The position numbers were made by a program, and so were the translations under genes. Of a DNA stretch of 64,000 nt, positions 1 to 64,000 are shown piece by piece. The notes under the pieces were generated by a model. That model worked only from the letters and a program-made list of their open reading frames with translations, had not been told where the DNA came from and did not search any database. The number at the start of each line of letters is the position of its first letter. Within the stretch, counting starts at the first letter, position 1. This DNA is from Mesonia mobilis DSM 19841 (GTDB taxonomy: Bacteria > Bacteroidota > Bacteroidia > Flavobacteriales > Flavobacteriaceae): positions 1 through 64,000 of the forward strand of contig NZ_AUHX01000012.1 in assembly GCF_000423405.1 (NCBI RefSeq). Reading direction: 5' to 3'.

Positions 1-55
1 TGAAATTAATCTTTTTTAGTAAATTGTGCAACAAGCACAATGGCTATAAGTAATT

Positions 56-90
56 GCGACTTGGTTTTTTCATTCAAGTCGCTATTTTTT
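56..90 (+). terminator. Rho-independent terminator of a gene left of the window
   Basis: An 8-bp perfect stem (GCGACTTG at 56-63 with CAAGTCGC at 75-82) is followed directly by a T-rich run on the plus strand. It should end a plus-strand transcript that enters from outside the window. The rest of 1-279 holds no gene that I can support. Confidence 0.6.
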
Positions 91-279
91 TTAATTACTT
101 ATTAAAATAGTTGCTATCTATAAATTTCCATTAATTAAAAAAATACCGACAAATATGCGTCATAAATTTTTAGACTCATAACTTCTTTACAAGACAACGA
201 TCATTTATTGATTCAGGTCAAGAGAAAACAGGTTAGTGACTGCTTATTTTTGTGATATCAAATTTTAAAAACAGATATC

Positions 280-855
280 ATGAAAAAGATCATTTTTATT
301 CTCTTAGCTTTTATTAGTCTAACAGCTTTTAAAACCATTCAAAAAACTTGGGTAAACGACGATCCGCATACGCAACTAAATTTTGAGGTTACCCACTTGG
401 GTATTAATCAAATTTCTGGAGCTTTTACAGATGTAGATATTACCTTGAATGCTAAAAAGAAAGATTTTAGTGATGCAAAATTTCAGCTTACCGCAAAAAC
501 AGCTTCTATAGATACACGTGTTGAAGCACGAGACAACCACCTAAAAAGTGCCGATTTTTTCAATGCTGAAAAATTTAAAACCCTAAACTTTACAAGTTCT
601 TCCATAAAAAAGGTGAAAGATAACACCTATCAAATTTCAGGAGAATTAACAATGCATGGTGTTTCAAAAGAAATCACGCTCGACGCAATTTATCGTGGTC
701 ATCAAAAGAATCCTGCAAATAATAAAGTAGCTGAAGCTTTCCAGATCACAGGAACTTTAAAAAGATCTGATTTTAACATAGGTAACGATTTTCCTGAATC
801 TTTAATTAGCGACGAAGTTAAGATTGAAGCGAATATTGAATTTATTCAGCAATAA
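280..855 (+). CDS. YceI family periplasmic protein
   Basis: Secreted lipocalin-like protein of the YceI family, whose members bind polyisoprenoid or other amphiphilic lipids in the periplasm; the role here is unknown. Residues 1 to about 20 form a signal peptide (MKK, then a hydrophobic stretch). The family pattern is clear: WVNDDPHTQLNFEVTHLG near the start, then the A-RDNHLKSADFF block near residue 85 and the HGVSKEITLDA strand near 125. At 191 residues it has normal family length. A TATTTTTG element at 245-252 could be its -7 promoter box, but no -33 TTG sits at normal spacing. It lies 11 bp before a VOC-family gene and is probably cotranscribed with it. Confidence 0.88.
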   Translation: MKKIIFILLAFISLTAFKTIQKTWVNDDPHTQLNFEVTHLGINQISGAFTDVDITLNAKKKDFSDAKFQLTAKTASIDTRVEARDNHLKSADFFNAEKFKTLNFTSSSIKKVKDNTYQISGELTMHGVSKEITLDAIYRGHQKNPANNKVAEAFQITGTLKRSDFNIGNDFPESLISDEVKIEANIEFIQQ

Positions 856-866
856 ATAATTAAGCC

Positions 867-1361
867 GTGAAAAAAGATTCTTATCACATTCCGCAAGAAA
901 CTCGTATTGGTCACGTACATTTAAAAGTTTCTGATCTTCAAAAATCACTCGACTTTTATTGTGGTTTATTAGGTTTTAAACTTACTCAAATGTATGGTGA
1001 TCAAGCGGCATTTGTATCGGCAGGAGGCTATCACCATCATATTGGCTTAAATACTTGGCAAAGTCAAAATTTCCCTCCGGCTAATAGAGATGGTGTTGGG
1101 CTTTATCATTTAGCTATTTTATATCCAACTCAAAAAGACCTTGCGACTATTTACAAAAGGTTACACTTACATAGTGATTTAAGAATAGGAGCTTCAGATC
1201 ACGGCGTTTCTCAAGCACTTTATATAAGAGATCCAGACGATAACGGAGTTGAACTTTATTGGGACAGGCCTAAAGAAGAATGGCCAAAAACTTCAGAAGG
1301 TGAATTAGCAATGTTTACTAAACCGCTTCGCTTAAAAGAATTATTAGAATTGGCAGATTAA
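867..1361 (+). CDS. VOC family (glyoxalase/extradiol dioxygenase-like) protein
   Basis: Vicinal-oxygen-chelate fold protein resembling the N-terminal part of catechol-2,3-dioxygenases of the CatE type. GHVHLKVSDLQKSLDFY near residue 15, a YHLAI strand near 80 and VELYWDRP near 128 supply the expected His and Glu metal ligands and the substrate loop. Only one VOC module pair is present (164 residues), so it may be a half-size member rather than a true dioxygenase. The start is GTG. It sits between yceI and a LigB-type gene, and the latter is an unrelated extradiol dioxygenase fold, which hints at a shared aromatic substrate; this is inference. Confidence 0.8.
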   Translation: MKKDSYHIPQETRIGHVHLKVSDLQKSLDFYCGLLGFKLTQMYGDQAAFVSAGGYHHHIGLNTWQSQNFPPANRDGVGLYHLAILYPTQKDLATIYKRLHLHSDLRIGASDHGVSQALYIRDPDDNGVELYWDRPKEEWPKTSEGELAMFTKPLRLKELLELAD

Positions 1362-1380
1362 CGCTAAAAGTGCTATTATT

Positions 1381-2262
1381 ATGAACAGAAAAAATTTTGT
1401 AAAAACTATGATCGCAGGAGCTGCTGTAGGATCTTTATCTACATTACATAAAATAACATCAGATTTAAAAGATAGTGAAAAACTAATGCCGGCACTTTTT
1501 GTGGGACACGGCTCTCCGATGAACGGAATTTTAGATAACGAATTTTCACAAAAATGGTCAACGCTTGCAAATAAAATTCCGAAACCCGCTGCTGTTTTAG
1601 TCGTTTCTGCACATTGGTACACGAAAGGCACAAAAGTTACCGCAATGGATTTTCCGGCGACGATTCATGATTTTGGTGGTTTTCCCAGAGAATTATTCGA
1701 AGTTCAATATAAAGCTCCCGGAAATCCTGAACTTGCCAAAGAAACTTCAGCATTAATAAAAAGTACTTCTGTTGAATTAGATCACGAATGGGGACTAGAT
1801 CACGGAGCTTGGGTAATTGTAAAACATATGTACCCGAACGCAGATATTCCCGTTTTACAATTAAGTATCGATTGTACCAAACCACCAACCTATCATTATC
1901 AATTAGCGCAAGAATTGTATGAACTTAGAAAAAAAAGGGTTTTAATTATTGGTAGTGGTAATATGGTTCATAATTTAAGAATGGTCGCTTGGGATAAGAT
2001 CAACGATAATTATGGTTACGATTGGGCTTTAGAATTAAATCAAAAATTTAAATCGTTAATCGAAAGTAAAGATCACGACTCGTTAATTCATTATAAAAAT
2101 TTAGGACAAGCAGCAAATCTAGCCATTCCTAGTCCAGATCATTACTTACCGCTACTCTACACGCTAGGCTTACAAGGTAAAAAAGATGAAGTTTCATTTT
2201 TTAATGACAAGGCTGTAGCAGGTTCACTAACGATGACTTCTGTTGAATTAAATTCGCTTTGA
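1381..2262 (+). CDS. LigB-type extradiol ring-cleavage dioxygenase (YgiD/DODA family)
   Basis: Class III extradiol dioxygenase family protein related to E. coli YgiD and plant DOPA 4,5-dioxygenase, which cleave catechol-type rings with a non-heme metal. The sequence shows the diagnostic GHGSPMN block near residue 42, VVSAHWYT near 78, the DHGAW block near 140 and GSGNMVHNLR near 190. Residues 1-25 (MNRKNFVKTMIAGAAVGS) look like an export or Tat-like leader without a clear twin arginine. At 293 residues it is about 25 longer than cytosolic YgiD, consistent with a leader. Probably cotranscribed with the VOC gene 19 bp upstream. Confidence 0.85.
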   Translation: MNRKNFVKTMIAGAAVGSLSTLHKITSDLKDSEKLMPALFVGHGSPMNGILDNEFSQKWSTLANKIPKPAAVLVVSAHWYTKGTKVTAMDFPATIHDFGGFPRELFEVQYKAPGNPELAKETSALIKSTSVELDHEWGLDHGAWVIVKHMYPNADIPVLQLSIDCTKPPTYHYQLAQELYELRKKRVLIIGSGNMVHNLRMVAWDKINDNYGYDWALELNQKFKSLIESKDHDSLIHYKNLGQAANLAIPSPDHYLPLLYTLGLQGKKDEVSFFNDKAVAGSLTMTSVELNSL

Positions 2263-2285
2263 TATAAATAAAATATCATTATTTT
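2260..2285 (+). terminator. Weak hairpin after the dioxygenase gene
   Basis: TGATAT at 2260-2265 pairs perfectly with ATATCA at 2273-2278 and is followed by a T-rich tract. The stem is short and AT-only and includes the stop codon of the upstream gene, so it is a weak candidate. Confidence 0.3.
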
Positions 2286-2414
2286 TCGGCATTTAATTTA
2301 GTTCTTAGAATTCAGCTAATTGATATGACGTGCTAAAAACCCAAGCAAATCGAAGGAGTAGTTCTTTAGTTAATTTGTTAAAGTTTTCTATATATTTGAA
2401 AAAATTAAACACCC

Positions 2415-3059
2415 ATGAAATATATAGCTTCAATTTTAATCATTTTAGCTTTAACCGTAAGTTGTAAAAAAGATGTAAATCCCGTAAAAGTAGATCCAAG
2501 ACCGTTAGGAGATATTAATGTGGTTATCAATTCACCTAAAATTAAAATTGACAGTTTAGCTATTTTCAGTATTGATGCTAAAAATAAAGTGATCGAAACT
2601 ACAGAGTTTGATACCCTTAAGTTTAATTTAACTGAACCTTTAAACGATATCTATAAAATAGAATTTTTTAGCGAAAAGCATATCACCCCAACTCAAGTCT
2701 GGCTTGATGGAGAGAAAACTATTTTGAATATTCAGGTAGATAGATTTGCCAAAGTAAAAGAAGTTAAGAACTCACCTTTACACGATCATATTAATCAATA
2801 TTCTAAAAAATTAGAGGAGTTATATAAAGATCCCGTTGAAAACAACGAAAAAATAGATGCTTATCTATTACAGCAAATCGATGAGTATAAAAACTCTCCT
2901 TTTGCCTTTTCTCCGGCAGAAGTCTATTATTATAAAAACAAAGAAGATCTTCAAAAACTAAAAAAGCTCGATAGCTTACTTAATACGGTTGCTAAGAAAT
3001 TTAATAACCATAAAATAAATATTCAACCACTTGTAAAAAAATCTATCGAAAACTTCTAA
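2415..3059 (+). CDS. Putative lipoprotein resembling the N-terminal half of TlpA-type thioredoxin proteins
   Basis: Secreted lipoprotein of unknown function: hydrophobic N-terminus with lipobox ending LTVSC at Cys17, followed by KKD. The body (strands near 35-70 such as VVINSPKIKID, a helix-rich part 120-200) resembles the DUF4369-like N-terminal region seen in Bacteroidota TlpA/ResA-like thioredoxin proteins, but no CxxC thioredoxin domain follows and the protein stops at 214 residues. It may be a truncated or stand-alone version. A TATATTTG at 2391-2398 resembles a -7 element, with TTG at 2375-2377 at an unusually short spacing. The call rests on general resemblance only. Confidence 0.5.
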   Translation: MKYIASILIILALTVSCKKDVNPVKVDPRPLGDINVVINSPKIKIDSLAIFSIDAKNKVIETTEFDTLKFNLTEPLNDIYKIEFFSEKHITPTQVWLDGEKTILNIQVDRFAKVKEVKNSPLHDHINQYSKKLEELYKDPVENNEKIDAYLLQQIDEYKNSPFAFSPAEVYYYKNKEDLQKLKKLDSLLNTVAKKFNNHKINIQPLVKKSIENF

Positions 3060-3071
3060 TACCTAATTATC

Positions 3072-3391
3072 ATGATCGGGATTGTATTTATCTACTTCGT
3101 CGGAAAAAAATTCTATACCCTTGCTGAAGAAAAAAATAAGAAAAAGTGGCCTTACGCCATTCTTGGCGTACTTAGCTATTATTTTGGTTTAGTAACCGGC
3201 GGAATTCTATTAGGTATCCTTTTAGAGATTTTTATGCCGGGAACAATAGATTCTACGATATGGCTTTTAGTTTACTTTGCATTCCTTTTGGGTTATTGGC
3301 TTGTTTCGGGTTATATTGGATATTTAGATATGCTTGGCAAGGTGATGAGACTATAGAACCAAACGATTTACATACCGAAAACTTAGAATAA
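3072..3391 (+). CDS. Small membrane protein, probably frameshifted near its end
   Basis: The open frame runs from ATG 3072 to a stop at 3356 (94 residues): a helix at 1-15 (IGIVFIYFVGKKFYTLAEE), a KKK-rich loop, then two hydrophobic helices at about 30-55 and 60-85, as in a small conserved flavobacterial inner-membrane family of unknown function. The last residues (YLDMLGKVMRL) look unnatural. The frame two bases over reads YAWQGDETIEPNDLHTENLE and stops at 3391, which looks like a normal acidic cytosolic tail for this family. I therefore extend the feature to 3391 and suspect a one-base indel near 3320-3335, real or a sequencing error. Confidence 0.5.
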
Positions 3392-3435
3392 AATTCAGTT
3401 AAAATTGGTATCTTGCTATCCTCAAAATTAGATCG

Positions 3436-5085
3436 ATGCGATACCTACTTTTCTTTATTTTATTTAGTATTTTTCAGTTTTCTAACGCGCAATTACTTTC
3501 AGGAAAAGAAAAAAATTATACCCGTAAAGACTCTCTTCGTGGCTCGTTAAGGCCAGAAAGAACAGACTACGACGTAAAGAAATATGATCTATTCGTAAAA
3601 GTAGATCCTGAAAAGAAATACATTTCCGGTGTTAACAAAATCAGTTTTAAAACTTCAGCAAAACTACCAAAACTACAGATCGATCTGTTTGAAAATATGA
3701 AGATCGATTCTATTCTTTTCCGTGGAAAAAAATTAAAATTCAACAGAGAATTTAATGCTGTTTTCGTTGAATTTGAAAAAGCGATCAAGAAGAATAAAAA
3801 ACGAACCATCGATGTTTATTACTCCGGTAATCCAATAATTGCCAAAACTCCGCCTTGGGATGGTGGCTTTATTTTTACCAAAGACCAAAACGGCAAAGAT
3901 TGGGTAAGCGTTGCCGTACAAGGTACCGGAGCGAGTTTATGGTATCCTAATAAAGACCATTTAAGTGATGAACCTGAAGAGGTTGAAATTCATATCGCAG
4001 CTCCAAAAGATTTAGTCGCCGTTTCTAACGGTAGATTGATGGGCAAAGAAGAATTAGATAAAAACTTCACACAATGGAACTGGAAAGTCGTGAACCCGAT
4101 CAACAACTACAACATCATTTTAAATATTGGTGATTACGTTAATTTTTCAGATCAATTTCAAGACTTAGATCTAGAGTATTACGTCCTTTCATACAATTTA
4201 GAAAAGGCGAAAAAATCGTTTCAAGAAGTGCAACCGATGATGGACTGTTTTTACGAAAAAATTGGTCCCTACCCTTTTCCTGAAGATTCTTACAAATTAG
4301 TAGAAACTCCTTTTCTCGGGATGGAACATCAAAGTGCCGTGGCTTACGGTAATGGTTTTAGCTTTGGTTATCGTGGCAGCGATCTTTCGGCGACCGGCGT
4401 TGGTTTAAATTGGGACTATATTATTATTCACGAATCGGGTCACGAATGGTTTGGCAACAGTATTACCGCAAAGGATATTGCCGATATGTGGATTCACGAA
4501 TCGTTCACTTCTTATACAGAAGCGATTTATATCGAATGCCGTTGGGGACTCGAAAAAGCGCTCACTTACCTTAACGGAGTAAAACGTACAATGGTAAGAA
4601 ACAACAAACCGATTATTGGCGATTATGGCGTAAATGCTGAAGGTTCTGGCGATATGTATTTTAAAGGCGCCAATATGATCAATACGTTACGTTTTGTGAT
4701 TAATAATGACGAAAAATGGTGGAATATATTGAATAATTTCACTTCAGAATTTAAACATACCACCACAGATACCGAAAGTGTAGTTGCTTTTTTTGAAGCG
4801 GAAACCGGTCTAGAATTAACTCCGTTTTTCGATCAATACTTGCGTTACACAAAATTACCTCAACTTCAGTTTAAAAAGGAAAAGAATGTTATTTCTTACC
4901 GCTGGAAAACCGATGTCAAGAATTTTGAAATTCCGGTTGAACTTTCTAATGATGCTGAAGAAATAAGAATCTACCCAACCAATAAATGGCAAGAATTAGA
5001 TCAAGAAATTTCAACTAAACATCTAAAAGTAAACCTGAAAAAATTCTATATCACGACCAATTTAGAAGAAGTTTTGAAAAAATAG
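3436..5085 (+). CDS. M1 family zinc metallopeptidase (aminopeptidase)
   Basis: Secreted gluzincin-type peptidase. A signal peptide covers residues 1-18 (ending SNAQ). The N-terminal beta domain spans about 40-240. The zinc site is HESGH at 332-336 followed by Glu355 (HExxH-x18-E), and the exopeptidase signature GMEHQSAVAYG lies shortly before, near 295, as the usual GxMEN motif with changes. C-terminal residues 470-549 form a beta domain and the ERAP-like helical domain is absent, giving 549 residues. It likely trims peptides in the periplasm. It is convergent with menE, with an 18-bp gap. Confidence 0.9.
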   Translation: MRYLLFFILFSIFQFSNAQLLSGKEKNYTRKDSLRGSLRPERTDYDVKKYDLFVKVDPEKKYISGVNKISFKTSAKLPKLQIDLFENMKIDSILFRGKKLKFNREFNAVFVEFEKAIKKNKKRTIDVYYSGNPIIAKTPPWDGGFIFTKDQNGKDWVSVAVQGTGASLWYPNKDHLSDEPEEVEIHIAAPKDLVAVSNGRLMGKEELDKNFTQWNWKVVNPINNYNIILNIGDYVNFSDQFQDLDLEYYVLSYNLEKAKKSFQEVQPMMDCFYEKIGPYPFPEDSYKLVETPFLGMEHQSAVAYGNGFSFGYRGSDLSATGVGLNWDYIIIHESGHEWFGNSITAKDIADMWIHESFTSYTEAIYIECRWGLEKALTYLNGVKRTMVRNNKPIIGDYGVNAEGSGDMYFKGANMINTLRFVINNDEKWWNILNNFTSEFKHTTTDTESVVAFFEAETGLELTPFFDQYLRYTKLPQLQFKKEKNVISYRWKTDVKNFEIPVELSNDAEEIRIYPTNKWQELDQEISTKHLKVNLKKFYITTNLEEVLKK

Positions 5086-5103
5086 AAACCGCAAAAAATT
5101 AAT

Positions 5104-6207
5104 TTAATCAAGTCTCGCTTTCAACGTATTTAAACGGTTAATTTTACCGGTATGCGTTTCTTCAAATTTTTCAACAAAATAGATCTTCTTCGGTTTTTCG
5201 AACTTGTCTAATTTTTTAGATTGCTGAATTTCTTCTTTTAAATGCTGCAGCACTTCTTCACTAAAAGCCGCTTCAACAAACAGAATTAATTTTTCTCCTA
5301 AAGCATCATCGGGCAATGAGGTCACAAAAAATCGTTGTAAAATGATATTTTGAAGTTTTTTTTCTACTTCTTCCGGATGTATTTTTACTCCACCGCTATT
5401 AATTACGTGATCGATTCTGCCTTTCCAGAAGAATTTTTTATAGGTCACCAATTCAACCACATCATTGGTAACGATGGTTTCATCGGCAACCATTGGCGCT
5501 TTGATCACTAAACAATTTCGGTCGTCTTGCGCAACAGTTACATTATTTAGCACTTTAAACGGAAGCTGTTTTTTTCTGCTTTTTTTAGAATTAATTCGGC
5601 GTGCAGCAATATGTGTGACGGTTTCGGTCATTCCGTAAGTTTCGTAAATCTTAGTAGGAATACCTTGTACTAATCTTTTTAAAGGAACAGAAACGGCGCC
5701 ACCACCCACAATTAACTTTTTGATTAAATGAAGTCTTGCTAACGAATTATCGAGCTGAAAGGGCGTCATTGCACAAAAATCGTAGCGTTTAAAAACCTGA
5801 TCTATCGGATTTGATTTTGGCTGAACGCTATCGATATGCCAACCTAGAACCATCGCTCTTACCAACATCATTTTACCGGCAATGTAAGAAGCTGGTAAAC
5901 AAAGTAAAGCGGTAGTTTGCTCTGGCAGTTTAAAGAATTTACCGGTAGCTTTTGCGCTATTAACCATAAATTCTTTACTTATTTTTATAATTTTTGGCGT
6001 TCCGGTAGAACCAGAAGTTTTTACTTCAACAAAATCTCGTTCATCTAACCAATCTAAAATAAATTCTCCTATTTGCTCTTCGTAAGGTTCGCCTTCATTA
6101 ATATATAAATTAGCCAGTTGAATTAAACCGGCCTCATTCAGTTGGTTTTTGTTAAACTGAAAATCTTCGTGAAGTCTTGGGATAAAATAGTCGTTATATT
6201 CAGTCAT
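5104..6207 (-). CDS. menE: o-succinylbenzoate--CoA ligase (MenE)
   Basis: AMP-forming acyl-CoA synthetase that activates o-succinylbenzoate in menaquinone synthesis. Seen: P-loop-like TSGSTGTPK near residue 64, ETYGMTET near 190, the hinge region WKGRIDHVINSGG near 270 and the C-terminal lysine context HTGKINR. The protein is short for the superfamily (367 residues) but this is typical of Bacteroidota MenE. I choose ATG at 6207 over TTG at 6213. It is the last gene of a minus-strand run that includes menC, which supports the assignment. Confidence 0.88.
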   Translation of the reverse strand: MTEYNDYFIPRLHEDFQFNKNQLNEAGLIQLANLYINEGEPYEEQIGEFILDWLDERDFVEVKTSGSTGTPKIIKISKEFMVNSAKATGKFFKLPEQTTALLCLPASYIAGKMMLVRAMVLGWHIDSVQPKSNPIDQVFKRYDFCAMTPFQLDNSLARLHLIKKLIVGGGAVSVPLKRLVQGIPTKIYETYGMTETVTHIAARRINSKKSRKKQLPFKVLNNVTVAQDDRNCLVIKAPMVADETIVTNDVVELVTYKKFFWKGRIDHVINSGGVKIHPEEVEKKLQNIILQRFFVTSLPDDALGEKLILFVEAAFSEEVLQHLKEEIQQSKKLDKFEKPKKIYFVEKFEETHTGKINRLNTLKARLD

Positions 6208-6262
6208 AACCAAATATGAGATTTCGTTTATAATTTAGCGTTACTAAACCAATAAATTAAAA

Positions 6263-7207
6263 TTAAATTTCTTCAGCAGATACTTTTTCTGTTTCAAGAA
6301 TAGGAACAGGACCAATTAGTTTCTCTTTCCAGTTTTTCCATTTATAGACTTTTGCCATAATTAAAAGAAAGATAGGATAAATAATAATGACCGGCAAAAT
6401 CACTTGAAAACCTGCGGTTGGGTTAGAAACGTCTTTCAGAATAGATTCTGTTTGGAAAGCCGTCCAATCTGCGGTAACCAATAAAACTCCTATTAAATTA
6501 TTCCCCGCATGAAAACCAAGTGCTAATTCCATCCCTTCATCCATCAAAGTAATGATCCCTAAAAATAACCCGGTACCGATGTAATAGATCATAATAATAT
6601 TACCTAGTTTGGTTACTTCAGGATTAAAAAAATGTAATCCGCCAAAGATAAATGAAGTGAGCAATAACGGGAACCAACGATTTTTAGCTAACAATCCAAA
6701 ACCTTGCATCAAATATCCTCTAAAGATATATTCTTCCATGCTTGTTTGGATCGGAACCATTAAAATTGCAATGATGCATAAAATCGTAAAAGAAACCGGT
6801 TCAAAATTAATTACGTAATTATCCGGGGTAGAAGAATAATCCCAATAAGTAGTTACTGCTGTGAAAATTGCAATTAAAGAAAAACCGAAGGCAATACGCT
6901 TCCAATCTACTTTTCGTCGGGTTGTCGTGACAGTTTTAAATGGTTGTTTGTGCAGAAATTTCACCACTAAATAAATCCCTAACATTCCAAACACAAAAGA
7001 GAGCAATAATAAGAAAAGGTTGAGATTAGAATCTAAAACCTGCATTAATTCTGCTTCTGTGGCTCCCATTATTTCGAATCCTTTTTTGTAAAAAACGGCA
7101 AAGGTAAATGGTAATTGACCGATCACTGAAGCTATAATTATAATGAACGATCCTACAAGATATCTCCAAAAATCATGAGCATACTTCGATGCTTGTGCTA
7201 TAAACAT
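6263..7207 (-). CDS. CPBP family intramembrane glutamic endopeptidase
   Basis: Polytopic membrane protein with the Abi/CAAX protease (CPBP) motifs: EEYIFRGYL near residue 158, FGGLHF near 190 and HAGNN near 235. These supply the Glu-Glu, His and His/Asn of the active site within the membrane. About eight hydrophobic helices are visible over 314 residues. The substrate is unknown. It is embedded between menC (3 bp away) and menE, an arrangement that suggests cotranscription rather than a role in quinone synthesis. Confidence 0.88.
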   Translation of the reverse strand: MFIAQASKYAHDFWRYLVGSFIIIIASVIGQLPFTFAVFYKKGFEIMGATEAELMQVLDSNLNLFLLLLSFVFGMLGIYLVVKFLHKQPFKTVTTTRRKVDWKRIAFGFSLIAIFTAVTTYWDYSSTPDNYVINFEPVSFTILCIIAILMVPIQTSMEEYIFRGYLMQGFGLLAKNRWFPLLLTSFIFGGLHFFNPEVTKLGNIIMIYYIGTGLFLGIITLMDEGMELALGFHAGNNLIGVLLVTADWTAFQTESILKDVSNPTAGFQVILPVIIIYPIFLLIMAKVYKWKNWKEKLIGPVPILETEKVSAEEI

Positions 7208-7210
7208 AAA

Positions 7211-8251
7211 TTATAAAATTGAATTTACATCCCATTTTTTTTCGGGTGCATAAGTTATATATTCTCCTTTAACCTCTAACGGACTTTCAATATTATTGGT
7301 GTACAAACTACCGGTACCAAGACCTTGCGGCATATTGCTATTTTGCATAAATGTAAATTGCGAAATTGCATTTAACCCAATGTTGCTTTCTAAAGCGCTG
7401 GTAATCCACCAACCGATATTTTGCTTTTCCGCTAAATCTATCCATTCTTGCGTACCTTTAAAACCACCGATTAAACTTGGTTTTAAAATAATGTATTGCG
7501 GTTGTATGGTTTGTAGAAGTTCTTCTTTTTTTGTTACAGAAAATACACCAATTAATTCTTCATCTAAAGCAATAGGCAGCGGCGTTTTAGCACATAATTT
7601 TGCCATTTCTGAAAACTGACCTTGCTTAATGGGTTGCTCAATGCTGTGCAAATCTAATTCACTTAAACGTTGAAGTTTTTGCAAAGCTTCTTGAGGCTGA
7701 AAAGCTCCGTTAGCATCTACGCGTAATTCTATTTCTGAAGCTGAATATTTTTTACGAATTGATTGAAGCAAAGCGATTTCTTTATCAAAATCGATCGCAC
7801 CAATTTTCAATTTAATACAAGAAAACCCCTGTTCTAATTTCTGCTGAATTTGCTCATGCATAAAAGTTTCTTCACCCATCCAAATAAGTCCGTTAATCGG
7901 GATTCCTTTTTCACCATTCGTAAATGCTGAAGGAAATAATTGAAACGGATCTTGTGACTGAAGCGATAACAATGCCATTTCTACCCCAAACTGAATGGAA
8001 GGAAATTCAACTAACTCGGCCAACAACTCATCTTTTGGTAAATGAATGTTTTGGCACGTCCATTTTAGTTTTTCTTCATAATCGGGACGATCGTCGATGC
8101 TTAGTGTTCGTAAGATTCCGCATTCTCCGATCCCGAAATTATTTTCTTCTTCTAAAATTAAAAACCAGGTTTCTTTGGTAGTAAGAACGCCCCGCGAAGT
8201 TCCGCTAGGGCGTTTAAAATTTAGTGTGTACTTTTTGTAGCTTGCTTTCAT
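7211..8251 (-). CDS. menC: o-succinylbenzoate synthase (MenC), enolase superfamily
   Basis: Enolase/mandelate-racemase superfamily enzyme. Catalytic features: KLK at 147-149, metal ligands in RVDANGAF (Asp179), SIEQP (Glu205) and ALDEE (Asp230), and a KPS lysine near 257. At 346 residues the length is normal. Dipeptide epimerases share this fold, but the neighbours menE and menA favour dehydration of SHCHC to o-succinylbenzoate in the menaquinone pathway. Its start overlaps the stop of the preceding metallo-hydrolase gene by four bases, so the two are translationally coupled. Confidence 0.87.
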   Translation of the reverse strand: MKASYKKYTLNFKRPSGTSRGVLTTKETWFLILEEENNFGIGECGILRTLSIDDRPDYEEKLKWTCQNIHLPKDELLAELVEFPSIQFGVEMALLSLQSQDPFQLFPSAFTNGEKGIPINGLIWMGEETFMHEQIQQKLEQGFSCIKLKIGAIDFDKEIALLQSIRKKYSASEIELRVDANGAFQPQEALQKLQRLSELDLHSIEQPIKQGQFSEMAKLCAKTPLPIALDEELIGVFSVTKKEELLQTIQPQYIILKPSLIGGFKGTQEWIDLAEKQNIGWWITSALESNIGLNAISQFTFMQNSNMPQGLGTGSLYTNNIESPLEVKGEYITYAPEKKWDVNSIL

Positions 8252-8931
8252 TTAACTTCGATACTCTCGCCGATTGGTAATAAATACAATTCTTTATTTT
8301 TCATCTTGAATTTATCTTTGGCTAAATTATGATCTATTTCAATAAAACCAAAAGTATCGTAGTGACATCCTAGAATTTTATCACATTCAATAAAATCGCT
8401 GGCAATAATCGCATCATCAACATCCATTGTAAAGTTATCGCCAATTGGCAAGACTGCTAAGTCTAATTTTGTACGCATCGGGATAAGCTTCATATCTAAT
8501 GTTAAGGCAGTATCACCGGCGATGTAAAGATTTCCTTCTTCAGTTTCAAATACAAAACCTCCTGGTTGGCCTCCATAACTTCCGTCGGGAAAAGAGCTAC
8601 TGTGATGTGCAACGACATATTTTACTTTTCCGAAATCAAAATTCCAGCTTCCGCCATGATTCATCGGGTGAGCTTCGAACCCTTTAGATTCGTAATGAGA
8701 AGCTATTTCTGCGTTACTCACAATTTTTGCTCCGGTGTTTTTAGCGATCGCTTCAGCATCTAAAATATGATCTTGATGCGCGTGAGTTAAGAAAATATAG
8801 TCTGCTTTTAAGTCTTTAATATCTACTTTGTCTTTGGCAAGATCGCTTCCGGTAATAAATGGGTCTACAATAATATGTTTTCCTGCTACTTCGATAGCAA
8901 GTGAATTTTGCCCGTAAAAGGTAACTTTCAT
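8248..8931 (-). CDS. UPF0173 family metal-dependent hydrolase
   Basis: Metallo-beta-lactamase fold protein: HAHQDH at residues 50-55 (HxHxDH), a further His near 110 (VVAHHSS), AGDTALT near 138 and a final His in GCHYDTFG near 190. The 227-residue length and compact form match the UPF0173 (YtkL-like) family, whose substrate is not established. It is the first gene of the menC-CPBP-menE run, which is a common flavobacterial order. Confidence 0.85.
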   Translation of the reverse strand: MKVTFYGQNSLAIEVAGKHIIVDPFITGSDLAKDKVDIKDLKADYIFLTHAHQDHILDAEAIAKNTGAKIVSNAEIASHYESKGFEAHPMNHGGSWNFDFGKVKYVVAHHSSSFPDGSYGGQPGGFVFETEEGNLYIAGDTALTLDMKLIPMRTKLDLAVLPIGDNFTMDVDDAIIASDFIECDKILGCHYDTFGFIEIDHNLAKDKFKMKNKELYLLPIGESIEVK

Positions 8932-9148
8932 AATGTTTAGTTTTTAAGCAGTAAAATAATCAATTTTCAATTTTTACTCAACCTATTCACATTATAATAA
9001 CATTTGAATTTAGTATACACTGAAATACAGATAATTACCCACTACAAGGGATGTTTTCATACATAATTAATGAGTAGGTTTACAACAACTTAACTATGAT
9101 AGTTCCCAAATTTATTATCGTAATTTTGTTTGCTTTAGCGGTTTGTTT

Positions 9149-9178
9149 AAAAGCCTTCAGAAATGAAGGCTTTTTTTA
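9149..9178. terminator. Strong terminator hairpin at the end of menA
   Basis: A 10-bp perfect stem (9149-9158 with 9165-9174) with loop AGAAAT. On the minus strand it lies at the stop codon of menA. On the plus strand it carries the longer T-run (to 9177), so it may work in both directions. The region 8932-9148 upstream holds no gene that I can support. Confidence 0.7.
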
Positions 9179-10078
9179 TAAGTGAACAGCAATTAAAAAC
9201 AGTATTGAAAAGAAAAATGTGCTTAAGGCAACTTTTTTTAATTCAGGATCTAAGTCTTTCGGAGTGGTGTTTTTCGCAACAACATTCAAGTGAATGAATA
9301 ATGGAATAAATGCTACTAAACTTAATAATAAGTAATAATTTTCTTTTAAGATGATAAAAATAAGTTGTGACAATAAAGCGAAAATAATGATCGAAAAGTG
9401 ATAGATTTTTGCTCTTTTTCCTCCTAATTTCACCACCAATGTATTTTTACCGGAATTAGCATCGCTTATGCGATCACGCATATTATTTAGGTTTAAAACC
9501 GCAGTACTCAATAAACCAACAGCAATCGCCGGAAGAAAAATTTGCAGCGATAGATCTTGATAGTACAGAAAAAAACTTCCTGCAACGCTCAATAAACCAA
9601 AAAACAAAAACACAAATACGTCGCCTAGACCGCGATAACCGTAAGCAGATTTACCAACGGTGTATTTTATCGCTGCTCCGACAGATGCTAAACCTAATAC
9701 AAAAAACAACAGTGAATAAGCAAAATTCTCTTTTCCGAAGGCTAAATAAATTAAGATCAATGCGAAAATCATGGTAATAACCGAGGTAATGATCATCGCT
9801 TTCTTCATTTCTTTATCGGTAATAATTCCGCTTTGGAGCGCGCGCATCGGTCCGATCCTCTCTTCGTTGTCGGTACCTTTTACTCCATCACCATAATCGT
9901 TGGCAAAATTTGAAAGTATTTGTAAGCCCAACGTGGTTAAAATCGCAAACACAAAAATTGCCCAAGAAAAAGTATGATATTCTACAGCAAGTGCGGTACC
10001 GGTGATAATCCCTGCAATAGAAAGTGGTAACGTTCTTAATCGTGCGGCCGAAACCCAAGTTTTAATCTTAACTCCCAT
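9176..10078 (-). CDS. menA: 1,4-dihydroxy-2-naphthoate polyprenyltransferase (MenA)
   Basis: UbiA-type prenyltransferase that attaches the polyprenyl tail to DHNA to give demethylmenaquinone. The first Asp-rich site is NDYGDGVKGTD at 60-70 and the second is NNMRDRISDANSGKNTL near 200. Eight to nine membrane helices fit the 300-residue length. The N-terminal AARLRTLPLS is typical for MenA. The start codon shares one base with the stop of holA, so the two genes form an operon. Confidence 0.92.
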   Translation of the reverse strand: MGVKIKTWVSAARLRTLPLSIAGIITGTALAVEYHTFSWAIFVFAILTTLGLQILSNFANDYGDGVKGTDNEERIGPMRALQSGIITDKEMKKAMIITSVITMIFALILIYLAFGKENFAYSLLFFVLGLASVGAAIKYTVGKSAYGYRGLGDVFVFLFFGLLSVAGSFFLYYQDLSLQIFLPAIAVGLLSTAVLNLNNMRDRISDANSGKNTLVVKLGGKRAKIYHFSIIIFALLSQLIFIILKENYYLLLSLVAFIPLFIHLNVVAKNTTPKDLDPELKKVALSTFFFSILFLIAVHL

Positions 10079-11088
10079 TACCTGGCCATTGAAGTTTTTA
10101 TTAATATCTCTTTGAATAGATCTGAAGTATTCGCACCATTTGCTCCTACTCCTTTCCCTTTGGCATCTACTTCTCGTAATTTCTCTACAATGCCACTTAC
10201 TTCTTTCATTTTATAATTTCTGGCGGCAACCGCGTAGTCTTTTACAAAAAAAGGATTTATGCCTAAGGTTTTTGCTACATTACCTTTATCGTGGTTCGCT
10301 AAACTATGGTACTTCAAGATCTTCGTAAAAAAGCTGAATAAAATAGCAGTGGTTTGTAAAATAGGATGCTCTTTTGGGTTTTGTGAAAAATAATCGATAA
10401 TTCGAAAAGCCTTTTTAAAATCTTTTTCACCCAAAGCTTTTTGCAGCTCAAAGTTGTTGAAATCTTTACTGATCCCGATATTTTCTTCAATAAGTTCTGG
10501 TGTAATTTGTGAACCTTCCGGTAAAATAAGTTGTAGCTTCTCTAATTCATTATTGATCTTGCCAAGATCGGTTCCTAAAAATTCAACTAACAATAAAGAA
10601 GCTTTCGGCGTAATGGTATAGTTTTTCCCTTTCAATACTTTACCAATCCAATCGGGTATTTGATTGTCGTATAAAGGTTTACTTTCAAAAACCACACAGG
10701 TTTTATTCAGCGTTTTGTATAAAGCTTTACGCTTGTCCAGTTTTTTATATTTGTAACAAATCACCAGAATGGTTGAAGGCTGCGGATTTTCAGCATACTT
10801 CACCAATTTCTCGATGGTACGCGATAGATCTTGCGCTTCTTTTACGATAAGCAACTGGTATTTTGCCATCATCGGGAAACGCTTTGCAGAAGAAATAATA
10901 TCGTCTACGCTTACATCTCTACCATATAAAACCGACTGATTAAAGCCTTTTTCTTCTTCACTGAGTAAATTTTCTTCAAAATAATTGGCTAAACTATCGA
11001 TATAATAAGGCTCTTCACCCATTAAAAAATAGATAGGTTTTAGCTCGTCTTTTTTTATATCTGCTACAATTTTCTTTACTTGCTCCAT
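10078..11088 (-). CDS. holA: DNA polymerase III subunit delta (HolA)
   Basis: Clamp-loader subunit that opens the beta sliding clamp. The N-terminus shows the conserved PIYFLMGEEPYYIDSLA block at 18-35 (degenerate P-loop). VDDIISSAKRFPMMAKYQLLIVKEAQ is the second typical block, followed by the AAA+ lid and a helical C-terminal domain. At 336 residues it is normal size. It is divergent from the HsdR_N gene at 11121 and is followed directly by menA. Confidence 0.9.
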   Translation of the reverse strand: MEQVKKIVADIKKDELKPIYFLMGEEPYYIDSLANYFEENLLSEEEKGFNQSVLYGRDVSVDDIISSAKRFPMMAKYQLLIVKEAQDLSRTIEKLVKYAENPQPSTILVICYKYKKLDKRKALYKTLNKTCVVFESKPLYDNQIPDWIGKVLKGKNYTITPKASLLLVEFLGTDLGKINNELEKLQLILPEGSQITPELIEENIGISKDFNNFELQKALGEKDFKKAFRIIDYFSQNPKEHPILQTTAILFSFFTKILKYHSLANHDKGNVAKTLGINPFFVKDYAVAARNYKMKEVSGIVEKLREVDAKGKGVGANGANTSDLFKEILIKTSMAR

Positions 11089-11120
11089 AAAAGCGCTACA
11101 GCCTAAGTTGTACTAGTTAG

Positions 11121-11567
11121 ATGATAAAACTTAACTTTCCGTCGTATCAATTTCGGTTCAAAAATAGCGAAAATAAAACGGCTATTTTCGATGAACTCCG
11201 AAAAAAATTCATCATTCTTACCCCGGAAGAATGGGTGCGACAACATACGATCCAGTATTTAATTCAGCAGAAAAATTACCCAAAACAACTTTTAAATGCC
11301 GAAAAACAACTCAAAGTAAATGGCTTAACGCGACGCTACGATATTGTGGCTTACAATCCTAACGGAAGTATTAATTTAATTGTTGAATGTAAAGCGCCGT
11401 CTATTAAGATCACACAAGATACTTTCGACCAAATTGCTCGTTATAATTTAGCTTTAAAAGCAGAACAATTGATGGTCACTAACGGAATGAATCATTATTT
11501 TTGCGAAATGGATTATGAGTTAGAAAAATATCATTTCTTACGCGAAATTTCGTCGTATTCTCTTTAA
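11121..11567 (+). CDS. HsdR N-terminal-domain protein (stand-alone restriction-endonuclease-like fold)
   Basis: A 148-residue protein made only of the type I restriction HsdR_N-type nuclease fold. The signature is RRYDIVAYN near residue 71 followed by LIVECKAPS near 90, the D-x(n)-E-x-K core of PD-(D/E)xK enzymes. No helicase, specificity or methylase gene is nearby, so it is not a restriction system. In Flavobacteriia this small gene is usually found divergent from holA, which points to a housekeeping nucleic-acid role that remains unknown. Confidence 0.8.
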   Translation: MIKLNFPSYQFRFKNSENKTAIFDELRKKFIILTPEEWVRQHTIQYLIQQKNYPKQLLNAEKQLKVNGLTRRYDIVAYNPNGSINLIVECKAPSIKITQDTFDQIARYNLALKAEQLMVTNGMNHYFCEMDYELEKYHFLREISSYSL

Positions 11568-11576
11568 TTTGCAATC

Positions 11577-12590
11577 GTGAAAATTGCCGTCGTCATCTTA
11601 AATTGGAATGGGAGAAAATTGCTTGAAACTTTTCTGCCATCTGTAGTTAACTATTCTGAAGAAGCTCAAATCTATCTTGCCGATAATGCTTCAGAAGATG
11701 ATTCTGTGGCTTATGTTGAAGAGAATTTTCCACATATAGAAATTATTCAGAATAAAGAAAATGGCGGCTATGCAAAAGGATATAACGATGCGCTAAAGTA
11801 TGTTGAAGAAGATATTTTCATCTTATTGAATAGTGATGTTGAAGTAACTGAAAATTGGCTTCAGCCTTTATTATTTCATTTTGAAAATCATCCAAAAACA
11901 GCTATTCTTCAGCCTAAAATTTTAAGCTACCAAGACAAAGAAAAGTTTGATTATGCCGGTGCTTGTGGTGGTTTCGTCGATAAATTAGGTTACCCTTATT
12001 GCCGCGGAAGAATTTTTGCAACACTCGAAGAAGATGAAGGTCAATATAATAAAGCGCAACGCATTGGCTGGGCAAGTGGAGCGTGTTTTGCAATTCGAAA
12101 AAAGGTGTTTTTTGAAACCGGTAAGTTTGATGAAGATTATTTTGCACATCAAGAAGAAATTGATCTTTGTTGGCGTGCGCACCATTTAAATTATGAAATT
12201 TGGGCAATACCGGAAGCAAAAGTTTATCATTTAGGCGGCGGAACTTTGCACGCGATGCATCCTAAAAAAACCTATTTAAACTTTAGAAACAGCCTTTTTA
12301 ACTTGGTAAAGAATAAAAAGAAACACGTATTTCTAAGTATTTTCACTCGAATGCTTTTAGATGGTTTAGCTGGCATTAAGTTTGTTGCTGAATTAAAACC
12401 AAGGCATTTTATTGCTATTCTTAAGGCGCATTTTAGCTTTTACAGGCAATTGAATAAAATGATAAAAAAAAGAAATACGAATTACAATAAAGAAAATTTC
12501 AGTCCGTTAAAATCTATCGTATGGCAGTATTATGTTGAGAAAAACACAAAATACAGCGCTCTAAAAAAACCCGCGCTAAATAATTGTTAA
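11577..12590 (+). CDS. Family 2 glycosyltransferase
   Basis: Inverting GT-A glycosyltransferase of the rhamnosyltransferase-like group: AVVILNWNGRKLLETFLPS at 4-22, ADNASEDDS near 41, NGGYAKGYNDAL near 62, the DxD-type LNSDVEV near 85 and the acceptor-side DEDYFAHQEEIDLCWR near 190. The start is GTG. A C-terminal segment (240-337) is basic and probably membrane-associated. It likely adds sugars to a lipid-linked surface polysaccharide; the sugar cannot be read from sequence. Confidence 0.85.
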   Translation: MKIAVVILNWNGRKLLETFLPSVVNYSEEAQIYLADNASEDDSVAYVEENFPHIEIIQNKENGGYAKGYNDALKYVEEDIFILLNSDVEVTENWLQPLLFHFENHPKTAILQPKILSYQDKEKFDYAGACGGFVDKLGYPYCRGRIFATLEEDEGQYNKAQRIGWASGACFAIRKKVFFETGKFDEDYFAHQEEIDLCWRAHHLNYEIWAIPEAKVYHLGGGTLHAMHPKKTYLNFRNSLFNLVKNKKKHVFLSIFTRMLLDGLAGIKFVAELKPRHFIAILKAHFSFYRQLNKMIKKRNTNYNKENFSPLKSIVWQYYVEKNTKYSALKKPALNNC

Positions 12591-12593
12591 TCC

Positions 12594-12625
12594 TTGACTT
12601 GAATATTGCTTTTTTAATAGCTTTG
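12594..12625 (+). promoter_or_regulatory. Bacteroidota-type promoter of the OmpA gene
   Basis: TAGCTTTG at 12618-12625 fits the TAnnTTTG -7 consensus. A TTG at 12594-12596 lies 21 bases upstream, within the usual range for the -33 element (a second TTG at 12599-12601 is also present). It stands 30 bp before the OmpA start. Confidence 0.6.
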
Positions 12626-12655
12626 AACCAATAATTAACATTTTTAAAACAACTT

Positions 12656-13513
12656 ATGATGAATAGAGTTTTTTTATTTTCTGTACTATCAGTATTCATG
12701 TTCACTTCGTGTGTATCTAAAAAGAAATATGCTGAGCTTGAAGAAAAACAAAAGGAGACTCAAGATTTGCTAGATACGGCAACGATTAAGCTAAATTCTT
12801 GTTTAGACGAAAAAGAAACCAGAGTTACTTATCTAGAAGATCAGGTAAATACTTTGAAAAAGACCAATAACGCTTTATTAACTAACCAAGGTGATTTAGC
12901 GACTTTATCTAAAAAAGGAGCTGAAAATTTAGAGCGTTCTTTAGAAAGCATCAAAGAGAAAGATCTTCAGATCAAAACAATGCGTGATGCGATTAACAAA
13001 AAAGACTCTGTAACCTTAGCTTTAGTAACGAGTTTAAAAGGTGCTTTAGGTAACATTAACGATGAAGATATCGAGATTAATGTTGAAAAAGGAGTTGTTT
13101 TCGTTTCGATCTCAGACAAACTTTTATTTAGAAGTGGTAGCTACCAAGTTTCTAACCGTGCAAGAGAAGTATTAGGTAAAGTAGCAAAAGTTGTGAAAAA
13201 CAAGCCAGATTTTGAATTTATGGTTGAAGGTCACACCGATGCAGATCCTATTAAAACGGAATGTATTCAAGATAACTGGGATTTGAGTACTAAAAGAGCG
13301 ACTTCTATTGTTAGAATCTTACAAAACGAATTTGGCGTAGAACCTTCAAGAATGACAGCTGCCGGAAGAAGCCAGTACGTTCCTGTATCTTCTAACGATA
13401 ATGCTGAAGGTAAAGCTGCTAACCGTAGAACAAGAATTGTTGTGCTACCTAAGTTAGACCAATTTTACAATATGATCGAAGAAGGAATGAAAGAAGCTTC
13501 AAACAAAAAATAA
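12656..13513 (+). CDS. OmpA family peptidoglycan-binding lipoprotein
   Basis: Lipobox FTSC at about residue 18 followed by a KKK-rich start, then a long coiled coil (residues 25-120) and an OmpA C-terminal domain (about 140-265). The latter shows FRSGSYQVS, VEGHTDADP near 185, WDLSTKRATSIVR and NRRTRIVV, the residues that bind diaminopimelate in peptidoglycan. It probably anchors the outer membrane to the cell wall. The overall form is like PAL or gliding-associated OmpA proteins. Its own promoter lies upstream and a terminator follows. Confidence 0.88.
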   Translation: MMNRVFLFSVLSVFMFTSCVSKKKYAELEEKQKETQDLLDTATIKLNSCLDEKETRVTYLEDQVNTLKKTNNALLTNQGDLATLSKKGAENLERSLESIKEKDLQIKTMRDAINKKDSVTLALVTSLKGALGNINDEDIEINVEKGVVFVSISDKLLFRSGSYQVSNRAREVLGKVAKVVKNKPDFEFMVEGHTDADPIKTECIQDNWDLSTKRATSIVRILQNEFGVEPSRMTAAGRSQYVPVSSNDNAEGKAANRRTRIVVLPKLDQFYNMIEEGMKEASNKK

Positions 13514-13541
13514 TTGAAGAAAATTCATTAGAATAATATTG

Positions 13542-13573
13542 AAAAAGCTACTCAAATCGAGTAGCTTTTTTTA
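13542..13573. terminator. Terminator between convergent genes
   Basis: Stem AAAAAGCTACTC with GAGTAGCTTTTT around loop AAATC, followed by T residues. It serves the OmpA gene on plus and probably the DNA-glycosylase-like gene on minus. Confidence 0.75.
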
Positions 13574-14233
13574 TGCTTTAAAGAAAGGCTCGTATTGCAA
13601 CACCCGAAAATCTAAAGTATTCATTTCAGGATTTTTCTGTTTTAAGTATTTATAATGCTGCATACTTCCTACAGCTCTATTGGCTGCTCCCGATGGCGCG
13701 GTTAGTGAAACGGTGGTAATTGTTCTTTCTTCTAGATTAAATTCGTGAATTCTTGGCACCTCATCACTCATTCTTTTTAGCTGAATTTCCTTATGGTCGC
13801 GAATATGTTTTCTGAAAAAATACTCTGGACCGTTTTTGCTGTTTCCTCCGGTAAAAAGTAAAGTTTCTACAGATGGATTTTCTTTTAAGATCTGAATCAT
13901 ATTCCGAAGTTTCACTTCTTTCATTCCTAAATCGGAAGCGTCGATTTTCTCGCGCATCGCATATTCTACCATATCACAAATCCCGATTTGGTGAGTTTGC
14001 AGAAAATCTTTTCGTTGCTGAATGGCTTCTTGAGTCGTTTCAAACTTTAGATTCAGATTAAAAATTCTGTTGAGGATAATCCATAATTGTCCGTCGCGAC
14101 TTCCGTAGCAAAAATTCACGTCACCTTCTTTAAATTCTCCCATCGTGAATCTTGGTGGCGGCAACGTACCCACGATTAACTTTTTGGTTCCTTCAGGAAT
14201 ATAAGGTTGATAAGGGTGTGAATGTTTAAACAA
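13571..14233 (-). CDS. Uracil-DNA glycosylase superfamily protein
   Basis: Protein of the UDG superfamily fold: VGTLPPPRF near residue 20 (motif 1, water-activating region), NFCYGSRDGQLW with the FxY/DNxFW-like block near 40, and TTVSLTAPSGAANRAV near 170 as the leucine-loop motif (H/SPSxxN type). It may be a SMUG-like or mismatch glycosylase; the substrate is not certain. The frame is open to 14272, but a perfect hairpin terminator at 14261-14286 overlaps that part and the encoded EGFFIFIIKPN is the hairpin arm. I therefore place the start at TTG 14233, giving 220 residues. Confidence 0.7.
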   Translation of the reverse strand: MFKHSHPYQPYIPEGTKKLIVGTLPPPRFTMGEFKEGDVNFCYGSRDGQLWIILNRIFNLNLKFETTQEAIQQRKDFLQTHQIGICDMVEYAMREKIDASDLGMKEVKLRNMIQILKENPSVETLLFTGGNSKNGPEYFFRKHIRDHKEIQLKRMSDEVPRIHEFNLEERTITTVSLTAPSGAANRAVGSMQHYKYLKQKNPEMNTLDFRVLQYEPFFKA

Positions 14234-14257
14234 GGTATTGGGTTTTATAATGAATAT

Positions 14258-14288
14258 AAAAAAACCTTCCAAATCTGGAAGGTTTTAT
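14258..14288 (-). terminator. Terminator downstream of pyruvate carboxylase
   Basis: AAAACCTTCC (14261-14270) pairs with GGAAGGTTTT (14277-14286) around loop AAATCT. On the minus strand the stem is followed by a run of U. It lies 160 bp past the pyc stop with interspersed repeats between. Confidence 0.75.
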
Positions 14289-14330
14289 TTGTTATTTGTT
14301 AGTTCACGCTGATTCAAAAAATTTCTTGGG

Positions 14331-14442
14331 GTCATGCTGGACTTGTTTCAGCATCTCATCAAACATCTAAAAATCAGAATGTGAACCTGAATCGAGTTCA
14401 GGGTGACGTGATTATTAACCTCTCGACTCCGCTCGAGGTGAC
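14331..14442. repeat. Cluster of three palindromic interspersed repeats
   Basis: Three short palindromes in a row: GTCATGCTGGACTTG with TTTCAGCATC (14331-14356), CCTGAATCGAGTTCAGG with GTGACG (14386-14408) and CCTCTCGACTCCGCTCGAGG with GTGAC (14419-14442). The same families recur at 28.8, 29.0, 30.5, 31.3-31.5 and 32.1 kb. Each ends in the GTGAC or GTCAT tag typical of these flavobacterial intergenic repeats. Confidence 0.8.
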
Positions 14443-14444
14443 AT

Positions 14445-17400
14445 TTACTTCAACTCAACGACTAGGTCGTCACTAAAGACCATATCTCCTTGTTTTAGGT
14501 AGATCTTTTTCACTTCGCCTTCATCATTAGAAGTAATGGTCGTTCCCATTTTCATAGCTTCGATCACAAATAAAGGCTGATTTTTAGTAACCTTATCGCC
14601 TTCTTTCACCATAATTTCTGATAATGATCCTTGTAATGGCGCTGCTACTTGCTTAGCATCAGATTTATCGGCTTTTACGTGTTCTACTTTTTCAACTTTT
14701 ACCGATTTATCTTGTACTTGAATATTTCGGGTTTGTCCGTTAACTTTAAAGAATACGGTCACCATTCCGGCTGCATCAGGTTTGGTGGTAGAAATTAAGG
14801 TAATTAGTAAAGTTTTACCACGATCTAATTCAACAATAATCTCTTCACCCGGTTTCATTCCGTAGAAGAAATTTTTTGTTGGAATGTTCATTACCTTACC
14901 ATATTTCACGTAATGATCGTAAAGATCGGTAAATACTTTCGGGTATAATTTATAAGAAAGGAAATCGGTAATATCCCATTCACGATCCATACCTTCACTA
15001 AACTTCTCTTTAAACTCAGCAAATTCTTTTTCAAAATCTACCGGTTCTAAGTGTGAATTTGGTCGATCGGTATACGGTTTTTCTCCTCGTAAAATAATAT
15101 CTTGTACTTTTTTAGGGAAACCACCAACCGGCTGACCTAAATCTCCTTTAAAGAAATTTTTCACCGACTCTGGGAAAGATAGTGTTTCTCCTTTTTCAAA
15201 GAAATCTTCGATCGTTAAGTTATTACTCACTAAATACTGAGCCATATCGCCCACTACTTTACTACTAGGTGTTACTTTAATTACGTTACCAAAAAGCTCG
15301 TTTACCTTACCGTACATCTCGGTAATTTCATTAAAACGATCTTTTAAGCCTAAAGATTCTGCCTGCGGAACTAAATTTGAATATTGTCCGCCTGGAATTT
15401 CGTGTTCATAAACATCGCCGGTTCCGGCTTTTAATCCAGACTCAAATGGATAGTAATATTCACGAACGCTGCTCCAATAATTAGAATATTCATTTAATTT
15501 ATGAATATCCATTTTATTCTCTCGCTCTTGATTGCGCATCGCTTCCACTAAAGAATTGAAGTTAGGCTGCGAGGTTAAACCAGACATTCCTGCCAACGCA
15601 ACATCGACCACATCTACGCCGGCTTCAATCGCTTTAATATACGTTGCCGACTGAATAGAAGAAGTATCGTGCGTATGTAAATGAATAGGAAGCGAAGTTT
15701 CACTTTTTAATGCTGAAATTAATTCTGAAGCGGCATAAGGTTTTAATAAACCGGCCATATCTTTAATCGCTAAAATATGCGCACCCGCATTTTCTAGATC
15801 TTTCGCTAACTGAATGTAATACTCTAAATTGTATTTATTGTCTTTAGGCTGAAGAATATCTCCTGTATAACACATCGAAGCTTCCGCAATACCTTTTGTA
15901 TTTTTACGCACGTGCTCAATACTTGGTGCTAACGACTGCATCCAGTTTTGAGAATCGAAAATTCTGAAAATATCGACTCCGTTTTCCCAAGCTTCAGCTA
16001 CAAATTTTTCAATAAGATTATCGGGATAAGCCGTATAACCAACTCCGTTTGAACCACGAAGCAACATTTGAAATAATATATTCGGAATAGCTTTTCTTAA
16101 TAATTTTAAACGCTCCCAAGGATTTTCTTTTAAGAAACGCATACAAACGTCGAAGGTTGCGCCACCCCAAACTTCCATACTAAATACTTCCGGATGGTTT
16201 TTTGCGAAGCCTTCAGCAACTTTCATCATATCGAACGTACGCATACGCGTTGCTAATAAACTTTGGTGCGCATCACGTAAAGTCGTATCGGTAAAATGAA
16301 TTTTTTGTTCAGATTTTAACCACTTAGCGAACTCTTCCGATCCTTTTTCAGTTAATAGATCTTTGGTTCCTTTTGGGTAAGCATCTCTATGCTCAAACTT
16401 CGGAACTTTTGGTAAAACCAATTTTTTATTAGGATCGGTAAATTTTACATCTTCATTACCATTAACGATTACATTCCCCAAGAAATTCACCATTTTGGTA
16501 GCACGGTTTCTTGGTTCTTTAATTTCAAAAAGTTTCGGTGTATTCTTAATATAATTAACAGTGACTTCTCCTCTTCTGAAAGTGTCATCTTTCAAAATAT
16601 TATCTAAGAACGCCATATTGGTTTTTACACCACGTACTCTAAATTCTGCTAACGCACGACGCATTTTACGACAAGCTCCGTCTAAGGTTCTGCTATTTGC
16701 CGTTACTTTTACCAACATCGAATCGAAGAACGGAGAAATACTTACACCTTGATAAACACTACCGGCATCTAAACGAATTCCGAATCCGGAAGCGCTTCTA
16801 TAAGTCGTGATCGTCCCGTAATCAGGTTTAAAATCGTTTTGAGGATCTTCTGTAGTAATACGACATTGTACAGCATAACCTTGTGTAGAAAGTTTCTCTT
16901 GACTTTCAATTTTAATTTGTTCATCAGAAAGTTTGTAACCGCCGGCAATAAAGATTTGAGACTTTACGACATCTACACCGGTCACCACTTCAGTTACTGT
17001 ATGCTCTACTTGTACACGCGGATTTACTTCAATAAAATAAATACTTCCGTCATCATCGACTAAAAACTCTACGGTACCGGCATTGTTATACTCTACAGCT
17101 CCACAAATTGCCAGCGCATATTCGTATAATTTATTTTTAGTTTCTTCTTTTAAGTTATAAGAAGGAGCTACTTCGATCACTTTTTGATAACGACGTTGAA
17201 CGGAACAATCTCTTTCAAAAAGATGAACCATGTTTCCATGATTATCGGCGATAATCTGAACTTCAATATGTTTTGGATTCTCTACAAATTTTTCAATAAA
17301 AACGGTATCATCTCCAAAGGCATTACCTGCTTCACGTTTAGACTCTGGAAAAGCTTTACGCAACTCATCTTCTGTACGGATAACACGCATACCGCGACCA

Positions 17401-17897
17401 CCACCACCAGAAGCTGCTTTTAACATCACGGGATAACCAATTTCTTTTGCTTCATCTAAGGCAATATCTACATTGGTAAGTTCTTTTTTATTACTCTGAA
17501 TAATAGGAACGTTATTCTGAATAGCAACTTGCTTAGCCGTTACTTTATCTCCTAACGATTTTAAAACCGATACTTTAGGACCAATAAAAATAATCCCATT
17601 GTCTTCACAAGCTTGCGCAAATTTTGAATTTTCAGAAAGGAAACCATAACCGGGATGTATAGCATCGATATTGTTTTCTTTAGCAATTTCGATGATCTTA
17701 TCGATATCTAAATAGGGCTTTAAAGGTTCACTATCATCACCAATTTGATAAGCTTCGTCGGCTTTATAGCGGTGTAAAGAATAACGATCTTCATAAGTAT
17801 AAATACCTACGGTACGAAGACCTATTTCTGTACATGCGCGAAAGATTCTGATAGCAATTTCACCTCGATTGGCAACTAGAACTTTGTTGATTTTCAT
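14445..17897 (-). CDS. pyc: Pyruvate carboxylase (single-chain)
   Basis: Anaplerotic enzyme that makes oxaloacetate from pyruvate, bicarbonate and ATP. Domains in order: biotin carboxylase (1-460) with AASGGGGRGMR in the ATP-grasp loop and EVNPRVQVEH; carboxyltransferase (about 530-830) with TLRDAHQSLLATRMR and metal site HLHTHDT; allosteric/tetramer linker; biotinyl domain with EAMKM at 1113-1117 (biotin on Lys1116). At 1150 residues it is full length. It is monocistronic, with a terminator downstream. Confidence 0.97.
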   Translation of the reverse strand: MKINKVLVANRGEIAIRIFRACTEIGLRTVGIYTYEDRYSLHRYKADEAYQIGDDSEPLKPYLDIDKIIEIAKENNIDAIHPGYGFLSENSKFAQACEDNGIIFIGPKVSVLKSLGDKVTAKQVAIQNNVPIIQSNKKELTNVDIALDEAKEIGYPVMLKAASGGGGRGMRVIRTEDELRKAFPESKREAGNAFGDDTVFIEKFVENPKHIEVQIIADNHGNMVHLFERDCSVQRRYQKVIEVAPSYNLKEETKNKLYEYALAICGAVEYNNAGTVEFLVDDDGSIYFIEVNPRVQVEHTVTEVVTGVDVVKSQIFIAGGYKLSDEQIKIESQEKLSTQGYAVQCRITTEDPQNDFKPDYGTITTYRSASGFGIRLDAGSVYQGVSISPFFDSMLVKVTANSRTLDGACRKMRRALAEFRVRGVKTNMAFLDNILKDDTFRRGEVTVNYIKNTPKLFEIKEPRNRATKMVNFLGNVIVNGNEDVKFTDPNKKLVLPKVPKFEHRDAYPKGTKDLLTEKGSEEFAKWLKSEQKIHFTDTTLRDAHQSLLATRMRTFDMMKVAEGFAKNHPEVFSMEVWGGATFDVCMRFLKENPWERLKLLRKAIPNILFQMLLRGSNGVGYTAYPDNLIEKFVAEAWENGVDIFRIFDSQNWMQSLAPSIEHVRKNTKGIAEASMCYTGDILQPKDNKYNLEYYIQLAKDLENAGAHILAIKDMAGLLKPYAASELISALKSETSLPIHLHTHDTSSIQSATYIKAIEAGVDVVDVALAGMSGLTSQPNFNSLVEAMRNQERENKMDIHKLNEYSNYWSSVREYYYPFESGLKAGTGDVYEHEIPGGQYSNLVPQAESLGLKDRFNEITEMYGKVNELFGNVIKVTPSSKVVGDMAQYLVSNNLTIEDFFEKGETLSFPESVKNFFKGDLGQPVGGFPKKVQDIILRGEKPYTDRPNSHLEPVDFEKEFAEFKEKFSEGMDREWDITDFLSYKLYPKVFTDLYDHYVKYGKVMNIPTKNFFYGMKPGEEIIVELDRGKTLLITLISTTKPDAAGMVTVFFKVNGQTRNIQVQDKSVKVEKVEHVKADKSDAKQVAAPLQGSLSEIMVKEGDKVTKNQPLFVIEAMKMGTTITSNDEGEVKKIYLKQGDMVFSDDLVVELK

Positions 17898-18081
17898 TTG
17901 AAAAGATTGGTTTATAATGATTGAACTTTTAAACTGAATTTACCTCTGAAACCCAGACTGGGTAATATCGTTATTTTTTGGCAAGTTTTAAAATCCTATT
18001 CAGAAGATTAGGACTTTTATAACATTATGGAACTTTAAAAAATGTACATTTCTTGCTTCATTCATTTTTAAATTAGCTGAA

Positions 18082-18882
18082 CTAAAAACGGTTATCACCA
18101 TCTAATAAATTTCCTAGTCCACCCAACAAACTTCCTTCGCCTTTATCTTTACCTCCACCTTGAGGAGCGGCAGCAAAAACCCTACTTGCTAATCGGCTAA
18201 ACGGTAAGGATTGAATGTAAACAGTACCTGGACCGGTAAGGGTAGCAAACACCATTCCTTCACCTCCAAACAAGGTGTTTTTAATTCCACCTACAAACTG
18301 AATATCATAATCTACCGAAGCATCAAAACCAATAATACAGCCCGTATCTACTCTTAATTGTTCGCCTGGAGCCAATTCTTTTACAGCAGTGGTTCCTCCT
18401 GCGTGAACAAATGCCATCCCATCGCCTTCTAGTTTTTGCATGATAAAACCTTCGCCCCCAAAAAAACCACGACCAATTTTTTTCGAAAATTCTACGCCTA
18501 CAGCAACGCCTTTTGCCGCACATAGAAAAGCATCTTTTTGACAAATAAATTTTCCGTTAAAACGATCTAAATCTATTGGAATAATTTTTCCGGGATAAGG
18601 TGAGGCAAAACTCACTTTTTTCTTTCCGCTAAGGTTATTGTAAAAAGCCGTCATAAACAAACTTTCGCCTGTTAACAATCGTTTTCCAGCACCGAGAACT
18701 TTTCCTAAAAAGCCTTTGTCTTTAGCAGAACCATCTCCGAAAATGGTTTCCATTTGTATGCCGTGATCCATCATCATAAACGAACCGGCTTCAGCAATTA
18801 CGGCTTCTTGCGGATCTAACTCAATTTCTACGTATTGCATTTCTTCCCCAAAAATTTGGTAATCTATTTCGTGTGCATTCAT
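18082..18882 (-). CDS. TIGR00266/AIM24 family protein
   Basis: Beta-rich protein of the AIM24 family (TIGR00266), function unknown. The pattern VEIELDPQEAVIAEAGSFMMMD at the start, GLG/GGEGFIMQKLEGDG in the middle and GGEGMVFATLTGPG near 215 matches it. A glycine-rich tail (GGGKDKGEGSLLGGLGNLL) suggests membrane or partner contact. It follows a thioredoxin gene by 16 bp and is probably cotranscribed with it. Confidence 0.85.
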   Translation of the reverse strand: MNAHEIDYQIFGEEMQYVEIELDPQEAVIAEAGSFMMMDHGIQMETIFGDGSAKDKGFLGKVLGAGKRLLTGESLFMTAFYNNLSGKKKVSFASPYPGKIIPIDLDRFNGKFICQKDAFLCAAKGVAVGVEFSKKIGRGFFGGEGFIMQKLEGDGMAFVHAGGTTAVKELAPGEQLRVDTGCIIGFDASVDYDIQFVGGIKNTLFGGEGMVFATLTGPGTVYIQSLPFSRLASRVFAAAPQGGGKDKGEGSLLGGLGNLLDGDNRF

Positions 18883-18898
18883 AACTGTATTTTCGTTT

Positions 18899-19198
18899 TT
18901 ATTGATTATTCTTAATAATTGCTACCAGATCTTGTGCTTGCAACACACCCGATTCTCGCCAAACCTGATTTCCTTGTTTAAACAAAATCATAGTAGGAAC
19001 TCCACGAACTTGGTATTTTGCGGCTAACGATTGATTTTTATCTACATCAATTTTTACAATTTTTAGATCATCACCCAATTCAGCTTTTACTTGTTGAAGA
19101 ATTGGCGCCAACATTTTACAAGGTCCACACCAATCGGCGTAGAAATCGACTAAAACCGGTACATCTTGAGTAATTATATCTTGAAAACTACTTTTCAT
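18899..19198 (-). CDS. trxA: Thioredoxin
   Basis: Classic cytosolic thioredoxin of 99 residues: redox site WCGPCK with Cys24 and Cys27, VDFYADWCGP context, cis-proline loop GVPTMILFK near 70. It has no signal peptide. It reduces protein disulfides using thioredoxin reductase. It is divergent from the histidine kinase gene at 19329; the 130-bp gap must hold both promoters. Confidence 0.93.
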   Translation of the reverse strand: MKSSFQDIITQDVPVLVDFYADWCGPCKMLAPILQQVKAELGDDLKIVKIDVDKNQSLAAKYQVRGVPTMILFKQGNQVWRESGVLQAQDLVAIIKNNQ

Positions 19199-19328
19199 AT
19201 TTCTGGTATTTAAATTCTATATAAAAATAAGCGTTACTTAAATCATCTAAAAGTACTTTCTTATAAATTACTTAATAATCCCCTATTTCCACAGAAAAAT
19301 AACTTATAAAATTGTTTATTTTTGAAGT

Positions 19329-20564
19329 ATGAAAAATTTTGAGGAGATTAATAAAAATAGCTTCGGAATTCTTTTTGAATCGGTTTCTGAAGGGATTATC
19401 GTCGTTAACACAAAACAGATCATTGTCGCCAGCAATGCCTCTGCCAACCGAATGTTTGGCTATGACGAAGGCGAATTAAAAGGGCAACATTTAGACATTC
19501 TTATTCCTCAAAAATATGTTCATCATCACGATGCACTGGTCGATAATTTCATGCATTACCATAGCAGTCATCGCCAGATGGGCAGTGGCCGAGACTTATT
19601 TGGTTTACGTAAAGACGGGCAACAATTTCCGGTAGAAGCCGGTTTAAATCCGTTTGAGTTAGAAGGTCATCATTATGTGATGGCAATGGTGATCGATATT
19701 AGTATTCGAAAAACGCAAGAAAAGCAAATTCTTGATCTTAACAACCAGCTCGAACAAAAAATTGAAATTAGAACCGAAGAGCTTCGCCAAACCGTTTTGG
19801 AATTAGAAGATGAGATCATCAAGCGAAAAGAAGCCGAAAATAAAATTAAAGAATCGCTTCGTAAAGAGCGAGAGCTCAACGACTTGAAAACAAAATTTCT
19901 TTCACTGGTTTCACACGAGTTTAAAACTCCGCTTAGTGGTATTCTCACATCGACCACACTTATTGGTAAATACACACAAACCGAGCAACAAGAAAAGCGA
20001 GAAAAACACCTAAAAACCATCAAAAGTAAGGTTAAATACCTCAACAATATTTTAGACGATTTTCTTTCGGTAGAGCGATTAGAAACCGGAAAAGTTTCTT
20101 ACAAGTTTAGTAGTTTCCCGCTTAGTAAAGTCACCAATGAGGTGATTTACGATGCCAATATGTTGCTTAAAGACGGGCAAAAAATAAGCTATCCGCAAAA
20201 TATTGATGATATTGTGTTGGATTTTGATGAAAAAATTCTGGAGCTTATTCTTACCAACCTCATCAATAACGCTATTAAATATTCTCCAGAGCATTCTACC
20301 ATCGATATTGAAGCTTTTGCTGAAGAAAATTTACTGACGCTAAAAGTAAAAGATGAAGGTATTGGTATTCCGGAAAAAGAACAGAAATACATTTTTAAAC
20401 GCTATTTTAGAGCAGAAAACGCTTTACTAAATCAAGGAACCGGCATCGGACTCAATATTATTCAAAACCACTTGGAAAACCTTGGCGGAAGTATTAATTT
20501 TACCAGTACAGAAAACCAAGGAAGCACTTTTACCGTAAAGCTTCCGCTAACTTCAAACCAATAA
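19329..20564 (+). CDS. PAS-domain sensor histidine kinase, FixL-like
   Basis: Soluble kinase (no membrane segments). Domains: PAS at about 12-128, coiled coil 130-185, HisKA with SHEFKTP (phospho-acceptor His196), HATPase_c with NLINNAIKYSP (N box), DEGIGIP (G1) and GTGIGLNII (G2). In the PAS domain the HHHD segment puts His67-Asp68 where FixL has its heme-ligand His200-Asp201, and MGSGRDLFG puts Arg88 at the place of FixL Arg220, followed by the same RKDG-x2-FP. This suggests a heme-based oxygen sensor, but many non-heme PAS domains look similar. It is followed after 6 bp by its likely partner regulator. Confidence 0.9.
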   Translation: MKNFEEINKNSFGILFESVSEGIIVVNTKQIIVASNASANRMFGYDEGELKGQHLDILIPQKYVHHHDALVDNFMHYHSSHRQMGSGRDLFGLRKDGQQFPVEAGLNPFELEGHHYVMAMVIDISIRKTQEKQILDLNNQLEQKIEIRTEELRQTVLELEDEIIKRKEAENKIKESLRKERELNDLKTKFLSLVSHEFKTPLSGILTSTTLIGKYTQTEQQEKREKHLKTIKSKVKYLNNILDDFLSVERLETGKVSYKFSSFPLSKVTNEVIYDANMLLKDGQKISYPQNIDDIVLDFDEKILELILTNLINNAIKYSPEHSTIDIEAFAEENLLTLKVKDEGIGIPEKEQKYIFKRYFRAENALLNQGTGIGLNIIQNHLENLGGSINFTSTENQGSTFTVKLPLTSNQ

Positions 20565-20570
20565 CCTACT

Positions 20571-21623
20571 ATGAAAACTATTCTTCTTATTGAAGATGAC
20601 ACCGCCTTAAGAGAAAACACCGCAGAACTTTTAGAACTCTCTAATTACGAAGTAATCACCGCTCCCAATGGTAAAATAGGTATTCAAAAAGCTTTACAAG
20701 AAAAACCCGATATCGTGGTTTGCGATATTATGATGCCGGAGGTAGATGGTTATGGAGTTTTAGAAGCGTTAGCCAAAAACCAACACACCCAAAACGTTCC
20801 GTTTATATTTCTTTCTGCCAAAACAGAACACAAAGAAATTAGAAAAGGGATGGATCTTGGCGCAGACGATTACCTTACCAAACCTTTTGATGAAGAAGAA
20901 TTAATTAGCGCGGTAGAAAGTAGGTTAGCCAAAGCTAAAATTTTGGCTCAAAATACAGTAGAACCTATTAAAGTTGAAGTTGAAAAAGAAGATGATGTTC
21001 GAAATTTAAACGAACTCAAAAACCTTTTTGATGATGAAGGCGAAATCACAACCTATAAAAAAGGTGAACCTATTTATGCGGAAGGTGATCACTCTAATTT
21101 TGTTTATTTAATTTTAGAAGGAGTGGTAAAAACACATCAAATGGATGAAAATGGTAAAGAATTGATCACAGCCCTTTTTAAACCAGACGATTTTTTAGGC
21201 TTTACTTCTTTTGAAGATAATATTCCTTACCAAGAATCTGCTACTGCGGTAGAAAAAGCAGAACTTGCCGGTATTTCTAAGCAAACTTTAAAAAATATCT
21301 TAGAAAGCAACAAAAAAGTTTCGTTAGAATTAATGAATGTACTTACCGACAATTTATCTGAAATTAAGCAACAACTGCTACAAATGGCGTATAGCTCGGT
21401 AAAGCGTAAAACCGCACAAACCATTCTTCAGTTTGTAAAAGTATTAGACAAAAAACCTTCAGAAAATATTAAGATCTCTCGGGGCGATTTAGCCAGTGTT
21501 GCCGGTATTGCTATCGAAAGTTTAATTAGAACCTTATCGGCATTTAAAAAAGAAGGCCTTATTGAAATTGAAGGAAGAAACATTAAAATCTTAGATATTG
21601 AAGGTTTGGAAATGATGGAGTAA
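20571..21623 (+). CDS. Response regulator with C-terminal CRP/FNR DNA-binding module
   Basis: Two modules that are normally separate: a CheY-type receiver at 1-120 (acidic EDD at 8-10, phospho-acceptor Asp52 in CDIMMPEVDG, Lys104 in TKPF), then a linker and a cNMP-binding-type beta barrel at about 150-265, a long dimer helix and a CRP/FNR winged HTH at about 280-345 with recognition helix AIESLIRTL (Glu and Arg of the CRP/FNR code). The only Cys is Cys51 in the receiver, so no FNR-type iron-sulfur cluster is possible. It probably takes phosphate from the kinase upstream and activates the boxes listed below. Confidence 0.9.
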   Translation: MKTILLIEDDTALRENTAELLELSNYEVITAPNGKIGIQKALQEKPDIVVCDIMMPEVDGYGVLEALAKNQHTQNVPFIFLSAKTEHKEIRKGMDLGADDYLTKPFDEEELISAVESRLAKAKILAQNTVEPIKVEVEKEDDVRNLNELKNLFDDEGEITTYKKGEPIYAEGDHSNFVYLILEGVVKTHQMDENGKELITALFKPDDFLGFTSFEDNIPYQESATAVEKAELAGISKQTLKNILESNKKVSLELMNVLTDNLSEIKQQLLQMAYSSVKRKTAQTILQFVKVLDKKPSENIKISRGDLASVAGIAIESLIRTLSAFKKEGLIEIEGRNIKILDIEGLEMME

Positions 21624-21648
21624 ATCTTTTAGATCGTTAGACCGATTT

Positions 21649-21852
21649 TTTTTAAAAGAATTTAGATCGCTTCGCTTTTAGAAGTGAGAATATAGACTTA
21701 TTAAAATTTAAAAACGCTCCCCTCCTTTTCAAGGAGGGGATTAAGGGGTGGTTGCAATAGGGATAGCAGTGAAAATCCCGCAGTAAATGGTAGCGCTAGC
21801 GAAAATTTACGAGGAATTGTAACGTATAGCCCGACCCGATAGGGAATTGCCC
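21649..21852. repeat. Interspersed repeat block in a gene-free gap
   Basis: The 334-bp gap between the regulator and usp holds no gene. It contains a hairpin with CCCCTCCTT and AAGGAGGGG (21718-21739), a TAGCGCTAGC palindrome (21791-21800), and ATAGCCCGACCC with GGGAATTGCCC (21825-21852). The last is the reverse-complement relative of the repeat at 30426-30463. These are composite intergenic repeats common in Flavobacteriia. Confidence 0.65.
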
Positions 21853-21883
21853 AAAACAATAGTGGTATTTCCTAAAATTTTAG

Positions 21884-21931
21884 AAACCTGACTTTTGTCA
21901 TTTTTCAACAAGTAGTCTTCATCTACATTTG
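21884..21931 (+). promoter_or_regulatory. CRP/FNR-type activator box and -7 element of usp-hemN
   Basis: Box AAACCTGAC, TTTT, GTCATTTTT at 21884-21905 with a perfect TGAC-N4-GTCA core. TACATTTG (TAnnTTTG) follows at 21924-21931, 29.5 bp from the box centre to its first T. The ATG lies 26 bp further on. Confidence 0.7.
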
Positions 21932-21957
21932 CTTTATCAAATTAATGTACGAGGAAG

Positions 21958-22776
21958 ATGAACATTTTAATGCCTACTGATTTTTCTGAAAACTCTTGGA
22001 ACGCTATTAGCTATGCGTTATCGTTTTTTAAGAACGTGTACACGAATTTTTATTTTTTACACGTAGAGCCTACTGAATGGGAACAGAATGAAGAAGACTT
22101 GCAGACCGTGCAGGTAAAAGCTAAAAATTCGGCAACCGCTTTTCAGGTGTTGTTAGAACGTTTAGGCAACCAACAACTTAATAATAAACACCAATTTTAT
22201 ACTTCGCTAGAGCGTGGGCATTTTGTAGATACGGTGCGAGAACACGTGCAAGAGCGTGATATCGATTTTATCGTGATGGGAACGCAAGGCGCCAGCGGCT
22301 ATAAAGAAGCAACGGTAGGAAGCCATTCTACAGAGGTGATCACTCGTGTAAAATGTCCGGTTTTGGTCATACCAGAAAATGCCAACTATCGGGAACCAAA
22401 GAATATCACATTTCCTACAGATTTTAATATTTCGTATAAAAACAAAGTAATACATACCTTAAAACAGGTTTGTCATTTTAACGAATCTGCTTTAAGCGTA
22501 CTTTACCTTTCGAAAAAGAGCGAAGATCTTACAGAAAGACAAGAAGGAAACAAAGCTTACTTAAAAGAACAATTATTTGAGATAGATCACAGCTTTCATT
22601 ACACCAGAAACGACACTTTAGAAGAAGCCGTACAATCGTTTGTAACTTCTCACGACACGCAAATGATCACGATGATGGCGAAGAATTTAAATTTCTTTCA
22701 GCATATTTTATTTCATCCTTTGGCGAAGAAAATAAGTTACCATAAAGAGATTCCGTTTTTAGTGTTACACGAATAA
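21958..22776 (+). CDS. Universal stress protein, tandem UspA domains
   Basis: Two UspA-like domains. The first (1-145) is intact: ILMPTDFSENSWNAISYA, FIVMGTQGASGYKEATVGSHSTEVI as the ATP-binding G-x2-G-x9-G-S loop, and CPVLVIPE. The second (150-272) starts ITFPTDFN but lacks the glycine loop, so it probably does not bind nucleotide. It is under a low-oxygen activator box and 10 bp before hemN, which suggests one transcript. Its exact role in micro-oxic adaptation is unknown. Confidence 0.88.
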   Translation: MNILMPTDFSENSWNAISYALSFFKNVYTNFYFLHVEPTEWEQNEEDLQTVQVKAKNSATAFQVLLERLGNQQLNNKHQFYTSLERGHFVDTVREHVQERDIDFIVMGTQGASGYKEATVGSHSTEVITRVKCPVLVIPENANYREPKNITFPTDFNISYKNKVIHTLKQVCHFNESALSVLYLSKKSEDLTERQEGNKAYLKEQLFEIDHSFHYTRNDTLEEAVQSFVTSHDTQMITMMAKNLNFFQHILFHPLAKKISYHKEIPFLVLHE

Positions 22777-22786
22777 TTGAAGAAAT

Positions 22787-24148
22787 ATGTGCCAACCACT
22801 CATACAAAAATACAATATTCCGGGTCCGCGATACACGAGTTATCCAACCGTACCTTATTGGGATCATCATACTTTTTCTGTGCAGAATTGGAAAAAATCG
22901 GTCATCGAATCGTTTGAAGAAAGTAATACCACTGAAGGTATTAGCCTTTACATTCATTTACCTTATTGTGAAAGTATGTGCACGTTTTGCGGTTGCAACA
23001 AAAGGATCACCAAACGTCACGAAGTGGAAGAACCTTATATAGCTTCAGTTTTAAAAGAATGGAATTTATACTTAGCCTTTCTACCGGAAAAACCTCGTAT
23101 TAAAGAGATCCATTTAGGTGGCGGAACGCCAACGTTTTTTTCTCCTGAAAATTTACAATACCTGATTAAAGGAATTTTAAAAGATGCCGATCTAGCTGAA
23201 AATTATCAGTTTAGTTTTGAAGGTCATCCCAATAATACTACGCGAGCTCATTTAGAGGCGCTTTACGATGTTGGTTTTAGACGTGTGAGTTATGGCGTGC
23301 AAGATTACGATCTAAAAGTACAACAAGCCATTCACAGAATTCAGCCTTTTGAAAAAGTAAAAGAAGCGACAGCAATGGCGCGTGAAGTTGGATTTACTTC
23401 TGTGAGTCACGATATTATTTTCGGTTTGCCTTTTCAGAGTATTGAAGCGGTTGAAAATACCATCTTAAAAACGAAAGAATTAATGCCCGATCGCATTGCG
23501 TTTTACAGTTATGCACACGTCCCTTGGATTAAAGGAAACGGGCAACGCGGTTACAGCGAAGCGCATTTACCTTCTGCTGAAACTAAACGTACGCAATACC
23601 AATTAGGTAAAGAGTTGCTGGAAGAAATGGGTTACATTGAAATTGGAATGGATCATTTTGCTTTGAAAACAGATGATCTTTACCAATCGCTAGAAGCAAA
23701 AAAATTACACCGAAATTTTATGGGGTATTCGGCTTCTAAAACGCAATTAATGATTGGCTTGGGAGTTTCTTCTATTAGCGACAGTTGGTACGGGTTTGCG
23801 CAAAATTCAAAAAGTATAGAAGAATATCAGCAACGTATTAAAGAAGGGAAATTACCGGTATTTCGCGGACATTTACTCAACGATGAAGATTTAATTATAA
23901 GAAAGCACATTCTAAATTTAATGTGCCACCTAGAAACTTCACTTTCTTTTCAGGATGATTTTTTTGAACTGCCTGAAGTTTTAGAACGCCTGGAAGAAAT
24001 GGAAAACGATCTATTGATCGAAATACAACCCAACTCCTTAAAAGTGACAGAAAAAGGAAGACCTTTTGTAAGAAATATATGTATGGCGTTCGATTTACGC
24101 TTGCAACGAAATAAGCCCGAAACAAGATTATTCTCGATGACGGTTTAA
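22787..24148 (+). CDS. hemN: Oxygen-independent coproporphyrinogen III oxidase
   Basis: Radical SAM enzyme that makes protoporphyrinogen IX without oxygen. The cluster motif is CESMCTFCGC (Cys61, Cys65, Cys68 bind 4Fe-4S; Cys70 adjacent), preceded by PRYTSYPTVPYW as in true HemN rather than HemW. GGGTPTF near 107 binds SAM. The 453-residue length and C-terminal HemN domain fit. It is needed when oxygen is too low for HemF, which matches the activator box in front of usp. Confidence 0.93.
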   Translation: MCQPLIQKYNIPGPRYTSYPTVPYWDHHTFSVQNWKKSVIESFEESNTTEGISLYIHLPYCESMCTFCGCNKRITKRHEVEEPYIASVLKEWNLYLAFLPEKPRIKEIHLGGGTPTFFSPENLQYLIKGILKDADLAENYQFSFEGHPNNTTRAHLEALYDVGFRRVSYGVQDYDLKVQQAIHRIQPFEKVKEATAMAREVGFTSVSHDIIFGLPFQSIEAVENTILKTKELMPDRIAFYSYAHVPWIKGNGQRGYSEAHLPSAETKRTQYQLGKELLEEMGYIEIGMDHFALKTDDLYQSLEAKKLHRNFMGYSASKTQLMIGLGVSSISDSWYGFAQNSKSIEEYQQRIKEGKLPVFRGHLLNDEDLIIRKHILNLMCHLETSLSFQDDFFELPEVLERLEEMENDLLIEIQPNSLKVTEKGRPFVRNICMAFDLRLQRNKPETRLFSMTV

Positions 24149-24179
24149 TAATTTAGGTTAAGTTTATTAGTAGGTTGGT

Positions 24180-24227
24180 GAACACCCTGAAGTTTTTAAT
24201 TAAACTGAAGGGTGTTTCCTTTTTTTC
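24180..24227. terminator. Terminator between hemN and the globin gene
   Basis: AACACCCT...AGTTT pairs with AAACT...AGGGTGTT with one internal mismatch and is followed by a T-run on plus; A-rich flanks allow use from both sides. The two flanking genes are convergent. Confidence 0.65.
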
Positions 24228-24253
24228 AAACACTTTTAAAAATGAACTTGAAA

Positions 24254-24637
24254 CTACTTCGGCCTTGCCATAAAAATTTTCATCTGAAAATTAGTCGCCA
24301 TATTTCTAGCATTAAACTTAGCGCGTTCGGCTACTTCACCTTCAAAATATTCATCTAAGGTATTTACCCAAAGATTCAGCCAGACACCAAAATGTTTGGC
24401 TTCAATTTGATGGTTAAAATTATAATCGACCATAATATGCGCTCGACCGGGTCTGCCGCGATATTTGCCGGCATAAAATAAATTACTTTCCCAAAAATCA
24501 CTCAACTTCTCTAGGTGGTGATCCCAATCGGTAATCGTATCATTAAAAAAAGAGCCAATCTCGGGATTGGCTCTTACTTTATCGTAAAACCGATGTACAA
24601 GTAATTCTACATCGGCTCTATTTTCTAATTCTTTCAT
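24254..24637 (-). CDS. Group III truncated hemoglobin
   Basis: Small globin of 127 residues. The segment AKHFGVWLNLW contains the proximal His (about His82). PEIGSFFND near 25 and LSDFWESNLFYAGKYRGRP near 45 match the group III (P-type) truncated hemoglobins. Such proteins bind O2 or NO and are made under low oxygen or nitrosative stress. It is the second gene of a two-gene operon controlled by a CRP/FNR-type box. Confidence 0.9.
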   Translation of the reverse strand: MKELENRADVELLVHRFYDKVRANPEIGSFFNDTITDWDHHLEKLSDFWESNLFYAGKYRGRPGRAHIMVDYNFNHQIEAKHFGVWLNLWVNTLDEYFEGEVAERAKFNARNMATNFQMKIFMARPK

Positions 24638-24643
24638 AAGCTG

Positions 24644-24937
24644 TTAAAGCATCATCAAAATTCCGTAGTACAAAATAAATAATAAATTTACAGATACACT
24701 TCCTATTAGCGAATTTAATACTTGTTTAGCCGGTAAACATGCTAAGACCGCAGTATTGTAACCCATACTGATCATGACCACTAAAAACAATTGTAACATT
24801 TGCCACACGCCGTGACCGGTCATTAAAATAAACATCGCTGCGATAGCTCCTAAACAACTAGAGGCAATGATACCAATTGCAGCACTACCATAATACATTT
24901 CTTTAAACTCACCGTAAACTTTTTGATACACAGACAT
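24644..24937 (-). CDS. Small membrane protein upstream of the globin
   Basis: A 97-residue protein with a short amphipathic start (MSVYQKVYGEFKEMYYG) and three hydrophobic helices (about 17-40, 44-66, 72-95). I do not recognise a characterised family. It is cotranscribed with the truncated hemoglobin (6-bp gap) and is the first gene after the activator box, so it is probably a membrane partner in the low-oxygen response. Cys28 and Cys67 lie in or near membrane helices. Confidence 0.7.
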   Translation of the reverse strand: MSVYQKVYGEFKEMYYGSAAIGIIASSCLGAIAAMFILMTGHGVWQMLQLFLVVMISMGYNTAVLACLPAKQVLNSLIGSVSVNLLFILYYGILMML

Positions 24938-24962
24938 CTTCTTTTGTTTTAAAATTATAGGG

Positions 24963-25010
24963 TAAAATTACTGCTGAAGCACGGCTTAAAAAATGATATC
25001 GGTCAGGTTT
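24963..25010 (-). promoter_or_regulatory. CRP/FNR-type activator box and -7 element of the globin operon
   Basis: On the minus strand: AAACCTGAC, CGAT, ATCATTTTT at 25010-24989, then TAATTTTA (one change from TAnnTTTG) at 24970-24963. Box centre to the first T of the -7 is 29.5 bp. The ATG is 25 bp further on. Confidence 0.65.
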
Positions 25011-25106
25011 AAAAAATCATCAAACATCAAATAAATCTACATTAATTTTAATTTTATTTATTTTTGTTTTAATTTTATTCAATATTAAATTCAATTTTAT
25101 CAAAAA

Positions 25107-25370
25107 ATGGCTCAACTTCCTGTTAAATGTCCCAGCTGTCAACACACGCTAGAAGTGAGTGAACTTTCTTGCGGAAACTGCGAAACTAAAATTTCTGGTA
25201 TTTACGGACTTCCGGCTTTAATGCAACTTTCTGTAGAAGATCAAGAATTTATTTTGGCGTTTGTATTATCTGGCGGAAGCTTAAAAAAAATGGCTACTCA
25301 ATTAGGCAAAAGTTATCCTACCGTAAGAAATATGCTCGATGATATTATTGAACAATTAAACGCAAAGTAA
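25107..25370 (+). CDS. DUF2089 family protein
   Basis: An 87-residue protein with two Cys pairs at the start, CPSCQHTL and CGNCETK (a likely zinc ribbon, residues 8-30), and a helical part with a HTH look (GGSLKKMATQLGKSYPTVRNMLDDI). This matches DUF2089, thought to be small regulators. It starts a plus-strand run with a membrane protein 7 bp downstream, the usual pairing of an anti-sigma-like or membrane-linked regulator, although function is unknown. Confidence 0.85.
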   Translation: MAQLPVKCPSCQHTLEVSELSCGNCETKISGIYGLPALMQLSVEDQEFILAFVLSGGSLKKMATQLGKSYPTVRNMLDDIIEQLNAK

Positions 25371-25377
25371 ACAGAAG

Positions 25378-25962
25378 ATGAAAAAAATATTATTTCAAGC
25401 TTTTAATTTTTATTCTGAAAAAAGACTTTTAACTATTGGTCTCTTAGGCACTATCGCTGCATCGTTGCTCGGTTTTGTTCTTCACGCACGATTTGACGGA
25501 GTATTGGATGTGCATTTCGTAAAAAGTATAAAACTTTACGAACCACTGCTCGATAACTTGATCAATATTTTTAGCATTACGCTGTTTATATTTATCGCCG
25601 GTAAAATTGTAAATTCTAAAACACGATTGATCGATATTTTAAACGCGTCGCTTATAGCCAGATTGCCTTATTACCTCATTAGTTTAGCGAACATAAATGG
25701 CTATATGGCAGATTTATCTGAGCGAATGTTAGGGCTTGCCACTCAGCAACCGGAGGCTTTACAAATTAATCCTCTCGATATTACGGCGATCCTCATTTTT
25801 GCTTTTGCTTTCCTCCTATTGCTTATTTATTACATGTATTTACTGTATAAAGGCTATCAAGTCGCCACCAACGCAAAAGGTGCTTTACCTATTGGTTTAT
25901 TTGTGATCGCTGTGATTCTGGCCGAAGTTATTTCAAAACTCATTATTTACTTTATTGCTTAA
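25378..25962 (+). CDS. Membrane protein, Yip1-like
   Basis: A 194-residue integral membrane protein with about five hydrophobic helices (20-40, 58-76, 90-108, 133-155, 168-192). LLDNLINIFSITLFIFIAGKIV and DILNASLIARLPYYL are the most conserved-looking parts and resemble Yip1-type or DUF1282 proteins. No catalytic motif is seen. It lies directly between the DUF2089 gene and a secreted hydrolase gene that starts 4 bp after its stop. Confidence 0.65.
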   Translation: MKKILFQAFNFYSEKRLLTIGLLGTIAASLLGFVLHARFDGVLDVHFVKSIKLYEPLLDNLINIFSITLFIFIAGKIVNSKTRLIDILNASLIARLPYYLISLANINGYMADLSERMLGLATQQPEALQINPLDITAILIFAFAFLLLLIYYMYLLYKGYQVATNAKGALPIGLFVIAVILAEVISKLIIYFIA

Positions 25963-25966
25963 TCTC

Positions 25967-27349
25967 ATGGAAAAAATTTTACCTGCGCTCTTATTATTCA
26001 TTTCGAATCTAGTTTTCTCACAAAGCCTTGAAGGTGATTGGCAAGGAAACTTAGAATTTCAAGGGATGAGTTTACCTACCATTTTTCATATCGAAAAAAC
26101 AGAAGATGCTTATAAAGCAACAATGGATAGCCCGAACCAAAACGCTTACGGCATTCCGATCGATGAAGTAACCTTTGAAAACAATACACTCACCCTTACT
26201 CAAAAAGCAGCTCAACTAAAATATGAAGCTACGCTAGTTGATGAAACGCATTTAGAAGGAACCTTTAATCAACGTGGTTTTAGCATTCCGCTAAATCTTG
26301 AAAAAATTACTGCGGAAGAAAATGAAACTTCAGCAGCAAAACCTAATCGACCACAAACTCCAAAAGCTCCTTTTCCTTATTTGGAAGAAGAAGTCACTTT
26401 TTACAATCCGAAAGCAAAGATCAATTTAGCAGGAACGCTTAGTATTCCTGAAGGAAAAGGCAAATTTCCAGCGGTGATCTTAATTTCGGGTAGCGGACCC
26501 CAAAATAGAAATGAAGAATTGTTCAACCATCAACCTTTTAAAGTATTAGCAGATCATCTTACTCGCAACGGAATTGCTGTTTTACGTTACGACGATCGCG
26601 GTACTGCAGCTTCAGAAGGAGATTTTGCTAAGGCTACTACCTATGATTTTATAGATGATGCGAAAGCTGCTGTTGAATTTTTAAAAAACCGAAAAGAAAT
26701 CAACAAGCAAAAAATCGGTGCCATTGGTCATAGTGAAGGTGGTTTTATAGCTCCGGCGCTCACCAAAAAAACCAAATTAGATTTTATCGTTTTAATGGCA
26801 GCACCGGGTTTACAAGGAAGTACACTTTTAAATCTTCAGCGTCAAAAACAAGAAGAATTAATGGGCATCAACCCAATGATGACGCTACAGCGCATGCAAG
26901 TTTTTCAAGAAGTTTACGATGTGGTTTTAGACACTACCTTAAATAAAGAAGAGACAAAAATCCAAACGAAACAGGTTTTTGCAAAACACTGGGGAAATCT
27001 AATTTCTGAAGACCAACTCAACCAAATTGTTGATCAAACCAACACCGAATGGATGAAAACTTTTATTCGCCTAGATCCTAAAACTTATCTAGAACAGGTG
27101 AATTGCGAAGTGTTGGCGTTAAACGGAGAAAAAGACTCGCAAGTACCGGCAAAAGAAAATTTGGCGGCCATTAAAGAAAGTGTTGAAAAATCTGGAGAAG
27201 AAATTACCATTATCGCTTACCCAAAGCTCAATCATCTTTTTCAAACTGCAGTAACCGGAAGCGTTTCAGAATATAAAGAAATTGAAGAAACCATCAATCG
27301 CCAAGTTTTAGAAGATATCACTAACTGGATCAAAGCAGAAACCAAATAG
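25967..27349 (+). CDS. Secreted alpha/beta hydrolase
   Basis: A signal peptide (MEKILPALLLFISNLVFSQ, residues 1-19), a beta-rich N-terminal domain (about 20-115) and an alpha/beta hydrolase domain (135-460). Motifs: ISGSGPQNRNE oxyanion region near 165, RYDDRGTAASEG near 200, nucleophile GHSEGG near 245, acid in LNGEKDSQV near 385 and His in KLNHLFQT near 420. I choose ATG 25967 over TTG 25955, which overlaps the preceding gene. Probably an esterase or peptidase; the substrate is unknown. Confidence 0.85.
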   Translation: MEKILPALLLFISNLVFSQSLEGDWQGNLEFQGMSLPTIFHIEKTEDAYKATMDSPNQNAYGIPIDEVTFENNTLTLTQKAAQLKYEATLVDETHLEGTFNQRGFSIPLNLEKITAEENETSAAKPNRPQTPKAPFPYLEEEVTFYNPKAKINLAGTLSIPEGKGKFPAVILISGSGPQNRNEELFNHQPFKVLADHLTRNGIAVLRYDDRGTAASEGDFAKATTYDFIDDAKAAVEFLKNRKEINKQKIGAIGHSEGGFIAPALTKKTKLDFIVLMAAPGLQGSTLLNLQRQKQEELMGINPMMTLQRMQVFQEVYDVVLDTTLNKEETKIQTKQVFAKHWGNLISEDQLNQIVDQTNTEWMKTFIRLDPKTYLEQVNCEVLALNGEKDSQVPAKENLAAIKESVEKSGEEITIIAYPKLNHLFQTAVTGSVSEYKEIEETINRQVLEDITNWIKAETK

Positions 27350-27375
27350 AAACGTAACTTTGCGGTTTTAAACCT

Positions 27376-28023
27376 GTGATCTTGAAAAAAGCCTTTAGCT
27401 ACCTTTGGCCATTAACCAAAAAAATAAAATCTGACTTTAGCGGAGAACTAGAAGTTACTTGGTTAAACGGTAAAAAAGTTTTAGATACTAAAAATGCTAA
27501 TTATTCTTACGGAGCGTTGCATCAAATTTTAGATCTGGCTTTGCAAAAAACGCAAGCCGATCGTGGTGGTCACACTCTAGTTTTAGGTTTAGGTGGCGGA
27601 AGCGTTTTACAATTACTGCGGAAAAAATTTAATTTCTACGGAAAGATCACTGCCGTCGAACTCGACTCAAAAGTGATCGAGATCGCTAAAAAAGAATTCA
27701 ACATTCAGCAATACCAACCTTTAGCAGTAATTTGTGAAGATGCTGAAAAATTCGTTAAACAAAATGATCAAAAATTCGATACCGTAATTGTAGATCTATT
27801 TATCGACATTCACGTTCCTGAACAATTCTACCAAGTTGAATTCTGGCAAGATCTTGCGCGATTACTTCAACCCAAAGCCACTGTAATTTTTAACGCTGGT
27901 ATTGGTGAAAATCAACAGGTAAAAATTAACCAACTTCAGCAAAAAATAAAGTCAACCATTTCATTTGAAAAAATTGAACACGTAAAAGGAACCAATACCT
28001 TACTCTTAGGAAATAAAATTTAG
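27376..28023 (+). CDS. Spermidine synthase-like methyltransferase-fold protein
   Basis: A 215-residue protein with the spermidine-synthase type Rossmann core: LVLGLGGGSVLQLL near 75 (SAM or dcSAM loop), AVELDSKVIEIA near 100, EDAEKFV near 128 and DTVIVDLFIDIHVPEQFY near 140. The N-terminal beta domain of polyamine synthases is mostly missing (NYSYGALHQI remains), so true polyamine synthesis is doubtful. The start is GTG. Confidence 0.8.
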   Translation: MILKKAFSYLWPLTKKIKSDFSGELEVTWLNGKKVLDTKNANYSYGALHQILDLALQKTQADRGGHTLVLGLGGGSVLQLLRKKFNFYGKITAVELDSKVIEIAKKEFNIQQYQPLAVICEDAEKFVKQNDQKFDTVIVDLFIDIHVPEQFYQVEFWQDLARLLQPKATVIFNAGIGENQQVKINQLQQKIKSTISFEKIEHVKGTNTLLLGNKI

Positions 28024-28078
28024 CAAAGCCCTTTTCATATATTTCAAAAAATTTATTTTTACATAAAATTATTCATAT

Positions 28079-28804
28079 ATGAACTCGAATTTTTCTGAAG
28101 CTTCTACTTACGAAGCTCCATCATTAACGCAAGACGAAATTAAAAAAGCGCAAGCCGGCTTTATTACCAAAGTGTACAGTTGGATGACGTTAGCGCTTGT
28201 AATTACAGGATTGGTGGCAATTGTAACTGCTTCTACTCCATCACTTCTCAATGCCGTTTTAGGAAATAAAATTATTTTCTTCGGACTTATTATTGGTGAA
28301 TTTGCTTTAGTAGCTTACTTAACTTCAGCCATTAAAAATATGTCGGCAAGTACCGCAATTGCATTATTTATTGCTTACGCCTCTTTTAACGGATTAACTT
28401 TATCGTTTATCTTTTTGGCTTATACGGCAGGATCGATCGCTTCAACCTTTTTTGTAACCGCTGCCACTTTTGCTGCAATGAGCGCTTACGGTTATTTTAC
28501 CAAACAAGATCTAACCAAAATAGGAAACCTATGTTTTATGGCGCTTATTGGCTTGGTGATCGCTTCGATCGTAAATTTATTCTTTCAGAATGAAATGCTG
28601 TATTGGATCGTAACTTATGCCGGAGTTCTTATTTTTGTAGGGTTGACTGCTTGGGACACGCAAAAACTAAAAAGAATTGCTGTTGAAGGAAACGAAAACT
28701 CAGAAACAGGTCAAAAACTTTCTATTATTGGAGCGTTGACTTTATACTTAGACTTTATCAACCTTTTCTTATTCTTACTACGTATTTTAGGAAATAGAAG
28801 ATAA
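28079..28804 (+). CDS. Bax inhibitor-1/YccA family membrane protein
   Basis: A 241-residue protein with seven membrane helices and the BI-1 pattern: VYSWMTLALVITGLVA near 31, FNGLTLSFIFLAYT near 102, and the C-terminal acidic pore region WDTQKLKRIA near 198 and LYLDFINLFLFLLRILG at the end. Bacterial members act as pH-gated calcium leak channels (BsYetJ). It stands alone, followed by a strong terminator. Confidence 0.92.
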   Translation: MNSNFSEASTYEAPSLTQDEIKKAQAGFITKVYSWMTLALVITGLVAIVTASTPSLLNAVLGNKIIFFGLIIGEFALVAYLTSAIKNMSASTAIALFIAYASFNGLTLSFIFLAYTAGSIASTFFVTAATFAAMSAYGYFTKQDLTKIGNLCFMALIGLVIASIVNLFFQNEMLYWIVTYAGVLIFVGLTAWDTQKLKRIAVEGNENSETGQKLSIIGALTLYLDFINLFLFLLRILGNRR

Positions 28805-28825
28805 GTTTTTAAAATATAACTTTTC

Positions 28826-28905
28826 GTCATTCTGAATTTATTTCAGAATCACATCAAACTCTTCTACTCATCCAGATGAGATTCCGGATCAAGTCCGGAA
28901 TGACG
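28826..28905. repeat. Pair of palindromic interspersed repeats
   Basis: GTCATTCTGAA...TTCAGAATC at 28826-28850 and GATTCCGGATC with AAGTCCGGAATGAC at 28879-28904. They face each other as an inverted pair with GTCAT tags outside. Same families as at 31.3 and 32.1 kb. Confidence 0.8.
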
Positions 28906-28917
28906 AAAAACATTAAC

Positions 28918-28955
28918 AAAAAATCCCTAGTTTTTAAGCTAGGGATTTTTTTATG
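28918..28955 (+). terminator. Terminator after the BI-1 gene
   Basis: Perfect 10-bp stem AAATCCCTAG with CTAGGGATTT (28921-28948) followed by seven T residues. Confidence 0.8.
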
Positions 28956-28963
28956 TTTGATTG

Positions 28964-29045
28964 GTCAGTTCGAGCGGAGTCGAGAATTCAACACCTATTA
29001 AATCTTAGGTAAATTAAACACCTTTCGACTCCGCTCAAGGTGACC
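28964..29045. repeat. Inverted pair of TCGACTCCGCTC-type repeats
   Basis: GTCAGTTCGAGCGGAGTCGA at 28964-28983 and TTTCGACTCCGCTCAAGG with GTGACC at 29023-29045 are inverted copies of one repeat family and could fold into a large stem with about a 40-base loop. They lie between the convergent BI-1 and acetyl-CoA hydrolase genes. Confidence 0.75.
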
Positions 29046-29051
29046 TTCATT

Positions 29052-30320
29052 TTATTTAAAACGTTCGTACATCGCTTTTTCTAAACTCTCCTGATGATCG
29101 GGATGAGCTATTGAAATTAAAGCTTTTGCGCGCTGTTTTAAACTCTTTCCGTATAAATTAACCACACCATTTTCAGTAGCGATATAATGTACGTGTGCAC
29201 GTGTAGTGGTAACGCCGGCTCCTTCTTTTAAAAACGGAACGATCTTCGAAATTCCTTTCGCCGTAGCCGAAGGCATCGCGATAATCGCTTTACCGCCTTC
29301 AGAAAGAGAAGCTCCGCGAATAAAGTCCATTTGTCCGCCAACTCCCGAATATTGCATTTTCCCGATCGTATCGGCACAAACTTGTCCGGTTAAATCAATT
29401 TCTATCGCGCTATTAATCGCCGTAACTTTTGGGTTTCTTCGAATAATCGAAGTATCGTTGGTATAAGCTGCTTCTTTAAAATGCACTAACGGATTATCAT
29501 CTAAAAATTCATATAATTTAGGCGAACCAATCGCAAAGCAAGTCACGATCTTTCCGTTTTTTACCAATTTATTTTCTCCGGTAATAATTCCTTTTTCAAT
29601 AAGTGGCAAAACTCCGTCAGAAAACATTTCGGTATGTATTCCCAAACCTTTATGGTTGTGTAAATTATTCAAGACCACATTAGGTATTCCGCCGATTCCC
29701 ATTTGTAAAGTCGCGCCATCTTCCACCAATTGCGCCACGTGATAACCAATTTGTTTTTCAACTTCAGAAGGTTCAACGGTAAATACTTCGTGAATTGGTT
29801 CATTTACTTCAACAGCCGCATCAATTTTACTCACATGAATAATTCCGTCACCGTGCGTTCTTGGCACTTTCGGATTCACTTGTGCGATTACCTTTTTAGC
29901 ACATTGTATGGCCGTGATCGTCACATCTATCGAGGTTCCTAACGAGCAATAACCGTGTTTATCTGGCGGCGAAACCTGAATAAACGCTACATCTAAAGGC
30001 AAAATACCACGCTTAAACAACAAATGCATTTCACTTAAAAATATAGGAATATAATCACCGTGTTCAGAATTTACGGTTCGGCGCACATTACCGCCTACAA
30101 AACAACTATTTACGTGAAAACTTTTATTGTAAGGTTCTTGCGCATATAAGGCATCGCCTTCGGTGTGCATTTGCACCAATTCTATATTAGATAATTCTTG
30201 GTAACGTTCGCATAAAGCTTTAATAATCACTTTTGGCGTCATTGCCGCTCCCTGAAAAAATACACGATTTCCCGATTGTACATTTGCGACAGCTTCTTCG
30301 GCTGAAATAAATGGTAACAT
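29052..30320 (-). CDS. Acetyl-CoA hydrolase/CoA-transferase family protein
   Basis: Family I CoA-transferase/hydrolase (similar to 4-hydroxybutyrate or acetate CoA-transferases). Seen: GNRVFFQGAAMTPK near 18, the HGDGIIHVSKIDAAVEV region near 160, GATLQMGIGGIPN near 205 and EMFSDGVLP near 230 with the catalytic-Glu context. The open frame extends to 30398, but a -7 element at 30348-30355 lies inside that extension, so I use ATG 30320 (MLPFISAEEA), 422 residues. It probably moves CoA between acetate and other acids, useful when respiration is limited. Confidence 0.85.
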   Translation of the reverse strand: MLPFISAEEAVANVQSGNRVFFQGAAMTPKVIIKALCERYQELSNIELVQMHTEGDALYAQEPYNKSFHVNSCFVGGNVRRTVNSEHGDYIPIFLSEMHLLFKRGILPLDVAFIQVSPPDKHGYCSLGTSIDVTITAIQCAKKVIAQVNPKVPRTHGDGIIHVSKIDAAVEVNEPIHEVFTVEPSEVEKQIGYHVAQLVEDGATLQMGIGGIPNVVLNNLHNHKGLGIHTEMFSDGVLPLIEKGIITGENKLVKNGKIVTCFAIGSPKLYEFLDDNPLVHFKEAAYTNDTSIIRRNPKVTAINSAIEIDLTGQVCADTIGKMQYSGVGGQMDFIRGASLSEGGKAIIAMPSATAKGISKIVPFLKEGAGVTTTRAHVHYIATENGVVNLYGKSLKQRAKALISIAHPDHQESLEKAMYERFK

Positions 30321-30347
30321 AACTCTTCTGGTTTTTAATTTCTCATG

Positions 30348-30395
30348 CAAAACTATGACCTCAACACCGTTTAAAATATGACATTTCGCATACTT
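30348..30395 (-). promoter_or_regulatory. Candidate CRP/FNR-type half box and -7 element
   Basis: On the minus strand the downstream half-site GTCAT is intact (core TGCG, AAAT, GTCA at 30390-30379) and TAGTTTTG at 30355-30348 matches TAnnTTTG exactly. The centre-to--7 spacing is again 29.5 bp. The upstream half-site is degenerate, so regulation is less certain than at the other four sites. Confidence 0.45.
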
Positions 30396-30425
30396 CAAGA
30401 AAAAGAAAATTTTTTGTTATTCTTG

Positions 30426-30536
30426 ATTGGGCGCAACCCAAGGGTCGGGCTATTCGCTATATCTTTTTTTGCTTTACTTCGACAAGCTCAGCATGACAAA
30501 AAAAGAATAAGTTTATCCTGAGCGAAAGTCGAAGGG
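30426..30536. repeat. Composite interspersed repeats after the exporter gene
   Basis: GGGCGCAACCC with GGGTCGGGCTATTCGC (30430-30456), then CTTCGACAAGCTCAGCATGAC (30477-30497) and its inverted relative CCTGAGCGAAAGTCGAAGG (30516-30534). The first unit is related to 21825-21852. Confidence 0.7.
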
Positions 30537-30539
30537 CTA

Positions 30540-31262
30540 CTATCCCTTGCGCGGAGAATGACAATCGATTTGAGAAGAAACTTTTTCGGTGGTATAAATG
30601 GCTTTAGGAGAAACATAAGGAATACCTAAACCTAAACCACGTAACACAAACAGTAAACCTACGATCACCACAAAAACGGGAATCGCTTTTTGTATTTTTT
30701 GTCGAAACGAATTACTTAAAAAATTACCCGCCAAAACCATCGTGGTCATTAATGGGATAGTACCTAAACCAAACAGCAACATATAGAGTAAACTCATCGG
30801 GATACTTTCATAAGCAAACGAACCGAAAATAGCCATATACAATAAACCACAAGGTAAAAACCCATTAAGAAAACCGATGGTTAAAAACGTGTCGGGAGTT
30901 TTCTTTTGTAACTCTTTTCCTAAAGCAGATTTTACTTTAGAGATCAATTTAAAAATGGGCCTGGAGAAATTGTATTTATTAAAAGTTTGATGCGGAATAA
31001 CCACGACCAAGATCATTAAAACACCGATAGCGATCGATATTTTTTGCTGAATACCAAACAAAAATAAGCCTTTACCTAAAACCCCAAATAGCAACCCAAT
31101 AAAGCTATAAGTGAATAATCTGCCTAAATGGTAAAGGCTTAATTGTAGTATTTTTTTGAATTTGCTCTTACGATCCAGCGGAAGCATAAATGCAATAGGA
31201 CCGCACATTCCCACACAGTGAAAACTTCCTAATAATCCTAATATGAAAGCTGAATAAAGCAT
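30540..31262 (-). CDS. SafE/TauE-type membrane exporter of the cco cluster
   Basis: Six-helix membrane protein of the sulfite exporter TauE/SafE (UreH-like) group. The start carries GSFHCVGMCGPIAF (residues 12-25), with His-Cys-Cys that in this subgroup is thought to bind copper. GFLNGFLPCGLLYMA near 130 is the second signature. In Bacteroidota it ends cbb3 oxidase operons and is considered an assembly or copper-delivery factor; sulfite transport is unlikely. A 289-bp repeat-filled gap separates it from ccoH. Confidence 0.85.
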   Translation of the reverse strand: MLYSAFILGLLGSFHCVGMCGPIAFMLPLDRKSKFKKILQLSLYHLGRLFTYSFIGLLFGVLGKGLFLFGIQQKISIAIGVLMILVVVIPHQTFNKYNFSRPIFKLISKVKSALGKELQKKTPDTFLTIGFLNGFLPCGLLYMAIFGSFAYESIPMSLLYMLLFGLGTIPLMTTMVLAGNFLSNSFRQKIQKAIPVFVVIVGLLFVLRGLGLGIPYVSPKAIYTTEKVSSQIDCHSPRKG

Positions 31263-31301
31263 AATTCTATTTATGATTAAAACCTAAAAAATACTTACTC
31301 C

Positions 31302-31542
31302 GATGAGATTCCAGATCAAGTCTGGAATGACGCTCATCTTCATTGTCAGATCTAACGGAGTCGAGATCTTGAAACTTTACAATAGCTAAAAAACCTCTCG
31401 ACTCCGCTCGAGGTGACGTGTTCATTAATTTATGAACGTGTTTTATAAATTATTTCGAGTATCGTCACCCTGAACTCGATTCAGGGTCTCATTGCCCAGA
31501 TCTTTTGTTTAGAATATGATTCCGGATCAAGTCTGCAATGAA
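31302..31542. repeat. Five palindromic interspersed repeats between ccoH and the exporter gene
   Basis: Units: GATTCCAGATC with AAGTCTGGAATGACG (31306-31332); AACGGAGTCGAGAT (31354-31367); CCTCTCGACTCCGCTCGAGG with GTGACG (31394-31419); CGTCACCCTGAACTCG with ATTCAGGG (31463-31487); GATTCCGGATC with AAGTCTGCAATGA (31518-31541). They fill most of the gap. Confidence 0.8.
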
Positions 31543-31551
31543 ACGAAATAT

Positions 31552-32001
31552 CTAATTTCTGATCTGTAAATCTTTTTTATACAAATAAGTGGTTTCGTTA
31601 GATTTCCAGTTGATGGAAAGCTTATATTTCCCTTCCACTAATTTTTCAGCAGGAATTATCATTTGCTGATTTTCTAAACTAATAGGAATTTCTAGATCTA
31701 ACTTTTTGTTTGAAGGTCGGTATAAACTTACTTCTCCTTTAATGTCTTTTTTTTCTGAAGGAAACATAATCTGGATTCCTTCAGCAGTAATTTCAACTTG
31801 AATATTTTTAGCTAAACGCGCTGAATTTTGCTGCGCATCGATTTGATCTTGATAGGCTAATTCTTGTTTGTAATATTCTTCGGTCACCAAATCGTGGTCG
31901 TACTTTTTATCGGTACTCATTTTTATCACAAAAAACATGATAAAGCCTATAAAACAAGCGATGGTAATCACGATGCCTACGCCCCAATTTAATTTTTTCA
32001 T
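31552..32001 (-). CDS. ccoH: FixH/CcoH family cbb3 assembly protein
   Basis: A 149-residue protein: one N-terminal membrane helix (7-28, WGVGIVITIACFIGFIMFF), then the FixH hallmark KYDHDLVTEEYYKQELAYQDQID at 33-55 and a small beta domain that ends in LYKKDLQIRN. CcoH is required to assemble or stabilise cbb3 oxidase. It follows ccoG across an 88-bp gap with a palindromic repeat. Confidence 0.92.
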   Translation of the reverse strand: MKKLNWGVGIVITIACFIGFIMFFVIKMSTDKKYDHDLVTEEYYKQELAYQDQIDAQQNSARLAKNIQVEITAEGIQIMFPSEKKDIKGEVSLYRPSNKKLDLEIPISLENQQMIIPAEKLVEGKYKLSINWKSNETTYLYKKDLQIRN

Positions 32002-32053
32002 TTTGATTTATTTTTTTTTGTTTTCTTTGATTCTATTGCATTTTTTTAATTCA

Positions 32054-32086
32054 GGATGAGATTCCGTGTCAAGCACGGAATGACGC
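32054..32086. repeat. Palindromic interspersed repeat between ccoG and ccoH
   Basis: GGATGAGATTCCGTGTC followed by AAGCACGGAATGACGC; stem ATTCCGTG with CACGGAAT. Same family as 28879 and 31306. Confidence 0.8.
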
Positions 32087-32089
32087 ATT

Positions 32090-33511
32090 CTACCTAAAAC
32101 TACGCGGACCCAAAAATGCGGCTTTGGTTGTTTCTATAAGTTTTTCGCCACTGTACACCCCTATTTTCAGTCGTTCTTTATCGCTTTCTAAAGCAGCTTG
32201 ATTGATATCGATAAACAGCGTTCCTTCTGATAATCCTTGTTTAGGAACTTCAAAATTTTCGTGGGTGACCAATTCAATTTTTCCGCTATGCGAAATCAAT
32301 TTAAAATGAACATCTTCAATAGGTTCTACCGTTTTGTTCACGAGTTTGAAAGTGTACACATTTCGAATTACATTGTTATCTTTCTTCTCGTACAATTGTC
32401 CCGGTAAACGTAAGACCGTTGCTTCAACATCGTTTCGCAGAAAAAGCATTCCGGTTAAAACGCCGATTAAAATCACTAAAACTGCTGTGTATGCTTTCAA
32501 TCTTGGATTAAAAGTAAATTTTTTCTTTTCAGCTATATTCTCTTCACTCGCATATCGAATTAAACCTTTTGGAAGATCTACTTTTTCCATCATTGCATCA
32601 CAAGCATCGATACAAGCCGTACAATTTACACATTCGAGTTGTGTACCGTTTCTAATATCGATCCCAGTTGGGCAAACTTGCACGCATTGTGAACAATCGA
32701 TACAATCTCCTTTTCCGGTAGCAGCACGATTTTCGTTTTTTCTGAATTTTGCTCTTCCTTCTTCTTTTTCACCACGTTTATAATCGTAAGCAACAACAAT
32801 CGATTTTTTATCTAATAAAACGCCTTGTAAACGACCGTAAGGACAAGCAATAATACATACCTGCTCTCTAAACCAGGCGAAAATAAAATAGAAGACCCCG
32901 GTAAATATAAGAAGAGAGATGAGTGTGCTTGTGTGAGCACCGGGGCCTTCGGTTATATATCTAATGAGTTCGTCACTACCAATTAAATAAGCCAGAAAAA
33001 TATTGGCTATCAAGAAACTAATGATGAAAAAAATGAACCATTTTACAACTCGTTTTCTAATTTTCTCTGCATTCCAAGCTTGTTTGGCTAGTCGAATTTG
33101 CTTACCACGATCACCTTCGATCCAATATTCAATTCTACGGAACACCATTTCTAAAAAAATGGTTTGTGGACAAATCCACCCGCAGAAAATTCGACCAAAA
33201 GCAACGGTAAACAGAATGATAAATACCACACCGATGATCATCGAAATCACGAACAGGTGAAAATCTTGTGGCCAAAACGGAAATCCGAAAATATTGAAAC
33301 GACGCTCCATTATATTGAAAAGTAAAAATTGATTGCCATTAATTTTTACAAATGGTGCAGCAAATAGAAACAACAATAACCCATAACTTACCCAAGTTCT
33401 GTATTTGTAGAACTTTCCGTTAGGTTTTTTAGGAAAAACCCAAGAACGTTTACCTTCTTGATTGATGGTTCCTATAGAATCTCTAAATTTTTCGTTTTCT
33501 GGAGTTTCCAC
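32090..33511 (-). CDS. ccoG: cbb3 oxidase accessory iron-sulfur protein CcoG (FixG/RdxA)
   Basis: Membrane-bound ferredoxin-type protein of 473 residues. It has about five helices, GRIFCGWICPQTIFLE near 108 (Cys-rich in membrane), IIACPYGRLQG near 220, two 4Fe-4S motifs CIDCSQCVQVCP and CVNCTACIDACD at about 270-305, and a C-terminal periplasmic Ig-like domain (about 360-473). CcoG reduces Cu(II) for cbb3 oxidase assembly. It sits 66 bp after ccoP with a palindrome in the gap. Confidence 0.95.
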   Translation of the reverse strand: METPENEKFRDSIGTINQEGKRSWVFPKKPNGKFYKYRTWVSYGLLLFLFAAPFVKINGNQFLLFNIMERRFNIFGFPFWPQDFHLFVISMIIGVVFIILFTVAFGRIFCGWICPQTIFLEMVFRRIEYWIEGDRGKQIRLAKQAWNAEKIRKRVVKWFIFFIISFLIANIFLAYLIGSDELIRYITEGPGAHTSTLISLLIFTGVFYFIFAWFREQVCIIACPYGRLQGVLLDKKSIVVAYDYKRGEKEEGRAKFRKNENRAATGKGDCIDCSQCVQVCPTGIDIRNGTQLECVNCTACIDACDAMMEKVDLPKGLIRYASEENIAEKKKFTFNPRLKAYTAVLVILIGVLTGMLFLRNDVEATVLRLPGQLYEKKDNNVIRNVYTFKLVNKTVEPIEDVHFKLISHSGKIELVTHENFEVPKQGLSEGTLFIDINQAALESDKERLKIGVYSGEKLIETTKAAFLGPRSFR

Positions 33512-33549
33512 GTTATTGAGGTGTTAAGTTATTGTTTTAAGAAGAAAAT

Positions 33550-33571
33550 ATCCCGGAACGAGTCCGGGAAT
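33550..33571. repeat. Short palindrome between ccoP and ccoG
   Basis: ATCCCGGAAC with GAGTCCGGGAAT: stem TCCCGG with CCGGGA. It is a variant of the interspersed repeat families and could weaken or stabilise the transcript at this point. Confidence 0.6.
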
Positions 33572-33577
33572 TATTAT

Positions 33578-34537
33578 CTAAATTTCATCGGTTACTTGAA
33601 TCGTATCGACAGAGGTGGTGTTTTCTGCGCGTTCGACCTCATCGGCTTCCGGAGCTTCACCTTCTTCAACCCAAAGTTCTCCTTGGGGTTCTTTTGGTTC
33701 TGCAGGTGTTGTTCCTTGAAGCGAAATCACATAGCTGGCAACTTGTGCTCGTTCGACCGGTTTTAAAGTTCCTTCCCAAGGCACCATTCCTTTACCGGAA
33801 CGACCTCCTTCGGTTACGGTTCTAAATACATTCTTGATTCCGCCGCCTAAAATCCAATATTTATCGGTTAGGTTAGGGCCAATTCCTCCGCCTCCATCGG
33901 CTTTATGACAAGCGGCACAATTGGTTTGATAAATGTTGTTCCCCGCAATTAAATCGGCTTCATCGGTTAATAATTCAACCGTATTCACATCGACTAAATT
34001 TTTAGCCGTTTTTTTGTATTCAGCAATTGCAATTTTAGCTTCCACTACTTCAGCTTCATATTCTTCAATTTGATTGTAGTCTTGAAAAATATGGTAACGT
34101 GCTAAGTAAATTACCGCAAAAATTATAGTGGCATAGAAGCTATAGATCCACCACGGCGGAAGGTTATTATCTAACTCTTTAATGCCATCGTAGTTATGGT
34201 CGAGGATAATCTCACCTTCCTGCTCGATAGGTTTTCGATCTACTAATTTGTTATACGTTTTTCTGAACCAAGCATAACGTTTGGCATTGCTTTCTTTTTC
34301 GGCTGCTAAGTATCTCGCTTTGGCTTCTTCATCTAAAGACCTAAAAAGTACATTTTGCAATGCTGCCACAGAAAGTTCTATTGCGATCGCAAATAAACCG
34401 GCAATCCCTAGAACTAACCAAGCTAACGGATACGTCGTAAAAACAGAACCTTCTGGCACATCTACCGTATATTCGATTAATAAGTACCCAATTACTAAGA
34501 ACAGGAATACGCGAAGGTATGAAGCTAAACTTTTCAT
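33578..34537 (-). CDS. ccoP: cbb3-type cytochrome c oxidase subunit III, mono-heme (CcoP)
   Basis: Cytochrome c subunit of 319 residues. Two N-terminal helices (5-25, 38-60), the CcoP-specific segment DGIKELDNNLPPWWIYSFY near 118-136 leading into a third helix, and one heme site CAACH near residue 210 with distal Met probably in KGMVPWEG near 250. Proteobacterial CcoP carries two hemes; the single CxxCH here is the usual Bacteroidota form. An acidic tail (Glu-rich, 280-319) ends it. The start overlaps the stop of ccoQ by four bases. Confidence 0.93.
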   Translation of the reverse strand: MKSLASYLRVFLFLVIGYLLIEYTVDVPEGSVFTTYPLAWLVLGIAGLFAIAIELSVAALQNVLFRSLDEEAKARYLAAEKESNAKRYAWFRKTYNKLVDRKPIEQEGEIILDHNYDGIKELDNNLPPWWIYSFYATIIFAVIYLARYHIFQDYNQIEEYEAEVVEAKIAIAEYKKTAKNLVDVNTVELLTDEADLIAGNNIYQTNCAACHKADGGGGIGPNLTDKYWILGGGIKNVFRTVTEGGRSGKGMVPWEGTLKPVERAQVASYVISLQGTTPAEPKEPQGELWVEEGEAPEADEVERAENTTSVDTIQVTDEI

Positions 34538-34719
34538 AAGGCTGAATCTTTTTTGGTATCTAACGGAATGTTACTTACTTCTTTGATGTAATCTTTTTTG
34601 GCAGTGAAAACCCACCAGAATAAAGCTACGAAAAAGATGAAAAATATGAGTAAGGAAATCATTGGGTAAACTTCTACCCCATCGATGGTTTCCATATGTC
34701 CTTTTATAAACTTCAACAT
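34534..34719 (-). CDS. ccoQ: CcoQ-type small subunit of cbb3 oxidase
   Basis: A 61-residue single-helix protein: a short start, membrane helix at about 18-38 (MISLLIFFIFFVALFWWVF), then a basic and polar tail. The size, helix and place between ccoNO and ccoP identify it as CcoQ/FixQ, which stabilises the interaction of CcoP with the core. There is an 11-bp gap to ccoNO. Confidence 0.9.
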   Translation of the reverse strand: MLKFIKGHMETIDGVEVYPMISLLIFFIFFVALFWWVFTAKKDYIKEVSNIPLDTKKDSAL

Positions 34720-34730
34720 GGTTTTTGGTT

Positions 34731-36929
34731 TTAGTTTGAACTTACTTCTTGGTTAGCGTCTTTTATTTTAATATCGGTTCCTAATCGTTGAATGTAGGCG
34801 ATAAGTGCGATCACTTCACGATCTTTCATCTCTACGAAATCGAGTCCGTTTTCTTTCGCAAACTTTTTATCGGCTTCATAACTTTCAGCAAAATCGGGAT
34901 CCGAGTACAGGTTTTGTTCAATTTGAGCAGCCTGCTCTTCCATCCATTGTTGTGCGTTGGCAATTTCTTCTTCGGTATAAGGAACTCCTAAAGTGACCAT
35001 TGCTCGCATTTTATCTTCGGTTTGTGAACGATCGTGTTCATTTTTAATCAACCATTTATAACTTGGCATAATTGAACCTGAGGAAGTGGTTTGCGGATCA
35101 TAGAAGTGATTAAAGTGCCAGTTGTCTGAATACTTTCCTCCTACTCTAAATAAATCGGGTCCTGTACGTTTACTTCCCCATAAAAATGGATGGTCGTACA
35201 CATATTCTCCTGCTTTAGAATATTCACCATAACGTTCTACTTCACTTCTAAAAGGTCGAATCATTTGTGAGTGACAAGACACACAACTTTCTCTGATGTA
35301 TAAATCTCTACCTTCTAATTCTAATGGCGTGTAAGGTTTTACACTGGTAATGGTTGGAATGTTAGAATCGATCATTAACGTTGGTATGATTTGAACCGCA
35401 CCACCAATTAAAATTGCGATCGTTGCGTAGATGGTTAATTTTACCGGTCTTCTTTCTAACCAAGTGTGGTAACCTTCACCAGCTACACGTTTGTGAGTTA
35501 CTTTTGGTAGTGGAGCTGCTTCAGCCAATTCATCAGTTACCGTGCTTCCTGCTTTGATAGTTTTCACAATATTATAAAGCATCACAATAGCTCCTAGAAT
35601 GTATAAACTACCACCGATAGCACGCATCCAATACATTGGAATAATTTCTTGAACGGTTTCTAAGAAGTTACCGTACACTAAACTTCCGTCAGGGTTAAAT
35701 TGTTTCCACATCGAAGCTTGTGTGAATCCTGCCACATACATTGGTAATGCGTACATAATGATTCCTAAAGTTCCTATCCAGAAATGAACATTAGCCAATT
35801 TGGTTGACCATAAGTCTTTTTTCACCAATTTTGGTACTAACCAATACACCATTCCGAAGGTTAAGAAACCATTCCAAGCTAAAGCTCCTACGTGAACGTG
35901 CGCAATTACCCAGTCGCTAAAGTGAGCAACAGCGTTGATATTTTTAAGTGATAACATTGGCCCTTCGAATGTTGCCATCCCGTAACCGGTAATCGCTACC
36001 ACCATAAATTTTAAAACAGGATCTGTTCTTACTTTATCCCAAGCACCGCGAAGAGTTAATAATCCGTTGATCATCCCACCCCAAGATGGAGCGATAAGCA
36101 TTACAGAAAAAGCAACTCCTAAGTTTTGCGCCCAATCTGGTAAAGCTGAATATAATAAATGGTGAGGTCCTGCCCAGATGTAAATAAAGATTAACGACCA
36201 GAAGTGAACGATTGATAAACGATAAGAATATACCGGACGATTAGCGGCTTTTGGTACAAAATAGTACATTAAACCTAAAAACGGCGTGGTTAAGAAAAAT
36301 GCCACCGCGTTATGCCCGTACCACCATTGCACCAAAGCATCTTGCACACCTGCATAAACTGAATAACTTTTTAAAGCACTTACTGGCAATTCAATATTAT
36401 TAAAAATATGAAGTACCGCTACGGTTACGAAAGTTGCTAAGTAAAACCAAATGGCTACATATAAATGACGCTGTCTTCTTTTGAAGATCGTCCAGATCAT
36501 ATTCACACCAAAGGCTACCCAAACTAAAGCAATCGCGATATCGATTGGCCATTCTAATTCGGCATATTCTTTAGAAGAAGTATAACCTAACGGAAGGGTG
36601 ATCGCTGCCGCTACAATGATTAATTGCCAACCCCAGAAGTTAAAATTACTTAAAGCATCGCTGGCCATTCTGGTTTTAAGTAAACGTTGCAAAGAGTAAT
36701 ATACTCCGGCAAAGATGGCGTTACCTACAAAGGCAAAAATTACGGCATTGGTATGTAACGGCCGTAAACGACCAAAACTTAGCCACGAAATCCCATCGGT
36801 TAGATTGGGAAATAAAAACATAAACGCTAAGAGAAGCCCTACAGACATCCCTACGATTCCCCAAAAAATCGTAGCGTACAAGAATTTTTTTACGATCTTA
36901 TTGTCGTAATAAAACTGATCCATTTCCAT
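34731..36929 (-). CDS. ccoNO: Fused cbb3-type cytochrome c oxidase subunits I and II (CcoN-CcoO)
   Basis: Terminal oxidase core of 732 residues. Residues 1-465 are CcoN: twelve membrane helices, heme and CuB ligands visible in RPLHTNAVIFAF, WWYGHNAVAFFL and HVHVGALAWNG. Residues about 500-732 are CcoO: one helix then a mono-heme cytochrome c with CVSCH at 549-553 followed by QMIRPF, the CcoO signature. The fusion is standard in Bacteroidota. The enzyme reduces O2 with high affinity and pumps protons, feeding from menaquinol through a bc-type complex. Confidence 0.96.
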   Translation of the reverse strand: MEMDQFYYDNKIVKKFLYATIFWGIVGMSVGLLLAFMFLFPNLTDGISWLSFGRLRPLHTNAVIFAFVGNAIFAGVYYSLQRLLKTRMASDALSNFNFWGWQLIIVAAAITLPLGYTSSKEYAELEWPIDIAIALVWVAFGVNMIWTIFKRRQRHLYVAIWFYLATFVTVAVLHIFNNIELPVSALKSYSVYAGVQDALVQWWYGHNAVAFFLTTPFLGLMYYFVPKAANRPVYSYRLSIVHFWSLIFIYIWAGPHHLLYSALPDWAQNLGVAFSVMLIAPSWGGMINGLLTLRGAWDKVRTDPVLKFMVVAITGYGMATFEGPMLSLKNINAVAHFSDWVIAHVHVGALAWNGFLTFGMVYWLVPKLVKKDLWSTKLANVHFWIGTLGIIMYALPMYVAGFTQASMWKQFNPDGSLVYGNFLETVQEIIPMYWMRAIGGSLYILGAIVMLYNIVKTIKAGSTVTDELAEAAPLPKVTHKRVAGEGYHTWLERRPVKLTIYATIAILIGGAVQIIPTLMIDSNIPTITSVKPYTPLELEGRDLYIRESCVSCHSQMIRPFRSEVERYGEYSKAGEYVYDHPFLWGSKRTGPDLFRVGGKYSDNWHFNHFYDPQTTSSGSIMPSYKWLIKNEHDRSQTEDKMRAMVTLGVPYTEEEIANAQQWMEEQAAQIEQNLYSDPDFAESYEADKKFAKENGLDFVEMKDREVIALIAYIQRLGTDIKIKDANQEVSSN

Positions 36930-36931
36930 TT

Positions 36932-37135
36932 TTATGATTGTTTGTCTTTAGTTAATACTTGTTTATGGTTTTTCTTGGTATTGGGATCTTTTACCAGCTC
37001 GTCTTCAAAAAGCATACGTACCGATGGTGTATAAACATCATCGTATTGACCGCTTTTTACCGAAAGGATAAATGCCACGAAAAAAACGATGGCAACGGTA
37101 ATGCTAATGGCTAGTAAAACATAAATAACACTCAT
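36932..37135 (-). CDS. ccoS: cbb3 oxidase maturation protein CcoS
   Basis: A 67-residue protein with a membrane helix (4-26, IYVLLAISITVAIVFFVAFIL) and the CcoS hallmark AFILSVKSGQYDDVYTPSVRMLFEDE (shown here in part: SGQYDD then PSVRMLFED). CcoS is needed to insert heme b and CuB. It is the first gene of the cco operon, 18 bp after the -7 element of a CRP/FNR-type promoter. Confidence 0.93.
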   Translation of the reverse strand: MSVIYVLLAISITVAIVFFVAFILSVKSGQYDDVYTPSVRMLFEDELVKDPNTKKNHKQVLTKDKQS

Positions 37136-37152
37136 AACTCTCTATTATGGTT

Positions 37153-37200
37153 CAAAAGTAAACGCAAAGGCTTTCTTAAAAAATGACATTTGTCAGGTTT
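37153..37200 (-). promoter_or_regulatory. CRP/FNR-type activator box and -7 element of the cco operon
   Basis: On the minus strand: AAACCTGAC, AAAT, GTCATTTTT at 37200-37179 with perfect TGAC-N4-GTCA, then TACTTTTG (exact TAnnTTTG) at 37160-37153. Box centre to the first T of the -7 is 29.5 bp. The ccoS ATG is 17 bp past the -7 element. Confidence 0.75.
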
Positions 37201-37330
37201 GGGAATTAGGGATTAGTTTTTAGGGATTAGGTAGGAGATTTTTAGTAGGCAGAACTTCGTGTTCAGTTGGTAGTAAGTAGATGGTAGAGATCAGTTGGCA
37301 GTAATTGGTTGACAGCAAACAGTGATTTGG
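37201..37330. repeat. Degenerate short tandem repeats in the pdxH-cco gap
   Basis: The 301-bp gap between ccoS and the pdxH-like gene shows AGGGATTAG-type units three times (37207-37233) and then loose GTTGGTAGT/GTTGGCAGT units (about 37264-37310). Apart from the activator box I see no gene. Confidence 0.5.
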
Positions 37331-37436
37331 AAGTTAGAAGTGGTTAAAAAGTACTCTTACAATATTGAGTTATTGAGTTTTCAATTCAAATTCATCTTAT
37401 ATTTCAACTTCGGATTCAATTTCACTTTGAATTTCC

Positions 37437-38042
37437 TTAGAAGAATAAATCGTAGCAATGCCTAACGTGTTTACTCCAACTGTAATTTTTCTCTAATTGA
37501 TACTGAATAGTCTTGCGAATACCGACCGAAGAATAGTGTATAAAATCGAAAGCTTCCGGTTTTACTAAATAACCGCCCCAATGTTTCGGCATCGGAATAC
37601 TTTGCTGCTGAAATTGTTCTTCAAAACTTTTCAAATTGGTTTCTAGAATACTTCTTGAAGAAATTGCTTTGCTCTGTTCAGAAACCCAAGCGCCAATTTG
37701 ACTCCCTCTGGGACGCTGTTCAAAATATGCTTCAGAAATTGATCGAGGTAATTTTTCTGCTTTTCCTTGAATATAAATTTCCCGATCTGCAGCCTGCCAA
37801 TTAAAATGCAAACTCACCCGTTTGTTTCTGGCAATTGCTCTTGCTTTTTCACTTTTAAAATTGGTAAAAAACAAAAAACCTTCCCACATAAAACGCTTCA
37901 GCAAAACCATTCGGCTTTTTGGGCAAGCATCTTCACCTATAGTCGTGAGCAACATCGCATTTACTTCTCCTATTTTCTGAGATTTTTCTACCTCATAAAA
38001 CCAGGTTTGAAACTCTTGTAAAGGATTATGCTCTTGACTCAT
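37437..38042 (-). CDS. Pyridoxamine 5'-phosphate oxidase-like protein with damaged C-terminus
   Basis: FMN-dependent split-barrel protein of the PdxH family: MLLTTIGEDACPKSRMVLLK near 31, FFTNFKSEKARAI near 75, HFNWQAADREIYIQGKAEKL near 98, YFEQRPRGSQIGAWVSEQS near 128 and PKHWGGY near 180. In working PdxH the end reads W-x-R-S-x-R-L-H-D-R and finishes in LAP. Here it reads FDFIHYSSVGIRKTIQY and ends in an odd HVRHCYDLFF, so the C-terminal substrate and FMN residues are missing. Probably a decaying copy or a changed function. It starts 2 bp after ccoI. Confidence 0.75.
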   Translation of the reverse strand: MSQEHNPLQEFQTWFYEVEKSQKIGEVNAMLLTTIGEDACPKSRMVLLKRFMWEGFLFFTNFKSEKARAIARNKRVSLHFNWQAADREIYIQGKAEKLPRSISEAYFEQRPRGSQIGAWVSEQSKAISSRSILETNLKSFEEQFQQQSIPMPKHWGGYLVKPEAFDFIHYSSVGIRKTIQYQLEKNYSWSKHVRHCYDLFF

Positions 38043-38044
38043 CT

Positions 38045-40435
38045 TTACATTTTTTTAAACAGTTTTCGACCTTTTAAGTTGGTGAGAACGGTTACAAAAA
38101 CCAATACACTTATCGAGCTCAACGGCATTAAAATAGCAGCAATAATGGGAGATAACTGCCCCGTAACCGCAAAATATAAACCAATTACATTATAGATAAA
38201 CGACAAGGTAAAACTCGCCTTAATGATCCCCACGGTTTGTTTTGCTGCCTGAATAAACGCATTGATTTTTGAAAACTGTCCGGCTTCTAAAATAGCATCG
38301 CAAGCGGGAGAAAATACGTTTACATTTTCTGCAATAGAAATACCCACGTCACTTTGCGCTAAAGCTCCGGCATCGTTGAGTCCGTCGCCAATCATCACCA
38401 CATTTTTACCTTCTTGCTGAAGGGTTTGAATATAATTGAGTTTATCTTCTGGTTTTTGGTTGAACAACATATCGGTTCCTTGCGGAAGTAATTGTTGCAA
38501 GTAGGCTTTTTCTCCCTGATTATCGCCCGAAAGAATAATTAAATGAAACTCTTTTTTTAGCTGCTGAAACAAATCTTTTACACCTTCCCGATACTGGTTA
38601 TGAAAAATATATTTTCCTTTATAGGTATCGTTGGTTTTCACGTGAACCGAAGTTGCTAATGTATCGGTTTCAGTTTCATTTCCTACAAATTTAGCTGAAC
38701 CCACATCGATAGAATTTTCAGCTTTTTTGGCGTGCATTCCCTTCCCGGTGATCTCTTCAAAATCGTCTAAGGTTTGAATATCCTGTTCGGCTAAAAAATC
38801 GTATAACGCTCGACTTAACGGATGGTTTGAAGAACGTAAAGTATTTTTCAGCAAAGATTCTTCTTCTTCAGAAAGAGCCATCCCTTCATAAGCAATCGAA
38901 CTTTTTTTATTGGTCGTAATGGTTCCTGTTTTGTCGAAAATTAGCGTATCAATTCTAGCTAACTTTTCAATTACATTCGCGTTTTTCAAGTAAAATTTCT
39001 GTCGACCAAAAATGCGTAACATATTTCCTAAGGCAAAAGGCGTCGATAGTGCCAATGCGCAAGGGCAAGCGATGATCAATACCGAAGTAAGTACATTGAT
39101 CGCCAAACTGCTATCGGCTACCAACCAATAACTTGTCGCCACTAAAGCAATACTTAAAACTGCCCACGTGAAGTATTTACTAATCGCATTGGTAATACCT
39201 ACAAAACCCTGTTCTTTATCTTTAGCAAACACATCGTTACTCCACAATTGCGTAAGGTAACTTTGCTCAACAGATTTGAGCGCTTCTACTTCGATCGCGC
39301 CTGCTAATTGCTTTCCGCCGGCAAAAAGTTTATCTCCGCTCAATTTGGTTACCGGTTCACTTTCTCCCGTTACAAAGCTGTAATCGATTTGCCCTTTCCC
39401 GGAAATTAAAATACTATCGACCGGCAACAATTCGGCATTTCTAATGAGTAAGCGATCGCCTTCTTTAATTTCATATACCTGAATATTTTCTTCTTTCGTT
39501 TCTCCATTCAGCTTAGAAATTTTAGTTACTGCAATCGGAAAATAGGATTTATAATCGCGCTCAAACGATAAAAAGGAATAGGTTTTTTGCTGAAAAAATT
39601 TTCCCAATAATAAAAAGAATACCAAACCGGTTAGGCTATCGAAAAATCCTGTTCCCGTATCGGTAAAAATTTCTGCTGAACTTCGTAAAAAAAGCACTAA
39701 AATCCCCAATGCGATAGGAACATCAATATTCAGAATTTTGGAGCGCAAACCTTTATAAGCCGAAATAAAATACTCTTGCGCGGCATAAAAAACTACCGGT
39801 AACGAAAAGGCAAACATCAAACCGCGAAACAGGTATTTATATTGCTCGAGCCAATATTCTGAAACTTCAAAATATTCTGGAAACGATAAAAACATCACGT
39901 TCCCAAAAGCGAAACCGGCAATGCCTAATTTGTAAATCAAGCTGCGGTCTACTTGTTTTTTTCCTTCAGCATAATCATTTAAACTTATGTAAGGTTCGTA
40001 ACCAATGCTACTTAATAGTTTGACGACTTCTTTTAAGTTGAAGTTTTCAGTTTTAAAAGTAATACGAACGGTTTTCTTCGGAAAGTTGACTTGCGAACTT
40101 TTAATTTCAGTTTGCAATTGATTTAAATTCTCTAAAATCCAAATGCACGAACTACAATGCATATGCGGAATGTAGAGGTTAACGATCTGGATAATCCCGT
40201 CATTAAATTCAACTAATTTTTCAATAATATCAGGATGATCGAGATAATCGTATTTGCCTTCAATCTCTTGCGGAATCGCTCCTGGAGAGGATTGAAGATC
40301 GTAATAACAGGATAGATTATTCGTTGAAAAAATTTCATAAACAGTTTGGCAGCCATGACAGCAAAAGCTTTTCTCGTCAAACACAATAGGCGATTTCCCG
40401 CAATCGCTCCCACAATGAAAACAAGTTTGTTGCAT
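38045..40435 (-). CDS. ccoI: Copper-translocating P1B-type ATPase of cbb3 assembly (CcoI/FixI)
   Basis: Copper exporter that feeds CuB of cbb3 oxidase. N-terminus: CFHCGSDC and CCHGC (residues 4-30), then an HMA-type domain with HMHCSSC near 92; CPCALAL in the sixth helix; DKTGT phosphorylation site; TGEP; GDGLNDAGAL. The frame is open to a GTG at 40459, but the -7 promoter element occupies 40459-40466, so that codon would lie at or before the transcription start. ATG 40435 (MQQTCFHC) is the better start, giving 796 residues and a short leader like those of the other box-controlled genes. Confidence 0.93.
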   Translation of the reverse strand: MQQTCFHCGSDCGKSPIVFDEKSFCCHGCQTVYEIFSTNNLSCYYDLQSSPGAIPQEIEGKYDYLDHPDIIEKLVEFNDGIIQIVNLYIPHMHCSSCIWILENLNQLQTEIKSSQVNFPKKTVRITFKTENFNLKEVVKLLSSIGYEPYISLNDYAEGKKQVDRSLIYKLGIAGFAFGNVMFLSFPEYFEVSEYWLEQYKYLFRGLMFAFSLPVVFYAAQEYFISAYKGLRSKILNIDVPIALGILVLFLRSSAEIFTDTGTGFFDSLTGLVFFLLLGKFFQQKTYSFLSFERDYKSYFPIAVTKISKLNGETKEENIQVYEIKEGDRLLIRNAELLPVDSILISGKGQIDYSFVTGESEPVTKLSGDKLFAGGKQLAGAIEVEALKSVEQSYLTQLWSNDVFAKDKEQGFVGITNAISKYFTWAVLSIALVATSYWLVADSSLAINVLTSVLIIACPCALALSTPFALGNMLRIFGRQKFYLKNANVIEKLARIDTLIFDKTGTITTNKKSSIAYEGMALSEEEESLLKNTLRSSNHPLSRALYDFLAEQDIQTLDDFEEITGKGMHAKKAENSIDVGSAKFVGNETETDTLATSVHVKTNDTYKGKYIFHNQYREGVKDLFQQLKKEFHLIILSGDNQGEKAYLQQLLPQGTDMLFNQKPEDKLNYIQTLQQEGKNVVMIGDGLNDAGALAQSDVGISIAENVNVFSPACDAILEAGQFSKINAFIQAAKQTVGIIKASFTLSFIYNVIGLYFAVTGQLSPIIAAILMPLSSISVLVFVTVLTNLKGRKLFKKM

Positions 40436-40458
40436 CTCTTCTCTTAATATTGAATGCA

Positions 40459-40506
40459 CAAAGTTGCAATAGCAATAGCTTTCTAAAAATGATAATTGTC
40501 AGGTTT
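40459..40506 (-). promoter_or_regulatory. CRP/FNR-type activator box and -7 element of ccoI
   Basis: On the minus strand: AAACCTGAC, AATT, ATCATTTTT at 40506-40485, then CAACTTTG (one change from TAnnTTTG) at 40466-40459. Centre-to--7 spacing is 29.5 bp, the same as at the other sites. Confidence 0.65.
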
Positions 40507-40565
40507 CGATCACTTTATTATCTAAATTTTTGTGTTATCTTTCTACATCTTTAAGCTCTTGTTAC

Positions 40566-41159
40566 ATGAAAAAACTTTTACTTCTATTCCCTATTTTGAT
40601 TTTATTTGCGTTTACTTCTTCAACTACACAAGAAGAACGACATGTGTTCGATATTATTCATAAAGGAAAAAGTATCGGTACGCTTTACGCTAAAAAAGAA
40701 CAGGTAGGTTCTAAAACAATTTACAGCAATCGCACCGAAATTGATACTCGAATTATCGCGAAGATCGAAGTCGATTACAACTATAAAGTTGTTTATGAAA
40801 ACAGTAAACTATCGCATGCGTATGTTTTGATTTTATTCAACGGAAAAGAAAAAACCAATACGTATACTGATAAAAATAGTCAGGGTTATATTTTTTATGA
40901 AGACGATGAAGAAGAAAACCGAATTCACGAATCGATCACTTACGGAACCGTAAATTTAATGTTTGAAGAACCTGAAAATATAAATAAAGTTTATGCAGAA
41001 GAACACGGAACTTTTCATTCGATAAAAAAAGTTGATTCACATACTTACGAAAAAACTTCTCACAAAGGTAAAACCTCTATTTACAAATATAAAGATGGAG
41101 AATTGGTAGAGGCTGAAATAGATGCGGGATTAATAAGTTTTAAGATTGTAGCCAAATAA
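40566..41159 (+). CDS. Secreted protein, DUF6134-like
   Basis: A 197-residue exported protein. I choose ATG 40566 because it begins a normal signal peptide (MKKLLLLFPILILFAFTSS); the frame is open back to 40530 with a poor start. The mature part is a beta-rich domain: HVFDIIHKGKSIGTLYAKKE, NRTEIDTRIIAKIEVDYNY, TYGTVNLMFEEP. It resembles the DUF6134 proteins of Bacteroidota, function unknown. It is divergent from ccoI; the box between them faces ccoI. Confidence 0.65.
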   Translation: MKKLLLLFPILILFAFTSSTTQEERHVFDIIHKGKSIGTLYAKKEQVGSKTIYSNRTEIDTRIIAKIEVDYNYKVVYENSKLSHAYVLILFNGKEKTNTYTDKNSQGYIFYEDDEEENRIHESITYGTVNLMFEEPENINKVYAEEHGTFHSIKKVDSHTYEKTSHKGKTSIYKYKDGELVEAEIDAGLISFKIVAK

Positions 41160-41195
41160 AAAAAACGCCACAAAGTAGGCTTGTGACGTTTTTAA
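41159..41195. terminator. Bidirectional terminator between convergent genes
   Basis: AAAAACGCCACAA pairs with TTGTGACGTTTTT (one mismatch) around a TAGG-containing loop, with T and A runs on the two sides. Confidence 0.75.
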
Positions 41196-41223
41196 GTTTT
41201 GGTATTTGGGGTTGTAGTCTATA

Positions 41224-41805
41224 TTACTTAGTGCTTACACTTTTATAAAAACTTCTGCTATCAGTAAGTACTGCAATCATATAATCTCCTGCCGGTACTT
41301 CAGAAAAATCAAAAGTCTTTTTAAGAACTAAATCGCTATTTCTTAAAGAAGAAACAATTTCACCTTTTGCGTTGTAAACAAAAACTTGCGTATTCTCCTC
41401 ACTAGGATTAGTAAAAGACAACTTTACTTGATTTTTAACTTGCTTAAAAGTTGGCTTAAAAATAATTTGAGAATCTTTTTTAACAATTACCGAACTATTT
41501 TCTTTTACAATCTCTTTAGTATAAATTGTATTAGCATCTTCTAAGTGAAGGTAATAAGTACCTTCAGATAATAATTCTAAACTTAAACTCTTTTGAAATT
41601 TGTTGCCTAATTGCTCTTCTTTAAAAAGCACTTTTCCATCTACATCTAATAAAGTTAACATATCTCCTTCTTGAGCATCATTCAACTCTACCATTAAAAT
41701 TTGATTTTTAGCAACAGCTACATCAAAATTCTTTGCTGCTTGTACATTATTAAATCCTAAAACTAATAATAATGTTACTACGATTGTCTTCATTGTTTTC
41801 TGCAT
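41224..41805 (-). CDS. Secreted protein with T9SS-like C-terminal beta domain
   Basis: A 193-residue exported protein: a signal peptide at 1-23 (ending NVQA), then two beta-sandwich repeats: GDMLTLLDVDGKVLFKEE...GTYYLHLEDANTIYTKEI, and NTQVFVYNAKGEIVSSL...PAGDYMIAVLTDSRSFYKSVSTK. The second repeat resembles the C-terminal sorting domain of the type IX secretion system, though the whole protein seems to be made of such modules. TACATTTG on the minus strand at 41867-41874 may be its -7 element. Function unknown. Confidence 0.65.
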   Translation of the reverse strand: MQKTMKTIVVTLLLVLGFNNVQAAKNFDVAVAKNQILMVELNDAQEGDMLTLLDVDGKVLFKEEQLGNKFQKSLSLELLSEGTYYLHLEDANTIYTKEIVKENSSVIVKKDSQIIFKPTFKQVKNQVKLSFTNPSEENTQVFVYNAKGEIVSSLRNSDLVLKKTFDFSEVPAGDYMIAVLTDSRSFYKSVSTK

Positions 41806-42030
41806 AATCTTAAGTTTTAATGGTTAATAATTATTTACTTGATTATTACATACAAATGTAAGTGCATAAGTAGGAGAATTTTATAACTGAATATACACAA
41901 ATATGTACTATATTAACCCTTATCTATCACTTAACGTTAATTCAATAGTTAATTATAGACATAATAATAGAAGTGCTTTATTTTTATTATTTTCTTAAAT
42001 TAATGCTTCTATTTTTTAGAGAATCACAAT

Positions 42031-42915
42031 ATGAGTGCGAAAAAAAATTCTAAGCCAATTTTAGAAAAAGTTGAACCTTTATTTGGGAGTTCTTTTTCTT
42101 ACAAACATTTTAACCAAGATAACCTGAATAAAAGTGAAAAATTCTGGCATTATCATCCCGAGTTAGAATTGGTTTACGTGAATAGAGGTTCCGGTAAACG
42201 CCAGATTGGAAGTCACGTTTCTCATTACAGAAATGGAGACCTTATACTTATTGGCTCAAACTTACCGCATTGTGGTTTTACCGACCAAATGAAAGAAGGA
42301 CAACAGGAAACGATTATTCAATTTTTGCCAGATTTTTTAGGTCAGTATTTTTTTGATATTCCAGAAATGTCTTCTGTTAAAAATTTATTTGAACGTGCTG
42401 CAAAGGGAATTGTCTTTCACGGGCAAAATAAAAGAACGATCGGCGCTAAAATTCAAGGGCTTCGTTATGAAGACAGCTATCATAAACTTCTGGGCTTGCT
42501 GGAGATTTTGAAGCTTTTAGAAGAGGCCAAAAATTATACGGTTTTAAATGCTGAAGGTTTTATGCTCGAAACTAAACTTGAAGATAATAACCGCATCAAT
42601 ACTGTTTTTAATTTTGTAAAAGAAGAATTTAAACGTCCCATCCCTCTAGAGGAAATCGCAGAACTGGTGAATATGACGGTTCCTGCATTTTGCCGCTATT
42701 TTAAAAAAATTACCGGCAAAACCTTTGTGCAATTCGTGAATGAATATCGATTAGCACACGCGGCTAAATTATTGCACGAAAAACAAATTAGCATTACCGA
42801 TGTTTGTTTTGAAAGTGGTTTTAATAACTTCAGCTACTTCAACAAAAAATTTAAAAGTCTTACCGGAAAGTCTCCTTCTACTTACAGAAATGAATTAAAC
42901 TTTAGTATAAGCTAG
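42031..42915 (+). CDS. AraC family transcriptional regulator
   Basis: A cupin-type sensor domain (residues 20-130; YHPELELVYVNRGSGKRQIGSH and GDLILIGSNLPHCGF) and a C-terminal AraC double HTH (about 195-292) with LEEIAELVNMTVPAFCRYFKKITGKTF in part and ITDVCFESGFNNFSYFNKKFK. The 294-residue length is standard. The ligand is probably a sugar or small organic molecule. It is monocistronic and convergent with the tolC gene; nothing in the neighbourhood identifies its target. Confidence 0.9.
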   Translation: MSAKKNSKPILEKVEPLFGSSFSYKHFNQDNLNKSEKFWHYHPELELVYVNRGSGKRQIGSHVSHYRNGDLILIGSNLPHCGFTDQMKEGQQETIIQFLPDFLGQYFFDIPEMSSVKNLFERAAKGIVFHGQNKRTIGAKIQGLRYEDSYHKLLGLLEILKLLEEAKNYTVLNAEGFMLETKLEDNNRINTVFNFVKEEFKRPIPLEEIAELVNMTVPAFCRYFKKITGKTFVQFVNEYRLAHAAKLLHEKQISITDVCFESGFNNFSYFNKKFKSLTGKSPSTYRNELNFSIS

Positions 42916-42921
42916 AGTTAT

Positions 42922-42958
42922 AAAAAAAACCTCGTAAACGAGGCTTTTAAATTTTTTA
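42922..42958. terminator. Terminator between AraC gene and efflux operon
   Basis: Stem CCTCG with CGAGG around TAAA, flanked by an A-run on the left and T-runs on the right, usable from both sides. Confidence 0.65.
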
Positions 42959-42970
42959 CAAATAATAATA

Positions 42971-44296
42971 TTATTTCGTAGAGCTTAATAATTGATTTGT
43001 GTTGTACAAATACATAGCTTCAGATTGCTCATAAGCAACTCTTGCATTTACCCAAGTAGCTTCTGCTTCTTCTAAAGACTTCCTAGCATCTAGCAAATCA
43101 GTAAGATTTTTAAGTCCACTATCGTAATTATCTTTTTGAGTTTTTAAATTTTCTTGTGCATATAAAACTCGATCTTTAGCATACTCAATTTGCTTATAAG
43201 CGTTTTGTAGATCATACCAGCTTTTCATGATACTTACCGTTAATTGATCTTCTGCATCTTTTAATTTATTCTCACTAATTTCAACCTCTATTTCTTGTTG
43301 CTGAAGTTGCTTTTTCTCACCAGACCACCAAGCAGAAATGGGTATTGTAATACTCCCAAATGCAATAGGCTGAATGTCTACTCCTAAATCTCTACTAAAA
43401 GAGTCAAACTTTGCAGCACTAACCCCTACTCCAATACTAGGTAATAAGTCTGCTCGTTCATTTTTTACTTGTAACTTTGCCGCTTCTACCTGTTTTTGTA
43501 ATAAGCGATACCTATTGTTATCTTGTAAATCTAACTCTGGGTTTTGATAGGTTAATGCTGGTGATGGTACTGGTTCTTTAAAATTTGCTTGTGCTACCAA
43601 AGTGGTATCGTAACTAATACCTGCGAATAATGCTAAATCTAATAAAGCTAATTTACGTTGGTTAGCTATTTTATTTTCCTGAAACAATACATTGCTTTTT
43701 TCTACTTTTACTTGTAATAATTGATTTTTAGCAATGAGTCCCGCATCTAATAAATCTTGTTGTTGCTTTAATAATTCGTTTAAATAAATTTTACTACTAG
43801 CGATAACTTTTTGTTGCTCTTGCAACTGTACTAATTGCCAGTATTTTGTTTCTGTTACTAAAACTACAGAGTCTGTAGATTCTTCTGTACTTAACAAACT
43901 TGCTTCTTCTTGTATTTGAGCTAATTGATTGGATAAATTCACCTTACCACCTGCATAAACTACTTGAGATGCCGTGGCAGATATGCTATAAAAGTTATCG
44001 AAACCATTGGGTAGAACCCCTACAATAGGTGGTATTATATCGTCAAAGCCATAGATACCTAATGCCATCGCTTCAACTTCTGGAAAATAATTGGTATAAG
44101 CTTCTTTTCTAGCTAATGCTGCCTTTTCTGCTCTAAGCTTTCCGTTTTTAATATTTCGACTATAATCTATAGCAGACTTTTTTACTTCGTCTAAATTTAA
44201 TTCTTGAGCATAGCTAAATGGTACAAATAAAAATGTACATATAAAGAAAAGAATAGTCTGTTTTGTAAGAATTATTTTTTTTGATGTTTTCATCAT
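42971..44296 (-). CDS. TolC family outer membrane efflux protein
   Basis: Signal peptide at about 1-29 (ending SYAQ), then two OEP repeats with long coiled coils (residues 60-230 and 270-430). ASQVVYAGGKVNLSNQ near 108 and LPSIGVGVSAAKFDSF near 275 are typical barrel strands. It forms the outer-membrane tunnel of the RND pump encoded just upstream (1-bp gap) and ends the tetR-hlyD-acrB-tolC operon. Confidence 0.9.
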   Translation of the reverse strand: MMKTSKKIILTKQTILFFICTFLFVPFSYAQELNLDEVKKSAIDYSRNIKNGKLRAEKAALARKEAYTNYFPEVEAMALGIYGFDDIIPPIVGVLPNGFDNFYSISATASQVVYAGGKVNLSNQLAQIQEEASLLSTEESTDSVVLVTETKYWQLVQLQEQQKVIASSKIYLNELLKQQQDLLDAGLIAKNQLLQVKVEKSNVLFQENKIANQRKLALLDLALFAGISYDTTLVAQANFKEPVPSPALTYQNPELDLQDNNRYRLLQKQVEAAKLQVKNERADLLPSIGVGVSAAKFDSFSRDLGVDIQPIAFGSITIPISAWWSGEKKQLQQQEIEVEISENKLKDAEDQLTVSIMKSWYDLQNAYKQIEYAKDRVLYAQENLKTQKDNYDSGLKNLTDLLDARKSLEEAEATWVNARVAYEQSEAMYLYNTNQLLSSTK

Positions 44297-44297
44297 T

Positions 44298-47200
44298 TTA
44301 TTCTTTTTCGGTGGTTAAATTTTCATCTTGGTTTTCTTCATTTCTAAAAAATAACCAATACAATACAGGTAAAACGTACAGAGTTAATACCATAGAGACC
44401 AGAAGACCAAATGCAATTACGGTACCTAATGGTCCCCATAAACTTGATCTACTTATAATCATAGGGGTAACTCCCACTGCTGCTGCCGATGAGGTTAAGA
44501 AAATAGGGCGCATCCTACGTTGTGCAGATTGCATTGCAGCATCCCAAACATTTTTGCTGTGATGCTCTCTTAATTCATCTGCAAAATCTATGAGTATAAT
44601 TCCGTTTCTTACCACAATACCACATAGAGCTAATACTCCTAAAAATGAGGTAAAACCATAAGGGTATTGCATTAATAATAAACCTAATGCAGCTCCTAAA
44701 ATACTTAGTGGCATCGTCATAAAACTTAAAAATGCGTGTTTAAATGATTTAAAGTGCCAAATAAGAATAAGGATAATTAAAAGAATGCTTATAAGTAAAG
44801 ATACTTGCATAGGCACTAAGTTTTCTTGAGACATTTCGTACTCACCACCGTAACCAATTTCTATATGTTTGGGTATGTTTAGTTCTTCTAATTTTGGTCT
44901 TATTTTATCGAGCACCACATTGGCTACAGCTCCTTTTTCTATATCTACTCGAATGGTTAAACATCTTCTACCGTTACGCCTAACTATTTGCTCTTGTTCC
45001 CAAGAAGGTTTTACCTCTGCTACCTGTTTTAGGGGAACAATTTTACCTGTGGTTGGAGAGATTATGGACAATTGATTTAATTCTGAAATACTTTGAGCTT
45101 CGCTGTTTTCAGATTTAATTTTCACATTAATTGCATAATCATCTTCGTATAATTGAGTAGCTTGCAGGCCTTCCATATTCATAGCAATACTATTACCTAT
45201 GTCTTCTTTGGTTAAGCCAACTTGAGCTGCTTGATCTTCTTTTATATCTATACTTATTGTAGGATAACGCTCTCCAAAATTACTTCTGCTCCAGATAGTT
45301 TGAGGTGTTTTTCTTGCCGCATCTATTACTAAATTTCCGTATTCTTGAAGTTCTTCAATATCATCACCATATAACCTAATTTCTATTGGTGCTGGCTTAC
45401 TCACCATATTAAGTTGCTTCATACGTAAGTAAGCATTCGGAAACATCTCTGCATACTTTTTATCGTATTCTTCTAATAACTCTTCTGTTGCATCATTAGA
45501 AGTGGTAGTTACTAATATTTGAGCATAATTTTTAGCTGGAAGATTAGGTGCATATACCATATGAAAACGTGGAGAACTTTCTCCTATAAAACTGGTATAA
45601 TTTTCTACTCGCTCTTCTTTAGCTAATATTTTTTCAAATTTATTTACAACTGCTGCTGTTTCCTCTAAATTACTTCCTTGACTTAAAGTTACCTCAACTG
45701 CAAATTGATCTCGTTCCACAATAGGAAATAATTCTTGACTTACATTAGAGAATAAATAGCCTCCAACTAATACAGCAAGTATTCCTGCCAATACCGTAAG
45801 TTTATAATGCTTCATCGCTTTTTCTACTGTTCTGTTGAAAAAGTTTTGAAGACGATCTAGCATAGACTTCTTTTTTTGTTTTTCCTGCTCATCTTTATCT
45901 GAATGTAAACCTTTCTTAATAAATACCGTATTAAGAAATGGCACCAATAAAATCGAAATTGCTAATGATAAAAACAAGGCTATAGAAATGGTAAAAGGAA
46001 AAGTACTTAAAAAGTCTTTTGCTGTACCAGACATAAAAAACATTAGCGGAAAGAAGGTTGCCGAAATAGCTAAAGTAGCTGTAAATACAGAAGGAAATAA
46101 TTCTTTTGCACTATGGTAGGCGGCATTCCATCTAGATTCTCCTTCATCTAATTTTTCAATATAATTATCTATCACTACAATAGGATCGTCTACTACAATA
46201 CCTAATACTACAATTAGCGCAGCTAGTGTTACCGTATTCAACTCCATCCCAAGCATATACATTACAGCAAGAGTAGCAGAAATGGTAATAGGGATTGTAG
46301 CTGCAGCTAACGAAGCTACTCTAAACGGTAAAAGCAACATACATACAATAATCACACCCATTAAAGCATAACCAAACTCTTTCATAAAATGACTTATAGA
46401 GTGATCTACTGCTACAGGTTGGTCTGCACTTGTACTTATTTCTATATCTGAAGGTAGCTCTGCTTCTAATTTTGCAAGGTGTTCTTTAACTTCTTCTCCA
46501 AACTGAACGATATTATTACCCTTAGCCATTTCAAGAGTAATAATCATAGCTTTTTCGCCTCCAGTTTGTATAAAAGAATCTGGATCTTCATAAGCTTTTT
46601 TTACTTGAGCAATATCGCTAACCTTTACTACATTGCCATTGTCATCGGTTTTAACAATATGGTCTGCTACATCTGTTATATCGTGTAAAAATGCATCTAG
46701 ATGAATAGGCTTATCAAAGTTTGCTTCTTCTAAGGTCCCTCCGGGTAAAATAGTGCCTCGAGTTTGCAAACTTTGCATAAGCAGGCCTGGACTAATGCCA
46801 TACTCGGCCAATTTGTTTTGATCTACCTGTATTTCTATTTGTTCGGTAAGGCCGCCAGAATAACTAATTTTTGCCATATCTTCTATCTGGCGCAAATCGT
46901 CTGCTATGTCTTCTACGTGTAACTCAAGGTCTTTATAAGGTCTAGTTTCTGATTTTACCGATAAAATCATTGCAGCAGTATTTCCAAAATCGCTGTTTAC
47001 TACAATCCCTCTTACACCTTTAGGTACAGAACGCTGCTGAAAGACAAAAAGATCGTTTTTAAGTTTATTCCAAAATTGTTGTGTTTCGTCTTTACCAACA
47101 CGGTTTGCTACTTCTAAGTATACATAACTCATCCCATCTTTCGAGTAAGAATAAGTCTTAGTTTTATCTACCTCGTTAAAAGAAAAAAGATATTTCTCTA

Positions 47201-47411
47201 ATTTAGAAGTAAGCTGTGTTTCTACCTCCTCTGCCGTAGCACCGGGATAAACCCCAACTACAAGTCCTGTTCTTATGGTAAAATCTGGAAACTCATTACG
47301 AGACATATTAAAAAGTCCAATAAGTCCGATCATCAAAAATGTAAATGCTAGCGCAATAGGGAAAACTTTGTTCTTCATTCCCCACGCAATAAGATCTTGT
47401 TTCTTTTTCAT
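44298..47411 (-). CDS. RND family efflux transporter, AcrB/HAE1-like permease
   Basis: Inner-membrane proton-driven pump of 1037 residues. First helix at 15-33, large periplasmic loops (40-330 and 565-850), helices at 340-530 and 865-1020. VVLGIVVDDPIVVIDNYIE near 400 carries the paired Asp of the proton relay (DD); ERDQFAVEVTLSQGS near 570 opens the second loop. The substrate could be drugs, bile-like amphiphiles or solvents. It is between the adaptor and tolC genes, and a TetR-type repressor gene comes first. Confidence 0.94.
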   Translation of the reverse strand: MKKKQDLIAWGMKNKVFPIALAFTFLMIGLIGLFNMSRNEFPDFTIRTGLVVGVYPGATAEEVETQLTSKLEKYLFSFNEVDKTKTYSYSKDGMSYVYLEVANRVGKDETQQFWNKLKNDLFVFQQRSVPKGVRGIVVNSDFGNTAAMILSVKSETRPYKDLELHVEDIADDLRQIEDMAKISYSGGLTEQIEIQVDQNKLAEYGISPGLLMQSLQTRGTILPGGTLEEANFDKPIHLDAFLHDITDVADHIVKTDDNGNVVKVSDIAQVKKAYEDPDSFIQTGGEKAMIITLEMAKGNNIVQFGEEVKEHLAKLEAELPSDIEISTSADQPVAVDHSISHFMKEFGYALMGVIIVCMLLLPFRVASLAAATIPITISATLAVMYMLGMELNTVTLAALIVVLGIVVDDPIVVIDNYIEKLDEGESRWNAAYHSAKELFPSVFTATLAISATFFPLMFFMSGTAKDFLSTFPFTISIALFLSLAISILLVPFLNTVFIKKGLHSDKDEQEKQKKKSMLDRLQNFFNRTVEKAMKHYKLTVLAGILAVLVGGYLFSNVSQELFPIVERDQFAVEVTLSQGSNLEETAAVVNKFEKILAKEERVENYTSFIGESSPRFHMVYAPNLPAKNYAQILVTTTSNDATEELLEEYDKKYAEMFPNAYLRMKQLNMVSKPAPIEIRLYGDDIEELQEYGNLVIDAARKTPQTIWSRSNFGERYPTISIDIKEDQAAQVGLTKEDIGNSIAMNMEGLQATQLYEDDYAINVKIKSENSEAQSISELNQLSIISPTTGKIVPLKQVAEVKPSWEQEQIVRRNGRRCLTIRVDIEKGAVANVVLDKIRPKLEELNIPKHIEIGYGGEYEMSQENLVPMQVSLLISILLIILILIWHFKSFKHAFLSFMTMPLSILGAALGLLLMQYPYGFTSFLGVLALCGIVVRNGIILIDFADELREHHSKNVWDAAMQSAQRRMRPIFLTSSAAAVGVTPMIISRSSLWGPLGTVIAFGLLVSMVLTLYVLPVLYWLFFRNEENQDENLTTEKE

Positions 47412-47414
47412 GGG

Positions 47415-48473
47415 TTACTTTGTTCTCAAGGTTATAGGTGTATTATTAGTAAGTTTATGGTAGCCAGAAGAAATTACTTGATCACCAGCTTTTAAGCCAT
47501 TCGTTATCGCAATACCTTCATTATACAGATTACCAACTTCTATTAATTGTCGTTTTGCCGTATTAGAAGTTGGATCTACTAAATACACAAAATGTTCTCC
47601 TTTATCTGTAATAGAAACTAAATTGACTGGCAGTATAATTTCTGAATTTTCTTTTTTAGGCTGCTCTGTTTTTACGTCGGGAAACATAGCCTTACAACTC
47701 ATTCCTGCTTTTAGTATTCGGTCAGGATTTGGTAAAGTAATTTTTGCCTCATATACTGGAGTTTGCTCACCAGTCTGTACCGAAACTTCAGTTAAAACAC
47801 CGCTAAATTGCTTATTTAAAGCTTCTACTTTTACAACAGCAGAATCACCTTCTTTAAAGTTATTTACTTCTTGATCTGAAAGCGAAATAACCGCTTGCAT
47901 TTGATCGGTATCTAGTAATTGTAAAACTGGCATACCAGGACTAGCTACATCTCCCACTTCCATTAGCTTGGCTCCAATATATCCAGAGAATGGGGCTTTA
48001 AGCTGAGTTTTCTTTACATTTTCATAAGCGGCATTGGCTGCTGCTTGTGCTTGTTTATAATTAGAACGAGCTTCTACCATTCTAATTTCGGCAATGCTCC
48101 CTTTTAGATAGACTTCATTAATGCGTGTGTAGTTTTCTTTTGCCAATTCGGCTTGTGCTCTTTTTGCTTCATATTGTTCTCTATAGCTAGTGGCATCGAT
48201 GCTCGCTACCAAATCTCCTTTTTGCACATACTCTCCTAAACTTACAGCTATATTATTAATGTTTCCTGAAACCTGAAAGCTTAACTGCGCTGTCTTTTTG
48301 GCTTTAATAACTCCAGAAAAACGTGAAGATGCTTTTGCTGAAGAACCCGAATAAGCGCCTACAGTAAGAACTTCAACTGCAATAGGGTCTATACTTTTAG
48401 TTGTTTCTTCCTTTTTACATGAAAACAGAATTGAAACAGCTATCAAAAAAATAAAAATTGAATTATTTTTCAT
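47415..48473 (-). CDS. RND efflux periplasmic adaptor lipoprotein (HlyD/MFP family)
   Basis: Membrane-fusion protein. I start at ATG 48473, since it begins the signal and lipobox (MKNNSIFIFLIAVSILFSC, Cys19); the longer frame overlaps tetR. Domains: lipoyl halves around GNINNIAVSLGEYVQKGDLVASID near 65 and APFSGYIGAKLMEVGDVASPG near 160, hairpin between them, beta barrel and membrane-proximal domain to 352. It links the RND pump with TolC. Confidence 0.9.
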   Translation of the reverse strand: MKNNSIFIFLIAVSILFSCKKEETTKSIDPIAVEVLTVGAYSGSSAKASSRFSGVIKAKKTAQLSFQVSGNINNIAVSLGEYVQKGDLVASIDATSYREQYEAKRAQAELAKENYTRINEVYLKGSIAEIRMVEARSNYKQAQAAANAAYENVKKTQLKAPFSGYIGAKLMEVGDVASPGMPVLQLLDTDQMQAVISLSDQEVNNFKEGDSAVVKVEALNKQFSGVLTEVSVQTGEQTPVYEAKITLPNPDRILKAGMSCKAMFPDVKTEQPKKENSEIILPVNLVSITDKGEHFVYLVDPTSNTAKRQLIEVGNLYNEGIAITNGLKAGDQVISSGYHKLTNNTPITLRTK

Positions 48474-48493
48474 ATTGAATTGTTTATGTGAAT

Positions 48494-49090
48494 TTACTTT
48501 AGAGAATTGATCATTAATTGAGTTATCCACTGTAATTGCTCATTAGGATCTCCTTTTACAGTTTCGTAAAGAAAAATTTCTTTTTTGATACTTCCGGCAG
48601 AAGTAACAATTGCTACCGATAAAAAATGTAATTTTTCTGAGGCAATAGGTTTAATTTCATTTTTTTCTATGGCCCACAGCAAACAGTTTTTTATGATTTC
48701 TATTTCTTCATCTTTAATTTTTCTAAAAAGATGAACCATAAATTTGGTATCACTTTTTATATCTGCTAGCAAATTTTCGTAGGTATCTAAAGCTTCAATC
48801 AAGTGGTTTAACCTTCCTTGCGTATAAAGATTTAGATTTTTTTCAATGGTAAGGTTGGGTGATAATTGTTTAAAGATAACCTCGAGCATATCTTCATAAA
48901 AATCTTCGCAAAAAGCTTTAAAAACCGCATCTTTATTTTCAAAATAATAGTAAAGAGTACTTCTTCCTTTTCCAGAGGCTTTAGCAATTAACTCCATATT
49001 GGCTTTTTTAAAGCCGTAATTTTTAAATACAACTTTAGAGGCTTCTATAATTTGATGTTTTACAGATTCATCTTTTTTAATTTTCGACAT
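48494..49090 (-). CDS. TetR/AcrR family regulator of the efflux operon
   Basis: A 198-residue regulator: HTH at 12-55 (KHQIIEASKVVFKNYGFKKA, GKGRSTLYYYFENKDAVF) and an all-helical ligand domain. It is the first gene of the efflux operon, so it probably represses its own promoter. A short palindrome ATTCA-GAA-TGAAT at 49137-49149, 47 bp upstream, is a possible operator but is not strong. Confidence 0.88.
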   Translation of the reverse strand: MSKIKKDESVKHQIIEASKVVFKNYGFKKANMELIAKASGKGRSTLYYYFENKDAVFKAFCEDFYEDMLEVIFKQLSPNLTIEKNLNLYTQGRLNHLIEALDTYENLLADIKSDTKFMVHLFRKIKDEEIEIIKNCLLWAIEKNEIKPIASEKLHFLSVAIVTSAGSIKKEIFLYETVKGDPNEQLQWITQLMINSLK

Positions 49091-49477
49091 AAACCTTATA
49101 AATGTTCATTTTTCGACAAAAATATAAATAATGTTTATTCAGAATGAATGAATATGGACTTTAACAAAAATTTATTGTGAGTTGAAGTTTACCGTGATAA
49201 GTTAGAAAAATTACACTTTGCGCCATTACGCAAGGATGGTTTTTCTGAAGTATAAAATGATCAAAATCCTTTTTTAGACGTTCTGTTTTCATGGCTGTTT
49301 TTAGAGATAAATTTCATTTAATTTATCTTCAACCAATAATGGTAAAGCGCCAATTATTAGCCTTTATGAGTGTTTAAACTTAAGTTTACGTTAAAAAATA
49401 AGACTTTACCTTAAAAGAATATCAAAACAGATTAATTTATTTAATTTGGAAACACTTAGATTGAATTTATAATAAGC
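49091..49477. other. Gap without recognised genes
   Basis: This AT-rich stretch between tetR and the DUF4494 terminator holds no coding frame that I can support. Only the weak ATTCA-GAA-TGAAT palindrome at 49137-49149 stands out. Confidence 0.5.
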
Positions 49478-49518
49478 AAAAACCGTTTTGGTACTACCCA
49501 AAACGGTTTTTATTTTTT
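49478..49518. terminator. Strong bidirectional terminator after the DUF4494 gene
   Basis: A perfect 14-bp stem AAAAACCGTTTTGG (49478-49491) with CCAAAACGGTTTTT (49498-49511), loop TACTAC, and a T-run to 49519 on plus. It lies 33 bp past the DUF4494 stop. Confidence 0.8.
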
Positions 49519-49550
49519 TGTTGAAAGATTAATACCACTTTCTAAAATAT

Positions 49551-50105
49551 TTATTCAGCAACTAAAGCATCTTCGTTTGCTAAAGCTTCGTCTTCATTAT
49601 TCTGAAATGGCACAGAATCCTTTAAACGCATAAATTCTTCTACACGCTCTGCATCTTCTTCTTCACCTGTAAAATAGGGGAAAACATCCATAATTGGAGA
49701 TTCAGAAATAGCAGGAATATTATACTCTCCCATCGTATCGCGCATCACGTGAGTCGTGTTATCGTAAGCTTCTTTTATATCGTTTGCTTGCACTAAAAGA
49801 TATTGGTTGGTTTTACGCTCTTTACCGCTTTCTTGGTCGTAAGCAATGAGGGCTATTTTTGCTTTAAACCAACGATCTGCCAGTTCAAACGGATGAATTT
49901 CAGCATAATTAGCTACCTTGATATTGGTAATTAAAATCTCTTCACCCTCACTTAAATACACCGACATTTCTTCGGTAATTCTCTTTTCTGCTTCAGTATA
50001 CGAAATGGCATCGACCAAAAAAGGTTCTGTTTTTACCTTTCGAGCTCCGGAAGCTTCATCGGTTTTTCTATATTTCACCTTACATTCATACCAAGTTGCG
50101 CTCAT
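49551..50105 (-). CDS. DUF4494 family protein
   Basis: A 184-residue cytosolic protein of the Bacteroidota family DUF4494: WYECKVKYRKTDEASGARKVKTE at the start (shown in part), AISYTEAEKRI, ANYAEIHPFE, and an acidic tail. I use ATG 50105 (MSATWYE) over TTG 50114. Function unknown; these proteins are core genes in many Bacteroidota. It marks the right end of the ordinary chromosome before accessory DNA. Confidence 0.85.
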   Translation of the reverse strand: MSATWYECKVKYRKTDEASGARKVKTEPFLVDAISYTEAEKRITEEMSVYLSEGEEILITNIKVANYAEIHPFELADRWFKAKIALIAYDQESGKERKTNQYLLVQANDIKEAYDNTTHVMRDTMGEYNIPAISESPIMDVFPYFTGEEEDAERVEEFMRLKDSVPFQNNEDEALANEDALVAE

Positions 50106-50376
50106 AATTTTCAATTTTTAGAGCGCCAAAAATACAGTTTCAGCCTTAGCAATCAAGTAACATAAAACAATAGATATTCACAATTCTAACTGTGGACTTC
50201 TAAATTATTTAAAATGAATTATCTATCAAGAAAATTATTTTACTTCCCGATACAATATGTAACTTACCTTATATTTATTAGGGTTAGAGCATTTGGGCAA
50301 CAAATAGGATACAAAAAACACCCAAAAAGGGTAAATTAAGGGCAATCATTAATAAATTCAATTACGAATATAGCAT

Positions 50377-50404
50377 AAAAAAACCACTCATAAAGAGTGG
50401 TTTC
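50377..50404 (-). terminator. Terminator of the DUF6266 gene
   Basis: AAACCACTC (50381-50389) with GAGTGGTTT (50395-50403) and an A-run on the left that reads as U on the minus strand. The remaining gap 50115-50376 holds no supported gene. Confidence 0.75.
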
Positions 50405-50424
50405 ATACATAAAAACATCAACCG

Positions 50425-51066
50425 TTAATTAGCTGTTCCAGAGCCTAAATAAACGCTGTTTGAGACGATACTACCATCAGCAGTAATAAATGCCATAAAA
50501 AGCTCAACAGTATCACCTGCATAGGTACTTGGAATTGTAATGATTTGAGATCCTACAGTTCTATCAGCACCATCAAGAATATACATTGATTCTTTTTTAC
50601 TTGGATTGTAAACTAAAATCATTGCTTTATCAGTTGCATTTGCATTACCTTCAGCAGAGTTATCATCCCAAGTAAATTCTACTTGTCCCGCAGTTGCTAA
50701 ATCTGTTGCAGGGTTCAATGCTCCAGATAGATTACCTCTACTTAATAAAGCTAAAGAATAATCTACAGTAAAGTTTGGTGCAGCTCCTGTAATCGCATTA
50801 TTCAATACATAAGACATTGCTGCATTAAACTCTGTTTTTTGCACCGCATAAGATTTATACCCTTTCTTGATAAAACCTAAATTCGGTTGAAGATACTCCA
50901 AAGTAACAGTAAACTTGTTTCTTTGGTTAACTTGTCCTTCTGTTCGTGGATTTGCCACATTTGAAGGCTTAATTCTCAAATAGTCAATACCTTTCCAAGA
51001 AGCACCAACTACGTTTCCTACTTTACCTGATACACCGCCCAGGATTCCTTGTGAAATAACACCCAT
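50425..51066 (-). CDS. DUF6266 family protein
   Basis: A 213-residue protein of Bacteroidota family DUF6266. Its diagnostic start is MGVISQGILGGVSGKVGNVV, then WKGIDYLRIKPSNVANPRT and a DNA-packaging-like or beta-sandwich body (FTVDYSLALLSRGNL, VEFTWDDNS). No signal peptide is visible. The N-terminal glycine-rich segment resembles structural or phage-like proteins, and copies often occur in variable regions. Function unknown. Confidence 0.8.
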   Translation of the reverse strand: MGVISQGILGGVSGKVGNVVGASWKGIDYLRIKPSNVANPRTEGQVNQRNKFTVTLEYLQPNLGFIKKGYKSYAVQKTEFNAAMSYVLNNAITGAAPNFTVDYSLALLSRGNLSGALNPATDLATAGQVEFTWDDNSAEGNANATDKAMILVYNPSKKESMYILDGADRTVGSQIITIPSTYAGDTVELFMAFITADGSIVSNSVYLGSGTAN

Positions 51067-51154
51067 TGTATATAAAATTTAAAATTAATACTTGTTCGAA
51101 GTTGGTACGGACTTGGTACGGTCTTTAACCAACACAAGTAATATATGGCAAATA

Positions 51155-51628
51155 CTATGCTAATAGATTGATTTGGTTTTTGTTGCCCTTTGTTGCCCGA
51201 TTTTGCTTTTTAGAAAATAGATTTTGTATGTATGACACTTTTAAATCTGCCATTTTTGAAATTACTTTTTGAAGTTCAGCTTCTTTTTTACAAATTGCTG
51301 ACACTATATTAATATGCTTTTGTAACTCAAATTCATCATTTAACAACGATGTGTAACTATTTTTTAAGGTGTTTCTGCAATCATCTATTGAGATAAATGG
51401 AATAACACTCCCTTTTAAATAATAAGCATAAAAACCGCCTATTTGCAACATCATTGATAAATGGTAAAGGGTTTGTTTTTCTTCTTCGGTTGATGTAGAT
51501 ACCACAAAACAATTAGGACAAGGATTTATTAAGGGCTTTCCGCTGTTTTGCCCTTTATTCAAAATAAAAAAATGAGGTTGCGAGTAGGTTCTTCCGATTT
51601 GGTGAGTTTTCAGTTCAAAAGTTGACAT
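51155..51628 (-). CDS. DUF6943-like protein
   Basis: A 157-residue protein: FELKTHQIGRTYSQPHFFILNKGQNSGKPL and NPCPNCFVV near the start, then helical segments. This fits the DUF6943 family found on Bacteroidota conjugative transposons and genomic islands. Cys37 and Cys40 may bind metal. Function unknown. It stands between DUF6266 and an excisionase-like gene, which supports an element-borne origin. Confidence 0.65.
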   Translation of the reverse strand: MSTFELKTHQIGRTYSQPHFFILNKGQNSGKPLINPCPNCFVVSTSTEEEKQTLYHLSMMLQIGGFYAYYLKGSVIPFISIDDCRNTLKNSYTSLLNDEFELQKHINIVSAICKKEAELQKVISKMADLKVSYIQNLFSKKQNRATKGNKNQINLLA

Positions 51629-51740
51629 AGCTATCCAATTTAAAATTGCTTCGCTACGCTTCGCACCATTAATTTTTTAAAAGAAAAACAATAAAAAAAG
51701 AAAGCCGTATGTTCTTGTGGCGTGGATAAGGCTGTCAAGG

Positions 51741-51801
51741 TTTTTGGAAAAAATACTACCCTCTTTTTTTAATAATATTGGGGTGGAGATTTTTTTCAAA
51801 A
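51741..51801. repeat. Long imperfect inverted repeat upstream of the DUF6943-like gene
   Basis: TTTTGGAAAAAATACTACCC on the left (from 51742) matches the reverse complement of 51780-51801, which reads TTTTGAAAAAAATCTCCACC on the minus strand. The arms are about 20 bases and the loop about 18. It sits in the 231-bp gap between two element-type genes. Confidence 0.6.
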
Positions 51802-51859
51802 CCCGTAGGGCTTGACCTTTATAGCCTTGCGCGTTGGCTGTGGTAGCCACATATATTTG

Positions 51860-52156
51860 CTACCTTTTTTTATTTATTTTTTGTTGTTCTAAAACATCTA
51901 ATATGTCTTGTTTTTTGTAAAAAATTCTGTTGCCCATACGAATTGGATTTAAAATGCCGTGTTTATTCCAGGAATGTATTGTTACTAAACTTATCCTTAA
52001 ATAATCAGCTACTTCTTGTCTTGTTAGGATTTCATCATTTTGTTTTTTAGATAATTCTTTAAGGTAGTTTTCAATTTTAAACATTAGTTTATCTGCTACC
52101 GTATCTGCTAATTCATCTGCTGTAACTTCTGTGATTTGAATTGTTTTTGTAATCAT
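51860..52156 (-). CDS. Helix-turn-helix (excisionase-like) DNA-binding protein
   Basis: A 98-residue protein. Residues 1-42 are helical; residues 43-92 form a MerR/excisionase-type HTH_17 domain: LTRQEVADYLRISLVTIHSWNKHGILNPIRMGNRIFYKKQDI (shown across several motifs: RQEVADYLRIS, TIHSWNKHG, GNRIFY). Such proteins are very common on Bacteroidota conjugative transposons, where they act as excisionases or regulators. No integrase is present in the window. Confidence 0.8.
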   Translation of the reverse strand: MITKTIQITEVTADELADTVADKLMFKIENYLKELSKKQNDEILTRQEVADYLRISLVTIHSWNKHGILNPIRMGNRIFYKKQDILDVLEQQKINKKR

Positions 52157-52923
52157 CTTGTTTTCTTTTTAGTTAATTGATTTCCACTTTTTGGGGCATA
52201 AACTCTTAAAAAAATAGGTTATTACCAATTTGAGCGTTGGATGAAGCGTTTGTATGGGTAGCGTTTTAAATAGTTGTTTGATAAAACAGCATTTAAACAA
52301 GCTATTTATACAGGACTTTGAGACAATAGCTTTTTGTTTTTTTGAGGTACGAGAAAAAGCAATATGCTATGGCGTTGTACTACATTTTATGAACCTATTT
52401 TTTTATAACCGCTGACTTGGGTGGTGGGGAAAAGTGGTCTTTTATATTTGTTAACGAAATGAAACAAACAAAGACTTGAGGTAAGGAATAATTGGACTTA
52501 ACGATGGTTTTGTGCAGCTTGAATGAGGTAACGAATATGCTTCATTTTAATCTAAAATTTCAAATGGTTATTGTTTCAATTTAGTTCGGATTTTTATTAA
52601 AAGTTCGGATGTGAGCGTGGGAAAAGCGGCTATTTTACATAATGGCGTTATAACTACAGCTTTGGTGATGCGGTGGGTGTAGCGGCTGCTATTATAACTA
52701 CCCGTTATGTAAACATAGCTTGGGGTAGTTTTTGGTGTGAGGGATGGGAACAGCTCTTTGCTTTTTTATTGTACTACTTTTAAAATATAATAGCAAATAA
52801 AATAAGCAATGTGCTGTGTGAGGGTTGGCAACCAAAAACTACAAGTGCGGTGGATAGCGGAACAAAACAAAAGACAGAGGATTCTGAGGTACGAAAAAAC
52901 TGGGTTTTGGGTTGTGGGGACAA
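52157..52923. other. Structured gene-poor DNA at the left edge of the metal island
   Basis: A 767-bp stretch without a supported gene. It has two nested inverted-repeat systems: an imperfect pair at 52628-52660 and 52683-52719, and a perfect 11-bp pair GTAGTTTTTGG (52725-52735) with CCAAAAACTAC (52832-52842). GTGTGAGGG occurs twice nearby. Base composition changes to higher GC toward 52.9 kb. Confidence 0.55.
52628..52719. repeat. Imperfect inverted repeat with arms of about 35 bases
   Basis: Left arm GCTATTTTACATAA, then GTTATAA and CAGC; right arm on the opposite strand GCTATGTTTACATAA, then GTTATAA and AGCAGC. The loop is about 22 bases. It may be a recombination or transfer site or a small non-autonomous element. 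Confidence 0.6.
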
Positions 52924-54852
52924 TTACCAACTCATTCGTTGTAATCTAACTGCATTTAAAATTGCTAATAATGCTACTCCTACATCTGCAAAAACTGCTT
53001 CCCACAATGTGGCCATACCAATTGCGCCCAAAATCATAAAGATAATTTTTACACCGAAAGCCAGACCAATATTCTGCCATACGATGCGTCTTGTAGACCG
53101 ACCTATTTTTATTGCCCTTGCAATTTTAGAGGGTTGGTCGGTCTGGATAATGACATCCGCCGTTTCGATGGCCACATCACTACCCAAACCACCCATTGCA
53201 ATGCCAACATCACTTATCGCCAAAACCGGGGCATCGTTAATACCATCGCCTATAAATGCTACTTTGGTTCCGGATTGCTTTTTGAGTTCTTCGACTTCGT
53301 TCAATTTGTCTTCAGGCAACAATCCACCTTTTGCCCAATCGATATTTAACTCTTTTGCAACTTGTTGTGTAATAGAGTCCTTGTCGCCTGATAGCATTAT
53401 AATCCTGGAAATTCCTGAATCTCGAATTTGTTTAATGGCTTGGTGTGCATCATCCTTTAATTCATCTGCAATGGTTACATAACCTTCAAATTTTCCGTCA
53501 ATAGACACCATAACAATTGATTCTACAATACCATCTGTTTCCGAAGGAACTTCAATACTGTTTGAGGTCATCAATGCTTTGTTACCTACAAGTACTGTTT
53601 TTCCGTTGACCATCCCTTTCAATCCTTTTCCGGCAACCTCTGAAACATTGGTGGCCTCATAATCAGAACCGTCCGCTTTATATTCCAAGATCGCCTTGGC
53701 AATGGGATGTGTGGATTGTTCTTCCATCGCCATCAGGTACTTCATAAACGTTGCCTTTTCTAATGTTATGGGTTTGATTTCCTTTATTTTGAATACCCCG
53801 TGAGTAACGGTTCCTGTTTTGTCCATTACTACCGTATTCACTTGGGTCATTGCATCCAAGAAGGATGCACCCTTGAATAGAATACCGTTTCGGGATGCTG
53901 CACCCAACCCACCGAAGTAACCCAGGGGAATGGAAATCACCAATGCACAGGGACAAGAAATTACCAGAAAAATCAAGGCCCGGTATAACCACTCCTGAAA
54001 TACGTACCCGTCCACAAAAAAATAAGGTAAAAACGTTAAGCATACTGCTAAGAAAACTACGATAGGAGTATAGATGCGTGCAAATTTCCTTATAAACAGT
54101 TCGGTCTTTGATTTACGTGCTGTGGCATTTTGCACCATATCGAGAATTCGAGCAATGGAACTATCCTTAAATTCCTTGGTGGTTTCCACTTCTACAACAC
54201 CTTCTAGATTGATGCTCCCGGCAAAAACCTTGTCTCCTTTGGCAATGGTGTCGGGTTTGCTTTCCCCCGTAATCGCTGCGGTATTGACCGATGCTTTTTT
54301 AGATAGCAATTGGCCATCTAAAGGGAACTTTTCACCTACGCGCACTTGTATTTTTTCTCCAATTTCAACGGTCTCGGGATCGACCGAAACATAATCGCCG
54401 TTCCGATACACCACGGCCTCATTAGGACGTACATCAAGAAGCGCCTTTATGTTGCCCTTTGCTCGTTTTACAGCTGCGTTTTGGAAAAGTTCGCCCACGG
54501 CGTAAAACAGCATTACGGCCACACCTTCCGGGTATTCCCCAATGGCGAACGCCCCTAAGGTTGCGATAGACATTAGGAAGAATTCGGTAAAGAAATCACC
54601 GTCCCTGATACTTTTCCATCCCTCTTTTATAACAGGAAAACCAACGGGGATGTAGGCTACCGCATACCAAGCGATTCGTACCCAACCTTTAAAAAACGGA
54701 AAGGCATCAAAGTAATCAATAGCAATTCCCGCTATCAACATCACAAAACTGAATATGGAAGGGATGTATTCCTTAATGCTCAGTTGTGATGAAACCTTAT
54801 TTTCAATTGAAGGATCCTTGAGGTCTCTTAGATTTAGTTTTTTCTTTTTCAT
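52924..54852 (-). CDS. Zn/Cd/Pb-type P1B-2 ATPase (CadA/ZntA-like)
   Basis: Heavy-metal exporter of 642 residues. Motifs: TGES near 195, SCPCALV in the sixth helix near 300, DKTGT near 345, a HP pair (STHPIAKAI) near 385, GDGINDAPVLA near 540 and DVGVALLAILNAVRLQ at the end, the pattern of the Zn/Cd/Pb group. No N-terminal HMA domain is present; the protein starts with a Lys-rich segment instead. It is the last gene of the island, 12 bp after the CaCA transporter. Confidence 0.93.
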   Translation of the reverse strand: MKKKKLNLRDLKDPSIENKVSSQLSIKEYIPSIFSFVMLIAGIAIDYFDAFPFFKGWVRIAWYAVAYIPVGFPVIKEGWKSIRDGDFFTEFFLMSIATLGAFAIGEYPEGVAVMLFYAVGELFQNAAVKRAKGNIKALLDVRPNEAVVYRNGDYVSVDPETVEIGEKIQVRVGEKFPLDGQLLSKKASVNTAAITGESKPDTIAKGDKVFAGSINLEGVVEVETTKEFKDSSIARILDMVQNATARKSKTELFIRKFARIYTPIVVFLAVCLTFLPYFFVDGYVFQEWLYRALIFLVISCPCALVISIPLGYFGGLGAASRNGILFKGASFLDAMTQVNTVVMDKTGTVTHGVFKIKEIKPITLEKATFMKYLMAMEEQSTHPIAKAILEYKADGSDYEATNVSEVAGKGLKGMVNGKTVLVGNKALMTSNSIEVPSETDGIVESIVMVSIDGKFEGYVTIADELKDDAHQAIKQIRDSGISRIIMLSGDKDSITQQVAKELNIDWAKGGLLPEDKLNEVEELKKQSGTKVAFIGDGINDAPVLAISDVGIAMGGLGSDVAIETADVIIQTDQPSKIARAIKIGRSTRRIVWQNIGLAFGVKIIFMILGAIGMATLWEAVFADVGVALLAILNAVRLQRMSW

Positions 54853-54864
54853 ATATGTTTTATT

Positions 54865-55863
54865 TTAAAATAGTTTTAGAACAAAAAATACCATTGTCAA
54901 TAGATAGACGATATAGGCTGCATCGAACGCGAATATCTGCCATCTGCTAAAACCGTGAAGTTCCTTGCTTTGATGGACAAAAAGGGAGTACAAAAGCGGC
55001 ATCAGTCCAACGAAGGCAAGATTCACCCAAAACAACTGGAAATCTTCGATAGGGGTAGTAACCAGCGCCAACGGGAAAAAGGCGACCGTCATCGTAACAG
55101 CATTATCTGCGATAACACTAGTGGTGCCTGCCGTTACTTCGCCTCCTTTCACCACGCTCCAGGTCTTAAATATTTCAGGCGCGGTGGTCATTATACCCGT
55201 GATGAACAATCCCCCAACGATTTCAGAAATATTCAGGGCCGAAACAATATTTTCTGTTGCCTTAACAATAAAAAAAGCACCCACAGCTATGGCCAGGGCC
55301 CCGGCCACGGATAACCAGACTTTCTTTTTGTCCCATTCTACTTTTTCGCCCTTTTCCCTGCCTTTTATAATGGCATGCGTTAAAAAAGCAGCATAGGCAG
55401 CCAGCATAATATAGCCATCGATGGGTTGTAATCCACGCCAGGCTTTGGGAAGGGTTAGTATAGCTACCAAAGCAATGATTGCCAGGTAGGGGATGGACAA
55501 TACCGAAACAGAACGTTTGTTCAGAGCCAGTAGGTTGGCATCCAGATGTTTTTGGTGTTCCTTATTATTTTTAAATTGCTTTCTGGAAGCAAAGTATGCA
55601 ATGGTTACCATGAGCGGAATGGAAATGATATTGGAACCAAGCAAATTCCCCAACCCGATATCAGATACCCCACGGGCGGCGCTCGTAATATTTATCGCCA
55701 CTTCAGGGCTCGCTGTTACAATAGCCAGGAAAGCTGCCCCTGCAGAAGCAGTAAGCCCCCATTGTTTGCGCAGCATCTTTAAAGGGGTAAGGAGTTGATC
55801 AGCACCCCAATGGGCAGCCCAAGCTGCCAATCCCAATACTACTACCCAAAGCCAAACGTTCAT
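54865..55863 (-). CDS. CaCA superfamily cation antiporter (YrbG-like)
   Basis: A 332-residue membrane protein with about ten helices and two alpha repeats: SPEVAINITSAARG with GNLLGSNI near 55-85, and TTAPEIFKTWSVVKGGE with TSVIADNA near 225-255. These form the ion site of Na/Ca-type exchangers. The acidic residue in each repeat (SPE, APE) is kept. Placed between lspA and the P-type ATPase, it may move Ca, Mn, Cd or Zn; the metal is not known. Confidence 0.85.
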   Translation of the reverse strand: MNVWLWVVVLGLAAWAAHWGADQLLTPLKMLRKQWGLTASAGAAFLAIVTASPEVAINITSAARGVSDIGLGNLLGSNIISIPLMVTIAYFASRKQFKNNKEHQKHLDANLLALNKRSVSVLSIPYLAIIALVAILTLPKAWRGLQPIDGYIMLAAYAAFLTHAIIKGREKGEKVEWDKKKVWLSVAGALAIAVGAFFIVKATENIVSALNISEIVGGLFITGIMTTAPEIFKTWSVVKGGEVTAGTTSVIADNAVTMTVAFFPLALVTTPIEDFQLFWVNLAFVGLMPLLYSLFVHQSKELHGFSRWQIFAFDAAYIVYLLTMVFFVLKLF

Positions 55864-55865
55864 AA

Positions 55866-56546
55866 CTAATCGTTGTTTATAATTTTTCTGTTACCCTCAG
55901 TATATTTCAACTTTTTATTTTCCGATATTTTCTGGTCTTTTTTTTGTTGGCTTTGAAAGATCAGGAGTAAAATCACTCCCGTGCTAATCCAGACATCTGC
56001 GGTATTAAATACAGGGTCAAAAAAAGTAAATTGATTACCTCCCCAAAATGGCATCCATTCCGGAAGCCTTGTATCAATAATGGGAAGGAACCACATATCC
56101 ACGACATTGCCATTTAAAAATCCCGCATATCCACCCCCTGACGGGAATATTTCTGCAACGTTTTGTACTGCCGGATCACTTTTTTCAAAGATCAGTCCGT
56201 AAAATGCACCGTCAATCAAATTACCCAATGCACCTGCGTATATAAATGCTGCACAGATTACAAAAACCTTTGCATATCCTTCACGTATCATCTTTTTGAT
56301 ATAAAAAGTCCCCCAAACAATGGCGGCCAGCCGAAATAGGATCAAAACAAGCTTGGCCAGATATCCCTCCCCAAACTTAAAGCCCCAGGCCATTCCGGGA
56401 TTTTCCAAAAAATGCAAGCGAAACCAATCCAGGCCAAATACGTAGTACTCCTCGCCATAATAAAAATGGGTCTTCACATAAATCTTTATGGTCTGGTCTA
56501 TTGCCAACAACAGTAAAATCAATAATGCTACACTACTTTTATTCAT
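55866..56546 (-). CDS. lspA: Lipoprotein signal peptidase, metal-island type (LspA)
   Basis: Signal peptidase II family: four helices, catalytic Asp in GNLIDGAF near 110 and in FNTADVWIS near 190, and the NPGMAWGF start motif near 53 (usual NxGAAF). It is 226 residues long, longer than the usual 160-170, with an extra loop before the second Asp. lspA-like genes are repeatedly found next to cation efflux genes in resistance islands. The chromosome must have its own copy elsewhere; that is inference. 2 bp from the CaCA gene. Confidence 0.87.
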   Translation of the reverse strand: MNKSSVALLILLLLAIDQTIKIYVKTHFYYGEEYYVFGLDWFRLHFLENPGMAWGFKFGEGYLAKLVLILFRLAAIVWGTFYIKKMIREGYAKVFVICAAFIYAGALGNLIDGAFYGLIFEKSDPAVQNVAEIFPSGGGYAGFLNGNVVDMWFLPIIDTRLPEWMPFWGGNQFTFFDPVFNTADVWISTGVILLLIFQSQQKKDQKISENKKLKYTEGNRKIINND

Positions 56547-56590
56547 AATTTCCTATTGTTTCCCAACGTCTTGTGCAACATATATTTGCA

Positions 56591-57382
56591 TTATTTAGAT
56601 AATTTTAAAATTCTTATGGCGCCCCGCATTACAAACGTGAAGACGATGCCGCCAATCACCAAATCGGGCCATTTGCTATTCAGAAAATAGACCAGTACCC
56701 CTGCCACTATAACCCCACCGTTTACAATGATATCATTGGACGTAAAAATGGCACTGGCCTGCATATGGGCCTCCTTACTTTTAGCCTTGTTTATCAACCA
56801 AAGCGAAATAAGGTTCCCCAGTAGGGCTAAAATGGAAACTACAATCATCCACTGGAACATTGGTGTTTCACTACTGGTAAAAAACCTTCTTAATACCTCT
56901 GCAAAACCAAGTGTTGCCAATGCCATCTGAAAATACCCGCTGAATTTTGCGACCTTCTTTTTTCTTGAAATGGCACCGCCTACCGCGAATAGGCTTAGCG
57001 CATATACGATGGAATCTGCCAGCATATCCAACGAATCCGCCACAAGTCCCATAGAAGAGGAAATCCAACCTGTGGTCATTTCGATAACGAAAAAACCAAA
57101 GTTGATGCCCAAGACCCACCAAAGGATTCTTTTTTGTTTGGATTGGTCTTCCATTACGGGTGGTTCGGCTTCTGTGGTTCCCTCTAAAGAATCCCCAAGG
57201 TTTAAACCGGCTATTGATGTTTGTATATCTTCAATGCCATCCACATGATATACTTCCAATTTCCTGTTGGGAATATCAAAATCCAAATATTTCACTTGAG
57301 CATAAGATTCCAACTTCATCCGGATCATCTGCTCTTCCGAAGGGCAATCCATTTTGGTTATCTTAAATGTTGTTTTCTCCAT
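56591..57382 (-). CDS. CDF family cation transporter with N-terminal metal-binding domain
   Basis: A 263-residue transporter. Residues 1-60 form a ferredoxin-like HMA domain with KMDCPSEEQMI (one Cys instead of CxxC). Five to six helices follow, with GLVADSLDMLADSIVYALSL near 112 (metal site A, D-x3-D) and a second site in ASAIFTSNDIIVN near 208. It lacks the cytosolic C-terminal CDF domain. Members export Zn, Cd, Co or Ni. Confidence 0.88.
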   Translation of the reverse strand: MEKTTFKITKMDCPSEEQMIRMKLESYAQVKYLDFDIPNRKLEVYHVDGIEDIQTSIAGLNLGDSLEGTTEAEPPVMEDQSKQKRILWWVLGINFGFFVIEMTTGWISSSMGLVADSLDMLADSIVYALSLFAVGGAISRKKKVAKFSGYFQMALATLGFAEVLRRFFTSSETPMFQWMIVVSILALLGNLISLWLINKAKSKEAHMQASAIFTSNDIIVNGGVIVAGVLVYFLNSKWPDLVIGGIVFTFVMRGAIRILKLSK

Positions 57383-57399
57383 TATCTCTTTTTTTATTT

Positions 57400-57899
57400 T
57401 TAATATTCGTTATAATAGTTGTCCTTTATCCGGATACAATTGTTACAAAATCCTTTTAGCAGCAGGTTTACTTCTTCTGCCTGAAACCACTCCGGCAAAG
57501 GCACTTTTGCTCTTCATCTTTCTCCCATTTACCAATGTATGTTTCCCAGTAGCTCTTTTGAATTTTTAGGAACCCCCGCAGGCTATCCGGTTTCATCAAA
57601 GACATAGACATTTCATTTCTTTGCCTGTATGCTGAATTATTCAGTGTCTGGACACCCTTCTGGAGGAATAATGTTTTTTGCACTCTTTTAGGAGCAGCGT
57701 CTTTTCGCTGAAACTTTTCAGTGTCATAGAAAACCTCCGCGGCTTCTTTTCCACTCATGCAGATCGTTTCCTTTAACATCAAACGGGTTCTAAAAATATC
57801 GGACCAAAGCTTTTGACGCTTTTTCTGAATAAATTCATAGCCGTCACGAAGTAGCGTCAAACTACTATCGATGTTTTTGTCTTTCGGAATAGTTCTCAT
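57400..57899 (-). pseudogene. Chimeric scar: CYP152 N-terminal fragment joined to Fur-family C-terminal fragment
   Basis: From 57899 down to about 57525 the frame reads as the start of a CYP152-type fatty-acid peroxygenase (P450): IPKDKNIDSSLTLLRDGYEF, ICMSGKEAAEVFYDTEKFQRK and the PKRVQKTL block (residues 1-135). The heme-binding Cys region is absent. The following sequence in another frame reads LPEWFQAEEVNLLLKGFCNNC and ends at 57400. This matches the tail of the Fur protein encoded at 59522 (LPDQYEVNDVNLVLKGICKNC). So two unrelated gene ends were joined and both are dead. Confidence 0.8.
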
Positions 57900-58027
57900 G
57901 CTCTTTACATTTTTAAAATATTTATTTTATTTTTTAGACCATAAACTTAAACTTAATACAAACTGATTTAAGTCTTATGAAATGATTAAAAACTGCCTAA
58001 TCCGATTTTACAATTAAATTAAGGCCG

Positions 58028-59437
58028 TTAAATATGCAACGCTCTGTCTTCGGTGGCTGCCAGACAGGCCTCTTTAAAGGTTTCTGAAAAAGTTGGGTGC
58101 CCGTGGGACATCCTTGCAACATCTTCGGCAGATGCCCTGAATTCCATCGCTACCACCGCTTCGGTATAGCTGTCTGCAATGCGTGGCCCTATCATATGCA
58201 CTCCCAATATCTCATCAGTTTCTTTATCTGCGATTACTTTTATGAAGCCGTCGGTGTCCATACTTATTTTCGCCCTTGCGTTGGCCTTAAAAGGAAAAGA
58301 GCCTGTTTTAATACTTCTTCCTGCTTCTTTCAATTCTTCTTCGGTTAAGCCTACCCCGGCCACTTCGGGCTGGGTATAAACAATATTAGGAATAAGCGAA
58401 TAATTGATATGTGGCTTTTGATCTGCTATCCTTTCGGCTACAAAAACGCCCTCTTCACTGGCTTTATGGGCAAGCATTGCCCCTCGGATTACATCCCCAA
58501 TGGCATATACACCCTTGACATTGGTTTCAAGGTTCTCATTTACCGTTACCTGTCCTTTCTCATTGGTTTCCACGCCAATGTTTTCAAGGCCTAAATTGGC
58601 GGTGTACGGTTTCCGGCCAATGGCCATAAGGCAATAGTCGCCTTCTAAATTCATTTCTTTTTTATCGGACAGGTTTTCCGCTTTCAATTCAACTTTGTTG
58701 TCCGTTGCTGTTGCATTGGTCACTTTATGTTCCAAATAAAACTCAATTCCCTGTTTTCTTAGGGAACGATGCAATTGATGTCCCAGTGCGCCATCCATAG
58801 TGGCGATGAGGCTATCAAAATATTCCACAATAGACACCTTAGAGCCCAGGCGGGCGAAAACAGAACCTATCTCAACCCCGATAACGCCTCCACCAACGAC
58901 CAATAAATGGTCGGGAATTTCCTGTAGGGCAAGGGCTTGGGTGGAAGAGATTATCCTTTTTTTATCGATTTTAATATTGGGCAAGGAAGCGGGTTTGGAC
59001 CCTGTGGCAATGATAATTTTATCGGTTTCTATAGTTTCCGTTTTAGCTTCGGCCTTAATCTCAATCGTGTTTTTGTCCTTGATGGTGCCGTGGCCTTCAT
59101 AAACGGTAACCTTGTTCTTTTTCATCAGATAATCAACACCATTGATGATTTCCTGTACCACATCCTGAACCCTTTGGTTCATTTTCAGGATATCGACATT
59201 GGCTTCTTTAACATCAATCCCAAATTTTTCGAATTGATGCTTGAGTTTGTAATAATGCTCAGAGGCTTCCAACCAGGCTTTTGACGGGATACAGCCCACG
59301 TTAAGGCAGGTGCCGCCAAGCGTGTTGTACCTTTCAATAATGGCTACTTTTAATCCTAATTGGGCGCAACGGATCGCACTTACATACCCGCCCGGGCCAG
59401 ATCCTATTATAGTTACATCAAATTTTTCCATATTCAT
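58028..59437 (-). CDS. lpdA: Dihydrolipoyl dehydrogenase-type flavoprotein
   Basis: A pyridine-nucleotide disulfide oxidoreductase of 469 residues: FAD loop GSGPGGYVSA near 12, redox pair GGTCLNVGC (Cys44, Cys49), NAD loop VGGGVIGVEIGSVFARLG near 182, FAD site YAIGDVIRG near 310, and C-terminal His-Glu pair HGHPTFSE near 445. All key residues of lipoamide dehydrogenase are kept, and mercuric-reductase C-terminal Cys residues are absent. No dehydrogenase complex genes lie nearby. It may be a metal-stable spare copy. Confidence 0.9.
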   Translation of the reverse strand: MNMEKFDVTIIGSGPGGYVSAIRCAQLGLKVAIIERYNTLGGTCLNVGCIPSKAWLEASEHYYKLKHQFEKFGIDVKEANVDILKMNQRVQDVVQEIINGVDYLMKKNKVTVYEGHGTIKDKNTIEIKAEAKTETIETDKIIIATGSKPASLPNIKIDKKRIISSTQALALQEIPDHLLVVGGGVIGVEIGSVFARLGSKVSIVEYFDSLIATMDGALGHQLHRSLRKQGIEFYLEHKVTNATATDNKVELKAENLSDKKEMNLEGDYCLMAIGRKPYTANLGLENIGVETNEKGQVTVNENLETNVKGVYAIGDVIRGAMLAHKASEEGVFVAERIADQKPHINYSLIPNIVYTQPEVAGVGLTEEELKEAGRSIKTGSFPFKANARAKISMDTDGFIKVIADKETDEILGVHMIGPRIADSYTEAVVAMEFRASAEDVARMSHGHPTFSETFKEACLAATEDRALHI

Positions 59438-59521
59438 ATTTTTTTTAAGTTCGTTACGGTGGAAAAAACCTTAAGCTTGACCATTGGGGGCTGGGATTCA
59501 GGCTTAAGGCACTCCCACCTA

Positions 59522-59956
59522 TTATTTTTTACTACAATTTTTACATATCCCTTTTAATACCAGGTTCACATCGTTCACCTCATACTGGTCTGGCAAACTC
59601 TCTTCCGATATTTTATTTGGTAAACAGATTGTTTTCTTACAATCGGTACAATGAAAGTGCATATGTAAACCTGTACTGAGTTTAACATTGGTGTTTTCAT
59701 CAGAAAGCGCATATTTTGCCACTCCTGTCCCATCGTTGATCTGATGAATCAACCCTTTATCCTCAAAAGTCTTGAGATTGCGATAAAAGGTAGTCCTGTT
59801 TGCTGTTTTATTGGTTTCGCTCTTTTGAACAAAGGCCTTTTTCAAATCGGAAAAGGACACGGCACTTTGCTTCCTTTTCAGAAACTTGTATATCTTCGAC
59901 CGCATTTGAGTAGGTCGAATACCGTGATTTGATAATATTTTTTCCGTTTTGGTCAT
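59522..59956 (-). CDS. Fur family metal-dependent regulator
   Basis: A 144-residue regulator: winged HTH (1-85; TQMRSKIYKFLKRK, TTFYRNLKTFEDKGLIHQ) and dimer domain with HMHFHCTDCKKTICLP near 98-113 and KGICKNCSKK at the end, which give two CxxC pairs for structural zinc. It is closest in style to Zur/Fur-like repressors found with metal exporters. It is 15 bp downstream of the multicopper oxidase gene, so probably in the same transcript or self-controlled. Confidence 0.87.
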   Translation of the reverse strand: MTKTEKILSNHGIRPTQMRSKIYKFLKRKQSAVSFSDLKKAFVQKSETNKTANRTTFYRNLKTFEDKGLIHQINDGTGVAKYALSDENTNVKLSTGLHMHFHCTDCKKTICLPNKISEESLPDQYEVNDVNLVLKGICKNCSKK

Positions 59957-59971
59957 CGAAATTTTACAGTA

Positions 59972-62401
59972 TCAAAACCTTAGAGAGAGTCCTCCACCGG
60001 CACCAAAGCGGTTATCATAACTTCCCATCAGGGAAAAATTCTTGGATAAAAAATATTCAATACCTGTGCTCCAAGTAATCTCTTTTTTGAAATTATCTCC
60101 TTGAGGCAGTTCATCTACCCACCCAAAATCTGCCTGGTACTCGTACATTCCGAACAATATTGTTCGTGGAAAAATACTGATCGCACGGCTCAGGCTAATC
60201 TGCGGGCGTAGCTTACTATCCATCCTCACATCCAATGTAAATAAGTAGGGCGTAAGATATCGTACCCCTGCTATTGCCGTTGTTGTTATCTCATCGAGGC
60301 TATCCTCCATTTCGTTCTCGACATTTACACCGCCAAAAACCGTCAAATAATCATAAAGGTACCTATCATAAGCAGCTTCCACTTCCATATTTTTGTTCCA
60401 TCCATATTCCCCCCGGAAACTAAACTGATTTCGGATATTAGACGATATGAGGTTCAATGTGGTCATATGCGATGCCGCATCTATCATTCCATAGGAATAA
60501 TACTGATCGGTCTCATCCAGAAGCTTGGAGACCGGATATTCTTCTAGCCTTGGATCCCTAGGGGTGTCATAGCTTACAATGCGTGCCATACCACTTACTA
60601 AATGGTAAAGGATATGGCAATGGAAAAACCAATCGCCGTATTCATTGCCATAGAATTCAATGGTCAACTTTTGCATTGGCGGCACATTGACCGTGTGTTT
60701 TAGAGGGGAATATTCCCCGTTTTCATTGATGACCCTAAAGAAGTGGCCGTGAAGGTGCATCGGGTGGTGCATCATAGTCAAATTGTTGAAGGTAATCCTG
60801 GTTACCTCGTCTCCCTTGATCTTTATTTTATCTGCTTCAGATAGAGGAACACCGTTCATACTCCAGATATAGCGTTGCATATTCCCGGTAAGGTTCAATA
60901 GGATTTCGGATACGGGCACATCGGGATCATAGCTGGTCTTCTCTGGCGACTTCAGGTAGTCATAGTTGTATTGCGAAAACATAGCCATTCCCTGCATGCC
61001 ATCTGCTTCGTCCATTACTTCCCGTCCGGCAGTCGGGTTCGTCTTGTTCATATCCTCCATTTGAGAGGCCTCTTTCATTTTGGTATCCATCCCGGCCATT
61101 TTGGAACGGTCCATCTGCATCGAATCCTTTTTCATATCCATTTGCATTCCGTCCATTTCATCTTTCTTCATTTCCATATCCTTACCATTGGACTTGTCCC
61201 CATTCATCATATCCATATTCATTTCCTTCATTCCTTCCATCTGCATATTATCGTCCATTTGCATGCCCCATTTCTCCTTCATCTGATATCGCTCGTCTTT
61301 GCCCGGGCGGAATTTTAAAGCGGGTGCACCCATTTTCATTTTCATTTTGGCCATTTGCTGCATCATCCCGATTTTATCCGGTCTGGATACATCGGGTGCA
61401 GCAACGATAGGGCCTTGGCCCAAGTAAGCAGTTGCGGTTCCGGAGCCATCCTGGGCCATAATTTTAAATTCCAGTTTGCCGTTCTCCGGTATGGTCACGA
61501 TAAAATCGTAGGTTTCCGCAACGGCAATAAAGGTTTTGTTTCTTTTAACAGGAACAACATCTTTACCATCTGCCGAGACAAGCAAAGGGTCTGGGCCGCC
61601 AAAGGCCATCCAAAATGAAGTTGATGCAGAGCCGTCAATAATGCGCAGGCGTACTTTCTCCCCAGGTTTGAATTCGGGATATTCCACATTTTCTTCTCCA
61701 TTTATTAAGAACGCCGGGTAATATATGTCCGCTATATCCGCGCTTTCCATACGCTGTCTCCAAAAATCGACCTGTGCGCCCAGTGCCCCCCTGGCAATAA
61801 CCTGGTTGAGCGGTGTGGCCGTCCCTTTTCTTATATTGTACCATTCTGTGCCCCGTTTTAAAAACCGCATTACATCCCGGGGCTTTTCATTGGTCCAGTC
61901 AGACAATACCAAAACCTGCTCTTTATCATACTCCAATGTTTTGTCTTTCGGTTGTATGACGATGGAGCCAAAAACACCACTCTGTTCCTGCAACATCGTA
62001 TGGGAATGGTACCAATAGGTACCATTTTGCTTTATTGCAAATTCATATTTCAAGGTTTTGCCGGGTTCTATAGGTGGGGTAGAAAGGTAGGGTACACCAT
62101 CATAAAAATTGGGCAGCAACATACCGTGCCAGTGAATGGAAGACTCTACGCTCATTTCATTCTTCACATAAATTATGGCATATTCCCCTTCATTAAAATC
62201 TAATGTGGGCCCGGGGATCTGACCGTTTACGGTCATACCCATAACCGGCTTGCCAGCCTTGTTGACCTGTTCTTCCCGCAAGGTCAACGTGTATTCCCGC
62301 ACAGGTAAATTGTCAACGTTTCCTTCTACGGATTTTTCGGTTTGGGCTTGTAATACCAAGGCAAGCAGCAAGGCAAAAAAAGTCAATTGAGATGTTTTCA
62401 T
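59972..62401 (-). CDS. Multicopper oxidase (CopA-like) fused to CopB-like outer-membrane barrel
   Basis: An exported 809-residue protein; ATG 62401 begins a signal peptide (MKTSQLTFFALLLALVLQAQ). The multicopper oxidase part shows SIHWHGML near 87, YWYHSHTML near 130, HPMHLHGHFF near 548 and HCHILYHLVSGM near 598: all four copper motifs. A Met- and Asp-rich insert (about 370-460, with many MxM and MxxM units) probably binds Cu(I). Residues about 640-809 are beta-strand rich, end in GGGLSLRF and resemble CopB. So oxidation, storage and outer-membrane anchoring may be in one chain. Confidence 0.9.
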   Translation of the reverse strand: MKTSQLTFFALLLALVLQAQTEKSVEGNVDNLPVREYTLTLREEQVNKAGKPVMGMTVNGQIPGPTLDFNEGEYAIIYVKNEMSVESSIHWHGMLLPNFYDGVPYLSTPPIEPGKTLKYEFAIKQNGTYWYHSHTMLQEQSGVFGSIVIQPKDKTLEYDKEQVLVLSDWTNEKPRDVMRFLKRGTEWYNIRKGTATPLNQVIARGALGAQVDFWRQRMESADIADIYYPAFLINGEENVEYPEFKPGEKVRLRIIDGSASTSFWMAFGGPDPLLVSADGKDVVPVKRNKTFIAVAETYDFIVTIPENGKLEFKIMAQDGSGTATAYLGQGPIVAAPDVSRPDKIGMMQQMAKMKMKMGAPALKFRPGKDERYQMKEKWGMQMDDNMQMEGMKEMNMDMMNGDKSNGKDMEMKKDEMDGMQMDMKKDSMQMDRSKMAGMDTKMKEASQMEDMNKTNPTAGREVMDEADGMQGMAMFSQYNYDYLKSPEKTSYDPDVPVSEILLNLTGNMQRYIWSMNGVPLSEADKIKIKGDEVTRITFNNLTMMHHPMHLHGHFFRVINENGEYSPLKHTVNVPPMQKLTIEFYGNEYGDWFFHCHILYHLVSGMARIVSYDTPRDPRLEEYPVSKLLDETDQYYSYGMIDAASHMTTLNLISSNIRNQFSFRGEYGWNKNMEVEAAYDRYLYDYLTVFGGVNVENEMEDSLDEITTTAIAGVRYLTPYLFTLDVRMDSKLRPQISLSRAISIFPRTILFGMYEYQADFGWVDELPQGDNFKKEITWSTGIEYFLSKNFSLMGSYDNRFGAGGGLSLRF

Positions 62402-62498
62402 ATATAGTATTATTTTGACATTAAAAGTTAGCAACAAAAGCACAAGACACATCCCAATGTTTTTTAGCGAACTCAGAAATTAGTATTAATTGATTCAA

Positions 62499-63062
62499 TT
62501 ATTCATTCAGATTTCGTGTTTCTTCTTCAAGCAAGCCTTCAAACTCAGGCAAGGGCCTGTTTTTCTTTTCCTCTTCTGTTTCCACCGTACCATTTTCCCT
62601 GATATCGTTGATCAACCATTGCATTTCCATAATTTCCCTACGTTGCGCCTTGATAATTTCATCAGCGAGTTTCCTTACCCGTATATCCTTAATTTGAGCA
62701 CGATCACTCGTTAAAATAGCTATTGAATGGTGTGGGATCATCCCTTCCATGTAGTCAACACCCGTGACAGTAACCTGACTTCTCACCAAACCAATACCAC
62801 CGGCAATCAATACGATACCCGACACGATGACCGCTATGTTTGCCCCTCGTTTTTTATACATATTCAGCATAAACAGGAGCATTATAATGATCATGGAACC
62901 GGCCATGATCAGCGTCATAAAAAGCCTTGTTTCACTAAACCAGAAGTGATCAATAATTTGATAAGAATTAGTGTACATTAAAAAGAACATTGCCACCATG
63001 GCGGTTGCAATCATTGCGAAAAATTTAGCATAGTTGTTGCCGTTTTTTTGATTGTTTTTCAT
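62499..63062 (-). CDS. DUF305-containing membrane protein
   Basis: A 187-residue protein with three membrane helices (about 12-32, 45-66, 72-92) and a periplasmic DUF305 (ferritin-like) part: VTGVDYMEGMIPHHSIAILTS near 115 (seen as YMEGMIPHHS) and AQRREIMEMQWLIND near 150. In copper islands such proteins are thought to bind copper through the Met and His residues. It comes before the multicopper oxidase gene and after the P-type ATPase. Confidence 0.85.
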   Translation of the reverse strand: MKNNQKNGNNYAKFFAMIATAMVAMFFLMYTNSYQIIDHFWFSETRLFMTLIMAGSMIIIMLLFMLNMYKKRGANIAVIVSGIVLIAGGIGLVRSQVTVTGVDYMEGMIPHHSIAILTSDRAQIKDIRVRKLADEIIKAQRREIMEMQWLINDIRENGTVETEEEKKNRPLPEFEGLLEEETRNLNE

Positions 63063-63272
63063 TTTTTTGGTTTTATAAATTAATTGTTATATTCTTAAAT
63101 AGTTTAAAATCAAAATCCTATAAAAGTCCTACTCATCCAAACGACCTGAATATTTATGGATACTAAGGCCTGTAAGAATGATATAATACGATTTTTCATA
63201 ATGACCAGTTTTTTATGTCTATAAAAGCTGTTATTTCATTTACTCAAAGTTAATAAAACTGTTATAACTTTT

Positions 63273-64000
63273 TCATGCCTTTTTATAAGCCAAAAGGCGT
63301 AGCGCATTGGCCACGACCACCAAGGTAGACCCCTCGTGAAACGCAACGGCAACCCCTATGTTTGCCCAGCTCAAAATGGTGGCCGGTATCAGAAGTGCCA
63401 CAACCCCAAGGCTTACCCAAAGGTTCTGCTTGATAATGGCCTTTGCCTTTCTGCTCAGGCCAATGGCAAAGGGCAGGGTTTCTAACTTATCTGCCATTAG
63501 GGCAACATCCGCCGTTTCCAGGGCCACATCGCTTCCGGCCGCTCCCATTGCTATGCCCACGGTACTGTTTGCCATTGCGGGCGCATCGTTTACGCCATCG
63601 CCCACCATTGCGACTTTGGATTCCTGTTCTTTCAATTTTTTGATGGCATCTACCTTTTCTTCCGGTAACAGGCTGCCCCAGGCATCGGTCAACCCAATTT
63701 CTTTCGCCACGGCATCGGCAACCTTTTGATTATCCCCGGTTAGCATTATCATCCGCTTGATACCGATTTCCTTTAATTTTTTCAGTGTTTCCCTGGCTGC
63801 TTCCCGTGGGGTGTCCATCAGGGCGATAATGCCGATATATTCTTTGTTCCTTCTTATAAGCATTGTTGTATTTCCACCCCCTTCGAGTTCACGGACTTTC
63901 GTAATTATCTCTTCGGAAGGGGTGCTCTCATCAAGCCCTTCGTACAGGTCGAGGTTACCGACATAGATTTTATCATTGCCCAATGACGCTTTGATACCTT
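63273..64000 (-). CDS. P1B-4-like heavy-metal P-type ATPase, C-terminal part (runs off the window)
   Basis: Partial gene: the frame stays open across the right edge of the window (GIKASLGND at the edge). Visible: KIYVGN, TGDNQKVADAVAKE, LLPEEKVDAIKKL, GDGVNDAPAMA, ALETADVALM and the last two helices with AFHEGSTLVVVANALRLL. The HEGST in the final helix pair resembles the HEGGT mark of P1B-4 ATPases (Co, Zn, Cd, Fe export); the matching SPC motif lies outside. It is the most upstream island gene seen. Confidence 0.88.
   Translation of the reverse strand, partial: GIKASLGNDKIYVGNLDLYEGLDESTPSEEIITKVRELEGGGNTTMLIRRNKEYIGIIALMDTPREAARETLKKLKEIGIKRMIMLTGDNQKVADAVAKEIGLTDAWGSLLPEEKVDAIKKLKEQESKVAMVGDGVNDAPAMANSTVGIAMGAAGSDVALETADVALMADKLETLPFAIGLSRKAKAIIKQNLWVSLGVVALLIPATILSWANIGVAVAFHEGSTLVVVANALRLLAYKKA

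Follow-up and report, generated by a model that had tools for sequence, protein, structure and literature searches.

How do four separate transcription units of a flavobacterium come to share one promoter design, and which protein reads it? The question is raised by the window analysed here, a 64,000-nucleotide stretch of the Mesonia mobilis DSM 19841 genome, in which a first-pass annotation had pointed to a directional 22-bp box before genes of low-oxygen life. The open-licence PMC literature yielded neither a defined operator through which Bacteroidota adjust their respiration to oxygen nor a description of such a box, promoter rule or receiver-CRP fusion in the phylum, and a passage in one source presents the CRP/FNR homologues of Flavobacteriales as carbon sensors akin to MalR (PMC8510549). 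The boxes are probably FNR/FixK-type operators centred at -41.5, and a circuit of a FixL-like kinase and a receiver-CRP fusion has probably taken over an FNR regulon and kept its operators.

Four boxes and their genes

The pattern AAACCTGAC-N4-RTCATTTTT is present in each of the four boxes, which have the positions and strands first reported and lie upstream of genes. The plus-strand box at 21884-21905 (AAACCTGAC-TTTT-GTCATTTTT), whose TGAY-N4-RTCA is kept at the equivalent site in relatives, precedes genes for a universal stress protein (usp, 21958-22776, plus strand; PF00582) and the oxygen-independent coproporphyrinogen III oxidase HemN (22787-24148, plus strand; TIGR00538 over cut-off). 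The other three boxes match the pattern on the minus strand, on which their genes also lie. The box at 24989-25010, also found in relatives, heads an operon of a 97-aa protein (24644-24937; hydrophobic by eye, without a Pfam or NCBIfam match) and a globin-like protein (24254-24637; Bac_globin at E 0.0034 and 18 bits, under the curated cut-off of 21). The box at 37179-37200 heads the cco operon. Its first gene encodes a small protein of 67 aa (36932-37135, ATG at 37135), which we take from its position to be CcoS-like, followed by a fused CcoN-CcoO (34731-36929; COX1 and FixO), CcoP (33578-34537; FixP_N and cytochrome c), and proteins annotated as a CcoG/FixG-like ferredoxin protein (32090-33511) and CcoH/FixH (31552-32001). 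The last box, at 40485-40506, precedes ccoI, which encodes a CcoI-type metal P-type ATPase (38045-40435, ATG at 40435). Soon after the box, the letters AAG or GAAAG occur in three of the four promoters (globin operon, cco and ccoI). The cbb3 oxidase, its copper pump and the oxygen-independent hemN bear out the suggestion that the targets fit low-oxygen life. Under oxygen limitation, a study of F. psychrophilum reports strong induction of cbb3, with heme synthesis induced as well (PMC9723704).

Even with three mismatches allowed, the 22-bp pattern matches the window only at these four places; 100 dinucleotide shuffles of the window gave a mean of 0.28 matches and at most 2. Across the whole assembly (3.2 Mb, 99.91% complete), a scan with the 22-bp pattern found four exact matches, all of them the four boxes before their genes, none with one mismatch and three with two. 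A relaxed rule (TGAY-N4-RTCA, 22-24 bp, NAnnTTTR) picked out 18 genomic sites, and its reversed control picked out 2. The set of four boxes is incomplete by this rule, which adds about eight more sites before genes.

Register with the core promoter

The distance from the box centre to the start of the -7 element is 29.5 bp in all four promoters, as originally claimed, but the literal TAnnTTTG occurs in only two of them: usp-hemN (TACATTTG, 21924-21931, plus strand) and cco (TACTTTTG, 37153-37160, minus strand). The elements of the globin operon (TAATTTTA, 24963-24970, minus strand) and ccoI (CAACTTTG, 40459-40466, minus strand) depart from it at a single fixed letter out of six. Predicted +1 positions are 21936, 37148, 24958 and 40454, respectively, with leaders of 22, 13, 21 and 19 nt. 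The same register recurs in relatives. Among 161 boxes that they carry before cco, ccoI, usp or globin-operon genes, 146 show a TAnnTTTG match of at least five of six letters at exactly this distance; at other offsets the mean is about 2 matches and the largest value 14. The first letter of the element is the weak one: in a set of 142 distinct promoters from relatives, only 64% have T there. In the part of a Flavobacterium start-site map that bears on this element, TAnnTTTG spans -12 to -5 (PMC9723704), so that 29.5 bp places the box centre at -41.5. The class II geometry first proposed is thus upheld: the palindromic CRP/FNR box keeps a constant distance to the core promoter, with its centre near -41.5 relative to predicted +1 positions.

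A variant of the FNR/FixK box

The first-pass annotation had set the box apart from the FNR/FixK type. Judged by its letters, it is instead a variant of that type, TGAY-N4-RTCAT, and relatives without the fusion use it too. TTGAT-N4-ATCAA is absent from the window; in place of TTGAT half-sites there is a common core, TGA-N6-TCA, with an outer A or C on the left and T on the right. The box is directional, and its asymmetry is real, the base after RTCA being T in 142 of the 142 promoters, but it had been drawn too tight: TGA is preceded by A in 46% of them and by C in 49%. The AAACC flank is confined to the organism's own clade and drops out of the general rule. An exact 19-bp pattern, CCTGACNNNNRTCATTTTT, was considered as a family-wide signature and rejected, because a search of 299 family genomes turned it up in just 15 (four times in this one, once in each of the other 14), against 5 genomes for its reversed control, and in neither of the two congeners among the 299.

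In 20 relatives, with or without the fusion, the box was found in 20/20 regions containing ccoS and 20/20 containing ccoI. Relatives that lack the fusion regulator and have the same box before cco possess a four-cysteine FNR. A box private to the fusion was rejected: two genomes with FNR but lacking the fusion, G300 and G311, carry it, as do many named relatives. More distant Bacteroidota often have two such boxes in their cco promoters, exactly 22 bp apart.

The kinase and the receiver-CRP fusion

Adjoining usp-hemN on the plus strand are genes for a histidine kinase with PAS, HisKA and HATPase domains (19329-20564) and a 350-aa protein with REC, cNMP_binding and HTH_Crp domain matches (20571-21623), the proposed reader of the boxes. 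Among solved structures, the kinase PAS is nearest in sequence to the FixL heme-PAS (5e-15), followed by DosP. H67 is conserved in 29/29 rows and R88 in 28/29; these are presumably the proximal heme histidine and the distal arginine. The kinase thereby combines, as far as sequence goes, the heme-ligand PAS and kinase core of a FixL, although PAS domains with this general motif are also found in kinases not shown to bind heme.

The receiver of the fusion retains D52 and K104 in 31/31 sequences. In its recognition helix, E316 and R320 are invariant (31/31), with Ile in 25 and Ser in 6, the latter being the Sphingobacteriaceae fusions; the fusion studied here has I315, where T occurs in 20/31 and S in 7/31. 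Several cco promoters of the Sphingobacteriaceae have an outer G (GTGAY-N4-RTCAC), which by eye suggests a link with the helix Ser, though L133 speaks against it. Residues 218-221, which may bear on cAMP binding, vary among fusions. Within 400 bp upstream of the kinase gene, the window contains no TGAY-N4-RTCA, and hence there is no sign of autoregulation here; a box with a -7 element precedes 3 of 30 kinase genes (0.38 expected), none of the three in the genus. Taken with the distribution below, the location of the fusion and its conserved receiver and helix residues favour the earlier proposal of the fusion as the likely box reader; I315 and the missing upstream box count against the proposed circuit.

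Proposed replacement of FNR

Stand-alone FNR has cysteines at C, C+3, C+49 and C+102 in 44/44 rows, of which the CxxC and one later Cys align with cysteines of Aliivibrio FNR. Its recognition helix is of the xESxIR type, with Ile before Arg in 44/44. The CxxC...C spacing of FNR occurs in 0/30 fusion rows, so the fusion lacks the cysteine set of an Fe-S FNR.

The cco genes are present in 46 of 60 genomes, this one included, of which 28 have a full-length FNR and 18 do not; among the genomes examined, FNR is missing from the organism's own clade. Fourteen of the 18 without full FNR have the fusion (13 of the genus, this one included, plus G007), compared with 5 of the 28 with FNR (Fisher p 1.4e-4, kinship ignored). 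The absences are clustered, with 13 of the 18 in one clade; on the CcoN tree, which is a gene tree, they take four changes, three of them forced by supported branches. Among the cco-bearing genomes without full FNR, three (G020, G328 and G315) encode other CRP-like proteins and one (G326) encodes none, which means that cco can be run in other ways. T. agarivorans, another case without full FNR, has a 35% FNR paralogue, and next to ccoI Mariniflexile L073 encodes both the fusion and FNR. Derivation of the fusion from the local FNR was rejected, as the CRP domains form separate clades (98/100), where long branches meet. FNR would be the ancestral state.

In the proposed circuit, loss of oxygen from the PAS heme would lead the kinase to phosphorylate the fusion at D52. 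The phosphorylated fusion would then bind the boxes of this genome as a CRP/FNR-family dimer at -41.5 and activate a Bacteroidota sigma-A promoter in class II manner, turning on the cbb3 oxidase, copper pump, oxygen-independent heme synthesis, universal stress protein and globin-like protein. We infer here that the fusion binds the boxes and is phosphorylated, that the PAS carries heme, that oxygen is the signal and that the effect is activation rather than repression. The fusion has probably replaced the four-cysteine FNR, which in many relatives sits next to these cco promoters, and operators and spacing were presumably kept because the two proteins carry a nearly identical recognition helix. 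On balance we lean towards the wider reading that a FixL-like oxygen kinase acts on a phosphorylation-driven CRP/FNR activator, the fusion, which itself recognizes the FNR operator. In this reading, and provided that FNR is ancestral, the two-protein circuit displaced Fe-S FNR on three or four occasions within Flavobacteriaceae, with the cco and ccoI operators and the -41.5 register staying in place. Nature would then have run the experiment of changing the sensor while leaving the DNA sites alone, and the lineages concerned are predicted to induce cbb3 oxidase at oxygen levels above those at which sister lineages with FNR do so. The analysis also yields a letter-and-distance rule valid through the relatives examined, and two regulators that probably use it.

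Alternative readings

It is unlikely, though worth weighing, that the fusion controls the boxes in answer to a PAS signal other than oxygen (redox, NO, quinone or light), in a usp-led general stress regulon. The kinase-fusion pair lies by universal stress protein genes and away from cco in four of the five two-regulator relatives among the 60 genomes (G011, G013, G018 and G021), and globin-like and usp targets would suit NO or redox stress. However, the cbb3, copper pump and hemN targets, the FixL- and DosP-like PAS with its ligand His and Arg, and the FNR-like nature of the replaced regulator all favour oxygen.

We doubt still more that another CRP-family protein reads the boxes and the fusion acts only elsewhere. 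The genome does encode three further cNMP-binding proteins (C1:109697, C1:332456 and C14:25764), but their helices (SSRVVISRLL, KPESLSRIRK and TPESLSRVRK) differ from the one common to FNR and the fusion, and none has the FNR CxxC spacing. The fusion gene, moreover, immediately precedes an operon that has a box, and occurrence of the fusion is associated with the absence of FNR.

Repression, with the protein blocking RNA polymerase from a box close to the promoter, is highly improbable: repressor sites usually overlap the start, and a -41.5 centre with a weak first -7 letter is the layout classically seen with activators. That the boxes resemble each other through promoter duplication, or by chance, has a negligible probability despite the shared AAG or GAAAG, as the genes are unrelated, the sequence from box to -7 element differs, 0/100 shuffles give four boxes, and each promoter's box is kept in relatives, its core conserved against a varying spacer.

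Comparison with known systems

Class II CRP/FNR promoters of E. coli have the site centre 29.5 bp before the -10/-7 element, that is, at -41.5, as here. The promoters in the window differ in that the element is TAnnTTTG and the proximal half-site is stricter than the distal one. FNR/FnrN systems are alike in the kind of box and its class II position, and stand-alone FNR, with CxxC and two more invariant Cys, probably controls the same promoters beside which it lies in many Flavobacteriaceae. The proposed reader differs from FNR/FnrN in lacking the cysteines and having a receiver domain, and Ile stands before the recognition-helix Arg here, not the Ser of Aliivibrio FNR.

FixJ consists of a receiver and a LuxR-type output domain and activates fixK. 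The fusion has the receiver (D52, K104), but its output is cNMP_binding and HTH_Crp_2, so it is not a FixJ; like FixK it is without the cysteine pattern (0/30), but it carries a receiver, and it would be FixK-like in its working rather than a FixK. The circuit is probably a shortened FixL-FixJ-FixK cascade, with FixJ receiver and FixK activator in one polypeptide and therefore no transcriptional FixJ-to-fixK step. As far as the cited passages describe it, that cascade, found in rhizobia and Caulobacterales (PMC4999443, PMC7888657), is alike in its heme-PAS-type kinase, receiver and CRP/FNR activator without Fe-S cysteines, in its cco/fixNOQP and hemN targets, and in its anaerobox-type palindrome. 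The present half-site is TGAY with A or C outside, not TTGAT, and the promoter is of the Bacteroidota kind (TAnnTTTG). The closest parallel for the exchange is in Caulobacterales, where, according to a passage in one source, FnrN sites were taken over by FixK via a transferred three-gene cluster (PMC4999443). In both cases an Fe-S sensor is lost and its operators pass to a FixL-dependent activator, but here the takeover would involve an older Bacteroidota kinase and a fusion of receiver and CRP and, given an ancestral FNR, seems to have happened three or four times.

The box and its position relative to the promoter

The four 22-bp boxes proposed in the first-pass annotation were confirmed in position and strand: AAACCTGAC-N4-RTCATTTTT reads toward usp-hemN (21884-21905), the globin operon (25010-24989), the cco operon of cbb3 oxidase genes (37200-37179) and ccoI, a copper-pump-type ATPase gene (40506-40485). 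A 22-bp pattern search allowing up to three mismatches found no fifth match in the window, and 100 dinucleotide shuffles gave a mean of 0.28 matches (maximum 2). Across the whole assembly (3,205,558 bases, 59 contigs), the pattern matches exactly at four places; three more matches appear at two mismatches and none at one. The elements that start 29.5 bp from the box centres are TACATTTG, TAATTTTA, TACTTTTG and CAACTTTG. Thus, the claimed common distance holds at all four promoters, but the literal −7 sequence TAnnTTTG does not, as two of the four are each one letter off. The pdxH gene (37437-38042) directly follows ccoI in the same direction and may be co-regulated.

A start-site map of Flavobacterium psychrophilum reports the sigma-A element TAnnTTTG at −12 to −5 (PMC9723704). 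Because the 29.5 bp run to the first base of this element, the box centre would lie at −41.5. Predicted leaders of the four promoters are 22, 21, 13 and 19 nt; the same source gives a median of 24 nt for F. psychrophilum, and reports that the cbb3 oxidase is strongly induced when oxygen is limiting, with heme synthesis enzymes raised as well (PMC9723704).

The arrangement was followed in the 52 named cco loci closest in CcoN (L056-L107 of 80) and in 38 regions from 20 further relatives. By title, these loci are mostly Flavobacteriaceae, with a few labelled only Flavobacteriales or Bacteroidetes, and some stop short of some genes. Among 160 promoters for ccoN/ccoS, ccoI, usp and the 97-aa gene that opens the globin operon (the window's four counted), 157 carry TGAY-N4-RTCA; it was not found before ccoN in L077 or before ccoN and ccoI in L095. 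TAnnTTTG (at least 5/6) stood at exactly 29.5 bp for 146 of 161 boxes, compared with an average of ∼2 and a maximum of 14 at other distances. Of these 146 boxes, 142 are distinct, in a set weighted toward the window's genus. RTCA is followed by T in all 142 distinct promoters, and TGA is preceded by A (46%) or C (49%). The box is therefore directional, as first proposed, through a strict proximal half-site, and the AAACC flank once thought to make it asymmetric is a local form; the flanks, A-rich on one side and T-rich on the other, are symmetric at three to five bases out. In 16 of 41 cases, hemN is preceded by a box of its own whose 6/6 element keeps this distance (0.62 expected), 12 further cases, in the window's clade, place hemN downstream of usp, and in 13 no box was found before hemN.

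In 14 of 54 ccoI boxes, the opposite side also carries a −7-like element with the same spacing (window 40490-40532, forward strand). That side faces fnr in relatives such as L062-L066, giving one box and two divergent class II promoters, and faces a DUF6134 gene in the window.

Two candidate regulators for one box

Two proteins are candidate readers of the box. The first is a stand-alone CRP/FNR protein, whose gene was read in 33 of the 52 closest named loci and in most cases diverges from ccoI. Cysteines at C, C+3, C+49 and C+102 occur in 44/44 stand-alone proteins (wider set included), and, aligned with Aliivibrio FNR, the CxxC pair and one of the later Cys fall on cysteines of that protein. 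This gene is missing in the window's clade. The second is the window's REC-cNMP_binding-HTH_Crp fusion (20571-21623, forward strand).

FNR was called at at least 38% identity with a match from residue 1-4 on, and the fusion at at least 40% over 340 residues. Of 60 genomes (M. mobilis included), 46 carry cco, 28 with FNR and 18 without. The fusion occurs in 14 of the 18 FNR-lacking genomes (13 of the genus, M. mobilis included, plus G007 of another genus) and in five of the 28 others (G001, G011, G013, G018, G021); G002, with two frames matching only the receiver, was left out of this count. The remaining four of the 18 comprise three genomes in which CRP-like matches are partial (G020, G328 and G315) and one of 0.3 Mb (G326). 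Two members of the genus, G300 and G311, combine cco with FNR and lack the fusion, and a third, G303, lacks cco, FNR and fusion alike. Whole-genome searches, covering five genomes among the named loci, found no FNR in Aquimarina sp. AU474 and no FNR orthologue in Tenacibaculum agarivorans, where a 35% paralogue is present. On the CcoN tree, a gene tree read with an assumed direction of change, FNR absence requires four changes, three of them forced by supported branches. The box is retained at cco and ccoI in FNR-lacking lineages.

Fusion and stand-alone proteins form two clades (98/100; gene tree), so the fusion represents an old lineage running parallel to FNR. It was also found in Sphingobacteriaceae, Chitinophagaceae and Flammeovirgaceae. 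In G011, G013, G018 and G021, it adjoins box-bearing universal stress protein genes away from cco; in Mariniflexile (L073), both fusion and FNR adjoin ccoI. The recognition helices are nearly identical, with Ile before Arg in 44/44 stand-alone and 25/31 fusion rows and the fusion's Glu and Arg kept in 31/31, which explains how one reader could take over the other's sites. Residue 315 of the M. mobilis fusion is Ile; it is Thr in the 99%-identical G306 sister and in 20/31 fusions.

The PAS histidine kinase gene directly before the fusion (19329-20564, forward strand) suggests a signal. By sequence, its PAS domain best matches FixL (5e-15) among solved structures, then DosP, both heme oxygen sensors. 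Kinase H67, kept in 29/29 kinases, aligns with the heme-binding His of FixL; R88 is kept in 28/29, and receiver residues D52 and K104 in 31/31 fusions. From these sequences, we infer that the kinase PAS would hold heme, that the fusion would be phosphorylated and that the box would be bound.

Tandem boxes in distant loci

A distant set of 27 cco loci (L108-L135 minus L125, a Flavobacterium) carries titles of mostly other Bacteroidota, with a few Flavobacteriaceae, Flavobacteriales, Ignavibacteria-like or Calditrichota. In 16 of the 27, a full site upstream of ccoN is accompanied by a second one (at least 5/6) exactly 22 bp away, for example at −289 and −267 in L114 and at −98 and −76 in L133. 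The next commonest distance occurs in two loci, shuffled flanks give 0.35 loci with a tandem, and one of 52 near loci (L092) has one. When the second site is accepted at 4/6 or better, 19 pairs are listed, and in 18 of them a −7 element (at least 5/6) follows the second box with the usual spacing. The tandem centres would be −63.5 and −41.5. TCA is kept in the second box of all 19 pairs, TGA in only 6, with TAA in 9, its distal half being degenerate; the strict-proximal, loose-distal pattern thus reaches beyond the family.

Further candidate targets

The genome-wide scan proposed in the first-pass annotation, run with a relaxed rule, gave 18 places in M. mobilis, several of them within genes, against 2 in the reversed control. 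Outside the window, relaxed-rule boxes stand before genes for another universal stress protein (C3:119806), a lactamase-rhodanese protein (C5:128179), a FabH-like protein (C13:57164), a lipocalin-like protein (C1:356654), a protein with no Pfam match (C6:210900), a small protein encoded in a divergent pair (C4:27216) and a protein of unknown kind (C3:350860), whose frame takes in the box when read at its longest. An SCO1/SenC gene is a likely further target, judging by a box with TAATTTTG at 29.5 bp, ∼20 bp before the gene (C5:84963-85005; L241). SCO1/SenC proteins deliver copper to oxidases.

In 16 genomes of the genus, the rule narrowed to the strict distance and to TCAT yielded 124 places, compared with 11 in the control; G303, the genome without cco, FNR or fusion, has three. 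Counterparts of the promoters at C3:350860, C5:128179 and C6:210900 occur in four or five sister species. In G299 (C2:251667-251740), two divergent −7 elements are in register with one palindrome. An identical 43-base promoter stretch is shared by G302 (C18:22300-22342) and M. mobilis (C4:27216-27258), species whose CcoN differ by 13%, and may point to horizontal transfer of the cluster.

Comparison with known systems

FnrN/FixK targets of Alphaproteobacteria are reported to include cco and hemN (PMC4999443). In rhizobia, the FixL branch is described as active at ∼1% oxygen and FnrN near anoxia (PMC7888657), from which a shift in oxygen threshold is predicted here. The proposed pathway follows the logic of FixL-FixJ-FixK, with FixJ's receiver and FixK's activator fused in one protein. 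The same exchange is described in Caulobacterales, with FixK replacing FnrN on existing sites (PMC4999443).
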